DNA of 64,000 nt. Source: Hydrogenophaga sp. Its GTDB lineage: Bacteria; Pseudomonadota; Gammaproteobacteria; Burkholderiales; Burkholderiaceae_C. Shown in pieces: positions 1 to 64,000 of the stretch. A program made the translations under genes and the position numbers. The notes beneath the pieces are model-generated. The model made no database searches and was not told the origin of the DNA. It saw nothing but the letters and a program-made list of their open reading frames with translations. The DNA lies in contig NZ_WVZN01000021.1 in NCBI RefSeq assembly GCF_011772445.1, positions 124,001-188,000 on the forward strand, given 5' to 3'. The stretch's first letter is position 1. The number at the start of each line of letters is the position of its first letter.

Positions 1-477
1 GCCGCGCTCAACCGCGAGGCCACCGAGCCCGTCACGCTGGCGCGCGAGGTGATCGACGAACTCGCGGCTGCGCGTCCCGAGGCGCGTCGGATCGCGCTGC
101 ATGTGGACGAAGCGCTGCCCTCGGTCTCGCTCGACCGCGTGCGCATCCGTTTGCTGCTGCGCAACCTGCTGGACAACGCGCTGCGCCACGGCGCGGAGGC
201 GACCACGCCGCCCGAACTGCGGGTGGAGAACGCGGGCGAGGAGGGGGTGCGCTTCGTGGTGCGCGACCACGGGCCGGGCGTGCCCGAAGACCAGATCGCG
301 CAGCTGGCCCAGGCCTTCTACCGCCCCGACAGCGCCCGCACCCGGAACGCGGGCGGGGTGGGGCTGGGGCTGTACCTGTGCCGCCTGGTGGCGCAGGCGC
401 ACGGCGGGCGCTGCGAGATCCGCAACGCGCAGCCGGGGCTGGTGGTGAGCGTCACGCTGCCGGTGGCGCGGGGGTGA
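1..477 (+). CDS. Sensor histidine kinase, C-terminal part (5' end outside window)
   Basis: The reading frame is open from the first base, so the gene begins upstream of the window. About 158 C-terminal residues are visible. They form a HATPase_c domain: an N box with N-L-L-D-N-A-L-R-H, a G1 box with DHGPGVP, and a G2 region with GVGLGLYLC. This is the ATP-binding half of a two-component kinase that phosphorylates a conserved His upstream, which lies out of view. The visible piece runs directly to its stop with no receiver domain, so it is not a C-terminal hybrid kinase. The sensor input and partner regulator cannot be judged from here. Confidence 0.9.
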   Translation, partial: AALNREATEPVTLAREVIDELAAARPEARRIALHVDEALPSVSLDRVRIRLLLRNLLDNALRHGAEATTPPELRVENAGEEGVRFVVRDHGPGVPEDQIAQLAQAFYRPDSARTRNAGGVGLGLYLCRLVAQAHGGRCEIRNAQPGLVVSVTLPVARG

Positions 478-568
478 ACAGGCTGATCTGCCGTGGGCCG
501 TTCTGCGGCGGTTTTCCGGCGGTTTTCGACCGATTGGCCGACACGCTTCGCGCCTAGAGTCGGGGGCT

Positions 569-1777
569 ATGTATCGGCCACTGCCTCTGGATTCCTTCGC
601 CTTGCATGAGCCCGTCCCGGTCAACATCTGGGACGCCAAGGGCGTGCTGTTGCTGCGCAAGGGCGAGGCGATCACCTCGGAGCAGCACCGCGGCGTGCTC
701 ATGCTGCATGCGCCGCTGGTGCTGGCCGCCGACTGGCAGGCGCTGAACTACGGCTACACCAGCTCGCTGGACCGCATGGTGCGCGGCAACCAGTCGCTGC
801 AACGCATTGCGGAGCTGAGCGCGCTGTCGTCATCGGCCGCCGTGGCCTACGGGGTCGAGGAAGGGACGTCCGCGCCGGAGGCCTGGGCCGACTTGCACGC
901 CTCGCTGGCGGCGGTGCTGCACCAGGGGCCCGAGGCGCATCAGTTCATGGAACGACTGCTGAAGGTGCAGGCGCGCGGCGATCAACTGTGGGACGACCAG
1001 CCCGACAACAGCCTGCTGGTGCTGGTGCAACTGCTCTTCGACACGCGCGTGTCCTACAGCGCCACGCACGCGCTGCTGGCCGCCGGCCTGTGTGCCCTGG
1101 TGGCTCCGTTGGCGGGCATGGACGAGAAGCAGCGGCGCGCGCTGGTGCTGGCGGCGCTGACCATGAACATGGGCATGACCCGCGAGCACGACCAGATGGC
1201 GCGCCAGCCCGGGCCGCTCAGTTCGCCCCAGCGCAAGGTGGTGCGCGAGCACCCGCAGCAGAGCGTGGCCCTGTTGCGCCAACTGGGCGTGATGGACACC
1301 GAATGGATCCGCCTGGTGGCGCAACACCACGAGAAACCCGACGGCACGGGCTACCCCAAAGGCGAGCGCGTCGACCGCATCACGCACCGCCTGCTGCAGA
1401 TGGCCGACGTGTACGTGGCCTGCATCAGCCCGCGCAAAAGCCGGGGCGCGCTGCTGTCGCAACAGGTGGCGCGGGAGCTCTACATGGGCGGCCACCGCGC
1501 GCCCGACCAGTTGGGCGCGCTGTTCGTCAAGAGCGTGGGCTTCTACCCGCCGGGCAGCTACGTGCGTCTGGCCAGCGACGAGCTGGGCGTGGTGGTGCGC
1601 CGGGGCGCCAAGGCCAACGAACCCAAGGTGTTCGCGCTGGTGGGCCGCCAGGGCCTGCCGCTGGGCGAGCCGGTGCTGCGCGACACGGCCGACCCGGCCT
1701 GGGCGGTGAAGGCCAGCCTGCCGCCGGGCGAGGTGAAGGTCATCGTCAACGTGGAACGGCTGATCGCGCGCTGCTGA
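569..1777 (+). CDS. HD-GYP-family protein with degenerate HD motif
   Basis: 402 residues. The C-terminal half matches the HD-GYP fold of cyclic-di-GMP phosphodiesterases: HHEKPDGTGYPKG around residues 252-265 carries the GYP signature. The family's catalytic His-Asp dyad, expected in a motif like L-x-H-D-I-G-K, is here T-M-N-M-G-M at residues 198-203, so His and Asp are replaced by Met199 and Asn200. From family knowledge, loss of the HD pair normally removes metal binding and hydrolysis. The protein may therefore be a c-di-GMP sensor or adaptor rather than an enzyme (inference). The N-terminal ~150 residues resemble no domain I can name. A TAGAGT hexamer lies 8 nt before the ATG and no clear ribosome binding site is seen. 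Confidence 0.8.
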   Translation: MYRPLPLDSFALHEPVPVNIWDAKGVLLLRKGEAITSEQHRGVLMLHAPLVLAADWQALNYGYTSSLDRMVRGNQSLQRIAELSALSSSAAVAYGVEEGTSAPEAWADLHASLAAVLHQGPEAHQFMERLLKVQARGDQLWDDQPDNSLLVLVQLLFDTRVSYSATHALLAAGLCALVAPLAGMDEKQRRALVLAALTMNMGMTREHDQMARQPGPLSSPQRKVVREHPQQSVALLRQLGVMDTEWIRLVAQHHEKPDGTGYPKGERVDRITHRLLQMADVYVACISPRKSRGALLSQQVARELYMGGHRAPDQLGALFVKSVGFYPPGSYVRLASDELGVVVRRGAKANEPKVFALVGRQGLPLGEPVLRDTADPAWAVKASLPPGEVKVIVNVERLIARC

Positions 1778-1824
1778 GCGCGGGGCTTTGGCCCGCCCGG
1801 GGCGCTTTCCCTGGAAGCGGCTGG

Positions 1825-1830
1825 GATAAT
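1825..1830 (+). promoter_or_regulatory. Candidate -10 element of dusA, very short leader
   Basis: GATAAT ends only 6 nt before the dusA ATG. If it is used, transcription would start at or next to the start codon. No good -35 hexamer is seen at 16-18 bp spacing. Confidence 0.4.
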
Positions 1831-1836
1831 CCCGGG

Positions 1837-2844
<1,008 letters not shown>

Positions 2845-2851
2845 AGAGGCC

Positions 2852-2885
2852 TGAAAAGAAAAAGGGCCGCGTCACGCGCGGCCCT
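2852..2885 (-). terminator. Rho-independent terminator for the dioxygenase gene (reverse strand)
   Basis: A perfect 9-bp stem (2863-2871 with 2877-2885, GGGCCGCG core) and 5-nt loop are followed, on the reverse strand, by a U-rich run from 2862 down to 2852. It sits between convergent dusA and the dioxygenase gene. The tail orientation fits termination of the reverse-strand operon. Confidence 0.75.
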
Positions 2886-2901
2886 CGTCTGCGCCCTGCG
2901 C

Positions 2902-3780
2902 TCAGGCCGCCAGCAGCATCGCCTCGGGCGTGTCGTTGATGGTGGTGCGCCGCAGCTCGCGCCGTTCGGCGATGTCGTAGCGGCGGCCGCGGTGCAGGGT
3001 GCTGCGGTTGTCCCAGATCACCAGGTCGCCGGGCGTCCATTCGTGCACGTACACGTTCTCTCGCCGCGTGGCGTGCTCCAGCAGGTCGCTGAGGTACATG
3101 CGGGCCTCGGCCACCGGCCAGCCGAGGATCTCGCGCGCGTGCACGCCCACGAACAGCACCTTGCGGCCCGAGCCCGGGTGCGTGTCGGCCAGGGGCCAGA
3201 CGGCGGGCGGGATTTCCTTCTTCTGGTCGTCGGTGTAGGCGTCGTCACCCAGCAGGATGCGGGTGTGCAGCGCGAAATGCTCGGCCTTGAGGTCCTGGAT
3301 TTCGGCCTTGGTGCGCTCGTCCAGCGTGTCGTAGGCGTGGCGCAGGTCGGCGAACTCGGTGTTGCCGCCCCAGCTCGGCTTGATCACGCAATGCAGCATG
3401 GAGTAGGCCGCGCGCGGGTTCATGAAGGAGCTGTCGCTGTGCCAGAGCTGGTTGGCGAAGTTGGACAGGTTCTTGGGCGAGTCGCGGCGCGCGATGTTGC
3501 CCTGCGCGTCGACGTTGGAGATGTCGATCAGGCGTTCGTCCTCCAGCCGCTCGGGCCGTTTGAAGACACGCTTGAGGCCGATGTCCAGCGGGCCGAAGTG
3601 TCTGGCGAAGTCGAGCTGCTGCTGCGCCGTCAGCGGCTGGCCGCGAAAGACGAGCACCGCATGCTCGTTCATGGCGGCATTGACGGCGCGCACGTCGGCT
3701 TCCGACAGCGGCCGGGTGAGATCGAGGCCGCTGGCCTCGGCGCCGAAGACGGGGTGCAAGGGTTTGAGTTGCAGGCTCAC
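2902..3780 (-). CDS. TauD/TfdA-family Fe(II)/2-oxoglutarate dioxygenase
   Basis: 292 residues, normal for the family. The Fe(II) facial triad is visible: His114 and Asp116 in LWHSDSSF and the distal His263 in STLHRGRRYD. Arginines around 274-277 suit 2-oxoglutarate binding. Such enzymes hydroxylate and so cleave small acids such as taurine, 2,4-D-like aryloxyacids or alkyl sulfates. The substrate cannot be read from sequence, and NxxLWHSDSSF is the TfdA-like flavour of the motif. Translation appears to start at GTG (3778-3780), about 10 nt after a GGAAGG. It is 19 nt downstream of the Bug-type binding protein and probably forms an operon with it, ending at the hairpin near 2870. Confidence 0.9.
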   Translation of the reverse strand: MSLQLKPLHPVFGAEASGLDLTRPLSEADVRAVNAAMNEHAVLVFRGQPLTAQQQLDFARHFGPLDIGLKRVFKRPERLEDERLIDISNVDAQGNIARRDSPKNLSNFANQLWHSDSSFMNPRAAYSMLHCVIKPSWGGNTEFADLRHAYDTLDERTKAEIQDLKAEHFALHTRILLGDDAYTDDQKKEIPPAVWPLADTHPGSGRKVLFVGVHAREILGWPVAEARMYLSDLLEHATRRENVYVHEWTPGDLVIWDNRSTLHRGRRYDIAERRELRRTTINDTPEAMLLAA

Positions 3781-3799
3781 GGTGCGATGTCCTTCCGGG

Positions 3800-4762
3800 T
3801 CATTCCTGTTGGATGTTGGCTTCGGTGACGATGCGGCCCCAGCGCTTCATTTCGGACGCGATGAAGGCATCGAACTGATCGGGCGTGGAACCCACCACCT
3901 GCAGGCCGAATTCCTGCGCGCGCTTTTGCACGTCCGGTGTGGCCAGGGCCTTGGCCGTGTCGGCCTGGATCTTCTGCAGCACCGGCTTGGGCGTGCCCGC
4001 GGGCGCGACGAAGCCCAGCAGCGCGCCCACGTTGAAGCCGGGAATGGTCTCGGCCACGGTGGGGTAGTTGTGCCCGGCCACGCGCTTGTCGCCCATGGTG
4101 GCGATGAGCTTCATGCGCCCGCCCTGAACGTAGGGCAGGATGGACAGGAAGGGGTCGACCACCAGGTCGAGCCGGCCGCCCATGAGTTCGGTGTGCGCGG
4201 GCGCGCTGCCCTTCATGGCGATGTGCTGCATCTCGAAGCCGGCCTCGCGTTTGAGCAGCTCGGCGCCCAGGTGCGTGGTGCTGCCGGCGCCGGGCGTGCC
4301 GTAGTTCAGCTTGCCGGGGTGCTTCTTGGCGTAGTCGATGAGTTCGCGCAGGTTGTTGAAGGGCGCGTCGGGGTGGGCCACGATGGCCAGTTGCATGTTG
4401 AAGAGCTGCGTGACGCCGGACAGGTCCTTCTGCGTGTCGTAAGGCAGCTTTTTGCGCAGGGTGGGGTTGACCGCGAGCGAGGAGTTCACCATGCCAATGG
4501 TCTGGCCGTCCGGTGCCGACTTGGCCACGAAGTCGGCACCGATCACCGTGCCGGCACCCGGCTTGTAGTCCACGATCACGGGCTGGCCCCAGGTCTCCTG
4601 CAGTTTCTGACCCAGCAGGCGGGCCACGGTATCGGTGGGGCCGCCGGGCGGGAAGGGCACGATGAGCTTGACCGGGCCCTTGGGAAAATCCTGCGCGCTG
4701 GCGGGCGCCAGCGCCGTCAGTCCGAGCGCGAGGGCGAGTGCGGTGTTCTTGATCCAGTTCAA
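3800..4762 (-). CDS. Bug-family tripartite tricarboxylate transporter substrate-binding protein
   Basis: 320 residues with a Sec signal peptide (hydrophobic ALALALGLTALAPASAQ) and the Bug-family opening F-P-x-G-P-V-K-L-I-V-P-F-P-P-G-G-P-T-D. The internal segments GTPGAGSTTHLGAELLK and PTVAETIPGFNVG are typical. Bug proteins are periplasmic receptors for carboxylates, hugely expanded in Bordetella and other Burkholderiales and often orphaned from TctAB membrane subunits, as here. The start codon is TTG at 4760-4762 with a GGAG 7 nt upstream. It is divergent from the IclR regulator and co-directional with the dioxygenase, suggesting uptake of the dioxygenase substrate (inference). Confidence 0.92.
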   Translation of the reverse strand: MNWIKNTALALALGLTALAPASAQDFPKGPVKLIVPFPPGGPTDTVARLLGQKLQETWGQPVIVDYKPGAGTVIGADFVAKSAPDGQTIGMVNSSLAVNPTLRKKLPYDTQKDLSGVTQLFNMQLAIVAHPDAPFNNLRELIDYAKKHPGKLNYGTPGAGSTTHLGAELLKREAGFEMQHIAMKGSAPAHTELMGGRLDLVVDPFLSILPYVQGGRMKLIATMGDKRVAGHNYPTVAETIPGFNVGALLGFVAPAGTPKPVLQKIQADTAKALATPDVQKRAQEFGLQVVGSTPDQFDAFIASEMKRWGRIVTEANIQQE

Positions 4763-4785
4763 GGTGTGTCTCCGGTTGCGTCTTT

Positions 4786-4847
4786 AAAATGGAACGGTGT
4801 CTCGAAATTATATGACGATCACAGAAAAATGGAACGACGTCTCAAAA
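4786..4847. promoter_or_regulatory. Pair of direct operator-like repeats between Bug protein and IclR regulator genes
   Basis: Two copies of an AAAA-TGGAACGnyGTCTCr-AAA element lie at 4786-4807 and 4826-4847, exactly 40 bp apart (about four helical turns). Each is itself an imperfect palindrome (TGGAACG/CGTCTCA), as expected for an IclR dimer site. They occupy the divergent promoter region, so the adjacent regulator is the likely ligand. Confidence 0.6.
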
Positions 4848-4864
4848 AATCAGAGGTGATTGCC

Positions 4865-5650
4865 ATGGCCGATGAACCGCTCACGCAGGGGAAGGACGAG
4901 GTCAGCGCCCTGGCACGGGGCCTGACGGTGCTGAAGGCGGTGGCCGATGCCGACCAGCCGCTGTCGAACCGCGAACTGGCCGATGGCACCGGCATTCCCA
5001 AGGCCACCGTGTCGCGCCTGGTGGCCACGCTGCTGTCCGCCGGCTACCTGCGGCAGGCGCCCGGCAGCGAGCGCTACAGCCTGGGCTCGGCCACGCTGCA
5101 ACTGGGCAACGCTTACCTGCGCACCTTCGATTTCCGGCAGACGGCGCGCCTGCACCTGGCGGAACTGGCCGAGACGGCCGGCGCCAACGTGCACCTGACG
5201 GTGCGCGACGGGCTGGACATGCTGCTGATCGACACGCTGCGGCCACGCTCGGCGCTGATCCTCTCGCGCATGGACGTGGGCTCGCGCATGACCATGGCCA
5301 CCTCGGCGGCCGGGCGCGCCTACCTGGCAGCGCTGCCGCTGGCGCAACGCGACGCCGCGTACGAGGACATCCGCGCGTCCGTGGGCGAGGGCGCCTGGCC
5401 CGAGGTGGCCGCGCGGCTGGCCCAGGCCATGGAGGAGCACGGCCGGCTGGGCTTCTGCAGCTCCTTCGGCGAGTGGCACCCCGACATCCACGCCCTGGGT
5501 TTCAGCCTGCGCGGCATCGAGGGCGAGCTGTACGGCGTGAGCGTGGGCGGGCCGGCCTACAAGCTGCCGCGGGAGTGGCTGCTGGAGAAGGTGGCGCCGG
5601 CGCTGCTGGAGACGCGGCGCGCCATCGCGCGGGAAATCGGCGAGGGCTGA
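4865..5650 (+). CDS. IclR-family transcriptional regulator
   Basis: 261 residues. An N-terminal winged helix (ARGLTVLKAVADADQPLSNRELADGTG, then PKATVSRLVATLLSAGYL) is followed by the IclR effector domain with TSAAGRAYLAAL and the closing A-L-G-F-S-L-R-G-I-E-G-E-L segment. The ATG at 4865 was chosen because AGAGGTGA sits 6-7 nt upstream; an ATG at 4829 would add 12 residues but lies inside the second operator repeat. The gene is divergent from the Bug/dioxygenase operon and probably controls it, plus itself, through the repeats at 4786-4847. The ligand is presumably the dioxygenase substrate (inference). Confidence 0.93.
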   Translation: MADEPLTQGKDEVSALARGLTVLKAVADADQPLSNRELADGTGIPKATVSRLVATLLSAGYLRQAPGSERYSLGSATLQLGNAYLRTFDFRQTARLHLAELAETAGANVHLTVRDGLDMLLIDTLRPRSALILSRMDVGSRMTMATSAAGRAYLAALPLAQRDAAYEDIRASVGEGAWPEVAARLAQAMEEHGRLGFCSSFGEWHPDIHALGFSLRGIEGELYGVSVGGPAYKLPREWLLEKVAPALLETRRAIAREIGEG

Positions 5651-5666
5651 ATCGGGCCGGCCGCGC

Positions 5667-6323
5667 TCAGGTCGCTGCTTCGAGGCCGCTGGCGAAGTGT
5701 TCCCGCATGCGCCGCATGGCCAGGGCGCCGTCGCGCGCGCGCAGGGCCTCCATCACGGCGCGGTGCTCGGCCAGCGACCCTTCGATGCGCCCGGCCTTGA
5801 ACAGCGAGTGGTGGCGGTTGAGCTTCATTACCTTGCGCAGGTCGCTCACCATCTGCAGCCGCCAGCGGTTGTCGGCCAGTTCCAGCAGGCGCAGGTGAAA
5901 GCGTTCGTTGACGGCGAAGAAGCGGTCGCGGTCGTGCACGGCGGCTTCCAGCTCCTCGTGCAGCGCGCCGAGTTCGGCCAGCGCGGCGGCCTGGCCCTGG
6001 GCCGCCACCTCGCCCGCGGCGTCGGATTCGAGCAGCGACAGCAGGTGGTAGACGTCGCGCAGGTCCTTCTCGGACACTTCGGTGACGTAGGCGCCCCGGC
6101 GCACCTTCATGGTCACCAGGCCTTCGGCCGCCAGCACCTTCAGGGCCTCGCGCAAGGGGGTGCGGCTGATGCCGTACTCCTCGGCGATCTTCAATTCGTC
6201 GATCCAGCTGCCGGGCTGCAGCTCACGTTTGAAGATGCGCTGGCGCAGCAGCTCGGCCACCTCCTCGTAGAGCGCGCGTGGCGCCAGCGACGGGGCGGAG
6301 GGGGCGGCGGTGTCGGTGTCCAT
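5667..6323 (-). CDS. GntR-family (FadR/FCD) transcriptional regulator
   Basis: 218 residues. The N-terminal GntR winged helix runs EVAELLRQRIFKRELQPGSW to ISRTPLREALKVLAAEGLV. The C-terminal FCD ligand domain has the conserved acidic/His positions (D-R-F-F-x-V-N-E-R-F-H and S-L-A-E-H-R-A-V-M). It is divergent from the methylmalonyl-CoA mutase gene with an AT-rich palindrome between them, which makes it the likely regulator of the propionate module. FCD-domain regulators bind small carboxylates or acyl-CoA-like ligands. The start is the ATG at 6321-6323; a much longer open frame antisense to the mutase is a GC artefact. Confidence 0.92.
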   Translation of the reverse strand: MDTDTAAPSAPSLAPRALYEEVAELLRQRIFKRELQPGSWIDELKIAEEYGISRTPLREALKVLAAEGLVTMKVRRGAYVTEVSEKDLRDVYHLLSLLESDAAGEVAAQGQAAALAELGALHEELEAAVHDRDRFFAVNERFHLRLLELADNRWRLQMVSDLRKVMKLNRHHSLFKAGRIEGSLAEHRAVMEALRARDGALAMRRMREHFASGLEAAT

Positions 6324-6358
6324 GCAGGGGCCGATTCTAAGGGCTGACGGAAATTCTG

Positions 6359-6379
6359 CATCAATAATTATGAATGATG
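6359..6379. promoter_or_regulatory. Candidate GntR operator upstream of the mutase gene
   Basis: A 21-bp AT-rich imperfect palindrome, CATCA...TGATG at its ends, with 17 of 21 positions matching its own reverse complement. It stands out sharply in very GC-rich surroundings and lies between the GntR gene and the mutase gene. Size and symmetry suit a GntR dimer. Confidence 0.55.
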
Positions 6380-6449
6380 TACACTCCCCGTGGTTTCCCT
6401 GCCGCATTCCGTTGGCGCGTCCCACGCCGGCGTTTCCGATTCCGCTGCC

Positions 6450-8609
<2,160 letters not shown>

Positions 8610-8616
8610 ATGTGAT

Positions 8617-8629
8617 ACCGTAATACGGT
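8617..8629. promoter_or_regulatory. Perfect palindrome upstream of the RHH antitoxin
   Basis: ACCGTAATACGGT, two 6-bp arms around one central base, lies in the 39-bp gap between the mutase stop and the antitoxin start. Ribbon-helix-helix antitoxins autoregulate through short palindromes of this size, so it is a probable operator and marks a possible internal promoter. Confidence 0.6.
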
Positions 8630-8648
8630 CTTTCATCCGGAGTGCGCC

Positions 8649-8936
8649 ATGGCTGTTTCCGTCCGCATGGACCCTTTGCTCGAAAAAGAACTCGAACTGG
8701 CGGCTCGCCGCCAGGGCATCACCAAGTCCCAGTTCATCGTGGACGCGGTGGAGCGTGCGCTCGGCCGCAAGAACCCCTACGAGCTGCTGATGGCCTTGAA
8801 GCTGGAGGAGAAGTCCGCCGAGTACAAGGCGGTGGGCAAAGCCTTCGAGGGCGAGGAAAAGCCTTACGACACCTCGCGCTCGCGCGCCGCCATCGTGAAG
8901 AAGCTCAAGGCCAAGCATGGCGGCCGCGCTGGTTGA
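8649..8936 (+). CDS. Ribbon-helix-helix antitoxin of a PIN toxin-antitoxin pair
   Basis: 95 residues. The first ~40 form a CopG/Arc-type ribbon-helix-helix: strand V-S-V-R-M-D, then helices LLEKELELAARRQG and TKSQFIVDAVERAL. The charged C-terminal half (KNPYELLMALKLEEK to KAKHGG) would wrap the toxin. GGAG lies 6 nt before the ATG. The 3' end overlaps the PIN gene by 20 nt, the normal coupling in such modules. The unusual point is the location, between the mutase and its chaperone gene meaB. Confidence 0.85.
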   Translation: MAVSVRMDPLLEKELELAARRQGITKSQFIVDAVERALGRKNPYELLMALKLEEKSAEYKAVGKAFEGEEKPYDTSRSRAAIVKKLKAKHGGRAG

Positions 8937-9336
8937 CGCGGGGCCGATGGTGGCGCTGTTCGGGACCCGCCAGCCCCGCGCGCGGCACTACCTCGACCTG
9001 TTCAAGACCGCGTCGGAGCAGCACTGGTCGCTCTCCACCACCTGGCCCTGCGTGGTGGAGGCCAGCTACTTGCTGGCGCCGCCGCAGCGCTATACCTTCA
9101 TGCGGTGGGTGGCGGCGGGCGCGCTGGCGGTGTTCCCGTTCCAGCAGGACGCGCTGGAGGACTTCGCGGGCCTGATGCACCGCTACACAGAAGCCCCGCG
9201 CACCGAGATGGACCTGGCCGATGCCTCGCTGGTCTGGCTCGCTGCCGACACTGGTGTCACCACCATCATGACCACCGACGTGCGCGACTTTTCGCGCTAC
9301 CGCCTGCCCGACGGACGAGGCTTCGACATTCTGTGA
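8917..9336 (+). CDS. PIN-domain ribonuclease (VapC-like toxin)
   Basis: 139 residues, typical for VapC. The four acidic positions of the PIN active site are present: Asp7 ([12 protein letters not shown]), Glu48 (CVVEASYLL), Asp102 ([11 protein letters not shown]) and Asp121 (TTDVRDF), so the nuclease looks intact. PIN toxins cleave tRNA or rRNA in a Mg-dependent way and are held inactive by the partner antitoxin. Its stop codon overlaps the GTG start of meaB, so its translation is likely coupled to a cobalamin-enzyme chaperone. Confidence 0.87.
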
Positions 9337-10352
9337 GTGCTTCGCCGTTCCTCCTCGACGACAGCGTGCGCGCCCTCACCCAGGGGGAGGGCATGGTGCA
9401 GCGCCGCGCCATGGCCAAGGCCATCACGCTGCTCGAGTCCACCCGGGCCGAGCACCGCGCGCAGGGTGACGAGCTGCTCACCGCGCTGCTGCCGCACACG
9501 GGCAAGGCCTTTCGCCTGGGCCTCTCGGGCGTGCCGGGCGTGGGCAAGAGCACCTTCATCGAGGCCCTGGGCCTGCACCTCATCCGGCAAGGCCACCGCG
9601 TTGCGGTGCTCACGGTCGATCCGTCGAGCACCGTCTCGGGCGGCTCCATCCTGGGTGACAAGACGCGCATGGAGCAGCTCTCCATGGACGAGCGCGCCTT
9701 CATCCGCCCCAGCCCCAGCGGCGGCACCTTGGGCGGCGTGGCCGAGAAGACGCGCGAAGCCCTGCTGGTGTGCGAGGCCGCGGGCTACGACGTGGTGATC
9801 GTCGAGACCGTCGGCGTGGGCCAGAGCGAGACGGCCGTGGCCGGCATGACGGATTGTTTCGCGCTGCTGCAACTGCCCAATGCGGGCGACGACCTGCAGG
9901 CCATCAAGAAGGGCGTGATGGAGATCGCCGACCTCGTGGTCATCAACAAGGCCGACATCGACCCCGACGCCGCGACGCGGGCGCGCGCCATGATCACCTC
10001 GTCGCTGCGCCTGCTGGGCCAGCACGGCCGGCCCGATCACGCGGCGCACGACACCACGCACTGGCACCCCACGGTGATGCAGCTCTCGGCGCTCAAGGCA
10101 CAGGGCATCGACGCCTTCTGGGCCGAGATCGAACGCTTTCGCGCCCTGCAGACCGCCAACGGCGAATTCGCCGCGCGCCGCCAGCGCCAGGCCAGGGCCT
10201 GGATGTGGGAGCGCATCGACGCCGGCCTCAAGCAGCGCTTTCGCGAGCACCCGGCGGTGCGTGGCGCGCTGGCCGAGACCACCTCACGAGTGCTCGCAGG
10301 GCAACTGCCCGCCAGCACGGCGGCGCGGCAACTGCTCGCGCTGTTCGACTGA
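9333..10352 (+). CDS. meaB: MeaB/ArgK-type GTPase, methylmalonyl-CoA mutase chaperone
   Basis: 339 residues. This G3E-type P-loop GTPase gates cobalamin loading and protects methylmalonyl-CoA mutase from inactivation. Walker [10 protein letters not shown] is at residues 66-74, followed by VLTVDPSS, the switch-like ETVGVGQSE, and V-I-N-K-A-D for guanine recognition. GTG at 9333 was chosen: it overlaps the PIN stop in a GTGA arrangement and gives the family's N-terminus. The usual mcm-meaB adjacency is broken here by the toxin-antitoxin pair. Confidence 0.95.
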
Positions 10353-10370
10353 TTCCTCCGGAGAAGAACC

Positions 10371-11903
<1,533 letters not shown>

Positions 11904-11923
11904 CGGCCCGAGGAGAAGACAAG

Positions 11924-13972
11924 ATGTTCAAGAAGATCCTGATCGCCAACCGCGGCGAGATCGCCTGCCGCGTCATCGCCACGGCCAAGCAGCTGGGCAT
12001 CGCCACCGTGGCGGTGTATTCCGACGCCGACAAGGAAGCGCGCCACGTGCAACTCGCCGACGAAGCCGTGCGCCTGGGCCCGCCGCCCTCGCGCGAGAGC
12101 TACCTGCTGGGCGATGCCATCATCGCCGCCGCGAAGCAGACGGGCGCCGAGGCCATCCACCCCGGCTATGGTTTCCTGTCCGAGAACGAGGACTTCGCGC
12201 GCAAGGTCGAGGAAGAGGGCCTGGTCTTCATCGGCCCCAAGCACTACTCCATCGCGGCCATGGGCGACAAGATCGCCTCCAAGAGGCTCGCGAACGAGGC
12301 CAGGGTCAGCACCATCCCCGGACACAACGAACCCATCCAGTCGCCGGAAGAGGCGGTGGCCATCGCGCAGAAGATCGGCTACCCGGTGATGATCAAGGCC
12401 AGTGCCGGCGGAGGCGGCAAGGGCCTGCGCGTGGCCTTCAACGACAAGGACTGCCACGACGGCTTTACCAGTTGCCGCAACGAGGCGCGCAACAGCTTCG
12501 GCGACGACCGCGTGTTCATCGAGAAGTTCGTCGAGGAGCCGCGCCACATCGAGATCCAGGTGCTGGCCGACGCGCACGGCAACGTGATCCACCTGTACGA
12601 GCGCGAGTGCTCGATCCAGCGCCGCCACCAGAAGGTGATCGAGGAAGCGCCGTCGCCCTTCATCAGCGAGGCCACGCGCCAGGCCATGGGCGAGCAGGCC
12701 GTGGCCCTGGCCAAGGCGGTGAAGTACCAGAGTGCGGGCACGGTGGAGTTCGTGGTCGACAAGGACCAGGACTTCTACTTCCTGGAGATGAACACCCGCC
12801 TGCAGGTGGAGCACCCGGTCACCGAGTGCATCACCGGGCTGGACCTGGTGGAACTGATGATTCGCGTGGCGGCCGGCGAGAAGCTGCCCCTGCGGCAGGC
12901 CGACGTGAAGCGCGAGGGCTGGGCCATCGAGTGCCGCATCAATGCGGAGGATCCGTTCCGCAACTTCCTGCCCAGCACGGGGCGGCTGGTGCGCTTCGCG
13001 GCGCCGCCGCTGAGCATGTGGCAGGCCGACACCGAACACCGCTTCGGCGTGCGGGTGGACACCGGCGTGCAGGACGGCGGCGAGATCCCGATGTACTACG
13101 ACTCGATGATCGCCAAGCTCATCGTGCACGGCAAGGACCGGCTCGAGGCCATCGCGAAGATGCGCGAGGCGCTCAACGGCTTCGTCATCCGCGGCGTGCA
13201 GAGCAACATCCCTTTCCAGGCCGCGCTGCTGGCGCACCCGAAGTTCGTGGCGGGCGATTTCAATACCGGCTTCATTGCCGAGCACTACGGCCAGGGCTTC
13301 CGCGCGGAAGACGTGCCGCACGACGACCCCGACTTCCTCGTGGCGCTGGCGGCCTTCGTGCGCCGCAAGAGCCGCGAGCGCGCGGCCGGTCTGTCGGGCC
13401 AGTTGCCTGGCTACGGCGTGAAGGTCGGCCTGGACTACACCGTGATCGTGCTCGACAAGGCCGGTGCGCACCGGCACGTGAAGGTGCACGTGGACGAGGT
13501 GCTGGGCCAGGTGGGCGCGGCCGTGGTGATGGTGGGCGAGAAGCGCTACGCGTTCCAGAGCCCGTCGCGCCTGAACGATGTGTGCACCGTGGGCACGTGC
13601 AACGGCCAGCCCTTCACGGCGCAACTGGAGCGCGGCACGCCGCGCAACCCGCTGGCCCTGGTGGTGCAGCACAACGGCACGCGCATCGAGGCCATGGTGG
13701 TCTCGCCGCGCATGGCCGAGTTGCACGCGCTCATGCCCTTCAAGGCGCCGCCGGACATGAGCAAGTACGTCCTGTCGCCCATGCCGGGCCTGCTGGTGCA
13801 GGTGGCCGTGCAACCGGGCCAGAAGGTGCAGGCCGGTGAGCGCGTGGCCGTCATCGAGGCCATGAAGATGGAGAACGTGCTGTTCGCCTCGGCCGATGGC
13901 ACGGTGGGCAAGGTGCTGGCGAAGCAGGGCGAGTCGCTCGCGGTCGACCAGCCCATCGTCGAGTTCGAGTAA
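11924..13972 (+). CDS. pccA: Propionyl-CoA/acetyl-CoA carboxylase, alpha (biotin carboxylase + BCCP) subunit
   Basis: 682 residues. Order: biotin carboxylase N-domain (KILIANRGEIACRVI), ATP-grasp (glycine-rich GGGGKGLR near 160, RRHQKVIEEAPSP, EMNTRLQVEHPVTE), carboxylase C-domain, a linker typical of PCC, and the C-terminal biotinyl domain with EAMKMEN; Lys648 carries biotin. It ATP-dependently carboxylates biotin for PccB. GAGGAGAAG precedes the ATG at 11924. The stop shares its last base with an ATG in the next frame. Confidence 0.97.
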   Translation: MFKKILIANRGEIACRVIATAKQLGIATVAVYSDADKEARHVQLADEAVRLGPPPSRESYLLGDAIIAAAKQTGAEAIHPGYGFLSENEDFARKVEEEGLVFIGPKHYSIAAMGDKIASKRLANEARVSTIPGHNEPIQSPEEAVAIAQKIGYPVMIKASAGGGGKGLRVAFNDKDCHDGFTSCRNEARNSFGDDRVFIEKFVEEPRHIEIQVLADAHGNVIHLYERECSIQRRHQKVIEEAPSPFISEATRQAMGEQAVALAKAVKYQSAGTVEFVVDKDQDFYFLEMNTRLQVEHPVTECITGLDLVELMIRVAAGEKLPLRQADVKREGWAIECRINAEDPFRNFLPSTGRLVRFAAPPLSMWQADTEHRFGVRVDTGVQDGGEIPMYYDSMIAKLIVHGKDRLEAIAKMREALNGFVIRGVQSNIPFQAALLAHPKFVAGDFNTGFIAEHYGQGFRAEDVPHDDPDFLVALAAFVRRKSRERAAGLSGQLPGYGVKVGLDYTVIVLDKAGAHRHVKVHVDEVLGQVGAAVVMVGEKRYAFQSPSRLNDVCTVGTCNGQPFTAQLERGTPRNPLALVVQHNGTRIEAMVVSPRMAELHALMPFKAPPDMSKYVLSPMPGLLVQVAVQPGQKVQAGERVAVIEAMKMENVLFASADGTVGKVLAKQGESLAVDQPIVEFE

Positions 13973-14061
13973 TGCCCGTGGCGGCTGTTTCGTTTGATGA
14001 CGCGACAAGCCGCCCGCGCTCGGTTACCCTGCGTGCTCCACGGCTTCCTGGAGCACGGAAC

Positions 14062-14670
14062 ATGGCGGATGAACGCGGACAAGGTCTGGGCGGTTTGGCA
14101 TTCGCGTTGGCCTGGGTGCGCGACCCGCGTCGGGTGGGGGCGATTGCGCCGGCGTCTCGGGCGCTGGCACAGGCCATTGCGCGGGAGGTCGCCCGCGTGG
14201 GACCCGAACTGCTGCTGGAGATCGGCGCGGGCACGGGTGCCATCACCCAGGCGCTGGCCGATCTGGGGCCGCCGCCCGACCGCTTCTTCGTCGTCGAACG
14301 CGACCCGGGTCTGGTGCGCCACCTGCACCACCGTTTTCCCCGTGCCGAGGTGTTGCACGCCTGCGCGACGGGGCTGGAGGCGCTGCCCCTGCCGCCAGCC
14401 GCTTCGCTCATGCTGGTGTCCTCGCTGCCGCTGATGTCCATGCCACGCGAAGAGGCGCGGCGCTGCGTGCAGTCCATGCTCACCCTGATGGAGCGCACGC
14501 CCAATGCGCGGCTGCTCCAGTACACCTACGCGGCGCGCCACGTGCGTCCGTTCGATCAGCTGCCGCCTGGCTGGCGTTGGCGGCGCGTCACCACCGTCTG
14601 GGCCAATCTGCCACCGGCGACCGTCTGGTCGCTGGAGCCGGCGGCCCACCCCACCCAAGGCATTCACTGA
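14062..14670 (+). CDS. Class I SAM-dependent methyltransferase, PmtA-like
   Basis: 202 residues. The opening [19 protein letters not shown] resembles bacterial phospholipid N-methyltransferases (PmtA). It is followed by the SAM motif [15 protein letters not shown], then [13 protein letters not shown] and a YTYAA segment near the end. PmtA enzymes convert phosphatidylethanolamine toward phosphatidylcholine; the family also overlaps rRNA dimethylases, so the substrate is inferred. The ATG at 14062 has GGAG 8 nt upstream. An in-frame ATG at 13972, overlapping the pccA stop, would add 30 residues of low-complexity appearance. It is placed within the propionate operon, perhaps only by transcription. 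Confidence 0.8.
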
Positions 14671-14672
14671 CC

Positions 14673-15167
14673 ATGACCGCGTCTTCCCGTCCCTTTCGCG
14701 TGCTCGGTGTGCAGCAGATCGCCATCGGCGGTCCCGACAAACAGCGCCTGCAGACCCTGTGGGTCGACATGCTGGGCCTGGAGGTGACGGGCACCTTCCG
14801 CAGCGAACGCGAGAACGTGGACGAGGACATCTGCGCCATCGGCAACGGGCCGTTCAAGGTCGAGGTCGATCTGATGCAGCCGCTGGACCCGGAGAAAAAG
14901 CCCGCCGTGCACGCCACGCCGCTCAACCACATCGGCTTGTGGATCGACGACCTGCCCAAGGCGGTGGCGTGGCTCACGGCGCAGGGCGTGCGCTTCGCGC
15001 CGGGCGGCATCCGCAAGGGTGCGGCGGGGTTCGACATCACCTTCCTGCACCCCAAGGCCAGCGAGGAATTTCCCATCGCGGGCGAGGGCGTGCTCATCGA
15101 GCTGGTTCAGGCGCCACCGGAGGTGGTGAGCGCCTTCGACGCGCTGGCCACCGCCACGCCCGCCTGA
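14673..15167 (+). CDS. VOC-family protein, methylmalonyl-CoA epimerase-like
   Basis: 164 residues with two glyoxalase-type beta-alpha-beta units: [21 protein letters not shown] and [23 protein letters not shown]. Epimerase interconverts the (S) and (R) forms of methylmalonyl-CoA, the only step otherwise missing between PccAB and the mutase here, so the context supports that role. Of the family's metal ligands, the His of LNHIGLW and the Glu of VLIELVQ are visible. The first His of classical epimerases appears as Gln (VQQIAI), which leaves the precise activity uncertain. It begins 2 nt after the methyltransferase stop. Confidence 0.75.
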
Positions 15168-15309
15168 GGGCCCCGGCCGCGCCCGCGCGGCCCATCAAGG
15201 GCAATTGGGCGGTTTTCGCGCCGCTGTTTTGTCCATTGCAAGGGTCGGGACGCCCCTACATTGGCGAGCAAGCCCCCTTGGGCTTGACCGGTAGAGGAGC
15301 GAAGCACCC

Positions 15310-16824
15310 ATGAATCCATCGTCGAATCCGCTGTTGCGCCCGGGCGTGTGGCTCATGCGCCGATGGCGCCTGGGCGGGCGGCTGGCCTGCCTGGCCCTGG
15401 CCTCGGCGTGGCCGCTCCTGGCCGCCATGGCCTTGTCCGCGGCGGACGCGGCCCTCGCGATCGCTCCTGTCACCGTGGTCGGCCTGGCCCTGCTGATCTA
15501 CCTGCTGCTGGCGTTCCGATCGGCGTTCCTGGGCGACTTCCAGCGCGTGCACGACGCCATGGCCCACACGGCCGGCGGCAACCTGCGCGCACATCTCAGC
15601 GTGGACGGCCACGACGAACTGGCCGACCTCGCGCGCCTGCTGGACCGCATGATCGGCAGCCTTTCGGCCATGGTGGCCGAGGTGCGCAGCAACTCGGCGC
15701 TGGTGGCGCATGCCGGACGCAGCCTGGCCGTGGGCAACCGCGACCTGGCCGAGCGCACCGAGCAGCAGGCCGCCAACCTCGAACAAACCGCGGCCAGCGT
15801 GCAGCAGCTCACCGGCGCGGTGGCGCAGAACGCGCAGACCGCGGGCGACTCCGACCGCCAGGCCGCGCAGGTGCGCGACGTGGCCGAGCGCGGCGCGGGC
15901 TCGATGCAGCAGGCCGTGCAGACGGTGGAGGGCATCCAGAAGGGCGCCGCCCAGATGAACGAGATCATCGGCGTCATCGACAGCCTGGCTTTCCAGACCA
16001 ACATCCTGGCGCTCAACGCCGCCGTGGAGGCCGCCCGTGCGGGTGAGCAGGGCCGTGGCTTCGCGGTGGTGGCGGGCGAGGTGCGCTCGCTGGCCCAGCG
16101 ATCGGCGGCGTCGGCGCGCGAGATCCGCGGGCTGATCGAGGCCTCGCGCGCCCAGGTGGAAAGCGGCGCCTCGCAGATCCGCGACGCGGGCCAGAGCATG
16201 AGCCGCATCGTCGAGGGCGTGCGCGGCGTGGCCGCCAATCTCTCGTCGATCTCGGCCTCCAGCGCCGAGCAGAGCACCGGCCTGTCCGAGATCAGCACCG
16301 CCGTGAGCCAGCTCGATCAGATCACCCAGCGCAACGCACAGATGGTGGAGTTGGCCGTGCAGCAGGCCAACCGGCTGGAGCAGCGCGCGGCGCACCTGTC
16401 GCAGGCGGTGAGCCGTTTCGTGTTGCAGCAGGGCACGGCCGAAGAGGCCATGGCACTGGTGGACAAGGCCCTGGCGCATCGCCGCCAGGTCTCTGCCGAC
16501 GCCTTCGTGCGCGACCTGACGGAGCCGGCGCGCGGCTTTCATGACCGCGACATGTATGTCTTCGCGCTGGACGCCGCGGGCGTCTACCGCGCCTTCGGTG
16601 GCAAGCCGGAGAAGCTGGGCAGCCGCGTGCACGACATCGCGGGCGTGGACGGCGCCGCGCTGTTGGCGGCCATCGTGAGCCAGGCCGAACAGGGCCCCGG
16701 CTGGGTGGAGTACGACATCGTGAACCCGGCCAGCGGTGCGGTGCAGGCCAAGATGTCCTACGTGGTGAAAGTGGACGCGCTGTACCTGGGCTGCGGCGTG
16801 TACAAGACGGCGGCGGCGCGCTGA
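15310..16824 (+). CDS. Methyl-accepting chemotaxis protein with C-terminal Cache-like sensor domain
   Basis: 504 residues. Two closely spaced membrane segments (about 25-44 and 52-72) leave almost no periplasmic domain. A HAMP-like stretch follows (about 75-130), then the MCP signalling hairpin with its conserved tip [28 protein letters not shown] split over residues 225-260. The last ~120 residues ([23 protein letters not shown] to [17 protein letters not shown]) resemble a single-Cache/PAS-like sensor. It must be cytoplasmic because it follows the signalling hairpin. That placement suggests sensing of an internal metabolite (inference). GAGGAG precedes the ATG by about 11 nt. Confidence 0.92.
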
Positions 16825-16839
16825 CGCCGGGCCGCCGGA

Positions 16840-17499
16840 TCAGCCGCCGGTCTGGCGCTTGGCCCGCGCGCGGGCCAGCGCGGCTTCGATCACCGCGCGT
16901 TTGCTGTCCAGCGTCCTGGGGTCGGTGATGGCCGAGGCCGCTGCCAGATCGGCGAGCTTGGCTTCGGCCTTGGCCTCCAGGCGAGCGCCGTGCTCGACCG
17001 CCTCGCGCGCCAGGCGCTCGCGCCGCGCGCCGTAGCGCGCCTTGCCCATGGCCGCCTGCGCGCGCGACCAGCCGGCCCAGCCCGTGCGCTCGCCACTGAC
17101 GTTCTCCAGCGAGATGCAATCGACCGGGCACACGGGGATGCACAGCTCGCAACCGGTGCAGTACGGCTCGATCACGGTGTGCATGCGCTTGTTGGCGCCG
17201 GCGATCGCGTCGGTGGGGCAGGCCTTGATGCACAGCGTGCAACCGATGCACCAGTCCTCATCGATGACGGCCACGGTGACGGGGCCCTCGATGCCGTGCT
17301 CGCGGCTCAATGGCAGCACGGGGCGCCCGGTGATGGCCGCGAGGCGGGCGATGCCCTCGGCGCCGCCGGGCGGGCACTGGTGAATGCCGGCCTCGCCCTC
17401 GGCCACGGCCTGCGCGTAACTGGCGCAATCGGGGTAGCCGCAGCGCTGGCACTGCGTCTGCGGCAGGGCGTCGTCGATGCGCCGGGCGAGCTCGTTCAT
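16840..17499 (-). CDS. RnfB/RsxB-like ferredoxin (4Fe-4S protein), soluble form
   Basis: 219 residues. The N-terminal Fe-S domain has Cys17, Cys20, Cys25 and Cys42 (CQRCGYPDC and HQCPPGG). Two classical 4Fe-4S motifs follow, at Cys84/87/90/94 ([12 protein letters not shown]) and Cys114/117/120/124 ([12 protein letters not shown]), then a basic helical tail of ~75 residues. These match the RnfB subunit of Rnf/Rsx electron-transport complexes, but the hydrophobic N-terminal anchor of E. coli RsxB is absent and no other rnf genes are nearby. It is probably a stand-alone electron carrier (inference). AGGAG lies 4-5 nt before the ATG, which overlaps the depolymerase stop by 4 nt. Confidence 0.88.
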
Positions 17500-18842
17500 G
17501 CGCTCCTGGCGCGGGCCTTGGCCGCGGGCCGGGCGGGGGCCTTTGCAGCGGGCCGGGCAGGTGCCTTCGCCGCCGGCCGCACCTGGTGCGCCGCGATGAA
17601 GGCCTTCACCGTCGGGTACACCATCTCGCGCCAGCGCCGGCCGCTGAAGATGCCGTAGTGGCCCGCGCCCTTGGCCTCGTAGTGCATCTGGTGCGCTTTC
17701 GGGATGCCGGTGCACAGCGCGTGCGCCGCGGCCGTCTGGCCGGCGCCGGAGATGTCGTCGAGTTCGCCCTCGATGGTCAGCAGGCCGCAGTTGGTGATGT
17801 CCTGAGGGCGCACGCGCTCGAGCTTGCCGTGTTCGTTGCGCACGTCCCAGGTGCCCTTGACGAGTTCGAAGTCCTGGAACACGGTCTTGATCGTGTCGAG
17901 GTAATAGTCCGCGTCCATGTCGAGCACGGCGTTGTACTCGTCGTAGAACTTGCGGTGCGCCTCGACGCTGTCGTTGTCGCCTTTGACCAGGTCCTGGAAG
18001 TAGTCGTAGTGGCTGGAGGCGTGGCGATCAGGGTTCATGGCCACGAAGCCACTGTGCTGCAGGAAGCCCGGGTACACGCGCCGCCCGGCGCCCGGGAACT
18101 TGTCCGGCACGCGGTAGATGACGTTGTTCTCGAACCATTCGTAGCTGCGCTGCATGGCCAGGTTGTTCACGGCCGTGGGCGATTTGCGGGCGTCGATCGG
18201 GCCGCCCATCATCGTCATGGACAGGGGAACCTTCTCACCCCGGCTGGCCATCAGCGACACCGCCGCCAGCACCGGCACCGTGGGCTGGCACACGCTCATC
18301 ACGTGGCAGTTGCCGTAGATGCCCTGCACGTGGCCGATGAACTCCTGCACGTAGTTGATGTAGTCGTCCAGTCGGAACTCGCCTTCGGACAGGGGCACCA
18401 GACGCGCGTTCTTCCAGTCGGTGATGTAGACCTTGTGGTCCTTGAGCAGGGTGCGCACCGTGTCGCGCAGCAGCGTGGCGTAGTGGCCCGACAGCGGCGC
18501 GACCACCAGCACCACGGGCTGGCCCTTGAGCTTGGTCAGGGTGTTCGGGTCGTCGGTGAAGCGCTTGAAACGGCGCAACTCGCAGAAAGGCTTGTCGATG
18601 TCCACGCGCTCGTGGATGGCCACGTTGACACCGTCCACGTCGACGGTGCGGATGCCGAACTCGGGTTTTTCGTAGTCCTTGCCCAGGCGGTGCAGCAGGT
18701 CGTAGCCGGCCGAGATGCGCTGCGCCATGGGCAATTGGGCGAAGGGCAGTTGGGGGTTGCTGAACATGCGCGAGGCGACTTCGGCCAGATCGGCGAAGGG
18801 CTCCATGATCGAGCGCTGGGATTCGTAAAGTTGGTACAGCAT
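17496..18842 (-). CDS. phaZ: Intracellular polyhydroxybutyrate depolymerase
   Basis: 448 residues, similar in type to the Ralstonia PhaZa enzymes that mobilise cytoplasmic PHB granules. No signal peptide is present. The nucleophile is a cysteine, as in this family ([10 protein letters not shown], Cys185), with the His in [10 protein letters not shown] and an Asp in ELDDISGAG. The C-terminus beyond KAFIAAHQ carries three near-identical RPAAKAPA-type repeats, a basic Ala/Pro/Lys tail reminiscent of histone-like or granule-associated proteins. That tail is not part of the catalytic fold. A TTGC-GGT-GCAA palindrome lies upstream. GGAAG about 8 nt before the ATG serves as ribosome binding site. 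Confidence 0.95.
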
Positions 18843-18860
18843 GATTCACACTTCCGTGAA

Positions 18861-18877
18861 ATGTTGCGGTGCAATGT
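18861..18877. promoter_or_regulatory. TGC-rich palindrome upstream of phaZ (PhaR-like site?)
   Basis: TTGC and GCAA arms spaced by 3 bp (18864-18874) within ATGTTGCGGTGCAATGT lie 19-35 bp before the phaZ start. PhaR repressors of PHB metabolism bind TGC-rich palindromes, so this is a plausible operator; the assignment is by resemblance only. Confidence 0.35.
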
Positions 18878-18957
18878 AGCAGGATGCCAATGACCCCGAT
18901 GTGGGGAGAACACGCAGGTAAAGACCCTAGCTGTCGCCTTTGTGAACCCCCCTGACC

Positions 18958-18963
18958 GACAAT
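18958..18963 (+). promoter_or_regulatory. Candidate -10 element of ygiD, very short leader
   Basis: GACAAT ends 7 nt before the ygiD ATG, and no Shine-Dalgarno sequence is seen. This is the same arrangement as upstream of dusA and uvrC. Confidence 0.35.
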
Positions 18964-18970
18964 TCCTGCC

Positions 18971-19783
18971 ATGAACACCCCCCATCGCTTGCCGGTGCTT
19001 TTCGTCGGCCACGGCAGCCCCATGAACGCGATCGAGGACAACCACTGGCGCCGCACCTGGCAGGCGCTGGGGCCGCAATTGCGCCAGCGCGCGCCCGGTG
19101 TGCGCCTGATCCTGTGCGTGTCGGCCCACTGGCTCACCCATGGCTGGTGGCTCACGGGCATGGACCGGCCGCGCACCATCCACGATTTCGGCGGCTTCCC
19201 GCAGGAGCTGTTCGACCAGCAGTACCCCGCGCCCGGCGCGCCCGGGCTGGCGCGGGAGATCGCCCAGTCACTGACGCTGCCCGAGCAGCAGGGCGAGGTC
19301 GGCATCGACGAGGGCGAATGGGGCCTCGACCATGGCGCCTGGTCGGTGCTCAAGCCCCTGTTTCCCGAGGCCGACATCCCCGTGGTGCAGCTCAGCATGG
19401 ACTATGGTCGCCCGCCCGCCGAGCACCTGGCCATCGGCCGCCAGCTCAAGGACTGGCGCTCGCGCGGCGTGCTGATCGTGGCCAGCGGCAACATCGTGCA
19501 CAACCTGCGCGTCATGCGCCGCGACGTGCCCGACAACCAGGCCTACGACTGGGCGGTGGACTTCGACACCCACATTGCCGGGCTCATCCAGGCGGGCGAC
19601 GCGGACGCCCTGGCCGACTTCCAGTCGCAGGGCGAGATGGCGAAGCTGTCGCAGCCCAGCTGGGACCACTACCTGCCGCTGCTGTACGCGGCTGGCGCGG
19701 CGGACCCGGACGAGCACGTCGAGTTCTTCAACGAGGGCTTCCAGGCCGCCGCGATATCCATGCGCTCAGTGATCTGGGGATGA
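18971..19783 (+). CDS. ygiD: LigB-type extradiol dioxygenase, YgiD/DODA-like
   Basis: 270 residues, the length of bacterial 4,5-DOPA extradiol dioxygenases. Conserved metal and active-site histidines appear in V-L-F-V-G-H-G-S-P-M-N-A (His14), LDHGAWSVL and SGNIVHNLR, with SAHW and the DFGGFPQELF block. Family members cleave the aromatic ring of catechol-type substrates such as L-DOPA and use Zn or Fe. The natural substrate of YgiD proteins in bacteria is not settled. The gene is divergent from phaZ and converges on the aminotransferase through a hairpin-rich spacer. Confidence 0.92.
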   Translation: MNTPHRLPVLFVGHGSPMNAIEDNHWRRTWQALGPQLRQRAPGVRLILCVSAHWLTHGWWLTGMDRPRTIHDFGGFPQELFDQQYPAPGAPGLAREIAQSLTLPEQQGEVGIDEGEWGLDHGAWSVLKPLFPEADIPVVQLSMDYGRPPAEHLAIGRQLKDWRSRGVLIVASGNIVHNLRVMRRDVPDNQAYDWAVDFDTHIAGLIQAGDADALADFQSQGEMAKLSQPSWDHYLPLLYAAGAADPDEHVEFFNEGFQAAAISMRSVIWG

Positions 19784-19860
19784 CCCCCGCCGCGCTTCGC
19801 GCGACCCCCTGACAGGGGGCGGCACCGACGGCCCGGCAAAGCCGGTTCCGTGGTGCCCTC
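19784..19860. repeat. Hairpin-rich REP-like intergenic element
   Basis: Three nested or adjacent stems lie between convergent genes: CGCGC/GCGCG (19791-19803), CCCCC/GGGGG (19805-19819), and GGCACC/GGTGCC (19821-19857) enclosing CCGGC-AAA-GCCGG. It resembles the dispersed C/G-rich hairpins common in Comamonadaceae genomes and could terminate both flanking genes. I see only one copy in this window, so dispersal is inferred. Confidence 0.45.
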
Positions 19861-19875
19861 GGGTACTGCCTCTGG

Positions 19876-21072
19876 TCAGAGGACCGCCGCAATGGAGCGG
19901 CAGACGTGCCCGATGTTCTTGCCGTTGAGCGCGGCCACGCACATGCGGCCGGTGTCAGTGCCGTAGACGCCAAACTCGCTGCGCAGGCGCACCATCTGGT
20001 CCTTGGTGAGGCCGGAGTAGCTGAACATGCCGATCTGGTCGGTGATGAAGCCCATATCCTGCTTCACGCCCGCGGCCTTCAGGCCGTCCACCAGTTGCTG
20101 GCGCATGGCCTTGATGCGCACGCGCATCTCGCCCAGTTCCTTCTCCCACAGGGCGCGCAACTCGGGGTTGGTGAGCACGGCGGCCACCACCGCGCCGCCA
20201 TGGATGGGCGGGTTGGAGTAGTTGGTGCGGACCATGATCTTGAGCTGCGAGAGCACGCGGTCGGCCTCGGCCTTGTCGGTGCAGAGAACCGACAGGGCGC
20301 CCACGCGCTCACCGTAGAGGCTGAAGCTCTTGGAGAACGAGGTGGAGACGAAGAACACCAGACCGGCCGCCACGAACTTGCTGATCACCGCGCCGTCTTC
20401 GGCGATGCCGTGGCCGAAGCCCTGGTAGGCCATGTCCAGGAAGGGCGTGAGGCGGCCCGCTTTGACCACCTCGATCACGCGGTCCCATTGCTCGGGCGTG
20501 ATGTCATAGCCCGTGGGGTTGTGGCAGCAGGCGTGCAGCACGGCGATGGTGCCGGGCGCGGCCGCCTTCAGGCTGGCCAGCATGCCCTCGAAGTCCACGC
20601 CGCGCCTGGCGGCGTCGTAGTAGGTGTACGTGCCGACCTCGAAGCCGGCTTGCGTGAACAGCGCGCGGTGGTTCTCCCAGCTCGGGTCGCTGATCAGCAC
20701 CTTGGCTGCGGGGTTCAGCCGCTTGAGGAAGTCGGCGCCGATCTTGAGGCCGCCCGTGCCGCCCAGGGCCTGAACCGTGGCCACGCGGCCGCTCTTCACC
20801 GGTTCGCTGTCGGCACCGAACACCAGGCCCTTGACGGCGTTGTCGTAGGCGGCGATGCCATCGATGGGCAGGTAACCACGCGCGGCGGGCTTGTCCATCA
20901 TGGCCTTCTCCGCGGCCTGCACGCACTGCAGCAGCGGGAGCTTGCCGTTCTCGTCGAAATACACCCCTACCCCCAGGTTCACCTTGTCGGGGTTGCTGTC
21001 GGCGGCAAACTGTTCGTTCAGACCCAGGATCGGGTCGCGGGGGGCCATTTCAACGGCGGAGAAGAGGCTCAT
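19876..21072 (-). CDS. Aromatic-amino-acid / aspartate aminotransferase (class I, PLP)
   Basis: 398 residues, the size of TyrB/AspC. PLP-binding elements are all visible: CHNPTGYDITPEQW, the Asp213-Tyr pair in LDMAYQGFG, Schiff-base Lys248 in STSFSKSFSLYGER, and the distal Arg in NGKNIGHVCRSI-type context with GRMCVAALN. The opening FSAVEMAPRDPILGLNEQF is typical of proteobacterial tyrosine/aspartate aminotransferases. It transfers amino groups between 2-oxoglutarate and aspartate or aromatic acids; the exact specificity cannot be decided. The start is the ATG at 21070-21072. Confidence 0.93.
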   Translation of the reverse strand: MSLFSAVEMAPRDPILGLNEQFAADSNPDKVNLGVGVYFDENGKLPLLQCVQAAEKAMMDKPAARGYLPIDGIAAYDNAVKGLVFGADSEPVKSGRVATVQALGGTGGLKIGADFLKRLNPAAKVLISDPSWENHRALFTQAGFEVGTYTYYDAARRGVDFEGMLASLKAAAPGTIAVLHACCHNPTGYDITPEQWDRVIEVVKAGRLTPFLDMAYQGFGHGIAEDGAVISKFVAAGLVFFVSTSFSKSFSLYGERVGALSVLCTDKAEADRVLSQLKIMVRTNYSNPPIHGGAVVAAVLTNPELRALWEKELGEMRVRIKAMRQQLVDGLKAAGVKQDMGFITDQIGMFSYSGLTKDQMVRLRSEFGVYGTDTGRMCVAALNGKNIGHVCRSIAAVL

Positions 21073-21165
21073 GTCGAGGCTGTGGTTGGGGGTGGAAAAC
21101 CCGGAATTCTAGGCCCGACCTCACCGCTGGACCGGGGGGGTCGCGACTTTGACGCATGTCGACCT

Positions 21166-21281
21166 TTGACTTGCTTTCGGTCCTCATGATGTACTGCGCG
21201 TGCAGTACTGCATGGTGTCCCCCGATTGAATGACTTTACAGAGGCGTCAAGGTGGTTCGCCATAGGGTGCTGGGGTATAGT
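21166..21281 (+). promoter_or_regulatory. Promoter/operator region of the exopolysaccharide operon
   Basis: The 261-bp gap before the export gene holds a -35-like TTGACT (21166-21171), a weak TGTACT 18 bp on, and a perfect 7-bp inverted repeat GTACTGC-gcgt-GCAGTAC (21191-21208) overlapping it, with a third TACTGC half site running on to 21211. A second -10-like TATAGT is at 21276-21281. The inverted repeat is a likely repressor or activator site. I see no sigma-54 element. Confidence 0.45.
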
Positions 21282-21333
21282 CGCCGACTGTTTACTTTTA
21301 TTAACACTTGTCCCTTCTTTGGAGGCCGTGAGC

Positions 21334-21957
21334 ATGCAAAAACATACGTCCATCCGCTTCCGCGTGGCCATGTTGGCGGCAGCGGCCATCCTGGCCGGCT
21401 GCGCCAGCGGCGGTTCGTATCCCCCCGCGCCTCCGGTGGCGTCCAGCGCCGCCTCGTACAACTACCTCATCGGCCCGGGCGACACGCTGTCCATCAGCGT
21501 CTGGCGCAACCCGGAGCTGTCGGCCGTGGTGCCGGTTCGTCCGGACGGCAAGGTCTCGGCCCCGCTGGTGGATGAGCTCGTGGCGCAGGGCAAGACATCG
21601 CAGGAAATCGCCCGCGACGTCGAGAAGGCACTGGGCAAGTACGTGCGTGACCCCGTCGTCACCGTCATCGTCACCAACTTCGTCGGTTCGCACAGCGAGC
21701 AGGTGCGCGTGGTGGGCGAGGCGGTCAAGCCCCAGGCCCTGCCGTTCCGCCACAAGATGACCGTGATGGACGTGCTCATCGCCTCCGGCGGCCTCACGGA
21801 ATACGCCAGCGGCAACAAGGCCACCATCGTGCGCGCCGCCGAAGGCAACAAGCGTTACAGCGTGCGCCTGGACGACCTCGTCAAACGCGGCGACATCTCG
21901 GCCAACGTCGAGATGCTGCCCGGCGACGTGTTGATCATTCCCCAAGGTTGGTTCTGA
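21334..21957 (+). CDS. Polysaccharide export lipoprotein (Wza/EpsA-like, XrtA-system type)
   Basis: 207 residues. The lipoprotein signal ends in the lipobox LAGC with Cys23. A polysaccharide-export domain (NYLIGPGDTLSISVWRNPELS, then VRPDGKVSAPLVDEL) and one SLBB domain (VRVVGEAVKPQALPF to PGDVLIIPQGWF) follow. Such proteins form the periplasmic/outer-membrane channel for exopolysaccharide. Length and gene order match the export protein of XrtA/PEP-CTERM-associated loci. GGAGG lies 8 nt before the ATG at 21334, and the upstream open frame is not used. It is the first gene of a long operon on this strand. Confidence 0.93.
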   Translation: MQKHTSIRFRVAMLAAAAILAGCASGGSYPPAPPVASSAASYNYLIGPGDTLSISVWRNPELSAVVPVRPDGKVSAPLVDELVAQGKTSQEIARDVEKALGKYVRDPVVTVIVTNFVGSHSEQVRVVGEAVKPQALPFRHKMTVMDVLIASGGLTEYASGNKATIVRAAEGNKRYSVRLDDLVKRGDISANVEMLPGDVLIIPQGWF

Positions 21958-22027
21958 TTGAGCCAGCCCGGTTGGTCACCGTCGCCCCGGCGGTGACCGC
22001 GCTCGCTTCGATCGTCCCGGAATCCGC

Positions 22028-23596
22028 ATGCACGAACTGATTCACCAACTCGCCAACGCGCTGCGCGGCATGTGGCTGTACCGCCGCACCGGCGTGGCCG
22101 TGGCCTGGGCCGTGGCCCTGCTGGGCGCCGCCGCCGTGATGTTCATCCCCGACCGCTTCGAGGCGTCGGCCCGGGTGTACGTCGATACGCAATCGATCCT
22201 GCGTCCGCTCATGGCGGGCCTCACCATCCAGCCCGACGTGGAGCAGCAGGTGGCCATGCTGGGCCGCACGCTCATCAGCCGCCCGACCATCGAGAAGCTG
22301 GTGCAGACCGAGGACCTCGGCGTGCCGCTGGCCAACAAGGCCGAGCGCGACGCGATGGTCGGCCGCATCATGGGCAACATCCAGTTGCGTTCCACGGGTC
22401 GCGACAACCTCTACACCATCTCCTACCGCGACGAGAACCCGCAGCTCGCGCTGCACGTGGTCGATGCGCTGATGAAAACCTTCATCGCCTCGCGCGCGGG
22501 GGCCTACACCGCTGACGCGCAGAACGCCCGCAAGTTCATCGAAGAGCAGATCCGGAACTACGAGAGCAAGCTGACCGAGGCCGAAACGCGCCTGAAGGAT
22601 TTCCGCCTGCGCCACATCGAGATGCAGACCCAGGGCGGCATCGACATGGCCGGGCGCATGGCCGAAATCAGCACCGTGCTCAGCCAGGCGAGGCTCGAGC
22701 TGCGCGAGGCCGAGAGCGCGCGCGAGGCGGCGCGCCTTCAACTGGAACAGGCGCGCTCGGCGGCCCGCAACGCCGCCGCCACGGTGCCTGCCCAGACCTT
22801 CGCCACGCCCGAGATCGACGCCCGCATCGACGTGCTGCGCCGCAGCCTCGACGGCCTGCTGCAGCGCTTTACCGAGCAGCACCCGGACGTGCAGAACACG
22901 CGCAAGCTCATCGCCGAACTCGAGCAGCAGAAGGCGCGCGAGGTCGAGGTTCTGCGCAAGCGCGCCCAGCAGGCCGAGGCCAGCGGGCGGCCCATGCCCG
23001 ACGCGAACCCGGCGATGCAGGAGATGTCGCGCACCCTCGCGGCCACCGAGGTGCAGGTGGCCTCGCTGCGCGCCCGGGTGGCCGAGTACGAAGGCCGCGC
23101 GGCCCGCGTGCGCGAGCAGGCCAAGGTGGCGCCGCAGGTGGAGGCCGAGCTGGCCCAGCTCAACCGCGACTACGACGTGCACCGCAAGAACTACGAAGAC
23201 CTCGTGGCCCGCCGCGAAACCGTGGCACTGAGCGACGAGCTGCAGAGCGATTCGCACGTGGCCCAGTTCCGGGTGGTGGAGCCTCCGCAGGTGTCGCGCC
23301 GCCCGGTGGCGCCCAACCGCGTGGTGCTGCTGCCTGGCGTGCTGTTGCTGGCGCTCGGTGCCGGCGTGGCGGTGGCGCTCATGGTGAGCAATCTGCGGCC
23401 GGTGTACTTCGACGCCGCAGGCCTGCGCACCTCGGTCGATCTGCCCTTGCTGGGCGTGGTCACCCAGGTGCGCAACGAGGTGATCCGTCACCGCCAGGGG
23501 CGCAGCATGCTGCGGCTGATCGTCGCGATCGGCGCGCTGGTGCTGCTGTTCGGGCTGGGCATGGTGGCCCTGTCCATTCACCAATCATCCGTGTGA
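22028..23596 (+). CDS. Polysaccharide chain-length determinant (Wzz-like, XrtA-system type)
   Basis: 522 residues. An N-terminal membrane segment (about 20-42) is followed by the Wzz motif region E-A-S-A-R-V-Y-V-D-T-Q-S-I-L. A long periplasmic coiled coil (about 165-400, rich in Glu/Ala/Arg heptads) leads to C-terminal membrane segments near 437-460 and 485-512. It sets polymer length and activates the separate cytoplasmic tyrosine kinase encoded next, so together they equal a split Wzc. The Pro-rich VVEPPQVSRRPVAPNR segment precedes the C-terminal membrane helix, as in other co-polymerases. Confidence 0.93.
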   Translation: MHELIHQLANALRGMWLYRRTGVAVAWAVALLGAAAVMFIPDRFEASARVYVDTQSILRPLMAGLTIQPDVEQQVAMLGRTLISRPTIEKLVQTEDLGVPLANKAERDAMVGRIMGNIQLRSTGRDNLYTISYRDENPQLALHVVDALMKTFIASRAGAYTADAQNARKFIEEQIRNYESKLTEAETRLKDFRLRHIEMQTQGGIDMAGRMAEISTVLSQARLELREAESAREAARLQLEQARSAARNAAATVPAQTFATPEIDARIDVLRRSLDGLLQRFTEQHPDVQNTRKLIAELEQQKAREVEVLRKRAQQAEASGRPMPDANPAMQEMSRTLAATEVQVASLRARVAEYEGRAARVREQAKVAPQVEAELAQLNRDYDVHRKNYEDLVARRETVALSDELQSDSHVAQFRVVEPPQVSRRPVAPNRVVLLPGVLLLALGAGVAVALMVSNLRPVYFDAAGLRTSVDLPLLGVVTQVRNEVIRHRQGRSMLRLIVAIGALVLLFGLGMVALSIHQSSV

Positions 23597-23611
23597 TCGG
23601 GGCGTGAACAG

Positions 23612-24541
23612 ATGGCAAGTCTGATCGAAAAAGCAGCACAACGGCTGGAGCAGCTGAGGCAGGCCGGGGCCGATGTGCCCGACATGCCCGAGGCCGTGCC
23701 GGCATCGGCGGCGGGTGCCGCACGCGCGCCGGTGGCCACGCCGCGGCCGCCTGCTCAGCCCCAGCGCCCACAGAGCAACTCCCGGGTGGTCCAGCTCGAC
23801 CTCGACGCGCTCACCGAGGCCGGCTTCGTGACGCCCAAGGCCCAGCGCTCGCTCACCGCCGAGCAGTTCCGCGTCATCAAGCGCCCGCTGCTGACCAACG
23901 CCATGGGCAAGGGCGCGGCGCCCGTGACCCACGGCAACCGCATCATGGTCACCAGCGCCATGGCCGGCGAGGGCAAGACCTTCACCGCCATCAACCTGGC
24001 GATGAGCATGGCCATGGAGCTCGACCACACGGTGCTGCTGGTCGACGCCGACGTCTCGCGGCCATCGATCATGAAGACGCTGGGTCTGCCCTCGGGGCCG
24101 GGTCTGCTCGACCTGCTGCTGGCCAACCAGACCGAAATGTCCGACGCGCTGCTGCGCACCAACATCGACAAACTCACCCTGCTGCCCAGCGGCACGCCGC
24201 ACCCGCGCGCCACCGAGCTGCTGGCCAGCGACGCCATGAGTGCGCTGGTGGAAGAGATGGGCCGCCGCTACCCTGAGCGCATCATCATTTTCGATTCGCC
24301 GCCGCTGCTGATGACCACCGAGTCGCGCGTGCTGGCCACGCACATGGGGCAGATCGTGATGGTGGTACAGGCCGGCCAGACGCAGCGCGCCCAGGTGCGC
24401 CACGCGCTGGAGACCATCGAGAACTGCCCGATCAAGCTCATGGTGCTCAACCAGGTCCGCGAAGAGGAGCGCAACTCCTACGGCTATGGATACGGCTACG
24501 GCGCCGAACCGGCCGCGGCTGCGGCGGACACCACCACCTGA
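23612..24541 (+). CDS. Tyrosine autokinase of exopolysaccharide locus (BY-kinase, XrtA-system type)
   Basis: 309 residues, cytoplasmic. Walker A is AMAGEGKT near 116-123, Walker A' is LLVDADVSRPS, and Walker B is IIIFDSPPLL. The C-terminus ends in a tyrosine cluster YGYGYGYG (Tyr290, 292, 294, 296), the autophosphorylation site typical of BY-kinases. The N-terminal ~60 residues are Pro/Ala-rich and probably disordered, though they contain the short IEKAAQRLEQLRQAG helix seen in this subfamily. It works with the chain-length protein 15 nt upstream to cycle polymer assembly. Confidence 0.94.
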   Translation: MASLIEKAAQRLEQLRQAGADVPDMPEAVPASAAGAARAPVATPRPPAQPQRPQSNSRVVQLDLDALTEAGFVTPKAQRSLTAEQFRVIKRPLLTNAMGKGAAPVTHGNRIMVTSAMAGEGKTFTAINLAMSMAMELDHTVLLVDADVSRPSIMKTLGLPSGPGLLDLLLANQTEMSDALLRTNIDKLTLLPSGTPHPRATELLASDAMSALVEEMGRRYPERIIIFDSPPLLMTTESRVLATHMGQIVMVVQAGQTQRAQVRHALETIENCPIKLMVLNQVREEERNSYGYGYGYGAEPAAAAADTTT

Positions 24542-24559
24542 GCGGACACGAGACAGACC

Positions 24560-26146
24560 ATGCGCCTGACCACGAGCTCCTCGACCCTGCGCCGGCGGCC
24601 TCTGCGATTGAGTGCCGTGGCCCTGGCGGCCCTGGCGCTGGCGGCGATGGCACGTGCGCAAGTGCCCGCGGAGGTGCCGGCCACCACCGAAGGGCAGGAG
24701 TCCATCACGCCGCAAGGCCCGCCGCCGCGTGTGTGGATCGAGCCGCGTGTGTTCGCGCGCCAGTGGTATTCCGACAACTACCTGCTCACGCCGACCGACC
24801 GCCAGTCCGAGTGGACCACCGAACTGGGCGCATCGGTGATGGCCGTGTTCAACCTGCCGCGCCTGACCGGCAGCGTGGACTACTCGCTCAGTGCCCTGTA
24901 CCAGGCGCGCGGCGTGGGCGATGAGGACCACCTGCAGGGCCTCACCGCCGACCTGCTGCTCGACGCCTGGAACAACACCGCCTTCGTCGAGTTCAACGGC
25001 AACATCGGGCGCAGCCGCATCTCGGCGTTCGACGTGCAGCCGGCCGGGGATTTCGAGCGCCCGAACCTGTCGGAGACCAAGCAGTTCCGCGTGTCGCCGT
25101 ACCTGCGCGGCAGCTTCAACGACGCCGTCGACTACGAACTGCGCTACAGCCGCTTCACCTCCCGCACCGAGGCCGACACCCGCTCCGACATCGACGAGAG
25201 CACGGTCTCGGCCCGCTTGGGCAGCAGCGAAGGGCTGTCGCGCCTGGGCTGGGCGCTGGAGGCGTCGCGCAGCGACTTCGATTACAGCCTGGGCCGCGAG
25301 GTCCGGCTGCAACAGGTGATTGGTCAGTTGAACTACGCGCTGACGCCGACGCTGCTGGTCTTTGCCCAGGGCGGCCGCGAATCCAACGACCTGCTCACGA
25401 CCGACATGGAGTCCTACTCCACCTGGGGCGGCGGCTTCGACTGGCGGCCTACCCAGAACGCACGCATCGCCCTGGGGGCCAACAAGCGCTTCTTCGGCCA
25501 CGACCACAACCTGCAGCTGGAATACCAGATGCGCCGTTCGGTCGTGCGCTTCACGGACTCGCGCGACATCTCCACCAGCCAGTTCGGCCTGGGCGACGAG
25601 AACACCACGCTGTCGGGCCTGCTCGACGCCCTGTACGGCGGCTCCATCCCCGACCCCGTGCAGCGCGCCCAGCGCGTGCAGTCCGAGCTCGACCGCCTGG
25701 GCCTGCCTGGCGACCTCACCGATTTCCCGGGCTACCTCACCTCCTTCGTCACCGAGCAGCGCACCCAGGAACTGTCCTTCGTGATGCTGCTCAGCCGCGG
25801 CGCCCTCACGGCGGCCATCAACCGCACGCGCTCGAACCAGCTCAACACCGGCCTGGCCTCCAGCGACGACTTCGGCCTCGCCGGCGAGATCCTCGAGACG
25901 GGCTGGATGGTGGGCTACGCGCACCGCCTTTCGCCCCGCACGGCGGCCAGCATCATCTACCAGAGCCAGAAGAACGAGGGCGTGGGCACCGACCTGCGCA
26001 ACCGCCTCGATTCGATCACCCTGGGGCTGACCTCGCGCCTGAGCGCCCGCACCACCGGCGTGCTGCTGCTGCGCCGTTCGGCCTTCGACGCAACCTTCCC
26101 CTACCGGGAAACGGCCATCCAGGCCATGGTTTCCCATCGGTTCTGA
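24560..26146 (+). CDS. Outer-membrane beta-barrel protein of XrtA-type exopolysaccharide locus
   Basis: 528 residues. A signal peptide with Ala-rich core ending near AMARAQ is followed by many amphipathic strands (for example VDYSLSALYQARG, VDYELRYSRFTSR, RIALGANKRFFG) and a C-terminal strand ending in Phe (AIQAMVSHRF), the BamA-recognition signature. This fits the PEP-CTERM-associated outer-membrane protein family found at this locus position, whose role is probably polymer secretion or anchoring. No enzymatic motif is seen. It starts 18 nt after the kinase gene. Confidence 0.85.
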   Translation: MRLTTSSSTLRRRPLRLSAVALAALALAAMARAQVPAEVPATTEGQESITPQGPPPRVWIEPRVFARQWYSDNYLLTPTDRQSEWTTELGASVMAVFNLPRLTGSVDYSLSALYQARGVGDEDHLQGLTADLLLDAWNNTAFVEFNGNIGRSRISAFDVQPAGDFERPNLSETKQFRVSPYLRGSFNDAVDYELRYSRFTSRTEADTRSDIDESTVSARLGSSEGLSRLGWALEASRSDFDYSLGREVRLQQVIGQLNYALTPTLLVFAQGGRESNDLLTTDMESYSTWGGGFDWRPTQNARIALGANKRFFGHDHNLQLEYQMRRSVVRFTDSRDISTSQFGLGDENTTLSGLLDALYGGSIPDPVQRAQRVQSELDRLGLPGDLTDFPGYLTSFVTEQRTQELSFVMLLSRGALTAAINRTRSNQLNTGLASSDDFGLAGEILETGWMVGYAHRLSPRTAASIIYQSQKNEGVGTDLRNRLDSITLGLTSRLSARTTGVLLLRRSAFDATFPYRETAIQAMVSHRF

Positions 26147-26149
26147 CCC

Positions 26150-27295
26150 ATGTACGAAGCCTTCTACGGGCTCAAGAGCAAGCCGTTCCAGCTCAACCCC
26201 GACCCGCGTTTCTATTTCTCGGGCAAGCCCCACCGGCGCGCGCGCTCGTACCTCGTGTACGGCGTGATGCGCGGCGAGGGCTTCATCGTCATCACCGGCG
26301 AGGTCGGTGCCGGCAAGACCACCATCGTGCGCGACCTGCTCGACAGCCTGGAAAACGGCTCGGTGGTGGCGGCGCAGCTGGTGAGCACCCAACTGGGCGC
26401 CGAGGACGCGCTCAAGCTCGTGTGCGGCGCCTTCGGCGTGTCGGTCAAGAGCAATGGCAAGGCCGACATGCTCATGGCCCTGGAGGCCTACTTCATCACC
26501 CAGGTTTCGCAAGGCAAGCGCTGCCTGCTCATCGTCGACGAGGCGCAGAACCTGCAGCCGCAGGCCGTGGAAGAGCTGCGCATGCTCTCCAACTTCCAGT
26601 TCGGCGACCAGGCCCTGCTGCAGACCTTCCTGATCGGCCAGCCGGAGTTCCGCGACATCCTGCAGAGCCCGCGCATGCTGCAACTGCGCCAGCGCGTCAC
26701 CGCGCGTTGCCACCTGGGCCCGCTGGACGAGGAAGACACGCGGGGCTACGTGGAGCACCGCCTGAAATGCGCGGGCGCCACCGACAAGCCCAGCTTCGAC
26801 GAGGCCATCTTTGCGCAGCTGCACCACGAGACCGGCGGCATCCCGCGCCGCATCAACCTGCTGATGGACCGGCTGCTGCTGCAGGGCTTCCTGGCCGAGA
26901 CGCCGCACCTCAGCATCGAGGCCTTCAACGATGTCGTCAACGAGGCCCAGGCCGAAGCCGCCGCCTCGCCGACGCGCACCACGCTCGACACCGAGCGCTG
27001 GGGACCCTTGGCCGAGCGGCCTGCGCGCGGCCTGCCGCCCACGCTCACCGACCAGGTCGAGCCGCTGGACCTCGACATCGACCCGAGCACGGTCGAGGGC
27101 ATGTCCGAGCAGCTCACGCAGGTGGCGGCGGAGCAGCTCAGCGCGCGGCTGCTGCGCATCGAGCGCAGCGTGCTGCGGCAGGAACGCATCAGCCTGGAAA
27201 TCCTCAGTTCGCTGCGGCGCATCGTCGCGGGTGCCCGAAAAGGGCGCAACGGCAACGGTGCGTCGAGCGGCCCGTCCGGCGAGACGCCGGGTTGA
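26150..27295 (+). CDS. AAA/ExeA-like ATPase of XrtA-type exopolysaccharide locus
   Basis: 381 residues. The ExeA-like opening YEAFYGLKSKPFQLNPDPRF is followed by Walker A GEVGAGKTT (about 47-55), Walker B LLIVDEAQNL, and sensor region IPRRINLLMDRLLL. The C-terminal ~110 residues are variable with a predicted coiled-coil segment (SEQLTQVAAEQLSARLLRIE). Homologues accompany exosortase A loci and are thought to power or coordinate assembly; the mechanism is unproven. It begins 3 nt after the outer-membrane protein stop. Confidence 0.9.
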   Translation: MYEAFYGLKSKPFQLNPDPRFYFSGKPHRRARSYLVYGVMRGEGFIVITGEVGAGKTTIVRDLLDSLENGSVVAAQLVSTQLGAEDALKLVCGAFGVSVKSNGKADMLMALEAYFITQVSQGKRCLLIVDEAQNLQPQAVEELRMLSNFQFGDQALLQTFLIGQPEFRDILQSPRMLQLRQRVTARCHLGPLDEEDTRGYVEHRLKCAGATDKPSFDEAIFAQLHHETGGIPRRINLLMDRLLLQGFLAETPHLSIEAFNDVVNEAQAEAAASPTRTTLDTERWGPLAERPARGLPPTLTDQVEPLDLDIDPSTVEGMSEQLTQVAAEQLSARLLRIERSVLRQERISLEILSSLRRIVAGARKGRNGNGASSGPSGETPG

Positions 27296-27317
27296 GAGCA
27301 GGTCAGGGAGGGCCCTC

Positions 27318-28184
27318 ATGTTGATGAAAACCGATCGAAAGAACGCGCTGACCATCGACGTGGAAGACTACTTCCAGGTCTCCGCGATGGCGCCTTACAT
27401 CCGCCGCAGCGACTGGGACAGTTGCGAGTGCCGCGTCGAACGCAACGTGGACCGCATCCTCGCCATCCTGGCCGAGGAGGGCGCCCAGGCCACCTTCTTC
27501 ACCCTGGGCTGGGTGGCCGAGCGCTACCCGGCCATGGTGCGCCGCATCGTCGAACAGGGGCATGAACTCGCCAGCCACGGCTACGGCCACCAGCGTGTGA
27601 GCGATCTCGACCCGACCGACTTCCGCGACGACGTGGTGCGCGCCAAGCGCTTGCTCGAAGACACCGGTGGCGTGGAGGTGCTGGGCTACCGCGCGCCCAG
27701 TTTCTCCATTGGCGACGGCAACCTCTGGGCGCTGGACGTGCTGGCCGACACAGGCCACCGCTACAGCTCCAGCATCTACCCTGTGCGCCACGACCACTAC
27801 GGCTCACCCGACGCGCCGCGCTTCATGCACACGGTGCGCGAAGGCCTCATCGAGGTGCCGCCCACCACGCTGCGGGTGTTCAGCCGCAACCTGCCGTCCA
27901 GCGGTGGCGGCTACTTCCGCCTGCTGCCCTACAGCCTGTCGCGCTGGATGATCGAATCGGTGAACCGTCGCGACGGCGAATCCGCCATCTTCTACTTCCA
28001 CCCCTGGGAGATCGACGCCGAGCAGCCCCGCGTGCCCGGCATCGACCTCAAGACACGCTTTCGCCACTACGTGAACATCGAGCGCAACGAGGCCAAGCTG
28101 CGCCGGCTCCTGAAGGACCTGCCCTGGGGCCGCATGGACCAGATCTTCCTGGGTCGCCGGCAGGCAGAGGTGGCGCTTGCCTGA
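27318..28184 (+). CDS. Polysaccharide deacetylase, XrtA-system type
   Basis: 288 residues. The NodB-type catalytic motifs are visible: ALTIDVEDYFQ (general base and metal Asp), ASHGYGHQ (metal His pair), YRAPSFSI (motif 3), and FYFHPWEID near the end. It removes N-acetyl groups from the nascent or exported polymer. No signal peptide is present, as is normal for this subfamily. GGGAGGG sits 5 nt before the ATG at 27318. The last 8 bases overlap the FemAB-like gene. Confidence 0.92.
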   Translation: MLMKTDRKNALTIDVEDYFQVSAMAPYIRRSDWDSCECRVERNVDRILAILAEEGAQATFFTLGWVAERYPAMVRRIVEQGHELASHGYGHQRVSDLDPTDFRDDVVRAKRLLEDTGGVEVLGYRAPSFSIGDGNLWALDVLADTGHRYSSSIYPVRHDHYGSPDAPRFMHTVREGLIEVPPTTLRVFSRNLPSSGGGYFRLLPYSLSRWMIESVNRRDGESAIFYFHPWEIDAEQPRVPGIDLKTRFRHYVNIERNEAKLRRLLKDLPWGRMDQIFLGRRQAEVALA

Positions 28185-29232
28185 GGCGACGGCGCTGACG
28201 ATCCACCGCCTCGACGGCAGCCGCGCCGACGAGGTGGCGCGCTGGGACGCCTTCGTCACGGCTTGTGCCGAGGCCACCTTCTTCCACCGCGCGGGTTGGG
28301 AACGCATCACCCGCGAGGTGCTGCGCCACGACACGCACTTTCTCTACGCCGAGTCGAATGGCCGGACCCGCGGCGTGCTGCCGCTGGCTCGCGTGCACAG
28401 CCGCCTGTTCGGCCACTCGCTGTGCAGCCTGCCGTTCGCCGCCTATGGGGGCGTGGCCGCGATTGACGACGAAGCCCGCGCCGCGCTGGAGGCTGAGGCC
28501 CAGGCCATCGCCCAGCGCCTGGGCGTGGAGCACCTGGAGTTGCGCCACATCGAGCGGCGCCACCCCGACTGGCCCGCCCAGGACCAGCTCTACGTCACCT
28601 TCCGCAAGCCCATCGAGCCCACGGAAGAGGCCAACATGCAGGCCATTCCGCGCAAGCAGCGCGCCATGGTGCGCAAGGGCATCAAGCTCGGGCTGGTCTC
28701 GCACATCGACCCCGGTGTGGACCGCTTCTTCGCGCTCTACGCCAGCAACGTGCACCGCCACGGCACGCCCGCGCTCTCGCGCCGCTACTTCCAGGCCCTG
28801 CGCGACACCTTCGGCGACGACTGCGAGGTGCTCACCGTCACCTCTGCCGAGGGGCAGCCGCTGACCAGCGTGATGAGCTTCTACTTCCGCGACGAGGTGC
28901 TGCCCACCTTCGCCGGCGACGACCCGGCCGCGCGCGACCTGGCCGCCAACGACTTCAAGTACTGGGAGCTCATGCGCCGCGCCTGCGCGCGTGGCCTCAA
29001 GGTCTTCGACTACGGCCGCAGCAAGGTCGGCACCGGCCCGTACGCCTTCAAGCGCAACTGGGGCTTCGAGCCCACGCCGCTGCACTACGAGTACCGCCTG
29101 TACAAGCGTGAGGGCATCCCGCAGAACAACCCGGCGAACCCGAAGTACCGGCTGATGATCGAGGCGTGGCGCCGGCTGCCGCTGCCGGTGGCCAATTGGC
29201 TCGGCCCGCACATCGTCAGAAGTCTGGGATGA
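28177..29232 (+). CDS. FemAB-like GNAT-fold protein of XrtA-type locus
   Basis: 351 residues with a double GNAT fold. Motifs are EATFFHRAGWERITREVL, the central KQRAMVRKGIKLGL, and FDYGRSKVGTGPYAFKRNWGFEP at the end, which matches the PEP-CTERM-associated FemAB family. FemAB proteins transfer aminoacyl groups; here the role may be modification of the polysaccharide or a peptide linkage (inference). The start is probably TTG at 28177, with AGAGG 6 nt upstream, overlapping the deacetylase stop; no ATG gives the conserved N-terminus. Confidence 0.85.
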   Translation: MPEATALTIHRLDGSRADEVARWDAFVTACAEATFFHRAGWERITREVLRHDTHFLYAESNGRTRGVLPLARVHSRLFGHSLCSLPFAAYGGVAAIDDEARAALEAEAQAIAQRLGVEHLELRHIERRHPDWPAQDQLYVTFRKPIEPTEEANMQAIPRKQRAMVRKGIKLGLVSHIDPGVDRFFALYASNVHRHGTPALSRRYFQALRDTFGDDCEVLTVTSAEGQPLTSVMSFYFRDEVLPTFAGDDPAARDLAANDFKYWELMRRACARGLKVFDYGRSKVGTGPYAFKRNWGFEPTPLHYEYRLYKREGIPQNNPANPKYRLMIEAWRRLPLPVANWLGPHIVRSLG

Positions 29233-29242
29233 GGGCTGGGCG

Positions 29243-30454
29243 ATGACACCGCTGCTGTACCTCGTCCACCGCATGCCGTACCCGCCCGACAAGGGCGACA
29301 AGGTGCGCTCGTACCACCTGCTGCGCCACCTGCAGCGCAAGCACCGCGTCTTCCTGGCCACCTTCATCGACGACCCCGCCGACGAGGCGCACCTGGACGC
29401 CCTGCGCGCCCTGTGCCCCGACCTTTACGTCGCGCGCCTGAACCCGCGCTGGCGCAAGCTGGCCAGCGCGCGCGCGCTGCTCACGGGCGAGGCCCAGTCG
29501 CTCGCCTACTACCACCACGCCGGCCTGCGCCGCTGGGTGCGGCAGGTGGCGGCCGAGCACCGGCCCGTCGCCAGCGTGGTGTTCTCCTCCACCATGGCGC
29601 CGTACGCGCACGAACTGCTGCCCCAGGTGCCCATGCTGGTCGACCTGGTGGACGTGGATTCGGCCAAGTGGACGCAGTACGCGCCCGCGCACCGCTGGCC
29701 CATGTCCTGGGTGTTTCGCCGCGAAGGCCGGCGCCTGCTCGCGCACGAACGCGCCATGGCCCTGGCCGCGCGCCGCAGCTTTCTCGTCACGCAGCAGGAG
29801 GTGGATCTCTTCGACTCGCTCGCGCCCGACTGCCGCGGCCGCGTGGAAGCCGCGGGCAACGGCGTGGACGCCGAGCGCTTCCGTCCGAACCCGGCGCTGC
29901 CGTCGCCTTTCGCCGCGGACGAGCGCGCCATCGTCTTCACCGGCGCCATGGACTACTGGCCCAATGTGGACGCGGTGCAGTGGTTCGCCACCGAGGTGCT
30001 GCCGCGCATCCGCGAGCGCGAGCCACGCGCCAGTTTCTGGATCGTGGGCCGCAACCCCACGCCGGCCGTGCAGGCGCTGGCCAGCGACGCGGTGCGCATC
30101 ACCGGCACCGTGCCCCAGGTGGAGCCCTACCTCCAGCACGCCGCCGCCGTGGTCGCACCGCTGCGCGTGGCGCGGGGCATCCAGAACAAGATCCTGGAGG
30201 CCATGGCCATGGGGCAGCCCGTGATCACGGTCTCCTCCTGCGCCGAGCCCATCGGCGCCACGGCCGAGCAGGGCCTGTGGCGCTGCGACGAGGCCGATTG
30301 CTTCGTGCAGGGCGTGCTCGCCTGGCTGGCCGATCCCGCGCGGCGCGAGCGCCTGGGGGCGGCGGCGCGCGAGCACGTCGTCCAGCACTTCAGCTGGCAG
30401 GCCAACCTCGACCGCTTGACGGCCTGGCTGCCCAACACCGGGGAGAAACACTGA
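29243..30454 (+). CDS. Glycosyltransferase family 4-like (TIGR03087-type, XrtA locus)
   Basis: 403 residues. The opening LYLVHRMPYPPDKGDKVRS matches the exosortase-locus glycosyltransferase family, which uses a GT-B fold. The C-terminal donor domain includes IVFTGAMDYWPNVDAV, FWIVGRNPTP, and VVAPLRVARGIQNKILEAMAMG with the E-A-M nucleotide-sugar motif. It adds a sugar to the lipid-linked repeat unit on the cytoplasmic side. It lies 10 nt after the FemAB-like gene and 1 nt before the amidotransferase gene. In related loci the exosortase gene often lies close to this junction. Confidence 0.92.
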   Translation: MTPLLYLVHRMPYPPDKGDKVRSYHLLRHLQRKHRVFLATFIDDPADEAHLDALRALCPDLYVARLNPRWRKLASARALLTGEAQSLAYYHHAGLRRWVRQVAAEHRPVASVVFSSTMAPYAHELLPQVPMLVDLVDVDSAKWTQYAPAHRWPMSWVFRREGRRLLAHERAMALAARRSFLVTQQEVDLFDSLAPDCRGRVEAAGNGVDAERFRPNPALPSPFAADERAIVFTGAMDYWPNVDAVQWFATEVLPRIREREPRASFWIVGRNPTPAVQALASDAVRITGTVPQVEPYLQHAAAVVAPLRVARGIQNKILEAMAMGQPVITVSSCAEPIGATAEQGLWRCDEADCFVQGVLAWLADPARRERLGAAAREHVVQHFSWQANLDRLTAWLPNTGEKH

Positions 30455-30455
30455 T

Positions 30456-32357
30456 ATGTGCGGCATCGCCGGCCTGTTCGACCCCGTGGGTCTGCGCCCC
30501 TTCGACCCCGCGCTGATGCGCCGCATCAACGACGTGCAGTCGCACCGCGGGCCCGACGGCGACGGCCTGCACCTGGAACCCGGCCTGGCCTTCGGCCACC
30601 GCCGCCTGGCGGTGATCGACCTGTCCACCGGCGACCAGCCCCTGTTCAGCGAAGACGGCAGCGTCGCCATCGTCTTCAACGGCGAGATCTACAACTACCA
30701 GCAGCTCGTGCCCGAGCTGCGCTCGCTGGGTCTGAAGTTCCGCACCCGCAGCGACACCGAGGTCATCGTCAACGCCTGGCGCGCCTGGGGCCCGGCCTGC
30801 GTGCAGCGCCTGCGCGGCATGTTCGCCTTTGCCCTGTGGGACCGGCACCAGCAGACGCTCTTCCTTGCGCGCGACCGCCTGGGCGTCAAGCCGCTGCACT
30901 ACGCCTGGCTGCCCGACGGCAGCTTCGTCTTCGGCTCCGAACTGAAGGTCGTCACCTCGCACCCCGCCTTCCAGCGCCGCATCGACCCGCTGGCGGTGGA
31001 GGAGTACTTCTCGCTCGGCTACGTGGCCGATCCGCGCTGCATCTACCAGGGCGTGCACAAGCTGCCTTCGGCCCACACCCTCACGCTGCGCCGCGGCGGC
31101 CCGGCGCGCCCCGAGCCCCAGCCGTACTGGGACGTGCGCTTCACCACCGACAACCCCATCAGCGAGGCCGACGCCCAGGCCGAGCTGCGCGAACGCCTGA
31201 AGGAATCGGTGCGCCTGCGCATGATCGCCGACGTGCCGCTGGGCGCCTTCCTCTCGGGCGGTGTGGATTCGAGTGCCGTGGTGGCCAGCATGGCCGGGCT
31301 GTCCGAGTCGCCGGTGCACACCTGCGCCATCGGCTTCGACGACCCGCGCTTCAACGAGTCGGACTTCGCGAAGATGGTGGCCGAGCGCTACCGCACCGAC
31401 CACACGCTCGACGTGGTGGGCAGCGAAGACTTCGACCTCATCGACACCCTGGCCTGGCTGTACGACGAACCCTTCGCCGACAGCTCGGCCATTCCCACCT
31501 ACCGCGTGTGCCAGATGGCCCGCAAGCACGTGACCGTGGCCCTGTCGGGCGACGGTGGCGACGAGAGCTTCGGTGGCTACCGCCGCTACCGCCTGCACCT
31601 GGGCGAAGAGGCCCTGCGCCGGCGCCTGCCGCTGGGCCTGCGCCGCCCGGTCTTCGGCCCGCTCGGCCAGATCTACCCCAAGGCCGACTGGGCGCCGCGC
31701 CCGCTGCGCGCCAAGACCACCTTCCAGGCCCTGGCCATGGACAGTGTGGAGGCCTACCACCACAGCATGTCGCACCTGCGCGCCGATCAGCGCAGCGCGC
31801 TCTTCAACGCGGGCTTCAAGCGCCAGCTCGACGGCTACAGCGCGCTCGACGTCTTCACGCACCACGCCGAGCACGCGCAGACCGACGACCCGCTGGCGCT
31901 CATCCAGTACCTGGACTACAAGACCTGGCTGGTCGGCGACATCAACACCAAGGTGGACCGCGCGAGCATGGCGCATTCGCTGGAGGTGCGCGAGCCGCTG
32001 ATGGACCACGAACTCATCGAGTGGCTGGCCACCTTGCCCAGCCACCTCAAGATCGATGGCAGCGAAGGCAAGGCCCTGCTCAAGCGCGCCATGGAGCCCA
32101 TGCTGCCGCACGACGTGCTGTACCGCCCGAAGATGGGCTTTTCGGTGCCGCTGGCCGACTGGCTGCGCGGCCCGCTGGCCGGCCGCGTGAAGGAAGCCGT
32201 GCTGGGCGAGCGCCTGCGCGACGCCGGCTACTTCGAGGCCGGCCGCCTGCAGCGCCTGGTGGACGAGCACCAGCGCGGCACCAGCGACCACGCCACGCCG
32301 CTGTGGATGCTGATGATGTTCGAGGCCTTCCTGCGCCGGCATGAGGTAAGTGTGTGA
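30456..32357 (+). CDS. Asparagine synthase-like amidotransferase, XrtA-system type
   Basis: 633 residues. The class II glutamine amidotransferase domain has nucleophile Cys2 (MCGIAGLFD) and VFNGEIYNY. The asparagine-synthetase domain has the PP-loop [14 protein letters not shown] (about 265-278) and SGDGGDESFGGY. In exosortase loci this protein is thought to amidate a uronic acid or other carboxyl group of the polymer, since it is far from amino-acid biosynthesis genes. Its stop overlaps the next glycosyltransferase by 4 nt. It looks complete. Confidence 0.93.
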   Translation: MCGIAGLFDPVGLRPFDPALMRRINDVQSHRGPDGDGLHLEPGLAFGHRRLAVIDLSTGDQPLFSEDGSVAIVFNGEIYNYQQLVPELRSLGLKFRTRSDTEVIVNAWRAWGPACVQRLRGMFAFALWDRHQQTLFLARDRLGVKPLHYAWLPDGSFVFGSELKVVTSHPAFQRRIDPLAVEEYFSLGYVADPRCIYQGVHKLPSAHTLTLRRGGPARPEPQPYWDVRFTTDNPISEADAQAELRERLKESVRLRMIADVPLGAFLSGGVDSSAVVASMAGLSESPVHTCAIGFDDPRFNESDFAKMVAERYRTDHTLDVVGSEDFDLIDTLAWLYDEPFADSSAIPTYRVCQMARKHVTVALSGDGGDESFGGYRRYRLHLGEEALRRRLPLGLRRPVFGPLGQIYPKADWAPRPLRAKTTFQALAMDSVEAYHHSMSHLRADQRSALFNAGFKRQLDGYSALDVFTHHAEHAQTDDPLALIQYLDYKTWLVGDINTKVDRASMAHSLEVREPLMDHELIEWLATLPSHLKIDGSEGKALLKRAMEPMLPHDVLYRPKMGFSVPLADWLRGPLAGRVKEAVLGERLRDAGYFEAGRLQRLVDEHQRGTSDHATPLWMLMMFEAFLRRHEVSV

Positions 32358-33499
32358 AGCGTTTGCGCGTCCTTCACGTGGTCTACCGCTTCGACATCGG
32401 TGGACTGGAGAACGTCATCGTGCAGCTCATCAACCGCCTGCCGGCCGACCGCTTCGAGCACGTGGTGCTCTCGCTGACCACGGTGAGCGACTTCCGCCAG
32501 CGCGTGGAGCGCGAGGGCGTGCGCTTCATCGCGCTCGACAAACCGCCCGGCCACGCGCTCAGGCAGTACCCGGCGATCTGGCGCCTGCTGCGCGAGATCC
32601 GCCCCGACGTGCTGCACACCTGCAATCTGGCGCCGCTGGAGGTGGTGCCCGTGGCCTGGGCCGCGGGCGTGCCCTGGCGCATCCACGTCGAACACGGCTG
32701 GGACGCGCACGACCCGCAAGGCCGCAACCCCAAGTACCGCTGGCTGCGCCGCGCCTACGCGCCCTTCGTGAGCCGCTTCGTCTCGGTGTCGGCCGACCTG
32801 GACCGCTACCTGGGCGAGGCGGTGGGTGTGCCGGCGTCGAAACGCCGGCTCGTCGGCAACGGCGTGGATACGCGGCGCTTTTCGCCCGGTCCCGCCCCCG
32901 CCATCGACGGCTGCCCCTTCGAGCCCGGCCGCCACTGGCTGGTGGGCACCGTGGGCCGCCTCATGACCGTGAAGAACCAGCCGCTGCTGGCTCGCGCCTT
33001 CGTGCGCTGGCTGCGCGAGCGGCCCGAGCTGGCCGCCCATGCGCGCCTGGTGATCGTGGGCGAGGGCCCCCTGCGCGCCGAGGTCGAGCGCGAGCTCGAC
33101 GGGGCCGGCCTGCGCGAACTGGCCTGGTTGCCCGGTGCGCGCAGCGACGTGGCCGACATCCTGCGCGCGTTGGATGTCTTCGTTTTGCCGTCGCAGGCCG
33201 AAGGCACCTCCTGCACCCTGCAGGAGGCCATGGCCAGCGGCAAGCCCGTGCTCGCCACCGCCGTGGGCGGCACGCCCGACGTGTTCGACGACGGCGTGAG
33301 CGGCCTGCTGGTGCCGTCGGACGACGAGGGCGCCATGGCCAGCGCGCTGAGCCGCCTGCACGACGACAGCGCCTTCGCCCAGCGGCTGGCCCGCGCCGCT
33401 CGCGAGCGCGCCGAGCAACACTATTCCATCGACCGCATGGTCGACGCCTACGCCGCGCTGTTCGCGCGCGATGCGGCGCCGCGCCTGCAGATCGCCTGA
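32354..33499 (+). CDS. Glycosyltransferase family 4 (TIGR03088-type, XrtA locus)
   Basis: 381 residues, GT-B fold. The opening LRVLHVVYRFDIGGLENVIVQLINRLP and the donor-site GTVGRLMTVKNQPLLARAF, with the late segment EGTSCTLQEAMASGKPV, are characteristic of the exosortase-associated GT4 family. The start is GTG in a GTGA overlap with the amidotransferase stop, indicating translational coupling. It extends the repeat unit; the sugar specificity is unknown. Confidence 0.92.
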   Translation: MKRLRVLHVVYRFDIGGLENVIVQLINRLPADRFEHVVLSLTTVSDFRQRVEREGVRFIALDKPPGHALRQYPAIWRLLREIRPDVLHTCNLAPLEVVPVAWAAGVPWRIHVEHGWDAHDPQGRNPKYRWLRRAYAPFVSRFVSVSADLDRYLGEAVGVPASKRRLVGNGVDTRRFSPGPAPAIDGCPFEPGRHWLVGTVGRLMTVKNQPLLARAFVRWLRERPELAAHARLVIVGEGPLRAEVERELDGAGLRELAWLPGARSDVADILRALDVFVLPSQAEGTSCTLQEAMASGKPVLATAVGGTPDVFDDGVSGLLVPSDDEGAMASALSRLHDDSAFAQRLARAARERAEQHYSIDRMVDAYAALFARDAAPRLQIA

Positions 33500-33513
33500 T
33501 CGCCCGACGCCCC

Positions 33514-34692
33514 ATGCGCATCCTCTACCACCACCGCACCGCCAGCAAGGACGGCCAGGCCGTGCACATCGAGGAAATGATCGAGGCCCTGCGCGGCCTG
33601 GGCCACGAGGTGCGCATCGTCGCCCCCGCGGTCGGCGGCGACGAAGGCCGCATGGGCGACGATGTGGGCTGGGTGCACCGCCTCAAGGCCGTGCTGCCGC
33701 GCGCGCTCTACGAGCTCATGGAACTGGGCTACAGCGTGGTGGCCTACCGCAAGCTCGTGGCCGCCGCGCGCGAGTTCCGGCCCGACGTCATCTACGAACG
33801 CTACAACCTGTTCCTGCTGGCCGGCCTCATGGCCAAGCGCAAACTGGGCCTGCCGCTGCTGCTGGAGGTGAACGCCCCGCTGGTATACGAGCGCGAACAG
33901 CACAGCGGCGGCCTGTCGCTCAAGCGCCTGGCGCGCTGGGCCGAGGGCACCGCCTGGCGCGGGGCCGACGCCGTGCTGCCGGTGACGGCCGTGCTCGCGG
34001 GCCACGTGAAGGCCTATGGCGTACCGGCCGAGCGCATCCACGTGGTGCCCAACGGCATCAACCGCGCCCACTTCGACGAAGCGCCCGCGCGCGACGAGGC
34101 CAAGCGCCGCCTGAACCTGCAAGGCCGCCTGGTGCTGGGTTTCACCGGTTTCGTGCGCGAATGGCACGGCGTGGACCGCATCATCGACTGGATGGCCACG
34201 CCCGACGCGCCGCCCGAGTCCCACCTGCTGATGGTGGGCGACGGCCCGGTGCGCGGCGCGCTGGAGGCGCAGGCCGCGCGCCTCGGGCTCTCCAGCCGCG
34301 TCACCTTCACCGGCGTGGTGCACCGCGACGCCGTGCCCGCGCACGTGGCGGCCTTCGACATCGCGCTGCAGCCCGCCGTCACGTCCTACGCCTCGCCCCT
34401 CAAACTGATGGAGTACCTGGCCCTGGGCAAGGCCGTGGTGGCGCCGGCCACGCCCAACCTCATGGAAGTGCTGACGCACGAACTCAACGCGCTGCTGTTC
34501 GAAGAGCGGGGCGCAGGCGCGCTGGAGGCCGCGCTCACCCGCGTGTGCCGCGACGCCGCGCTGCGCGAGCGCCTGGGCGAGGGCTCGGCCCACACCATCG
34601 AGCGCCTGCAGCTCACCTGGGTGGGCAACGCGCGGCGCGCGGTGGCGCTGGCGCAGGCGGCCCGAACGGCGCAGGGCAGGGCGGTCGCATGA
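33514..34692 (+). CDS. Glycosyltransferase family 4
   Basis: 392 residues. GT-B features: YHHRTASKDGQAVHIEEMIEALR acceptor-side loop, P-N-G-I-N-R-A-H-F, GFTGFVREWHGVDRII, and SPLKLMEYLALGKAVVAP with the family Glu of the E-X7-E region. It resembles glycosyltransferases of exosortase-type loci (TIGR04063-like group), though the match is less certain than for its neighbours. The ATG at 33514 was chosen from the conserved start, 14 nt after the previous stop, and the gene overlaps the next by 4 nt. Confidence 0.88.
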   Translation: MRILYHHRTASKDGQAVHIEEMIEALRGLGHEVRIVAPAVGGDEGRMGDDVGWVHRLKAVLPRALYELMELGYSVVAYRKLVAAAREFRPDVIYERYNLFLLAGLMAKRKLGLPLLLEVNAPLVYEREQHSGGLSLKRLARWAEGTAWRGADAVLPVTAVLAGHVKAYGVPAERIHVVPNGINRAHFDEAPARDEAKRRLNLQGRLVLGFTGFVREWHGVDRIIDWMATPDAPPESHLLMVGDGPVRGALEAQAARLGLSSRVTFTGVVHRDAVPAHVAAFDIALQPAVTSYASPLKLMEYLALGKAVVAPATPNLMEVLTHELNALLFEERGAGALEAALTRVCRDAALRERLGEGSAHTIERLQLTWVGNARRAVALAQAARTAQGRAVA

Positions 34693-35912
34693 AGCCGATC
34701 AAGGTCTTGCTCTTCTCCTCGCTGTTTCCCAGCAGCGTGCGTCCCATTCACGGCATCTTCGTCGAGACGCGCTTGCGCGAGCTGGTGAAGAGCGGCCAGG
34801 TCGAGGCCAAGGTGGTCGCGCCCGTGCCCTGGTTCCCGTCCACCGCCAAACGCTTCGGCGAATACGCGCAGTTCGCCGCCACCCCCCGGCATGAGCAGCG
34901 CAACGGGCTGGAGGTGTTCCACCCGCGCTACCTGCTGCTGCCCAAGGTGGGCATGAACCTGGCGCCCTGGGCCATGGCGCTCGCGGCGCTGCCGCTGCTC
35001 AAGCGCATCCAGCGCGAGGGCTTTGACTTCGACCTCATCGACGCCCACTACTACTACCCCGACGGCGTGGCCGCCGGCCTGCTGGCCAAGTGGCTGGGCA
35101 AGCCCTTCGTGGTGACGGCCCGCGGCACCGACCTCAACCTCATCCCCCAATACGCCTACCCGCGCCGCCTGATCCTGGACACCGCCGCGCGCGCCAGCGG
35201 CTCCATCGGCGTCTGCCAGGCGCTCATGGATTCGCTGCGCGATCTGGGCGGCGAGCCGTCCAAGCTGCACGTGCTGCGCAATGGCGTCGACCTGGAGCGC
35301 TTCGTGCCCGAGCCGCGCGAACTCGCGCGCGAGCGCCTGGGCCTGCCGGTGGACGGGCGCTACCTGCTCTCCGTGGGCCTGCTGATCGAACGCAAGGGCC
35401 ACCACATCGCCATCGAGGCGCTCACGCAACTGCCCGGCGTCACGCTGCTGATTGCCGGCTCGGGCCCTGACCGGGCGAAGCTGGAGGCCCTGGCCGCGCG
35501 ACTGGGCGTGGCCGAGCGCGTGCGCTTCGCCGGCGTGGTGCCGCAGGCCGAGCTGAAGTGGTGGTACGCCGCCGCCGACGTGCTGACCCTGTGCAGCAGC
35601 CGCGAGGGCTGGGCCAACGTCTTGCTTGAAGCCATGGCCTGCGGTACACCCGTGATCGCCACGAACATCTGGGGCACGCCCGAGGTGGTGAGCACGCCGG
35701 ACGCCGGCCGCCTGATGCGCGCGCGCGACGCCGCCTCCCTGGTCGAGGCGTGGCAGGCGCTCATGGCGGCACTGCCGGCGCGTGAGGCGGTGCGCCGGCA
35801 CGCGGAGCGGTTCTCCTGGGAGGAGACGACCCAGGGGCAGCTCGATCTGTTCCGCTCGGTGATCAGGCACGAACCTCCCGTGGCGCGAGGACAAGGACAT
35901 GAAATCGCGTAG
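34689..35912 (+). CDS. Glycosyltransferase family 4 (GT4/WsaF-like)
   Basis: 407 residues. LFSSLFPSSVRPIHGIFVETRLREL is the family N-terminus, with DLIDAHYYYPDGVAA, T-A-R-G-T-D-L-N, RNGVDLERF, VGLLIERKGHH and EGWANVLLEAMACGTPVIAT following in order. It is a cytoplasmic GT-B enzyme of repeat-unit synthesis. The start is ATG in an ATGA overlap with the preceding gene. The 3' end overlaps the next gene by 14 nt, so the glycosyltransferases behave as one translational block. Confidence 0.9.
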   Translation: MKPIKVLLFSSLFPSSVRPIHGIFVETRLRELVKSGQVEAKVVAPVPWFPSTAKRFGEYAQFAATPRHEQRNGLEVFHPRYLLLPKVGMNLAPWAMALAALPLLKRIQREGFDFDLIDAHYYYPDGVAAGLLAKWLGKPFVVTARGTDLNLIPQYAYPRRLILDTAARASGSIGVCQALMDSLRDLGGEPSKLHVLRNGVDLERFVPEPRELARERLGLPVDGRYLLSVGLLIERKGHHIAIEALTQLPGVTLLIAGSGPDRAKLEALAARLGVAERVRFAGVVPQAELKWWYAAADVLTLCSSREGWANVLLEAMACGTPVIATNIWGTPEVVSTPDAGRLMRARDAASLVEAWQALMAALPAREAVRRHAERFSWEETTQGQLDLFRSVIRHEPPVARGQGHEIA

Positions 35913-37494
35913 TTCCTGGGTGCTCGCGAGCGCCGTGCTGATCGCGGTGCTGGCGCTGCTGTGGTGGCAGTCGCCGCGCGGCGGGGCCTTCTGGTGGAGC
36001 GACGCCCCGCGCCACGCGCTCAACGCCGCCTTCGTGACCGACCTGCTGCGCGATCTCCCCTGGCAGGACCCGACGGGCTACGCCTATCGTTACTACGCGC
36101 AATACCCCGCGCTCACCATCCTGTTCTACCCGCCGCTGCTGTACCTGCTGACCGCGCCGTTCTACGCGCTGTTCGGCGTCTCGCACGAGGTGGCGCTGGG
36201 GGTGGTCTTCCTTCATTACTTCGCCTTCGGCCTGGGTTGCTGGCGCCTGGCACGCTGCTGGCTCGATCCGCTGCCGGCGCTCGCCTTCGCGCTGCTCATG
36301 GTGCTGCTGCCGGAGATCGCGCTGTGGGGCCGACAGGTGATGACCGAGGTGCCGGCCTACGCCTTCCTGGTGTGGAGCGCGGTGGCTTTCGTCGAGCACC
36401 GGCGCAGCGGGCGCATCGGCCTGCTGTACCTGGCCGCGGCCCTGCTGGTGCTGGCCATGACCACCAAGATCACGGTGGGTTTCGTGGGCCTGGTGTACCT
36501 GTTCGTGCTGGCGCGGGAACAGGGCCCGGGTCTGCTGCGCAGCCGCCACCACTGGTCCATCGCCGCGCTCACGCTCATTGGCCTTGCCCCGGTCATCGTC
36601 ATGACCCTGAAATTCGGGCAGGCGAACGTGCAGTCCCTCTCCGGTGTGGCCGACGCCGTGGCCCCGCGCTGGAGCGTCGAGGGCTGGCTGTGGTACCTGA
36701 AGCAGTTGCCTGCGCAGATCGGCTGGCCCCTGCTGGTGGCGGCGGGATGGGGCGCCTGGCACGCCTGGCGCCAGCGCGCCGCGCTGGCCTGGTGGGGCCT
36801 GTGGCTGAGCTGGTTCGTGGTGGCTTACGTGTTTTTTTCGCTGATCGACCTGAAGGAGGCGCGCCACAGCGTCTTCCTCCTCATGCCCGTGGCCTTCGTC
36901 GCCGTCTGGGCTGTGCAGGACGCGCTGCCGCATCTGGCGGGCCACGGGGCCCTGGCGGCGCTGGTGCTGTCCACTGGCGCCATCACCCTGTGGTGGCGCC
37001 CGGTCCCCTACGTGGACGGCTACGCGCGTGTGGTGGACCAGATCGCTCGCCTGGCGCCGCGCCACAGCGTGGTGCTGTTCTCGGGCTACCGCGATGGCTC
37101 CTTCATCTTCAACCTGCGCGCGCGCGAGGACCGACGCGACCTGAGCGTGATGCGTGCCGACAAGATCCTGCTGCGCGTGGCCGTGCGGCGCGAACTCGGC
37201 GTCGAGGAAAAATCCCTGGACGAGGCGGAACTCGGCCAACTGATCAACGATCAAGGCGTGCACTATGTCGTGATGCAACCCGGCTTCTGGTCCGACCTGG
37301 AGGCCATGCGCCGGTTCGAGCACCTCATGGCCGGTCCGCAGTTCGAAGAGGTGGCGCGCATCCCTACGCCCGCCAATCACCGCGCCCACGAGACCGAACT
37401 CGTGATCCTGCGCAACAAGGGCCCCGTGAACCCGAACCCCCGGCCGCTGGAAATCGAACTCAAGATGATCGACCGCACGATCACCGTCAACTGA
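35899..37494 (+). CDS. ArnT/PMT-like (GT39/GT83) membrane glycosyltransferase
   Basis: 531 residues with about 10-11 membrane helices. The first periplasmic loop has the acidic signature FWWSDAPRHALNA, and YYAQYPALTILFYPPLLY and QVMTEVPAYAFLVW are typical of polyprenyl-phosphate-sugar-dependent GT-C enzymes. The C-terminal soluble part (from about 370) is periplasmic. It probably decorates the polymer or lipid carrier on the outer face of the inner membrane. It is not an exosortase: the Cys/Arg/His catalytic pattern of EpsH proteins is absent and the topology differs. Confidence 0.85.
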   Translation: MKSRSSWVLASAVLIAVLALLWWQSPRGGAFWWSDAPRHALNAAFVTDLLRDLPWQDPTGYAYRYYAQYPALTILFYPPLLYLLTAPFYALFGVSHEVALGVVFLHYFAFGLGCWRLARCWLDPLPALAFALLMVLLPEIALWGRQVMTEVPAYAFLVWSAVAFVEHRRSGRIGLLYLAAALLVLAMTTKITVGFVGLVYLFVLAREQGPGLLRSRHHWSIAALTLIGLAPVIVMTLKFGQANVQSLSGVADAVAPRWSVEGWLWYLKQLPAQIGWPLLVAAGWGAWHAWRQRAALAWWGLWLSWFVVAYVFFSLIDLKEARHSVFLLMPVAFVAVWAVQDALPHLAGHGALAALVLSTGAITLWWRPVPYVDGYARVVDQIARLAPRHSVVLFSGYRDGSFIFNLRAREDRRDLSVMRADKILLRVAVRRELGVEEKSLDEAELGQLINDQGVHYVVMQPGFWSDLEAMRRFEHLMAGPQFEEVARIPTPANHRAHETELVILRNKGPVNPNPRPLEIELKMIDRTITVN

Positions 37495-37505
37495 AGCACC
37501 ACCGC

Positions 37506-37697
37506 ATGGAAGCCCTCATCTTCATGTTCGACGTGGCCTGCATGACCTACCTGTGCTGGCGCGTCTACAAGCTCGACCCCAAACACCCCAGGCCCGATGA
37601 CCTGGGCTATTTCCAGTACCGTACCGCGTGCACGACGCCCAGGCCCCGGCCGAACCGCCGCAGGGCAAAGGCAATGGACCGCGCAAGGGGCGTTCCG
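37506..37697 (+). other. Small membrane-protein-like reading frame fused in frame ahead of the ligase
   Basis: From the ATG at 37506 the frame encodes a hydrophobic helix (ALIFMFDVACMTYLCWRVY) and a KLDPKHPRPDDLGYFQYR segment, then a Pro/Arg-rich stretch that reads on into the ligase without a stop. It looks like the start of a separate one-helix protein whose stop has been lost, or a genuine 64-residue extension. No good ribosome binding site is seen upstream. Confidence 0.4.
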
Positions 37698-39044
37698 GTG
37701 CGTGACCTGTTCTTCGCCCTGGCCATGCTGGCCCTGGTGCCGCTGGCCTTCCTGCGCCCCTTCAACGCCTACATGCTCTGGGGCTGGACGTCCGCGATGA
37801 TCCCCACGGGCTTTCTGTTCGGCTTCATGGCCAGCGCGCGCGTGAACTTCATCTTTGCCGGTATCACGCTGTTGCTGGTGGTGCTGCGGCGCGTGGACTG
37901 GAGCCAGTACCGCTTCAACTGGGCGGTCGCGCTCTACCTGGTCTTCCTGCTGCACGCCACCATCGCCTGGCTCACGGGCTACGGTGGCAACGGCAACAAC
38001 GCCAAGTACTACGACATCCTCATGAAGGGGCTGATCTTCAGCATGCTGATGCCGATGTTCGTGCAGTCGCGCATGCACATGCACATGATGCTGCTGGTGG
38101 TGGTCTTCGGCCTGGGCCTGCACGGCATGATCGAAGGGCTCAAGACCGTGGTCTCGGGCGGCTCGCACAACATGTATGGCCCGGCCGGCAGCATGCTGTA
38201 CGACCGCAACCACCTGTCCACGGCGCTGGCCATGGTGCTGCCCATCGCCTACTACCTCTACCTGCACTCCGTGCACCGCTTCGCGCGCTGGGGTTTCCTG
38301 GCGCTGTTCGTGATCATCGTGCTGGCCATCATGGGCGGCGGTTCGCGTGGTGGCTTCGTGGCGCTGGCGGTGGTGGCCTTCTGGCTCATCCTCACCTCGC
38401 GCCACCGCTGGCGCACGCTGTTCATCGTGGCCGCCCTGGGCCTGCTGCTGTGGCAGTTCGTGCCCGATTCGGTGGTGAGCCGCCTGGAGACCATCGGAGA
38501 GGCGAACGAGGACGACTCCTTCATGGGCCGCGTGCACGCCTGGAAGATCAGCTCGGCACTGGCGCTGGAGCACCCCTTCTTCGGCGGAGGCTTTCACGCC
38601 GTGCAGGTGCAGTACGTGTGGGAGCAGTTCAAGACCGCCCCCAGCCTGCTGGACTTCCTCAACATGCCGCCGCCCGAGTTCGTGCTGGCCAAGGCCGCCC
38701 ACAGCGTGTACTTCGAAGTCATGGGCGACCTGGGCTTCCTCGGCCTGTTCCTCTACCTCCTGATCTTCTCCATGCCGCTGCTGGCCCGCTTCTCGGTCAA
38801 GCGCATGGCGACCCGCCTGGGCCCCGACTTCGTCTGGGCGCGTGACCTGGGTGACATGCTGATGCTCGCTGTCATGGCGTACCTCGTGGGCGGCGCTGCC
38901 GTGAGCGTGGCCTACCTCGAGGTGGCCTACCTCATGGTCATGCTGATGGCCGTGCTGCAGGTGCACCTGCGCCAGCGCCTGAGCGAACATGAGCGGGCGC
39001 AGGCCCGCGCCAGTCGCGCCACGTACGTGGGGGGCGCCGCGTGA
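37698..39044 (+). CDS. O-antigen ligase/polymerase-like protein (Wzy_C, exosortase-locus type)
   Basis: 448 residues from GTG at 37698, which has AAGGGG 7 nt upstream and gives the family's VRDLFFALAMLALVPLAF opening; ATG at 37506 would give 512 residues. About 10-11 membrane helices flank a large periplasmic loop (about 285-335) containing FMGRVHAWKISSALALEHP and GGGFHAV, the Wzy/WaaL signature. It matches the putative O-glycosylation ligase family seen with exosortase A. It polymerises repeat units or transfers glycan to an acceptor in the periplasm. Confidence 0.85.
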   Translation: MRDLFFALAMLALVPLAFLRPFNAYMLWGWTSAMIPTGFLFGFMASARVNFIFAGITLLLVVLRRVDWSQYRFNWAVALYLVFLLHATIAWLTGYGGNGNNAKYYDILMKGLIFSMLMPMFVQSRMHMHMMLLVVVFGLGLHGMIEGLKTVVSGGSHNMYGPAGSMLYDRNHLSTALAMVLPIAYYLYLHSVHRFARWGFLALFVIIVLAIMGGGSRGGFVALAVVAFWLILTSRHRWRTLFIVAALGLLLWQFVPDSVVSRLETIGEANEDDSFMGRVHAWKISSALALEHPFFGGGFHAVQVQYVWEQFKTAPSLLDFLNMPPPEFVLAKAAHSVYFEVMGDLGFLGLFLYLLIFSMPLLARFSVKRMATRLGPDFVWARDLGDMLMLAVMAYLVGGAAVSVAYLEVAYLMVMLMAVLQVHLRQRLSEHERAQARASRATYVGGAA

Positions 39045-40021
39045 GCCTTGCCCTGCGGGAGCCGACGGTCTCGGTGATCATGCCGGCGTGGAACGCCATG
39101 CGCTACATCCACGCCGCCATCGACAGCGTGCTCTCGCAGTCGTACGAGGACCTGGAACTCGTCGTCATCAACGACGGCTCCAGCGACGGTGACTACGCCG
39201 CGCTGGAGCGCATCGACCCGCGCGTGCGCGTGATCGAGGGCGCGCGCGGTGGCGTCTCGCGCGCGCGCAACCTCGGCATGGCGCAGGCGCGCGGGCGTTA
39301 CTTCGCCTTCATCGACGCCGACGATCTGTGGGTGCCGGGCAAGTTGCAGATGCAGGTGGAGTACCTGGAGGCCCACCCGGACCTCGGCATCGTGTTCGGT
39401 GAGATCCATCGCTGGCGACCCGGCCCCGATGGCACCTGGCCCGACCCGTCCGCGCACTTTCCCGATGCGCAGACCCTGGCGCGGCCCAACCCGGACTGGC
39501 ACGGCTGGATGTACACGCAGATCCTGATGGGCTGCACCCTGGGCATGATCACGCCGCTGATGCGCCGCGAGGTGTACCAGGCGGCCGGCGGCTTCGACGA
39601 AAGCATGGAGCGCGGCGAGGACTACGATTTCTGGCTGCGTTGCTCGCGCCACGCGCGCATCCAGGGCTTCTCGGCCGTGATGGCGATCTACCGCATCCAC
39701 CCCGCCAGCGCGATGCACAAGATGATCGAACGCAACCACCTGGCCGAGCTGCTGGAGCGCGCCCGCGAACGCTGGGGCCTGAGCGACCCCGACGGGCACC
39801 GGCTGCCCCGGCTGCACTACCGCTACCGCTTAGGCCGCGCGCATTTCGACCATGGCTACACCCACTACTGGTCGGGCGACCCCGCCGTCGCGGCGCGCGA
39901 GTTCGCCCAAGCCTTCCGTCGCGGCTGCCTGATGCACCGGGCGGCTGCGTTCTGGATGCTGAGCCAGCTCAAGCGCCTGCGCCGCGTCACCGCGGCGCCC
40001 AGCCCCATCGAGCGCAGCTGA
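39041..40021 (+). CDS. Glycosyltransferase family 2
   Basis: 326 residues, GT-A fold. VSVIMPAWNAMRYIHAAIDSVLSQ binds the nucleotide, VINDGSSDG follows, and FIDADDLW carries the DxD metal motif. Later come YQAAGGFDESMERGEDYDFWLR (ED/QxxRW-like region) and a His-rich C-terminal tail. No membrane helices are present. The start is GTG in a GTGA overlap with the ligase. It is the last forward-strand gene of the main exopolysaccharide operon. Confidence 0.92.
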   Translation: MSLALREPTVSVIMPAWNAMRYIHAAIDSVLSQSYEDLELVVINDGSSDGDYAALERIDPRVRVIEGARGGVSRARNLGMAQARGRYFAFIDADDLWVPGKLQMQVEYLEAHPDLGIVFGEIHRWRPGPDGTWPDPSAHFPDAQTLARPNPDWHGWMYTQILMGCTLGMITPLMRREVYQAAGGFDESMERGEDYDFWLRCSRHARIQGFSAVMAIYRIHPASAMHKMIERNHLAELLERARERWGLSDPDGHRLPRLHYRYRLGRAHFDHGYTHYWSGDPAVAAREFAQAFRRGCLMHRAAAFWMLSQLKRLRRVTAAPSPIERS

Positions 40022-40046
40022 GCGCCTGGGGAGCGGCGAGCGGCGC

Positions 40047-41486
40047 TCAGACGCGGCTCTGGCGCCAGCGCACATACAGCGTGCGCAGCTCCTCGTACAC
40101 CGGCAGGCCGAACAGCCGCAGCAGCAGCGCCCAGCCGATCGCCGCCGGCAGGCCCAGCGCCAACAGCATGGCCCAGGCCGGCAGGGGCGGCAGCGCCCAT
40201 TTCAGCGCGAGCATGCTGATCAGCAGCGTGAGCGTCAGACCCACGACCGGCGCGGCCATGGCCAGCCAGCGCCGGGGCGCGATGCCCAGGTAGCGGTACT
40301 GGATCCACAGGCCCAAGGGCAGGGTGAGCACCTGCGCCGCCACCATCGCCTCCGCAAAGCTCTGCAGGGTTCCGTCGAAGAGCAGGACGATGAACACGGC
40401 CTTGAGACCCAGCAACAGCAGCATGGGCAGGCCGGCCACGTAGGGTTTGCCGATGCCCATGAGCGCCGCCGGCACGAAGGAGAACAGCACCCCCAGGCCG
40501 GCCGAGATGCACAGCCACGGCACGGCCACGGCACTGGGCAGCCACTTGGCGCCATAGAGCAGGTAGATCACCTCGTTGGCCAGCAGCGCCGTCATGGCCA
40601 TGGCCGGCAGCAGCAGCGTGGCCAGGTAGGAGGTGACGCGGCAGACCTCGGCCGCCACGTCGCCCTGGCCGTGGTGCAGGCGCGCCATGTAGGGCAGGGC
40701 GAAGTAGTTCACCGCCGGCATCACGCCGCTGCTGGCGATGTTGATGGTGGAGTTGGCCTTGCTGAAGAAACCCACGTTGGCGGGCGTGCTGAGTCGGCCC
40801 AGCGCGATGTCGGGGATGGCGTTGTCGATCGCCGTCAGGGCCGAGGTGATCATGGCGCCGACGCCGAAGTTGGCCACGCGGCCCCAGTTGTGGAACCCCG
40901 GGATCCAGGGCGTCTTCGTGGTCGACAGCAGGCGCACGGCGGTGATGTGGGTGGCGATGTTGATCAGGCTGGCCCAGGCCATGGTCATGTGGCCAAAGCC
41001 CTTGAGCGCGAGCACGATGGACACGGTGAAATAGACGCTGAGCGCGATCATCCCGGCCTTGGCGGTGCGCACCACCTCCATGTTGCGCACCAGGATGGCG
41101 CCGGGCAGGGCCCCGAAGGGGATGAGCACGAAGCCCATGGCCAGCACCTTCACCACGTTTTCCACGCGCGGCTCGCCAAAGAACCCCGACCACAGCGGCG
41201 CGCTCAGGAACATGACCAGCGCCATGGTCCATGAGGTGCACATCACCACGCCCAGGGCGGAGCGCAGGGTGTCCTCGCTCAGTTCCTTCTGCCGCTTGAT
41301 GAAGGCGGTGACGCCGAAGTCCCGGAACAGGTGGGCCACGGCCACCAGCACGGCGCTCATGGAATAGACGCCGATGTCGTCCGGGTCCAGCAGACGGGCC
41401 AGCACCATGCTCAGCACCAGGTGCCCGGCGACTTCCGCGTTGCTGAAGATCAGCTGGAAACCGAATTTCTTGCGGGTGGAGTTCAC
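40047..41486 (-). CDS. Polysaccharide flippase (Wzx/MviN-like, oligosaccharide flippase family)
   Basis: 479 residues with about 12 membrane helices and no soluble domain. The N-terminal segment FGFQLIFSNAEVAGHLVLSMVLARLLDPDDIGVYSM and the PANVGFFSKANSTINIASSGVMPAV block are typical of lipopolysaccharide-biosynthesis flippases. It moves the lipid-linked repeat unit across the inner membrane before polymerisation. The start is GTG at 41486 with AAGG 6 nt upstream. It converges on the GT2 gene and is the only reverse-strand gene in the island, so it has its own promoter in the 176-bp gap shared with the cupin-like gene. Confidence 0.9.
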   Translation of the reverse strand: MNSTRKKFGFQLIFSNAEVAGHLVLSMVLARLLDPDDIGVYSMSAVLVAVAHLFRDFGVTAFIKRQKELSEDTLRSALGVVMCTSWTMALVMFLSAPLWSGFFGEPRVENVVKVLAMGFVLIPFGALPGAILVRNMEVVRTAKAGMIALSVYFTVSIVLALKGFGHMTMAWASLINIATHITAVRLLSTTKTPWIPGFHNWGRVANFGVGAMITSALTAIDNAIPDIALGRLSTPANVGFFSKANSTINIASSGVMPAVNYFALPYMARLHHGQGDVAAEVCRVTSYLATLLLPAMAMTALLANEVIYLLYGAKWLPSAVAVPWLCISAGLGVLFSFVPAALMGIGKPYVAGLPMLLLLGLKAVFIVLLFDGTLQSFAEAMVAAQVLTLPLGLWIQYRYLGIAPRRWLAMAAPVVGLTLTLLISMLALKWALPPLPAWAMLLALGLPAAIGWALLLRLFGLPVYEELRTLYVRWRQSRV

Positions 41487-41662
41487 GCGCTGCCTTGGAA
41501 GGATGCGAAACCCGGCATTCTGCGGGAACCCGGGGCGGTACCCCTTGGCAGCCACCGGGGTGGCGAGCAGAATGCCGCAAAACACGCGTCCACAGAGGCG
41601 CGGATGCGACGGAGCCAGGGCTTGGAGGGGAATGTGGCCATCGGGCCGCAGGAGGATTCGGC

Positions 41663-42526
41663 ATGCTGCGCTGTTTCGATGACAGTGTCGACGCGTCACT
41701 CGTCGACCGCGGATCGTTCGTCTGCGGGCACAAGCTGATGGGGCATCCGGCCCTGTCGCTGGAGAGCCTGTGCCGCGTGCTGCCGCGGCTGCCGCCAGGG
41801 CAGGTGATGTACGCCACGCGGCGCCTGGCCACCGAAGACAACTTCGAGAAGACCTTCAAGCAGCGGCCGCTGGACCGCTCGGTCGCGGAAACCATCGAGA
41901 CCATCCGCGAGTCCGACAGCTACATCATGGTCAACTCGCCGCAGGTGGACGAGAGCTTCGCGGAGATCTACCAGGACCTCATCCACGACGTGCAGTCCCT
42001 CATGTGGGAACGCGGTGTGGGCGACAAGGCCATCTCGCCCAAGCTCTACCTCTTCATCGCATCGCCGAACAGCGTCACGCCGTTCCACATCGACCGCTAT
42101 TCCACCTTCCTGATGCAGTTTCGCGGCAGCAAGTGGGTCACCGTGTCCGACCCCTGGGATGAGCGTGTGGTGACCTCGCCCGACCGCGAGAACTACGTCT
42201 CCTACGTGAGCACGCAGCTGCCCTGGACGCCCGACAAGGACGCCATCAGCACGCGCTACTGGTTCGAGCCCGGGCAGGCGCTGCACATCCCGTTCGTGTC
42301 CGGCCACCACGTGCACAACGGGCCCGACGACGTGTCGATCTCCATGTCCATCATCTTCAACACACCGCAGACCGTGGACTGGCGCGACGCGCTCAACTTC
42401 AACCAGCGGGCGCGCAAGGTGCTGCGGCGCGTGGGCATGGGCCCGGGCCCGGTGGGCGTGAACCCCGGCCGCGACGCGCTGAAAGCCAAAGCCTGGCGCA
42501 CCTGGGCTGGCTGGCGTGGATACTGA
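41663..42526 (+). CDS. Cupin/JmjC-like Fe(II)-dependent oxygenase-type protein
   Basis: 287 residues. A double-stranded beta-helix core is suggested by V-T-P-F-H-I-D-R-Y-S-T-F, whose HxD would bind metal, and the later distal His in SGHHVHNGP. The intervening FRGSKWVTVSDPW strand fits cupin_8/JmjC-like hydroxylases. No 2-oxoglutarate residue can be assigned with confidence. GGAGG lies 9 nt before the ATG at 41663. It sits between the flippase and an acyltransferase in the exopolysaccharide island and may modify a sugar or a surface protein (inference). The exact function is unknown. Confidence 0.75.
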   Translation: MLRCFDDSVDASLVDRGSFVCGHKLMGHPALSLESLCRVLPRLPPGQVMYATRRLATEDNFEKTFKQRPLDRSVAETIETIRESDSYIMVNSPQVDESFAEIYQDLIHDVQSLMWERGVGDKAISPKLYLFIASPNSVTPFHIDRYSTFLMQFRGSKWVTVSDPWDERVVTSPDRENYVSYVSTQLPWTPDKDAISTRYWFEPGQALHIPFVSGHHVHNGPDDVSISMSIIFNTPQTVDWRDALNFNQRARKVLRRVGMGPGPVGVNPGRDALKAKAWRTWAGWRGY

Positions 42527-42530
42527 GCGC

Positions 42531-43691
42531 ATGTCTGCCGCCAGCCCACCCGCCGCCGCCACCACGCTCTCCCCATCCCTGTCGATCTGGCTCGACCTGT
42601 GCCGCGTGCTGGCCGCGCTCGCGGTCTACGTGGGCCATTCGGTGGTGCTGGGCCTGGCGCCCGAGGCGCTGTCGCTCACCTGGCACCGCTCGGCCGATGA
42701 CGCGGTGATCGCCTTTTTCGTCATCTCGGGCTTCGTCATCGCCTACAGCACGCTTTCGCGCCATGGCAGCGCCGGGCACTACGCGCTGGCGCGCCTCTCG
42801 CGCATTTACTCCGTGGCGATTCCCGCCGTGTTGCTGGCGCTGCTGCTGGACTCCATCGGCCTGCGCATCGGGCCCGAGGCCTACGCGGGCTATGCCTGGC
42901 AGTACCCCCACGCGGCGCTGGTGCCGCCGTACCACTGGCTGTTCCTGGGTGAGGGCTGGTTCGGTTCCTGGCAGCCCTTCAGCATGGAGCCGTACTGGTC
43001 GCTGGCCTACGAGGTCTGGTACTACGCGCTGTTCGGCGTGTTCGTGTACGCGCGGGGCTGGTGGCGCTGGCCCTTGCTCTTGGTGGTGCTGGTCTTCATG
43101 GGGCCGGCCGTGCTGATGCTGCTGCCGGCGTGGTGCCTGGGGGTGTTCCTCTGCCGCCACCTGGGCGCGCTGCGGCCGGGCCGCTGGCCGGCGCGCACGC
43201 TGATGCTGCTGTGCGCGCTGGCCTACGCGGCCTTCTTCCTGTCGGGCGCGCGCGCGGCCACCGACGAGGCCTCGCGTGCCTTGTACGCGGCAATCGCGGC
43301 CCGGGCGCCGTTTCCCTTCGAGCCCGGCTCCACCGTGCATGTGCTCTCCGACTACGTGACGGCCCTGCTGTTCGCCGGCTTCGTCATCGGCTGCGCAGGG
43401 GCCGACTGGGGTTTCTCCGCGCGCGCGGGGCGGATCGTCCGCTGGCTGGCTGACCGCACCTTCAGCTTCTACCTCATCCACTTCAGCCTGCTGGTGCTGG
43501 CGCGCGCGGCGGGTGTGACCGCGTCGGGCTGGGCCGGCTACGCCGCGCTGCTGGCCGGTGTGCTGCTGGCCACCTGGGCGCTGGGGCAGATCGGCGAGCA
43601 GCGCCGCGAGGCGTACCGCGCGGCGTTCCGCTGGCTGGGGCAGCTCGCCCGCCGGGGCCTGGGGACGGTGGTGCCGCGCTTGCGGTCCTGA
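42531..43691 (+). CDS. Acyltransferase 3 family membrane protein (OafA/YrhL-like)
   Basis: 386 residues with about 10 membrane helices. The family's signature first helix is [19 protein letters not shown], with the conserved His, followed by [15 protein letters not shown], and [13 protein letters not shown] carries the Glu/Tyr region. Such enzymes O-acetylate surface polysaccharides, fitting its place at the end of the island. The ATG at 42531 is 4 nt after the cupin-like gene; an in-frame GTG at 42516 would overlap that gene. Confidence 0.9.
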
Positions 43692-43715
43692 GCACGCGGT
43701 CCGACAGCGGGGCGC

Positions 43716-43721
43716 GACAAT
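43716..43721 (+). promoter_or_regulatory. Candidate -10 element of uvrC, very short leader
   Basis: GACAAT ends 7 nt before the uvrC ATG in a 37-bp intergenic gap with no Shine-Dalgarno sequence. The layout repeats that of dusA and ygiD. Confidence 0.35.
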
Positions 43722-43728
43722 ACGCCCC

Positions 43729-45846
43729 ATGTCAGAGGCGCATTCCGACCAATTGCTCAGCGAAGTGGCCGCGCTGCCAGGGCTGCCGGGCGTGTACCGC
43801 TATTTCGATGCCCAGGGCCAGCTGCTCTACGTGGGCAAGGCGCGCAACCTGAAGAAGCGCGTCTCCAGCTACTTCCAGAAGAACCACGACGGCACGCGCA
43901 TCGGCCACATGGTCAGCCGCATCGCGCGGCTGGAAACCACCGTGGTGCGCAGCGAGGCCGAGGCCCTGCTGCTCGAGAACAACCTCATCAAGACGCTCAA
44001 CCCGCGGTTCAACATCCTGTTCCGCGACGACAAGAGCTACCCCTACCTCAAGATCACCGGCACGCGCGAGGCCCAGCGCCCGCTGGCCGGGCGCGTACCC
44101 AGCGCGTCCACGCTGTTCCCGCGCATGGCCTACTACCGCGGCGCGGTGGACAAGCGCCACAGCTACTACGGCCCGTACCCCAGCGCCTGGGCGGTGAAGG
44201 AATCCATCCAGTTGCTGCAGAAGGTGTTCAAGCTGCGCACCTGCGAGGACACGGTCTTCGCCAACCGCACGCGCCCCTGCCTGCTGTACCAGATCAAGCG
44301 CTGCAGCGGGCCCTGTGTCGACCTGATTCACCAGGCCGACTACCTGAACGACGTGGCCAACGCCGAGCGCTTCCTGCGTGGCGAGACCCAGCAGGTGCTG
44401 CAGATGCTGGAGCAGCGCATGCTGGCGCACAGCGAGAAACTGGAGTTCGAGCAGGCGGCCGAGATCCGCAACCAGATGAGCGCGCTGTCGCGCGTGCTGC
44501 ACCAGCAGAGCATGGAGGTCGGCAACGACCAGGACGTGGACGTGCTGGCCGTGAAGGTGCAGGGCGGGCGCGCCTGCGTGAACCTGGCCATGGTGCGCGG
44601 CGGCCGCCACCTGGGCGACCGGCCGTACTTTCCCGCGCACGTGGAAGACGCCAGCGCGATCGAGGAGCAACTGGCCAACACCGCCGACGCCCCCGAGGGC
44701 GCGCCGTCGGATGTGGCCGAGCGCGGCAGCGTGGACGAAGCCGAGCGCACGGCGGTGCGCGTGCTGGAGGCCTTCATCGCCCAGCACTACCTGGGCGCGC
44801 CCATGCCGCCGGTGCTGGTCACCAGCCACGCGGTGGGCAAGGCGCTGCTGGAGGCCCTGTCGGAGCAGACCGGCCAGAAGGTCCACGCGGTGCACAACCC
44901 GCGCGAGCACCGCCGCCGCTGGCTGGAGATGGCGCAGAAGAACGCCGGCATCGCCCTGATGCGGCTGCTGTCCGAAGAAGGCAGCCAGCAGGCCCGCACG
45001 CGCGCGCTGGCCGAGGCGCTGCAACTGCCCGACGACGAGCTGGAGGCGCTGCGCATCGAGTGCTTCGACATCTCGCACACGGCGGGCGAGTCCACCCAGG
45101 CGTCCTGCGTGGTGTTCGAAGGGCACAAGCTGCAGAACAGCCAGTACCGCCGCTACAACATCGAGGGCATCACGCCCGGAGACGACTACGCCGCCATGCG
45201 GCAGGTGCTGACGCGGCGCTACGGCCGCATCGCCGAGGCGCTGAAGGCCGAGTCGGGCGACGCGGCCCTGCCGGCGGGCACGGAGGTGAGCCTGGCCGAC
45301 GAGGCCGAGGGCGAGCCGAACGGCTTGGTGCGCGGCCCGGATGAGTCGGCCATCGCCGAGGCCCGCTCAGGCTCGGAAATGCCCGCCGCCGGGCCGCGGA
45401 TGCCCGACATCGTGCTCATCGACGGTGGCAAGGGCCAGGTGGGCGTGGCGCGCGAGGTGTTCCAGGCCCTGGGGCTGGACCTGGCCTGCATCGTCGGCGT
45501 GGAAAAGGGCGAGGGCCGCCGGGTGGGCCTGGAGGAACTGGTGTTCGCCGATGGGCGCGCCAAGGTCTACCTGGGCAGCGACTCGGCGGCGCTGATGCTG
45601 ATCGCGCAGATCCGCGACGAGGCGCACCGCTTCGCCATCACCGGCATGCGCGCCCAGCGTGCCAAGGTGCGGGTGGGGGCGAGCCAGCTCGAAGACATTC
45701 CCGGTGTGGGCCCGAAGAAGCGCGCGCGGCTGCTGCAGCGCTTCGGCGGGGTAAGGGGCGTGGCCTCGGCCAGCGTGGAAGACCTGGCCACGGTGGAGGG
45801 GATCTCGGACGAGCTGGCGGACGCGATCTACCGGGCGCTGCACTGA
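43729..45846 (+). CDS. uvrC: Excinuclease ABC subunit C
   Basis: 705 residues. Order: GIY-YIG nuclease ([24 protein letters not shown], residues 21-44), making the 3' incision; UVR helix pair ([15 protein letters not shown] near 240) for UvrB contact; RNase H-like domain with [10 protein letters not shown] and VLIDGGKGQ (near 564), making the 5' incision; and C-terminal HhH ([18 protein letters not shown]). It is about 95 residues longer than E. coli UvrC, mainly from a loop at about 505-560 (Ala/Glu/Gly-rich), as is common in Burkholderiales. Cytoplasmic; nucleotide excision repair. Confidence 0.97.
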
Positions 45847-45868
45847 GGCCGCGCGGCGCCCCCGGGGC

Positions 45869-46465
45869 TCAGTGGTCTCGCGAGGGCCCCGCCATCAGCC
45901 TGTCCGCCAGCGCGATCGCCAGCGCGCTGAACAGGAAAGCGACGTGGATCAGCGTCTGCCACATCAGCACCTTCACCTCGTAGTTGCCGGCGTTGATGAA
46001 GGTCTTGAGCAGATGGATGGAGCTGATGCCGATGATGGCCGTGGCCAGCTTCACCTTCAGCACGCTCGCGTTCACGTGGCTCAGCCACTCGGGCTGGTCG
46101 GGGTGGTCCTCCAGGTGCATGCGGCTCACGAAAGTCTCGTAGCCGCCCACGATCACCATGATCAGCAGGTTGGAGATCATCACCACGTCGATCAGCGCCA
46201 GCACCACCAGCATGATGATGGTCTCGTTCAGCGCGGTTGGCGCCACGTCGCTCTTGTAGCCAATGCTGTTGACCAGCTTGCTCAGCGCGGCCTCGCTGCC
46301 GAAGGCGGCCTCGATCAGGTGCACCAGCTCCACCCAGAAGTGGAAGACGTAGATGGCCTGCGCCGCGATCAGGCCGATGTACAGCGGCAGTTGCAGCCAT
46401 CGGCTGGCGAAGATCAGGTTGGGCAGGGGGCGGATCGGGCGGGCGGCCTTGAGGGGGTCGGTCAT
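45869..46465 (-). CDS. UPF0114/TIGR00645-family membrane protein (YqhA-like)
   Basis: 198 residues with four membrane helices: about 27-47, 75-100, 140-158 and 172-190. The family core is [21 protein letters not shown] and [16 protein letters not shown]. The function of this widespread inner-membrane family is unknown. The ATG at 46465 was chosen on family length; upstream in-frame sequence runs into the acs promoter region. It is divergent from acs, with 151 bp between. Confidence 0.85.
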
Positions 46466-46616
46466 GGTGGGCGCAATCAAAAAAGCGGCGCCGACAAGGG
46501 CACCGCGAGCGTCGGTTATTGTAGGAGCCTTGCCCACGTGTCAGTTGGCCGTAAGTGCCCATGCGCACAGTGCCGCCGGCCCGTTTTTCCAGCACAACAG
46601 CCGAGGAGACATCCGC

Positions 46617-48611
<1,995 letters not shown>

Positions 48612-48638
48612 AGCCCCGGCGGCGAAACAGCCGTCGTC

Positions 48639-49472
48639 TCAGAGCTGCTGGTAAACAGCCTCCGCGAGCGCCATCAGCGCCTCGCGCGACAGCGGGCCGC
48701 TGAGCGCGTAGCCGAAGCCCTGGTCCACCCAGTAGAAGGCGGGCACGGGGCCTTCGGGCGCGAAGCGAAAGGCGGTTTCGCGGTTGGCGCCGCCGGGTGC
48801 GCCGGGCGGGTTCGCGTCCACCGCGCCCAGGTACAGGGTCAGGCGCTGGCCTTCGGCGTTCTGGAACATGAACTGCGCGCGCGCGCCGGCCTCGCCGGGC
48901 AGCAGTCGCCCGCCCACCAGCGCATAGCCCTGGGCCTGCAGGTCGGGCACCTTCAAGGGCCGGCCCGTGCGGCGTGAGAGCCACTGCACCAGGTGCTCCT
49001 GATCTGCCGCGGCCACTTCCACGGGGTGGCGCTTCTCCGGTGAATAGACGGCATGCGCCAGCGCCGCGTCGCGCGCGAAGGCGGGCAGGGCAGCGGCGGG
49101 GCTCCTCGCAAGCAGCCCGGTCTGGGCCGGGTCCGTCCATTGGCCGTGCGCGAGCCAGCCCGCGCCGAAGGCCAGCAGCACGCCGGCGGCAAGGCCGCCC
49201 CAGCGCCACCAACGCTCGCCGCGCTGGCGGGCGTCGCCCATGCGGTGGGCTGCGTCCAGCAGCGACGGCGGCAGGGGCTCGTCGAGCAGTTCGCGGTGCA
49301 GGCCGCGAAGGGCCTCGCGCTGGGCCTGCCACGTGGTCAGGCGCTCGCGCGCGGCGGCGTCGTGGGCCAGCCGCGCTTCCAGAGCGCCGCGTTCGGCGGC
49401 ATTCACCTGGCCGTCGACCAGGGCGTTGATCTCGGCGTCGCTCAGCGGTTGAAAGGAGGGGGGCTTGTCCAT
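48639..49472 (-). CDS. Anti-sigma factor (membrane)
   Basis: 277 residues. An N-terminal anti-sigma domain of the zinc-finger-like type (SDAEINALVDGQVNAAERGALEARLA) lacks the full His-Cys-Cys zinc triad. A single membrane helix (about 90-109) and a periplasmic C-terminal domain of ~165 residues follow. It starts 14 nt after the ECF sigma gene and would hold that sigma factor at the inner membrane until a periplasmic signal arrives. The signal is not evident. Confidence 0.88.
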   Translation of the reverse strand: MDKPPSFQPLSDAEINALVDGQVNAAERGALEARLAHDAAARERLTTWQAQREALRGLHRELLDEPLPPSLLDAAHRMGDARQRGERWWRWGGLAAGVLLAFGAGWLAHGQWTDPAQTGLLARSPAAALPAFARDAALAHAVYSPEKRHPVEVAAADQEHLVQWLSRRTGRPLKVPDLQAQGYALVGGRLLPGEAGARAQFMFQNAEGQRLTLYLGAVDANPPGAPGGANRETAFRFAPEGPVPAFYWVDQGFGYALSGPLSREALMALAEAVYQQL

Positions 49473-49486
49473 GGCGGCGGGCGGCG

Positions 49487-50023
49487 CTATTTCAGCCGCT
49501 TCAGGTGCGGGGCGGGCGGGGAGGCGGCGTCCGCCCGAGCGCTGGTGGCCGGGGCGTCCATCAGCGCCTGCAGTCGCGTGCGGGCACGGGACAGGCGTGA
49601 CATGACCGTGCCGATGGGCGTGCCGGTGATGCGGGCGACCTGCTCATAGCTCATGTCCTCCAGGCTCACCAGCAGCAGCACGGCGCGCTGCTCCTCGGGC
49701 AGGCGCAGCAGGCAACGCTGCAGGTCCAGCGCGAGGTCCTGCGCGGCGTCGGGCGCCGCGGGTTCGGCGGCGTCGTCGATGTCCACCAGCGGGAGCGCGG
49801 CCGAACGCCGCAGCGACTGGCGCACACCGCTGACGTGCAGGTTGTGCATCAGCGTGAACAGCCAGGCCCGCAGGTCGGAGCCCACGGCCCACAGCCGCCA
49901 TTTGCCGCAGGCCCGCTCCAACGTGTCCTGCACCAGGTCGTCGGCGGCCCAGGCGTCCCCCGTGAGCGCTCGCGCGTAGCGGCGCAGCGCGGGGATCTGG
50001 ACGATCAGGTCGGGTGGGCTCAT
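49487..50023 (-). CDS. ECF-type RNA polymerase sigma factor
   Basis: 178 residues with only regions 2 and 4, as in extracytoplasmic-function sigma factors. Region 2 has ALTGDAWAADDLVQDTLERAC and LRAWLFTLMHNL; region 4 has LPEEQRAVLLLVSLEDMSYEQVA and IGTPIGTVMSRLSRARTRL-like helices. It sits between a small lipoprotein gene and its anti-sigma gene in one reverse-strand operon, probably autoregulated from the ECF-like promoter near 50491-50517. Confidence 0.95.
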   Translation of the reverse strand: MSPPDLIVQIPALRRYARALTGDAWAADDLVQDTLERACGKWRLWAVGSDLRAWLFTLMHNLHVSGVRQSLRRSAALPLVDIDDAAEPAAPDAAQDLALDLQRCLLRLPEEQRAVLLLVSLEDMSYEQVARITGTPIGTVMSRLSRARTRLQALMDAPATSARADAASPPAPHLKRLK

Positions 50024-50054
50024 CGGCTGGGCCGCCAGAACGCCAGGTGGGGCC

Positions 50055-50435
50055 TCAGGGTTTGACGACGCGCCAGACGTTGTTGAAGCCGTCGCCGGTC
50101 TTGTCGCCGGGTTTGGTGTCGCGCACCCAGTAGTACAGCGGCTTGCCCTTGAAGGCCCATTGCTTCGCGCCGTCGTCGCGCGTGACGATGCTGTAGTCGC
50201 CCATGGCCTTGTCGCTGGCGCCGGCCATGAACGGGGGCCAGTTCGTGGCGCAAGGCCCGTTGCAGACCGACTTGCCGCTGCCGGCCGTGTCGCGGTCGAA
50301 GGTGTACAGCGTCATCTGGTTGGGTCCGACGAGCATGCCGTCGGCGACCTTGGCGGGCGAGTGGTGTCGGGCGTGCATCGAGGCGCAGCCGCCGAGCAGG
50401 GCGGTGGCCAGGGCGATGGGCAGCAGGACGTTCAT
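50055..50435 (-). CDS. Small lipoprotein with COG4315 repeats
   Basis: 126 residues. The lipoprotein signal ends in LLGGC with Cys17. Two copies of the unassigned secreted repeat follow: LYTFDRDTAGSGKSVCNG with P-C-A-T-N-W-P-P, and PLYYWVRDTKPGDKTGDG. Members of this family are commonly encoded beside ECF sigma factors; the function is unknown. GGAG is 8 nt before the ATG. It is the first gene of the sigma/anti-sigma operon and thus likely its most expressed target. Confidence 0.87.
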   Translation of the reverse strand: MNVLLPIALATALLGGCASMHARHHSPAKVADGMLVGPNQMTLYTFDRDTAGSGKSVCNGPCATNWPPFMAGASDKAMGDYSIVTRDDGAKQWAFKGKPLYYWVRDTKPGDKTGDGFNNVWRVVKP

Positions 50436-50490
50436 GGCGCGTTCTCCAGGGTGGATGGTGGCGCAGAGCAAGGCACTCTGCACCGGGATG

Positions 50491-50517
50491 AACGCGCGCC
50501 GCCAGCGGTCTATTCCC
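50491..50517 (-). promoter_or_regulatory. ECF-type promoter driving lipoprotein-sigma-anti-sigma operon
   Basis: On the reverse strand a GGGAATA -35 element (50511-50517) is followed after 16 nt by a CGTT -10 element (50491-50494), 55 nt before the lipoprotein ATG. The GGAATA/CGTT pair with ~16-bp spacing is typical of ECF sigma recognition, which suggests autoregulation. Confidence 0.5.
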
Positions 50518-50533
50518 GACCGCGAGAAAAAAA

Positions 50534-51016
50534 TCAGCGCTGCCGGTCCTTCATTGCCCGCTCCACCTCCCGCTTGCCTTCGCGGTCCTTGATGGTGTTG
50601 CGCTTGTCGTGCTCGCCCTTGCCCTTGCCCAGCGCGATCTCGCACTTCACGCGGCCGCCTTTCCAGTGCAGGTTCAGCGGCACCAGGGCGAAACCGCGCT
50701 GCTCCACCTTGCCGACCAGGCGGTCGATCTGCGCCTTGTGCAGCAGCAGCTTCTTGGTGCGCGCCGACTCGGCGCTCACGTGCGTGCTGGTGGTGCGCAG
50801 CGGGTTGATCTGGCAGCCGATGAGGAACAGCTCGCCGTCGCGGATGACGACGTAGCCGTCGGTGAGCTGGACCTTGCCCTCGCGCAGGGCCTTCACTTCC
50901 CAGCCCTGCAGCACCATGCCCGCCTCGTAGCGTTCCTCGATGGCGTAGTTGAACAGCGCCTTCTTGTTCTCGGCGATGCGGCTGTCGCCGGGCTGGTGTT
51001 TGCTGGAGGTGGACAT
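50534..51016 (-). CDS. smpB: SsrA-binding protein SmpB
   Basis: 160 residues, the standard SmpB length. It binds tmRNA and delivers it to stalled ribosomes for trans-translation. Recognisable segments are [37 protein letters not shown], and the basic C-terminal tail [26 protein letters not shown] that mimics mRNA in the decoding centre. The ATG at 51016 gives the conserved N-terminus; a longer frame from 51052 is unlikely. It is divergent from ratA, as in most Burkholderiales. Confidence 0.97.
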
Positions 51017-51123
51017 AAGGGGAAAGGTGGGGGCGATCAGCCCGGGCGACAAGGGGGCCTAGAATCGTCGAGGCCCTGTCGCGGCGCCCGTGGGCGTGCT
51101 CGCCGCGCGGGACCGGCGATTGT

Positions 51124-51570
51124 ATGAAAACCATTCACAAGTCCGTGCTGTTGTGGCACAGCGCCCACGAGATGTTCGCGTTGGTCACCGATGTGCAGCA
51201 CTACCCCGAGTTCCTGCCGTGGTGCGACCGCACCGAGGTGCTGGAGCGCACGGCCGACGGCATGGTGGCCCGTGTGGGCATGTCCATCGGCGGCCTGCAG
51301 CAGGGCTTCACCACCCGCAACACCCACGTGCAGGACCGCGAGGTGCACATGGAGCTGGTCGACGGGCCGTTCTCTCAACTCGATGGCGTGTGGAAGTTCC
51401 TGCCGCTGGGTGACGGCTCGCAGCGCGCCTGCAAGGTGGAATTCACCCTGCGCTACGGTTTTTCCAGCGGGGCGCTGGCCGCGGTGGTGGGCCCGGTGTT
51501 CGACCGCATCGCGGGCAATCTGGTGGACGCCTTCGTCAAGCGCGCCGACCAGGTCTACGGCACGTCCTGA
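51124..51570 (+). CDS. ratA: RatA-type START-domain protein (coenzyme Q-binding / ribosome association)
   Basis: 148 residues of the polyketide-cyclase/START fold: SAHEMFALVTDVQHYPEFLPWC, then FTTRNTHVQDREVHMEL and the KFLPLGDGSQRACKVEFTL strands. In E. coli RatA is described as a 50S-binding protein that blocks subunit association. Homologues of Coq10 type bind ubiquinone, so the biochemical role here is not settled. It is followed 3 nt later by rnfH, the conserved pairing. Confidence 0.92.
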   Translation: MKTIHKSVLLWHSAHEMFALVTDVQHYPEFLPWCDRTEVLERTADGMVARVGMSIGGLQQGFTTRNTHVQDREVHMELVDGPFSQLDGVWKFLPLGDGSQRACKVEFTLRYGFSSGALAAVVGPVFDRIAGNLVDAFVKRADQVYGTS

Positions 51571-51573
51571 GCC

Positions 51574-51909
51574 ATGCGTGTGACCCTGCTGTACGCCAGT
51601 GCGCCGCGCACGGTGCACGAGCTGGAGCTGGACTTGCCCGAGGGCACCAGCGCCGGGGACGCCGTGCGCGCGGCGGGCTGGCTGGATCGCTTTCCCGAGA
51701 CCGCGTCGCCCGATGAGGCCTTGAGCCTGTCCGTCTGGGGCCGCCGTTGCGAGGCCGATCAGGCCCTGCGCGACGGCGATCGGCTGGAACTGCTGCGTGG
51801 CCTGCGCGTGGACCCCAAGGTGGCCCGGCGCGAGCGCTTCGCGGGGCAGGGCGCGCGCGGAGCGGGCCTCTTTTCCAGACGCCGGCCCAACAGCAAGGCC
51901 GGCTACTGA
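51574..51909 (+). CDS. rnfH: RnfH-family ubiquitin-like protein
   Basis: 111 residues. It has the beta-grasp fold of the RnfH/UPF0125 family: VTLLYASAPRTVHELELDLPEGTSAGDAVRA, SVWGRRCEADQALRDGDRLELLRGL, then the family's DPKVARRERFA. The C-terminal ~20 residues are basic and variable. It often pairs with ratA. The function is not established. Confidence 0.92.
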   Translation: MRVTLLYASAPRTVHELELDLPEGTSAGDAVRAAGWLDRFPETASPDEALSLSVWGRRCEADQALRDGDRLELLRGLRVDPKVARRERFAGQGARGAGLFSRRRPNSKAGY

Positions 51910-51911
51910 GT

Positions 51912-52442
51912 TCAGCAGTCGCTGCGGATGATCTCCTGCAGGCGCTGCGCTTCGCTGGCGCGTCGCGCGTCGTCCATGACCTCGCGCTCGCCTTTGGCGT
52001 TGGTGGTGGCCAGGCGCTGGCCGGAGTCCAGGGTGGCCTTGGCGCGTTTGGCGCGCTCGCAGTTGTCGGCCCGCGCGCGGGCCAGGCGCTCGGCCTCCTG
52101 CTTCTTCTTCGCTTCCTCGGCGGCCTCGGCTTCCTTCTTGCGGGCCTCGAGTTCCTTGTCGACGCCAGGGGCCGCCGGAGCGGCGCCCGGTGCCGCAGGC
52201 CCGCCGTTGGCGGCCGGCGCGGCCGGTGCCGCAGGGGCGGCGGCCAGGGGCGGGGTGGCGCCGGGGCGCTTGAGAATGTTCTTGTCCGGGATGCTGGCCG
52301 GCGGCGCGGTGTCGCTGAACACCTTGCGGCCGGTGTTGTCGATCCATTGCCACTGGGCCAGGGCCGGAGCGGCCATCGCGGCGCAGAGCGCCAAGGCGGC
52401 CAGTGAGCGCAGGGCGAGGGGGGCGAAGGGGGTTTTGGGCAT
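51912..52442 (-). CDS. DUF4124-domain secreted protein
   Basis: 176 residues with a signal peptide ([17 protein letters not shown]). The DUF4124 core is [18 protein letters not shown], followed by a Pro/Ala-rich linker and a Lys/Glu/Ala-rich predicted coiled coil (about 97-130), ending in a conserved-type Cys pair (NCERAK and SDC). This periplasmic protein of unknown role is common between rnfH and guaB in Burkholderiales. It converges on rnfH with 2 nt between stops. Confidence 0.85.
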
Positions 52443-52557
52443 CCGGGCAGTGTATGCCCGGGGTCGAGTCAGGTGTCGGCCAGCGCCGCTGAAGCGATGC
52501 CCGCAGGCAACGGACGGCGCAAGCCCTGCGCCACCGGGAGCCCTTGGGGGCCACGTT

Positions 52558-52563
52558 TACAAT
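52558..52563 (+). promoter_or_regulatory. Candidate -10 element of guaB
   Basis: TACAAT within TTTACAAT lies 21 nt before the guaB ATG, followed by a GGAGA ribosome binding site. No convincing -35 hexamer is seen at the usual distance. Confidence 0.35.
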
Positions 52564-52584
52564 CCGCTTTTTGGAGACCCCTTC

Positions 52585-54054
<1,470 letters not shown>

Positions 54055-54074
54055 ACGGCTTCGCACCGCAGCAG

Positions 54075-54100
54075 AAACGCCCCTTCGCAGGGGCGTTTTT
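54075..54100 (+). terminator. Rho-independent terminator of guaB
   Basis: A 9-bp stem AAACGCCCC/GGGGCGTTT with a 6-nt loop runs into five T residues 21 nt after the guaB stop. The pattern is a standard intrinsic terminator. Confidence 0.85.
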
Positions 54101-54116
54101 CATGGTGCATCGGTGT

Positions 54117-54503
54117 TCAGGCCATCAGGCTCACGTGGGCGCTGACCACCCGCCAGCCCTCGGGCATGCGCACCCAGGTCTGGCTCTGTCGGCCGATGCG
54201 ATCGCTGCCCTCGCGGCGGAACTCGATGTTGGCAACGGCCATGTCACGGCCGAAGCTGGTGACCTGGCGCGCCGTCACCGTGCGCGCCAGGCCCGCGCTC
54301 GGGCGCGCCTGGCGAAAGGCCTGGATGGCCTGGTAGCCGTAGAGGTTCTCGCCGGCGCCGTAGCGCAGGGTCAGTGGCGAGTTCCAGAACAGCTCGTCGA
54401 GCACGGCCACGTCGTTGCCGACCAAAGCCTTCTCGTAGGCGTCGAAAGCGGCGTTGACCTCGGCGAGGACCTCGGGGCGGTTGATGTCGGTGATGTCGGT
54501 CAT
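54117..54503 (-). CDS. HpxZ/AtzH-like protein (NTF2 fold, DUF3225)
   Basis: 128 residues of the NTF2/SnoaL fold: [67 protein letters not shown]. It matches the family containing HpxZ, linked to oxalurate catabolism, and AtzH, a hydrolase involved in cyanuric-acid breakdown. No amidase or other purine-catabolism gene is next to it, so its role is unclear. The ATG at 54503 begins the conserved domain. Confidence 0.85.
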
Positions 54504-54592
54504 GGTGGGGTCGTGGTCAGGGTGGATCCGGCGCATGCAAGAGGCTCGCCAGGCCGGGCCACGCTGCCTTCGCCGCCCAGGCTGGGGAATTT

Positions 54593-54617
54593 TGGTCCAT
54601 AAATCTCTGGTCCATAA
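54593..54617 (+). repeat. Tandem TGGTCCATAA repeats upstream of Phd-type antitoxin
   Basis: Two identical 10-bp copies at 54593-54602 and 54608-54617 start 15 bp apart, 49 bp before the antitoxin ATG. They are followed by a -10-like CACAAT (54632-54637). The placement suggests an autoregulatory operator bound by the Phd/YefM-type antitoxin. Confidence 0.5.
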
Positions 54618-54665
54618 GTGGCGGTTTCTGGCACAATGCCGGGTTTTCCAGCCGCCGCACCCGCC

Positions 54666-54890
54666 ATGCTGTCCGTCCCCATCCACCAGGCCAAAGGCCA
54701 GTTGTCCGAGCTGATCCGGGCGGCCGAGCAGGGCGAGCAGGTGGTGCTCACGCGCCACGGCAAGCCGGTGGTGCGCCTGGTGGCCGAGGTCGCCGGTGTC
54801 GACGAGGCCGAGCGCGAGCGCGTCTCGGCCCAGGCCCTGGCGGACCTGCGCGCCTTTCGTGCCGCCTGGTCGGCGGAGGACACGCCGTGA
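54666..54890 (+). CDS. Phd/YefM-type antitoxin
   Basis: 74 residues. The opening [37 protein letters not shown] is the Phd/YefM DNA-binding fold; the remaining ~35 residues would bind the toxin. The ATG at 54666 was chosen because the family starts with this strand; an upstream start at 54618 would add 16 poorly matching residues. It overlaps the PIN gene by 4 nt (ATGA-type) and is a typical toxin-antitoxin pair. Confidence 0.85.
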
Positions 54891-55309
54891 AGCCCTGGGT
54901 GATCGACACCAGCGTGGCCCTGGCCTGGCTGATCCCCGAACACCAGCACCCGCGCTGCGACGAGCACTACGGCCGTGCGCGTGGACAGGCCGGCCTGTAC
55001 CACGCCCCCGCGCTGTGGCACTGGCAGGTGGGCCAGGCCCTGTTGCTGGCCTGCCGCGGCGGGCGCCTGCCGCGCGCCCACTACGAGCGCGGCCTGGAAC
55101 TCGTGGCCCAGGCCCAGGTCGAGATCGACCCGCCGCCCAGCCTGCACCGGCGCAGCCAGGTGCTGCGCCTGGCCGAGGCCCACCAGATCAGCTACCTCGA
55201 CGCCGCCTACCTCGAACTGGTGGTGCGCCTCAACGGCACCCTGCTCTCACGCGAAACCGCGCTGCTGCAGGCCGCGCGCGCCTGCGGCATCGCCGTCGAA
55301 CCGTTTTAG
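54887..55309 (+). CDS. PIN-domain protein (VapC-like toxin) with altered active site
   Basis: 140 residues, PIN fold. Asp7 ([12 protein letters not shown]) and Asp105 (YLDAAYLEL) are in place. The second acidic position, normally Glu in LWxxEVANAL, is Gln47 here ([10 protein letters not shown]). The last, normally Asp in a TLD motif, is Glu123 (LSRETALL). These changes could weaken Mg-dependent RNase activity, though Glu for Asp is conservative. It is paired with the antitoxin upstream and ends 18 nt before guaA. Confidence 0.83.
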
Positions 55310-55327
55310 TTCTTCCGAAAGCCCCCC

Positions 55328-56944
55328 ATGCAACACGACAAGATCCTCATCCTCGATTTCGGCTCCCAGGTCACCCAGCTCATCGCGCGCCGCATTCGCG
55401 AGGCCCACGTGTATTGCGAAGTCCACCCCTGCGACGTCAGCAGCGACTGGGTGCGCGAATTCGCCGCCGACGGCCGCCTCAAGGGCATCGTGCTCTCGGG
55501 CAGCCACGCCAGCGTGTACGAGGTGGACGACAAGGCGCCCGAGGCGGTCTATGAGCTGGGCATCCCGGTGCTGGGCATCTGCTACGGCATGCAGACCATG
55601 GCGCAGCAGCTGGGCGGCAAGGTCGAGGGCTCGCACACGCGCGAGTTCGGCTACGCCGAGGTGCGTGCCCGGGGTCACACCGCGCTGCTCAAGGACATCG
55701 CCGACTTCACCACGCCCGAAGGCCACGGCATGCTCAAGGTGTGGATGAGCCACGGCGACAAGGTGACCGAGTTGCCACCGGGCTTCAAGCTCATGGCCAG
55801 CACCGAGAGCTGCCCCATCGCCGGCATGGCCGACGAGGCGCGCCGCTTCTACGCCGTGCAGTTCCACCCCGAGGTGACGCACACCGTGCAGGGCCGGGCC
55901 CTGCTGGAACGCTTCGTGCTCGAGATCTGCGGCACCAGCCCCGACTGGGTCATGCGCGACCACATCGCCGAGGCCGTCGAGAAGATCCGCGAACAGGTGG
56001 GCGACGAGGAGGTCATCCTGGGCCTGTCGGGCGGGGTCGATTCCTCGGTCGCCGCCGCGCTCATCCACCGCGCCATCGGCGATCAGCTCACCTGCGTCTT
56101 CGTCGACCACGGCCTGCTGCGCCTGAACGAGGGCGACATGGTGATGGAGATGTTCGCGGGCAAGCTGCACGCCAAGGTGGTCCGTGTGGACGCCAGCGAG
56201 CTGTTCCTGGGCGAGCTGGCCGGCGTGAGCGACCCCGAGCAGAAGCGCAAGATCATCGGCCGCCTGTTCGTGGATGTCTTCAAGGCCGAGGCCGCCAAAC
56301 TGACTTCAAGTGGTGCATCAACAAAAGGCGCCAAGTGGTTGGCACAAGGAACGATTTATCCGGACGTCATCGAGTCCGGCGGCGCCAAGAGCAAGAAGGC
56401 CGTCACCATCAAGAGCCACCACAACGTGGGCGGCCTGCCCGAGCAGCTCGGCCTGAAGCTGCTGGAGCCCTTGCGTGACCTGTTCAAGGACGAGGTGCGC
56501 GAACTGGGCGTGGCCCTGGGCCTGCCGCACGACATGGTCTACCGCCACCCGTTTCCCGGGCCCGGCCTGGGCGTGCGCATCCTGGGCGAGGTGAAGAAGG
56601 ACTACGCCGACCTGCTGCGCCGGGCCGACGCCATCTTCATCGAGGAGCTGCGCTCCACCATCGAGCCCCACAGCGGCAAGAGCTGGTACGACCTCACCAG
56701 CCAGGCCTTCACCGTGTTCCTGCCGGTGAAGAGCGTGGGCGTGATGGGCGACGGCCGCACCTACGACTACGTGGTGGCCCTGCGCGCCGTGCAGACCAGC
56801 GACTTCATGACCGCCGACTGGGCCGAGCTGCCCTACAGCCTGCTCAAGCGGGTGTCCAGCCGCATCATCAACGAGGTGCGGGGGATCAACCGGGTGACCT
56901 ACGACGTGAGCTCGAAGCCGCCGGCGACGATCGAGTGGGAGTGA
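55328..56944 (+). CDS. guaA: GMP synthase (glutamine-hydrolysing)
   Basis: 538 residues. Order: class I amidotransferase with Cys85 (GICYGMQ) and VQFHPEV; ATP-pyrophosphatase with PP-loop LSGGVDSS (near 235); C-terminal dimerisation domain with [16 protein letters not shown] and the ending [18 protein letters not shown]. It converts XMP to GMP. A loop at about 323-335 ([10 protein letters not shown]) is longer than in E. coli and lies in a short AT-richer codon patch (56296-56365). It is usually adjacent to guaB; here 1.27 kb with HpxZ-like and toxin-antitoxin genes separates them. Confidence 0.97.
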
Positions 56945-57011
56945 TCCAGGGCCTGGCGTGATCCGCCAGGCGCCCGCCTGCGTACATCTCACTTTGTCGA
57001 GGTGAACCGTC

Positions 57012-57590
57012 ATGGCACAACCCATCAGCAAGCGGCGCTGGCGCGTGCTGGCGCTCATCGCGTGCGCGGCAACGGCATTGGGCGCGTGCGCCAGCCGCGG
57101 CGGCAGCGCGTCCCCCCGCGCCGCCCCGAGCATCCCCACCGCCGGCCCCATCGACCTGGCGCGCTTCATGGGCGACTGGTACGTCATCGCGCATGTGCCC
57201 ACCTGGCCCGAGCGCGCGGCCTTCAATGCGGTGGAGTCGTATTCGCTGCGCGAGGACGGGCGCATCGCCACCCGTTTCCGCTACCGCCACGGTGGCTTCG
57301 ACGCGCCGGTGAACACCATGCATCCCGTGGGCACGGTGCGGCCCGGCTCCGGCAACGCGGTGTGGGACATGCAGTTCCTGTGGCCTTTTCAGGCCGAGTA
57401 CGTGATCGCGGAGCTGTCGGCCGATGGGCAGCGCACCCTCATCGCGCGCTCCGACCGCGACTACGCCTGGCTGATGGCCCGCACGCCGCAGATTTCGCCG
57501 CAGGCCTACGACGAGGCCATGGCCAGCCTGCGCGCATTGGGGTATGACCTGCAGAAGGTGCGGCGCGTGCCGCAGCGCTGGCCGGAATAG
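57012..57590 (+). CDS. Lipocalin family lipoprotein (Blc-like)
   Basis: 192 residues. The signal ends in the lipobox LGAC with Cys26, giving an outer-membrane lipoprotein. The lipocalin GxW motif is F-M-G-D-W-Y-V-I-A-H-V-P; the LREDGRIATRFRYRHGGF strands and the C-terminal R-S-D-R-D-Y-A-W-L-M-A-R-T-P-Q match bacterial lipocalin Blc. Such proteins bind lysophospholipids or fatty acids under envelope stress. The 3' 152 nt overlap the DUF2878 gene on the other strand. Confidence 0.9.
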   Translation: MAQPISKRRWRVLALIACAATALGACASRGGSASPRAAPSIPTAGPIDLARFMGDWYVIAHVPTWPERAAFNAVESYSLREDGRIATRFRYRHGGFDAPVNTMHPVGTVRPGSGNAVWDMQFLWPFQAEYVIAELSADGQRTLIARSDRDYAWLMARTPQISPQAYDEAMASLRALGYDLQKVRRVPQRWPE

Positions 57591-58134
57591 CTGGGCCAAC
57601 GCCATCGAAACGCCTCGCGCACAGGCACAGCGCGGGCAGCACGATGGCCCACTCCAGCGAGAGCCAGGCCAGCGCAGGCCCCGGATCCAGCAAGGTGGCA
57701 GCGCCCAGCCGCGCACCCGAGAAGAAGGCCAGCGGGCCCGCCACCGCACCAATCAGGGCCGCCAGCCACCACCGGGCGTGCAGCCAGCGCAGGCTCAGGT
57801 TGAGAGAGGTGGCGAACACCGCCCAAAGGGCGCTCATCCACAGCGGCGGTGCGGCGGCAGCCCATTGCCCACTGGTGTAGGCCAGCACGCCTTGCGCCAA
57901 TACCAGCGCGTCGGCGGCCGTGCCCAGTACCACGGCCCCAACGATCAACGCAGCCTCCGACGACGGGCGCGGCGCCAGGCGCAGGTGCCACAGCACCACC
58001 ACGAGCGCGGGCACAGCCCCCCAGCCGGGCAGGCCGTGGGCTGCGCCCAGCACCGCCGCGAACCACGCGAGCTGCGAGAAGAGGAAGTTGCCCCAGATCC
58101 AGCGGCGGCTGGGCGTCGGGTCGTCGGTGTGCAT
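57439..58134 (-). CDS. DUF2878-like membrane protein with C-terminal extension
   Basis: 231 residues. The first ~170 have about five membrane helices starting with WIWGNFLFSQLAWFAAVLGAA, characteristic of the DUF2878 family. The ~55 residues after LCLCARRFDGV are Arg/Ala/Pro-rich, not membrane-like, and lie antisense to the end of the lipocalin gene, so they probably reflect loss of an earlier stop codon. The role is unknown; DUF2878 genes often accompany lipocalin and lipid-modifying genes, as here. Confidence 0.72.
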   Translation of the reverse strand: MHTDDPTPSRRWIWGNFLFSQLAWFAAVLGAAHGLPGWGAVPALVVVLWHLRLAPRPSSEAALIVGAVVLGTAADALVLAQGVLAYTSGQWAAAAPPLWMSALWAVFATSLNLSLRWLHARWWLAALIGAVAGPLAFFSGARLGAATLLDPGPALAWLSLEWAIVLPALCLCARRFDGVGPAIPASAAARAAPSAGHTPMRAGWPWPRRRPAAKSAACGPSARRSRGRSAR

Positions 58135-58249
58135 CGCACTTGTACGGCGCGGACGGCGGTCTGGATGAGTCCGGACGACACCGCACACGCACAACGGGCG
58201 CGCGCGGCACACAGGCACTACAGTGGCACATCGTTGGAAGATGCCGCCC

Positions 58250-59980
58250 ATGACCATGAACCCGTCCCCGCGCCAGCCGCGCGCCCCTCTGCAGCCAGGT
58301 GATTCGCCCGACACCTACCTCCTGGCGCTGAACGATGCGCTGCGCCCGATCGGCAAGGCCGGGGACATCGTCATGACCGCCAGCCGCATGCTCGGCCAGT
58401 ACCTCGGGGCCCAGCGGGTCGCGTACTTCGAGATGCGCGGCCGCGACTATTTCATCGAGCACGACTACGTCGATGGGGTGCCTTCGCTCGCAGGCCGGCA
58501 CCCCGCCGCCTCGTTCGGCCAGAACCTGCTGGCGCGGTACCGCAGCGGCCACACCGTGGTGGCCACGGACGTCGCCCGCGACGACTCGTTGTCGCCCGAG
58601 GAACGCGCCTGCTTCGCGGGCGCCTCGGTCGGCGCCTACATCGGTGTGCCCCTGGTCAAGAACGGGGAGTTCGTGGTCGGACTCGGCGTGCACGCCAGCG
58701 GGCGGCGCGAGTGGACGCATGCGGAGGTGGCGCTGGTGGAGGAAACCGCCGAACGCACCTGGGCCGCCGTGGAGCGGGCCCTGGCCGAAGCGGCGCTCGC
58801 CCGTTCGGAGCACCATTACCGCACCCTGTTCGACTCGATCGATCAGGGCATGTGCCTGATCGAGGTCCTGTTCGACGAGCAGGATCGGCCGCAGGACTAC
58901 CGCTTCCTCCAGACCAACGCGGCCTTCGAGCGGCAGACCGGTCTGGTGAACGCCACGGGCAAGCGCATGCGCGAGCTGGCGCCCGCGCACGAGACCTTCT
59001 GGTACGACGTCTACGGCGACATCGCGCGCACCGGCAAGCCGCAGCGCTTCGAACACGCCGCCGACGCCCTGGGCCGGCATTTCGATGTCTTCGCCTTCCG
59101 CGTGGGGGGCGCGCTGGACTGCAAGGTCGCCATCCTGTTCAGCGACATCACGCAGCGCAAGCGCCAGGAGGCGGAATTGCACGCCGCCCACGAACGCAAG
59201 GACGTCTTCCTGGCGACGCTGGCGCACGAGCTGCGCAACCCGCTGGCGCCCATCCTCAATGGCGTGCACATCCTGCGCCAGGGCGGCACCCAGGGCATGA
59301 GCCCCGAGCGCGTGCACGAAATCCTGGACCGGCAGGTTTCCCACCTGGCGCGGCTGGTGGACGATCTCATGGAGATTTCGCGCATCACGCGCGGCAAGGT
59401 CGAGTTGCGCCCGGAGCGGGTGAACCTGGCCCGCGCCGTCCACCACGCCATCGACACCAGCCAGCCGCTGATCGACGAGGCGGGACACACTCTGTCGGTG
59501 GAGCTGCCGGACGAGCCGGTGGTGCTGCACGCCGATCCCGTGCGCCTGGCCCAGATCCTGTCCAACCTGCTCAACAACGCCGCCAAGTACACCCCGCCGG
59601 GCGGCCACATCCGGGTCAGCGCCCGGCAGGAAGACCGGGAGGCGGTGGTCTCGGTGCGCGACAACGGCATGGGTATCGCGCCCGACATGCTGCAAAGGGT
59701 GTTCGAGCCGTTCACGCAGGCCGACCTCGCCCCTCACCGCGCTCCCGGCGGCCTGGGCATCGGCCTGACCCTGGCGCGCAGCCTGGTGCAACTGCATGGG
59801 GGCAGCGTGGAGGCCCGCAGCGATGGACTGGGCCAGGGCAGCGAGTTCGTGGTCCGCCTGCCGCTGGCGGCAGTTTCTGTCACGGCCCATCGGAACGATT
59901 GGCCGACGAAGCGTGAAGTGGCAGGTACATCGTCGCTTCCACCTCCACCAGCAGCTCGTCGCCGGGCAGGAAGCGGTTGA
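58250..59980 (+). CDS. Soluble GAF-PAS sensor histidine kinase
   Basis: 576 residues, no membrane helix. Order: GAF domain (about 25-175, with VGAYIGVPLVKNGEFVVGLGVH), PAS (about 187-305, YRTLFDSIDQGMCLIEVLFDE), HisKA with phosphorylated His in FLATLAHELRNPLAPI (near 333), HATPase_c with LSNLLNNAAKYT and GGLGIGLTLARSLVQLHGG. No receiver domain and no regulator gene is adjacent. The ATG at 58250 has GGAAG 9 nt upstream. The last ~30 residues are a Pro/Arg-rich tail antisense to the RidA gene (101-nt overlap). Confidence 0.92.
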   Translation: MTMNPSPRQPRAPLQPGDSPDTYLLALNDALRPIGKAGDIVMTASRMLGQYLGAQRVAYFEMRGRDYFIEHDYVDGVPSLAGRHPAASFGQNLLARYRSGHTVVATDVARDDSLSPEERACFAGASVGAYIGVPLVKNGEFVVGLGVHASGRREWTHAEVALVEETAERTWAAVERALAEAALARSEHHYRTLFDSIDQGMCLIEVLFDEQDRPQDYRFLQTNAAFERQTGLVNATGKRMRELAPAHETFWYDVYGDIARTGKPQRFEHAADALGRHFDVFAFRVGGALDCKVAILFSDITQRKRQEAELHAAHERKDVFLATLAHELRNPLAPILNGVHILRQGGTQGMSPERVHEILDRQVSHLARLVDDLMEISRITRGKVELRPERVNLARAVHHAIDTSQPLIDEAGHTLSVELPDEPVVLHADPVRLAQILSNLLNNAAKYTPPGGHIRVSARQEDREAVVSVRDNGMGIAPDMLQRVFEPFTQADLAPHRAPGGLGIGLTLARSLVQLHGGSVEARSDGLGQGSEFVVRLPLAAVSVTAHRNDWPTKREVAGTSSLPPPPAARRRAGSG

Positions 59981-60368
59981 CCTCGACCACGGTGCTGGCG
60001 GGCGGCTCGCCCGGGTAGAACAGGCCGCGCACACGGTTGAAATGCGCGTAGTCGGGCAGGCGGCGGAAGTACTGCACCAGCTTGAACACATCGGCCATGG
60101 AGCCGCCGTGCTCGGCCGCCAAGGCCTGGATGCGCGCCAGCACGAACCAGCTCTGCGCCACGATGGGCGCCTCGAACACGTCCACCGACAACTGCCCCGT
60201 GACGTAGCCCAGCCGGCGCAGATCGGCCTGCGCCGCGTCGGGCAGCTCGTCGTAGCGCGCCACGGCCTGGCGCGTGGCGGGGTCCATGGCCACCACGCCA
60301 CTCATGAAGACGAAATCACCGGCGCGCCGGGCCGAGGCGTAGCGCGCCATGGGGGTGCCCATGCTCAT
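59880..60368 (-). CDS. RidA-family protein
   Basis: 162 residues, slightly longer than classical RidA (~130). The fold's elements are ASARRAGDFVFMSGVVAMDP, a central helix VLARIQALAAEHGGSMADVFKLVQY, and STVVEVNRFLPGDELLVEVEATMY, the last replacing the usual PARxxV segment with its Arg. The Arg that defines imine deaminase activity is therefore not obvious, so it may be a divergent RidA-like enzyme. It overlaps the oxidase gene by 4 nt (ATGA) and is last in the reverse-strand operon. Confidence 0.85.
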   Translation of the reverse strand: MSMGTPMARYASARRAGDFVFMSGVVAMDPATRQAVARYDELPDAAQADLRRLGYVTGQLSVDVFEAPIVAQSWFVLARIQALAAEHGGSMADVFKLVQYFRRLPDYAHFNRVRGLFYPGEPPASTVVEVNRFLPGDELLVEVEATMYLPLHASSANRSDGP

Positions 60369-61732
60369 CGCACGGCCTCCGGGGCCGGCCAGCCGCGCAG
60401 CTTGCCCGGGTTGAGCAGGCTCAGCGGGTCGAAGCGTGCCTTCATGGCGAGGGACGCGGCGGGCAGCTCGCCCCCGGCCTTGCCGTCTTCGACGATGAAG
60501 GTGTGGGGGTTGTTGATGCGCACGCCGTACGCGCGGTGCTCGTCGATGATCTGCTGCAGCCGCTCTTCCGTGGTGAAGCGCACCAGTTGCAGGGCGCTGC
60601 AATTGAGCTGGCCGTCCAGGTTGCGCAGGAACTCGGCGTGCATGAGCACTTCGCCTTCGTAGCGCCGGCTCAGCTCGGTGATCTGGCGCACGTACTCGCC
60701 CGGCGTGAAGGTGGTCTGCAGGTAGGTCAGGCTCTTGTCCACCCGCAGGGCATGCAGGGTGGTGTGGTTCCAGGTGAACTCCATCAGGGTGCGGTGGCTC
60801 TTGGCCACCTCCTCGGCGGTGCGGCGGTAGCTCACACGGCCGCCATGGGCCGCCACCAGGGCGTTCAACTCTTCTTCGCCGGCTTCGGCGACCAGCGACA
60901 GCACGGCGTGACAGCCCTTGGGCAGGTGTTGGGCCAGCTGGGTCAGGTGGTCGGGCACGGGGCTGGCCAGGAAGGCGACCTCGCGCTTGGCCAGGCCCGG
61001 GGCGCGCGCCAGTGCGTCGGCAAAGGCCAGCGCGGCGTCGAAGTCGTCGAACACGCTCAGCGTTTCCAGCCAGGGCTGCGCGGGGGCCAGGGCGATCTCC
61101 AGCTCCAGCACCAGGCCGTTGGTGCCCCACAGGTGGTGCATGTGCAGCGCCTCGGCGCCGCGCAGCTCCGCCACCTGCGGCTCGGTCTCGATGCTCATGG
61201 CCTTGAGTCCGACGACGTTGCCGCGCGCGGCCAGCGGGCCGTAGTTGATCGAGCCCACGCCGCCGAAGCCGCCACCGAACAGCCCGCCCAGGGTGGCGCT
61301 GCGAAAGGTGGAGGGCATGCAGCGCAGCTCCTGGCCCTGCGGCTGCGCTGCCTTCTCGATCTCGTGCAGGCGGATGCCGGCCTGCGCGCGCGCCACGCCG
61401 GGGCGCACCCACAGCAACTGGTTGTAGCCGGTCATGTCGAGCACCACGCCGCCGGCCAGCGGGGTGGTCTGGCCGTAGTTGCCCGTGCCGCTGCCGCGGA
61501 TGGTGAGCGGCACCTTGAGCCGCGCGCAGGCGCTGACCACGCGGCGGATGTCCTCCTCGGTGCGCGGGCGCACGACTGCGTCGGCAACCTTGCCTTCGAG
61601 CTGGCGCGTCAGCACGGGGCTGAACCAGGAGAAGTCCTGCGACAGCCGCTGGATGCGGCTCGGGTCGGTGACCCAGTCGAGCTCGCTCAGGTCCAGCCGC
61701 AGCTGTTCGATGGGGGAAAGGGGGATGTTCAT
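60365..61732 (-). CDS. FAD-linked oxidase (GlcD/PCMH type)
   Basis: 455 residues. The N-terminal PCMH FAD-binding domain shows VVRPRTEEDIRRVVSACARLKVPLTIRGSGTGNYGQ and STFRSATLGGLFGGGFGGVGS. The C-terminal half is the cap/substrate domain and ends in the usual F-D-P-L-S-L-L-N-P-G-K. Such enzymes oxidise 2-hydroxyacids, aldonolactones or amines. With the RidA-like gene and an ABC importer alongside, catabolism of an imported compound through an imine or enamine intermediate is plausible (inference). Confidence 0.88.
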   Translation of the reverse strand: MNIPLSPIEQLRLDLSELDWVTDPSRIQRLSQDFSWFSPVLTRQLEGKVADAVVRPRTEEDIRRVVSACARLKVPLTIRGSGTGNYGQTTPLAGGVVLDMTGYNQLLWVRPGVARAQAGIRLHEIEKAAQPQGQELRCMPSTFRSATLGGLFGGGFGGVGSINYGPLAARGNVVGLKAMSIETEPQVAELRGAEALHMHHLWGTNGLVLELEIALAPAQPWLETLSVFDDFDAALAFADALARAPGLAKREVAFLASPVPDHLTQLAQHLPKGCHAVLSLVAEAGEEELNALVAAHGGRVSYRRTAEEVAKSHRTLMEFTWNHTTLHALRVDKSLTYLQTTFTPGEYVRQITELSRRYEGEVLMHAEFLRNLDGQLNCSALQLVRFTTEERLQQIIDEHRAYGVRINNPHTFIVEDGKAGGELPAASLAMKARFDPLSLLNPGKLRGWPAPEAVR

Positions 61733-61748
61733 CGTGTCGGTTCGTCGT

Positions 61749-62635
61749 TCAGTCGTGCGAGAGTTCGCTCGCGTGCCAGGAGCCCAGCGCCGCGCGGCTG
61801 GCCCAGGCCATCAGCGCGAACAGGGCCACGCCGGTCAGCGAGATGAGCAGCAGCGCGGCGAACATGCGCGGGATGTTGAGCTGGTAGCCCGCCATGAGGA
61901 TCTGGTAGGCCAGGCCGGTGGCGGCACCACCGGTGCCGGCGACGAATTCCGCCACCACCGCGCCGATCAGCGCCAGGCCGCTGGAGATGCGCAGCCCGCC
62001 GAAGAAGTAGGGCAAGGCGCTGGGCACGCGCAGGCGCACCAGCGTCTGCAGCCGGGTGGCGCGGTTCAGCTTGAAGTACGCCTGCAGGTCCGGGTCGACG
62101 CTGCGCAGGCCCAGCGTGGTGTTGCTGATGATGGGAAACAGCGCCACCAGCGTGGCGCAGACCACCAGCGAGGCCGTCGGGTCCTTGACCCAGATGATGA
62201 TCAGGGGCGCGATCGCCACGATGGGCGTGACCTGCAGCAGCACGGCGTAGGGAAACAGCGCGGTCTCGATCAGGCGACTCTGCACGAACACGAAGGAGAT
62301 CAGCACGCCCAACAGCGTGGCGACCAGGAAGGACAGCACCGTGATCTTCAGCGTCACCAGCAGCGCGGTGCCCAGCATCGCCCAATCGGCGATCAGCGTG
62401 TCCCACATCAGGCCCGGCGAAGGCACCAGGTAGGGCGGCAGTTCCATCCCCACGACCAGGGCCTGCCAGGCACCGATCAGCAGCAGGCCGACCAGCACCG
62501 GCAGCAGCACGCGCTGCACGCGCGGCTCCAGCAGCAGCGGCGTGCGCACGGGGCGGGCGGGCGGCAGGGGGGCCGGGGTGGCCGCTGTCTCGGGCCCGGG
62601 GGCGGCGGCAGAGGCGGCGTTGTTCCAGGTCGTGC

Positions 62636-62639
<4 letters not shown>
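61749..62639 (-). CDS. ABC transporter permease (SsuC/TauC/ThiX-like)
   Basis: 296 residues with about six membrane helices. The EAA-type loop for ATPase contact is seen around LRVPSALPYFFGGLRISSGLALIGAVVAEF. The Pro/Ala-rich first ~35 residues are cytoplasmic. It belongs to the nitrate/sulfonate/thiamine-precursor importer family. The start is the ATG at 62639, overlapping the ATPase stop by 4 nt. Confidence 0.93.
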
Positions 62640-63442
<803 letters not shown>

Positions 63443-63476
63443 GGCATCCACGCGAGGGACCGTGCCGGGCGCGCCC

Positions 63477-64000
63477 TCAGGGCAGCACCTTGATCGACTG
63501 GATGATCGAGATGTCGTAGGCCTGCGCCGTGTTCACCTTGGCCGGGTCGATCAGCTGGTTGGACACCAGGAAGTCGTAGCTCTGCCGGATGCGCGCCTCG
63601 TCGATGGAGCCGATGCCGTTCGTGGCCGCGCCGCCGCTGACGACGATGCCCATTTCCTTGAGCTTGGCCACGCTGTAAGTGAGCTGCTCGTCGGTCATGT
63701 TGGGGTTGTCCTTCTTGATCAGCGCGTTGGCCGGCGCCGGATCGGCGAAGTAGGACTTCCAGCCTTCCATGGTGCCGCGCACGAAGGCCGCCACGGCGGC
63801 GCGGCGCTCCTTCACCGTCTTGTCCATGCAGGAGATGGTGGCCGCGTAGCTGGGGTAGCCGTGGTCGGCGAACAGGAAGGTGTTGGCCTTCACGCCGGCC
63901 TTCTGGATGGCGAAGGGCTCGGAGGTCAGGTAGCCCTGCTGCACGACGTTCTTGTCGGCCACGAAGGGCTGGATGTTGAAGGTGTAGGGGCGCGTCTGCG
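63477..64000 (-). CDS. ABC transporter substrate-binding protein, NMT1/THI5-like (N-terminus outside window)
   Basis: The frame is open to the window end, so about 174 C-terminal residues are seen. Segments VADKNVVQQGYLTSEPFAIQKAG, KNTVKERRAAV-type helices and a final YDFLVSNQLIDPAKV are typical of SsuA/NMT1-type periplasmic receptors for sulfonates, nitrate or pyrimidine/thiamine precursors. It is the first gene (on this strand) of the importer operon; the ligand cannot be determined. Confidence 0.9.
   Translation of the reverse strand, partial: QTRPYTFNIQPFVADKNVVQQGYLTSEPFAIQKAGVKANTFLFADHGYPSYAATISCMDKTVKERRAAVAAFVRGTMEGWKSYFADPAPANALIKKDNPNMTDEQLTYSVAKLKEMGIVVSGGAATNGIGSIDEARIRQSYDFLVSNQLIDPAKVNTAQAYDISIIQSIKVLP

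Follow-up and report, generated by a model that had tools for sequence, protein, structure and literature searches.

The closest described counterpart of the locus reported here is the XrtA/PEP-CTERM exopolysaccharide system (Haft 2006, PMC1569441), which is also the floc system of Aquincola and Zoogloea (PMC9850573). In the part of the latter paper that we draw on, an Aquincola rpoN1 mutant still makes the polymer and mostly releases it, and overexpression of PepA leads to the polymer being bound again. As a second example, the part of the 'Ferrovum' study that we use (PMC4886054) describes group 2 strains as having possibly lost the PEP-CTERM export system, and its authors suggest that exopolysaccharide capacity is found in all strains.

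Here we analyze a stretch of 64,000 nucleotides (the window) on contig C18 of a Hydrogenophaga draft genome (51 contigs, 97.2% complete), for which the nearest named kin is H. intermedia. An earlier note on this DNA had placed an XrtA-type exopolysaccharide locus at 21334-43691, and the gene order and coordinates it gave are confirmed by eleven XrtA-system NCBIfam models that score over their curated cut-offs (TIGR03027 through TIGR03088, and TIGR03097, in the list below). The features are:

21334..21957, + strand, XrtA-type polysaccharide export lipoprotein (TIGR03027, 233.9 bits, cut-off 180), with a ribosome-binding-site-like sequence at start 21334
22028..23596, + strand, chain-length determinant (TIGR03007, 489.4 bits, cut-off 278.85)
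23612..24541, + strand, tyrosine autokinase (TIGR03018, 282.4 bits, cut-off 230.65)
24560..26146, + strand, outer-membrane protein (TIGR03016, 242.1 bits, cut-off 90.85)
26150..27295, + strand, XrtA-associated ATPase (TIGR03015, 389.2 bits, cut-off 324.5)
27318..28184, + strand, polysaccharide deacetylase (TIGR03006, 439.3 bits in a scan from 26931, cut-off 276.2), start likely 27318
28237..29232, + strand, FemAB-family protein (TIGR03019, 512.8 bits, cut-off 260.35), frame open from 28177, start uncertain
29243..30454, + strand, glycosyltransferase (TIGR03087, 527.7 bits, cut-off 316.65)
30455..30455, no strand, usual place of xrtA-epsI, here one base between the flanking genes
30456..32357, + strand, amidotransferase (TIGR03108, 1024.5 bits, cut-off 816.9)
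32354..33499, + strand, glycosyltransferase (TIGR03088, 486.2 bits, cut-off 409.05)
33529..34692, + strand, glycosyltransferase, top match TIGR04063 below cut-off (125 bits, cut-off 442.05)
34689..35912, + strand, glycosyltransferase, TuaC-like, below cut-off (182.2 bits, cut-off 550)
35899..37494, + strand, membrane glycosyltransferase-like protein (PMT_2, 49.4 bits, cut-off 26.1)
37503..39044, + strand, Wzy_C protein, 'O-glycosylation ligase, exosortase A system-associated' (TIGR03097, 316.4 bits, cut-off 188.1; Wzy_C, 79.2, cut-off 31.7), start uncertain, probably the polymerase
39041..40021, + strand, family-2-type glycosyltransferase, under all curated cut-offs
40047..41486, - strand, Wzx-type flippase (Polysacc_synt_3, 168.3 bits, cut-off 23)
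41663..42526, + strand, cupin-like protein (Cupin_8, 37.6 bits, cut-off 27.4)
42516..43691, + strand, acyltransferase (Acyl_transf_3, 83 bits, cut-off 31)

Two minus-strand open reading frames (37377-38990 and 41696-42565) were rejected as genes; they match no NCBIfam family and overlap plus-strand genes that have families.

Set against the XrtA/PEP-CTERM system, as far as the parts of PMC1569441 and PMC9850573 used here describe it, this genome shares 11 polymer genes in the usual order and an unlinked EpsB2, but our searches found in it no XrtA, PrsK, PrsT or PEP-G/A/S signals (the XrtA-associated class, as defined within the present analysis), and prsK-prsR-prsT are gone from beside epsB2. 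The likeness to 'Ferrovum' group 2 is a sorting system possibly lost with exopolysaccharide capacity kept; the difference is that the part of PMC4886054 used here does not mention an XrtA-type locus that was kept while its xrtA was cut out. We found no paper in the open-access literature on an exosortase in Hydrogenophaga, or on XrtB, and within that literature an XrtA-type locus with xrtA excised appears not to have been described before.

When the whole genome is searched with TIGR02602, the model for exosortases in general, and with TIGR03109, the model for XrtA, no xrtA is found and a single gene matches, on contig C12. An exosortase hidden inside the window is ruled out by the same searches, in agreement with the earlier note, which saw no exosortase gene at 21334-43691. 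The note also allowed for exosortase A elsewhere in the genome, and this finds no support: the C12 enzyme is XrtB (TIGR03113, 393.9 bits, cut-off 275), and with the XrtA model it scores about 131.7-131.9 bits against a cut-off of 208. Its surroundings are a methanolan-like eps locus, in which XrtB, EpsI type B and EpsD/E/F/G are all over cut-off; we take XrtB to be the counterpart of EpsH of Methylobacillus sp. 12S. The genome thus has an XrtB/methanolan-type system, separate from the window locus in both locus and contig, and its proteins are PEP-E and not PEP-G/A/S. Six PEP-CTERM matches are over cut-off genome-wide, all six with PEP-E signals; none is on C18, as the note had said of the locus, and no substrate of the PEP-G/A/S class was found in the genome. 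The note's observation holds, with one correction: sorting as such is not gone from the genome, which has the separate XrtB system.

The locus, recognized by FemAB over cut-off, is present in 18 of 67 Hydrogenophaga genomes, eight with XrtA and ten without. Six of those ten have no exosortase match and 0 PEP-CTERM matches, and these sister genomes back the first of the note's two options, that the polymer machinery has been uncoupled from XrtA sorting. The other four, the window genome included, have an XrtB-like match (76, 79 and 97% identical to the window genome's XrtB in the other three). PEP-E is found in 26/26 tails from XrtB-only genomes and in 0/25 from XrtA-only genomes, matching a prediction set in advance. 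Four genomes (G114, G221, G232 and G239) have a second exosortase besides XrtA, and there we observe PEP-E or PEP-Q plus PEP-G/A-type signals; in G114 and G232 the second enzyme is 74% and 73% identical to the window genome's XrtB. The sorting signals follow the enzymes.

Could XrtB have taken over the role of XrtA, so that the locus is still coupled to sorting through another enzyme? XrtB and six PEP-CTERM proteins are indeed at hand in this genome, and an XrtB-like match recurs in four of the ten XrtA-less genomes. But the other six carry the locus with no exosortase match, the second exosortase coexists with XrtA in four genomes where both signal types are present, and the six signals here are all PEP-E. 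We consider a takeover unlikely.

PrsK and PrsT were likewise not found. PrsK (TIGR02916) has no match over cut-off in the genome among the best 14 of 72 first-look candidates scored (top 92.9 bits vs. 300), which widens to the genome, for PrsK, the absence of a PrsK/PrsR pair that the note had reported for the locus. PrsT, a TPR protein (TIGR02917), has no genome match at E 1e-60 among the best 11 of 27 first-look candidates scored, and PrsR (TIGR02915), looked for beside epsB2 only, is absent at that site. The initiating transferase EpsB2 (TIGR03013) is present, with 502 bits (cut-off 393.35), on contig C22 and unlinked to the locus; prsK-prsR-prsT adjoin epsB2 in a relative (G208) and are gone from the same place here. 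Within the genus, with the best first-look candidates scored, PrsK and PrsT are each found in 7/8 XrtA-bearing vs. 0/10 XrtA-less locus genomes, and EpsB2 is over cut-off in 7/8 and 10/10. The usual site without xrtA, the absence of PrsK and PrsT, and the retention of EpsB2 speak for the uncoupling.

For 13 polymer genes, dN/dS lies at 0.03-0.19 in the comparison with H. intermedia and at 0.04-0.33 in that with H. borbori, both pairs being built on this xrtA-less genome. These values indicate that the polymer genes are under purifying selection, which is no proof of present-day polymer making. If the locus were instead a relic decaying after the loss of its partner, one could point to the neighbouring aminotransferase, whose dN/dS (0.06 in both comparisons) is lower than that of 12 of the 13 polymer genes against H. 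borbori, and to G233, a 2.2 Mb genome with the locus, XrtA and one PEP-CTERM match in which none of PrsK, PrsT and EpsB2 passes its cut-off, a sign that such systems may erode in part. Decay is nonetheless a quite improbable account, given the low dN/dS across the polymer genes, an unlinked EpsB2 kept in all ten XrtA-less genomes, and five diverged loci in each of the two loss clades described below.

Different relatives locate the excision. Their xrtA is fused to epsI, and the fused gene sits between the TIGR03087 and TIGR03108 genes in 6/8 XrtA-bearing loci of the genus. The two xrtA-bearing loci measured have 1614 and 1591 bases between these two genes, the ten xrtA-less Hydrogenophaga loci 1-3 bases. 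Of 80 named related loci, 67 carry xrtA; of the 13 without it, five stop at a contig edge and eight do not. Because xrtA-epsI is so widely present and its usual site is here a 1-base join, the absence of xrtA is a loss, not a split system. An xrtA in an assembly gap or an unassembled replicon is very hard to credit: the genome is an incomplete draft, and separated or split arrangements exist, since XrtA and FemAB are on different contigs in 3/50 XrtA-bearing genomes of the family sample, but the usual site is contiguous, a one-contig relative of the same loss clade (G204) is also without xrtA, and PrsK, PrsT and PEP-G signals were not found either.

Some genomes speak against our main reading. 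G066 and G197 have a locus without xrtA, yet at least 15 and at least 16 PEP-CTERM matches, and in seven Hydrogenophaga genomes PEP-CTERM matches occur without a clear exosortase: G225 (1 match, genome 67% complete), G244 (4, 59%), G246 (6, 94%), G248 (1, 80%), G249 (1, 100%), G252 (7, 92%) and G253 (1, 99%). G100, with 18 PEP-CTERM matches, was ruled out as a loss; its contig stops 73 bases past FemAB. G040 (74% complete) was left out of the closer comparison.

On the locus tree, the XrtA-less Hydrogenophaga loci form two clades with 100/100 support each, and a single-clade topology is rejected (p-AU 1e-77, for groups picked after an earlier tree was seen). The locus sequences indicate that XrtA was lost twice, separately, in Hydrogenophaga; the tree is of the locus and not of the species, and on it the passing of an XrtA-less locus from one species to another looks the same as loss within a lineage. 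The earlier tree had 8 changes to xrtA-less, a count that is too high because L029, L048, L061 and L069 (not L050) were labelled 'noXrtA' there; all five of these loci stop at a contig end and were ruled out as losses. With contig-end loci removed the count falls to four, namely the two Hydrogenophaga clades, A. delafieldii 2AN (L072), and L035, which has a 998-base gap at the locus; L072 and L035 were judged at the locus only. The least probable alternative, an ancestral XrtA-less locus into which xrtA was inserted later in relatives, could appeal to the variable gene order around xrtA, but both Hydrogenophaga clades are nested among xrtA-bearing loci (with the root placed at the midpoint only), and 67 of the 80 related loci have xrtA.

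We think it very probable that the locus is of the XrtA exopolysaccharide type and has lost its xrtA by deletion, with XrtA, PrsK/PrsR/PrsT and the PEP-G/A/S proteins shed as a module, the polymer genes kept, and a separate XrtB system remaining. The joint shedding of XrtA, regulators and PEP-G cargo is argued from the co-absence of PrsK and PrsT, the retention of EpsB2, the two loss clades and the signal classes; these, like the missing genes and the purifying selection, are read from sequence. Judging by family, the unlinked EpsB2 would start the repeat unit and the glycosyltransferases would extend it, movement and polymerization would fall to the flippase and the Wzy-like protein, and export would go through the chain-length protein, the kinase, the outer-membrane protein and the export lipoprotein. 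The module shed would comprise XrtA, the PrsK/PrsR/PrsT set beside epsB2, and PEP-CTERM proteins with a PEP-G/A/S signal, so that the sorting left would be that of XrtB, with the separate eps locus on C12 and the six PEP-E proteins. The polymer is presumably still made, and without XrtA cargo it may leave the cell as soluble slime or be retained in some other way. That the polymer genes are intact while the sorting enzyme, regulators and cargo are cleanly gone suggests a polymer independent of a protein-sorting partner.

So far the link between exosortase and polymer rests mainly on association, and protein-side and polymer-side 'XrtA-associated' genes have been hard to separate. Natural deletions can act as a sorter: genes kept after XrtA loss are probably on the polymer side, and those that leave along with XrtA (PrsK, PrsT, PEP-G proteins) on the sorting side. 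We lean towards a more general reading, in which two exosortases in one genus read separate PEP versions, PEP-[G/A/S/V/T]xxAL for XrtA and PEP-[E/Q]TxAML for XrtB, and in which XrtA, PrsKRT and PEP-G proteins are a discardable module, removed more than once, that leaves an autonomous polymer behind. If true, the 'XrtA-associated' TIGR03097, FemAB and ATPase proteins would serve the polymer and not protein sorting. The signal code of XrtA vs. XrtB is now testable, and close strains with and without the system offer a route to the effect of PEP-CTERM proteins on the polymer.

The window occupies positions 124001-188000 of contig C18 in a 4.65 Mb draft genome (51 contigs, completeness 97.2%). Judged by its FemAB protein (TIGR03019), it is nearest among named species to Hydrogenophaga intermedia (95%) and H. 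borbori (92%). An earlier note had read window positions 21334-43691 as an XrtA-type exopolysaccharide locus, and the families agree: nine of its genes score above the NCBIfam cut-offs (TIGR03027, 03007, 03018, 03016, 03015, 03006, 03019, 03087, and 03108), and TIGR03088 and TIGR03097 bring the XrtA-system families to eleven. The features we refer to in this genome (G000) are

Upstream of the locus: aromatic aminotransferase and dioxygenase
21334-43691: XrtA-type locus; its 3′ part has further glycosyltransferases, a Wzx-type flippase (minus strand), a cupin-like protein, and an acyltransferase
37503-39044: TIGR03097 protein with a Wzy_C domain, annotated as O-glycosylation ligase of the exosortase A system
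Within 43558-45846: UvrC gene, downstream of the locus
Contig C12, 9138-19372 (L002): methanolan-like eps locus with XrtB, EpsI type B, and EpsD/E/F/G
Contig C22, 5732-9071 (L190): epsB2, then directly a 221-residue protein and an HprK-related kinase

Another FemAB-like gene, a distant one at C6:171266-172174, scores 62.6 bits and stays below cut-off.

The same note saw no exosortase in the locus and allowed that one could lie elsewhere in the genome. A general exosortase model matches a single gene genome-wide, on C12, and no gene in the genome passes the cut-off of the XrtA model (the C12 gene scores 131.9 bits vs. 208). That gene is XrtB (TIGR03113, 393.9 bits vs. a cut-off of 275), adjoined by EpsI type B, with EpsE, EpsF, EpsG, and EpsD upstream. 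Thus the locus does lack an exosortase, and the one found elsewhere is XrtB and not XrtA. The C12 genes form a second, separate polymer locus, followed by a GDP-mannose dehydratase and a GDP-fucose-synthase-like gene. As also proposed, no PEP-CTERM protein belongs to the XrtA-type locus: of the six matches above cut-off, four are on C12, at most ~30 kb from XrtB, and two on C14.

A profile built from related loci picks out an xrtA-epsI gene in 67 of the 80 named ones. In six of the eight XrtA-bearing loci of the genus, xrtA is flanked by the TIGR03087 glycosyltransferase on one side and the amidotransferase (TIGR03108) on the other; in G114 and G239 it follows TIGR03087, with no adjoining amidotransferase within the stretch examined. 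In other loci, it often adjoins FemAB or TIGR03088. Five of the 13 loci without xrtA end at a contig edge (L029, L048, L050, L061, L069), and eight are not cut (L017 from H. intermedia, L018 from H. borbori, L019, L027, L035, L038, L064, and L072 from A. delafieldii 2AN). The comparison with xrtA-bearing relatives that the note had asked for shows the gene gone from its usual place. The TIGR03087-amidotransferase gap is 1-3 bases in the ten XrtA-less Hydrogenophaga loci, window included; the two xrtA-bearing loci measured gave 1614 and 1591 bases, L072 gave 162, and L035 gave 998. With flanking genes so close, the Hydrogenophaga deletion is clean and leaves no remnant between them.

Taking FemAB above cut-off as the mark of the locus, 18 of 67 genomes of the genus carry it, and the locus is visible in all 17 besides the window. 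XrtA is present in eight (G114, G208, G214, G221, G232, G233, G239, G259) and absent in ten (G000, G202, G204, G207, G222, G224, G227, G241, G243, G250); G237 (79% complete) is a ninth XrtA-bearing genome, with no FemAB match. PrsK above cut-off occurs in 7/8 XrtA-bearing vs. 0/10 XrtA-less genomes (best 14 candidates per genome), and PrsT behaves identically (best 11 candidates). EpsB2, unlinked to the locus, is found in 7/8 and 10/10. The exception is each time G233 (2.2 Mb; L111), which keeps xrtA and the locus with one PEP-CTERM match, and may be an intermediate of erosion. Outside the 18, G237 has PrsK and PrsT, G244 (59% complete) has both plus EpsB2, and G252 has PrsT. PrsT-like TPR proteins also lie ~1 kb from a PEP-CTERM match (G114:C1:1784666-1787365, G239:C77:421827-424529, G252:C166:1693-4404), as second copies in G114 and G239.

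Table. PEP-CTERM matches (E 0.02) and tails read, by genome.
XrtA, no second exosortase match: G208, 10 matches, 10 tails; G214, 11, 8 (distinct resolved; two matches identical); G233, 1, 1; G259, 6, 2; G237, 4, 4
XrtB-like, no XrtA: G000, 6, 6; G204, 4, 4; G207, 7, 7; G222, 6, 6; G254, 3 tails
Both enzymes: G114, 18, 16; G221, 20, 20
Also XrtA with a second exosortase match: G232, 7, 7; G239, 19, 17 (resolved)

In the remaining six of the ten XrtA-less genomes, neither an exosortase (at E 0.001) nor a PEP-CTERM protein (at E 0.02) is matched. The tails themselves differ. The residue after PEP is E in 26/26 tails from genomes with an XrtB-like enzyme and no XrtA, and in 0/25 from those with XrtA alone. 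Where both enzymes occur, G114 has six PEP-E tails less than 50 kb from XrtB and ten without E elsewhere, and G221 has seven with and 13 without. Predictions for G239, G237, and G254, written before their tails were read, held in 17/17, 4/4, and 3/3. For G232, only a mixture was predicted; it has four E, two Q, and one A, and the Q tails make PEP-[E/Q] a better description of the XrtB class. The classes could partly mirror shared descent of the cargo proteins. Sigma-54-like sites (score ≥10 of 12 against the consensus) precede 7/11 XrtA-class vs. 0/12 XrtB-class genes. Shuffles reach at most 10, site positions vary, and some upstream stretches are short; the difference is only suggestive.

A second deletion mirrors that of xrtA. 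G208 has epsB2, prsK, prsR, and prsT in a row, and past them a 205-residue protein, a homolog of one gene of G000, and one of the G000 HprK-related kinase; in G000, the only XrtA-less genome examined closely here, the last two genes directly follow epsB2, and prsK, prsR, and prsT are missing. For PrsR, the absence is seen at this junction. EpsB2, which from its family we take to start the polymer, is retained.

Against a reading of module loss stand seven genomes with PEP-CTERM matches but no clear exosortase (G225, G244, G246, G248, G249, G252, G253), five of them less than 95% complete. G244, G246, and G252 have no exosortase match of any sort, and 4, 6, and 7 PEP-CTERM matches. Five tails read of the six in G246 are all XrtA class, so its XrtA gene may be absent from the assembly or recently lost.

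How often was xrtA lost? A tree built from seven concatenated locus proteins places the XrtA-less loci of Hydrogenophaga in two clades (each 100/100), that of the window sister to G208 and the other to G114/G239/G214/G221. A single clade is rejected (p-AU 1e-77, for groups picked after the first tree). With L072 and L035, and leaving out contig-end rows, there are four changes at the xrtA place. Because the tree is of the locus, transfer of an XrtA-less locus may be an alternative to repeated loss. Among 200 genomes of the family, FemAB passes the cut-off in 55 and XrtA in 50 of these same genomes. The remaining five are G000, G040 (74% complete), G066, G197, and G100, which we do not count as a loss since its locus reaches a contig end. 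G066 and G197 (L200 and L201, other genera) have the order FemAB-TIGR03088-amidotransferase without xrtA, other exosortase matches, and at least 15 and at least 16 PEP-CTERM matches among the best 40 candidates per genome. Loss is thus common in Hydrogenophaga (10/18) and seldom seen among the other sampled genomes.

By simple counting, dN/dS of 13 locus genes is 0.03-0.19 vs. H. intermedia (G207) and 0.04-0.33 vs. H. borbori (G202); both are inside the loss clade, which places the selection on these genes later than the loss. The neighboring aminotransferase has 0.06 in both comparisons, and 12/13 polymer genes are higher vs. H. borbori. By these comparisons the polymer genes are still constrained, perhaps with some relaxation, all pairs measured being XrtA-less. 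That the TIGR03097 protein is kept without XrtA suggests that it serves as a polymerase rather than working on PEP-CTERM proteins.

The component parts are already known, and the form with neither XrtA nor PrsKRT is a variant; we found no description of such a derivative with an intact polymer locus in the open-access literature searched. Earlier work mentions a single genome that has PEP-CTERM but lacks EpsH (Haft 2006, PMC1569441), the reverse of the Hydrogenophaga case, and suggests that two Ferrovum strains possibly lost the export system (PMC4886054). PMC9850573 describes an Aquincola tertiaricarbonis rpoN1 mutant that still makes its polymer but releases most of it to the medium; when one PEP-CTERM protein is overexpressed, the bound form returns. 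By analogy, the XrtA-less state would resemble a natural, permanent version of that mutant, with the polymer genes retained, and the PEP-G proteins, their exosortase, and the regulators gone (PrsR at the epsB2 junction). XrtA-less Hydrogenophaga would then release their polymer.
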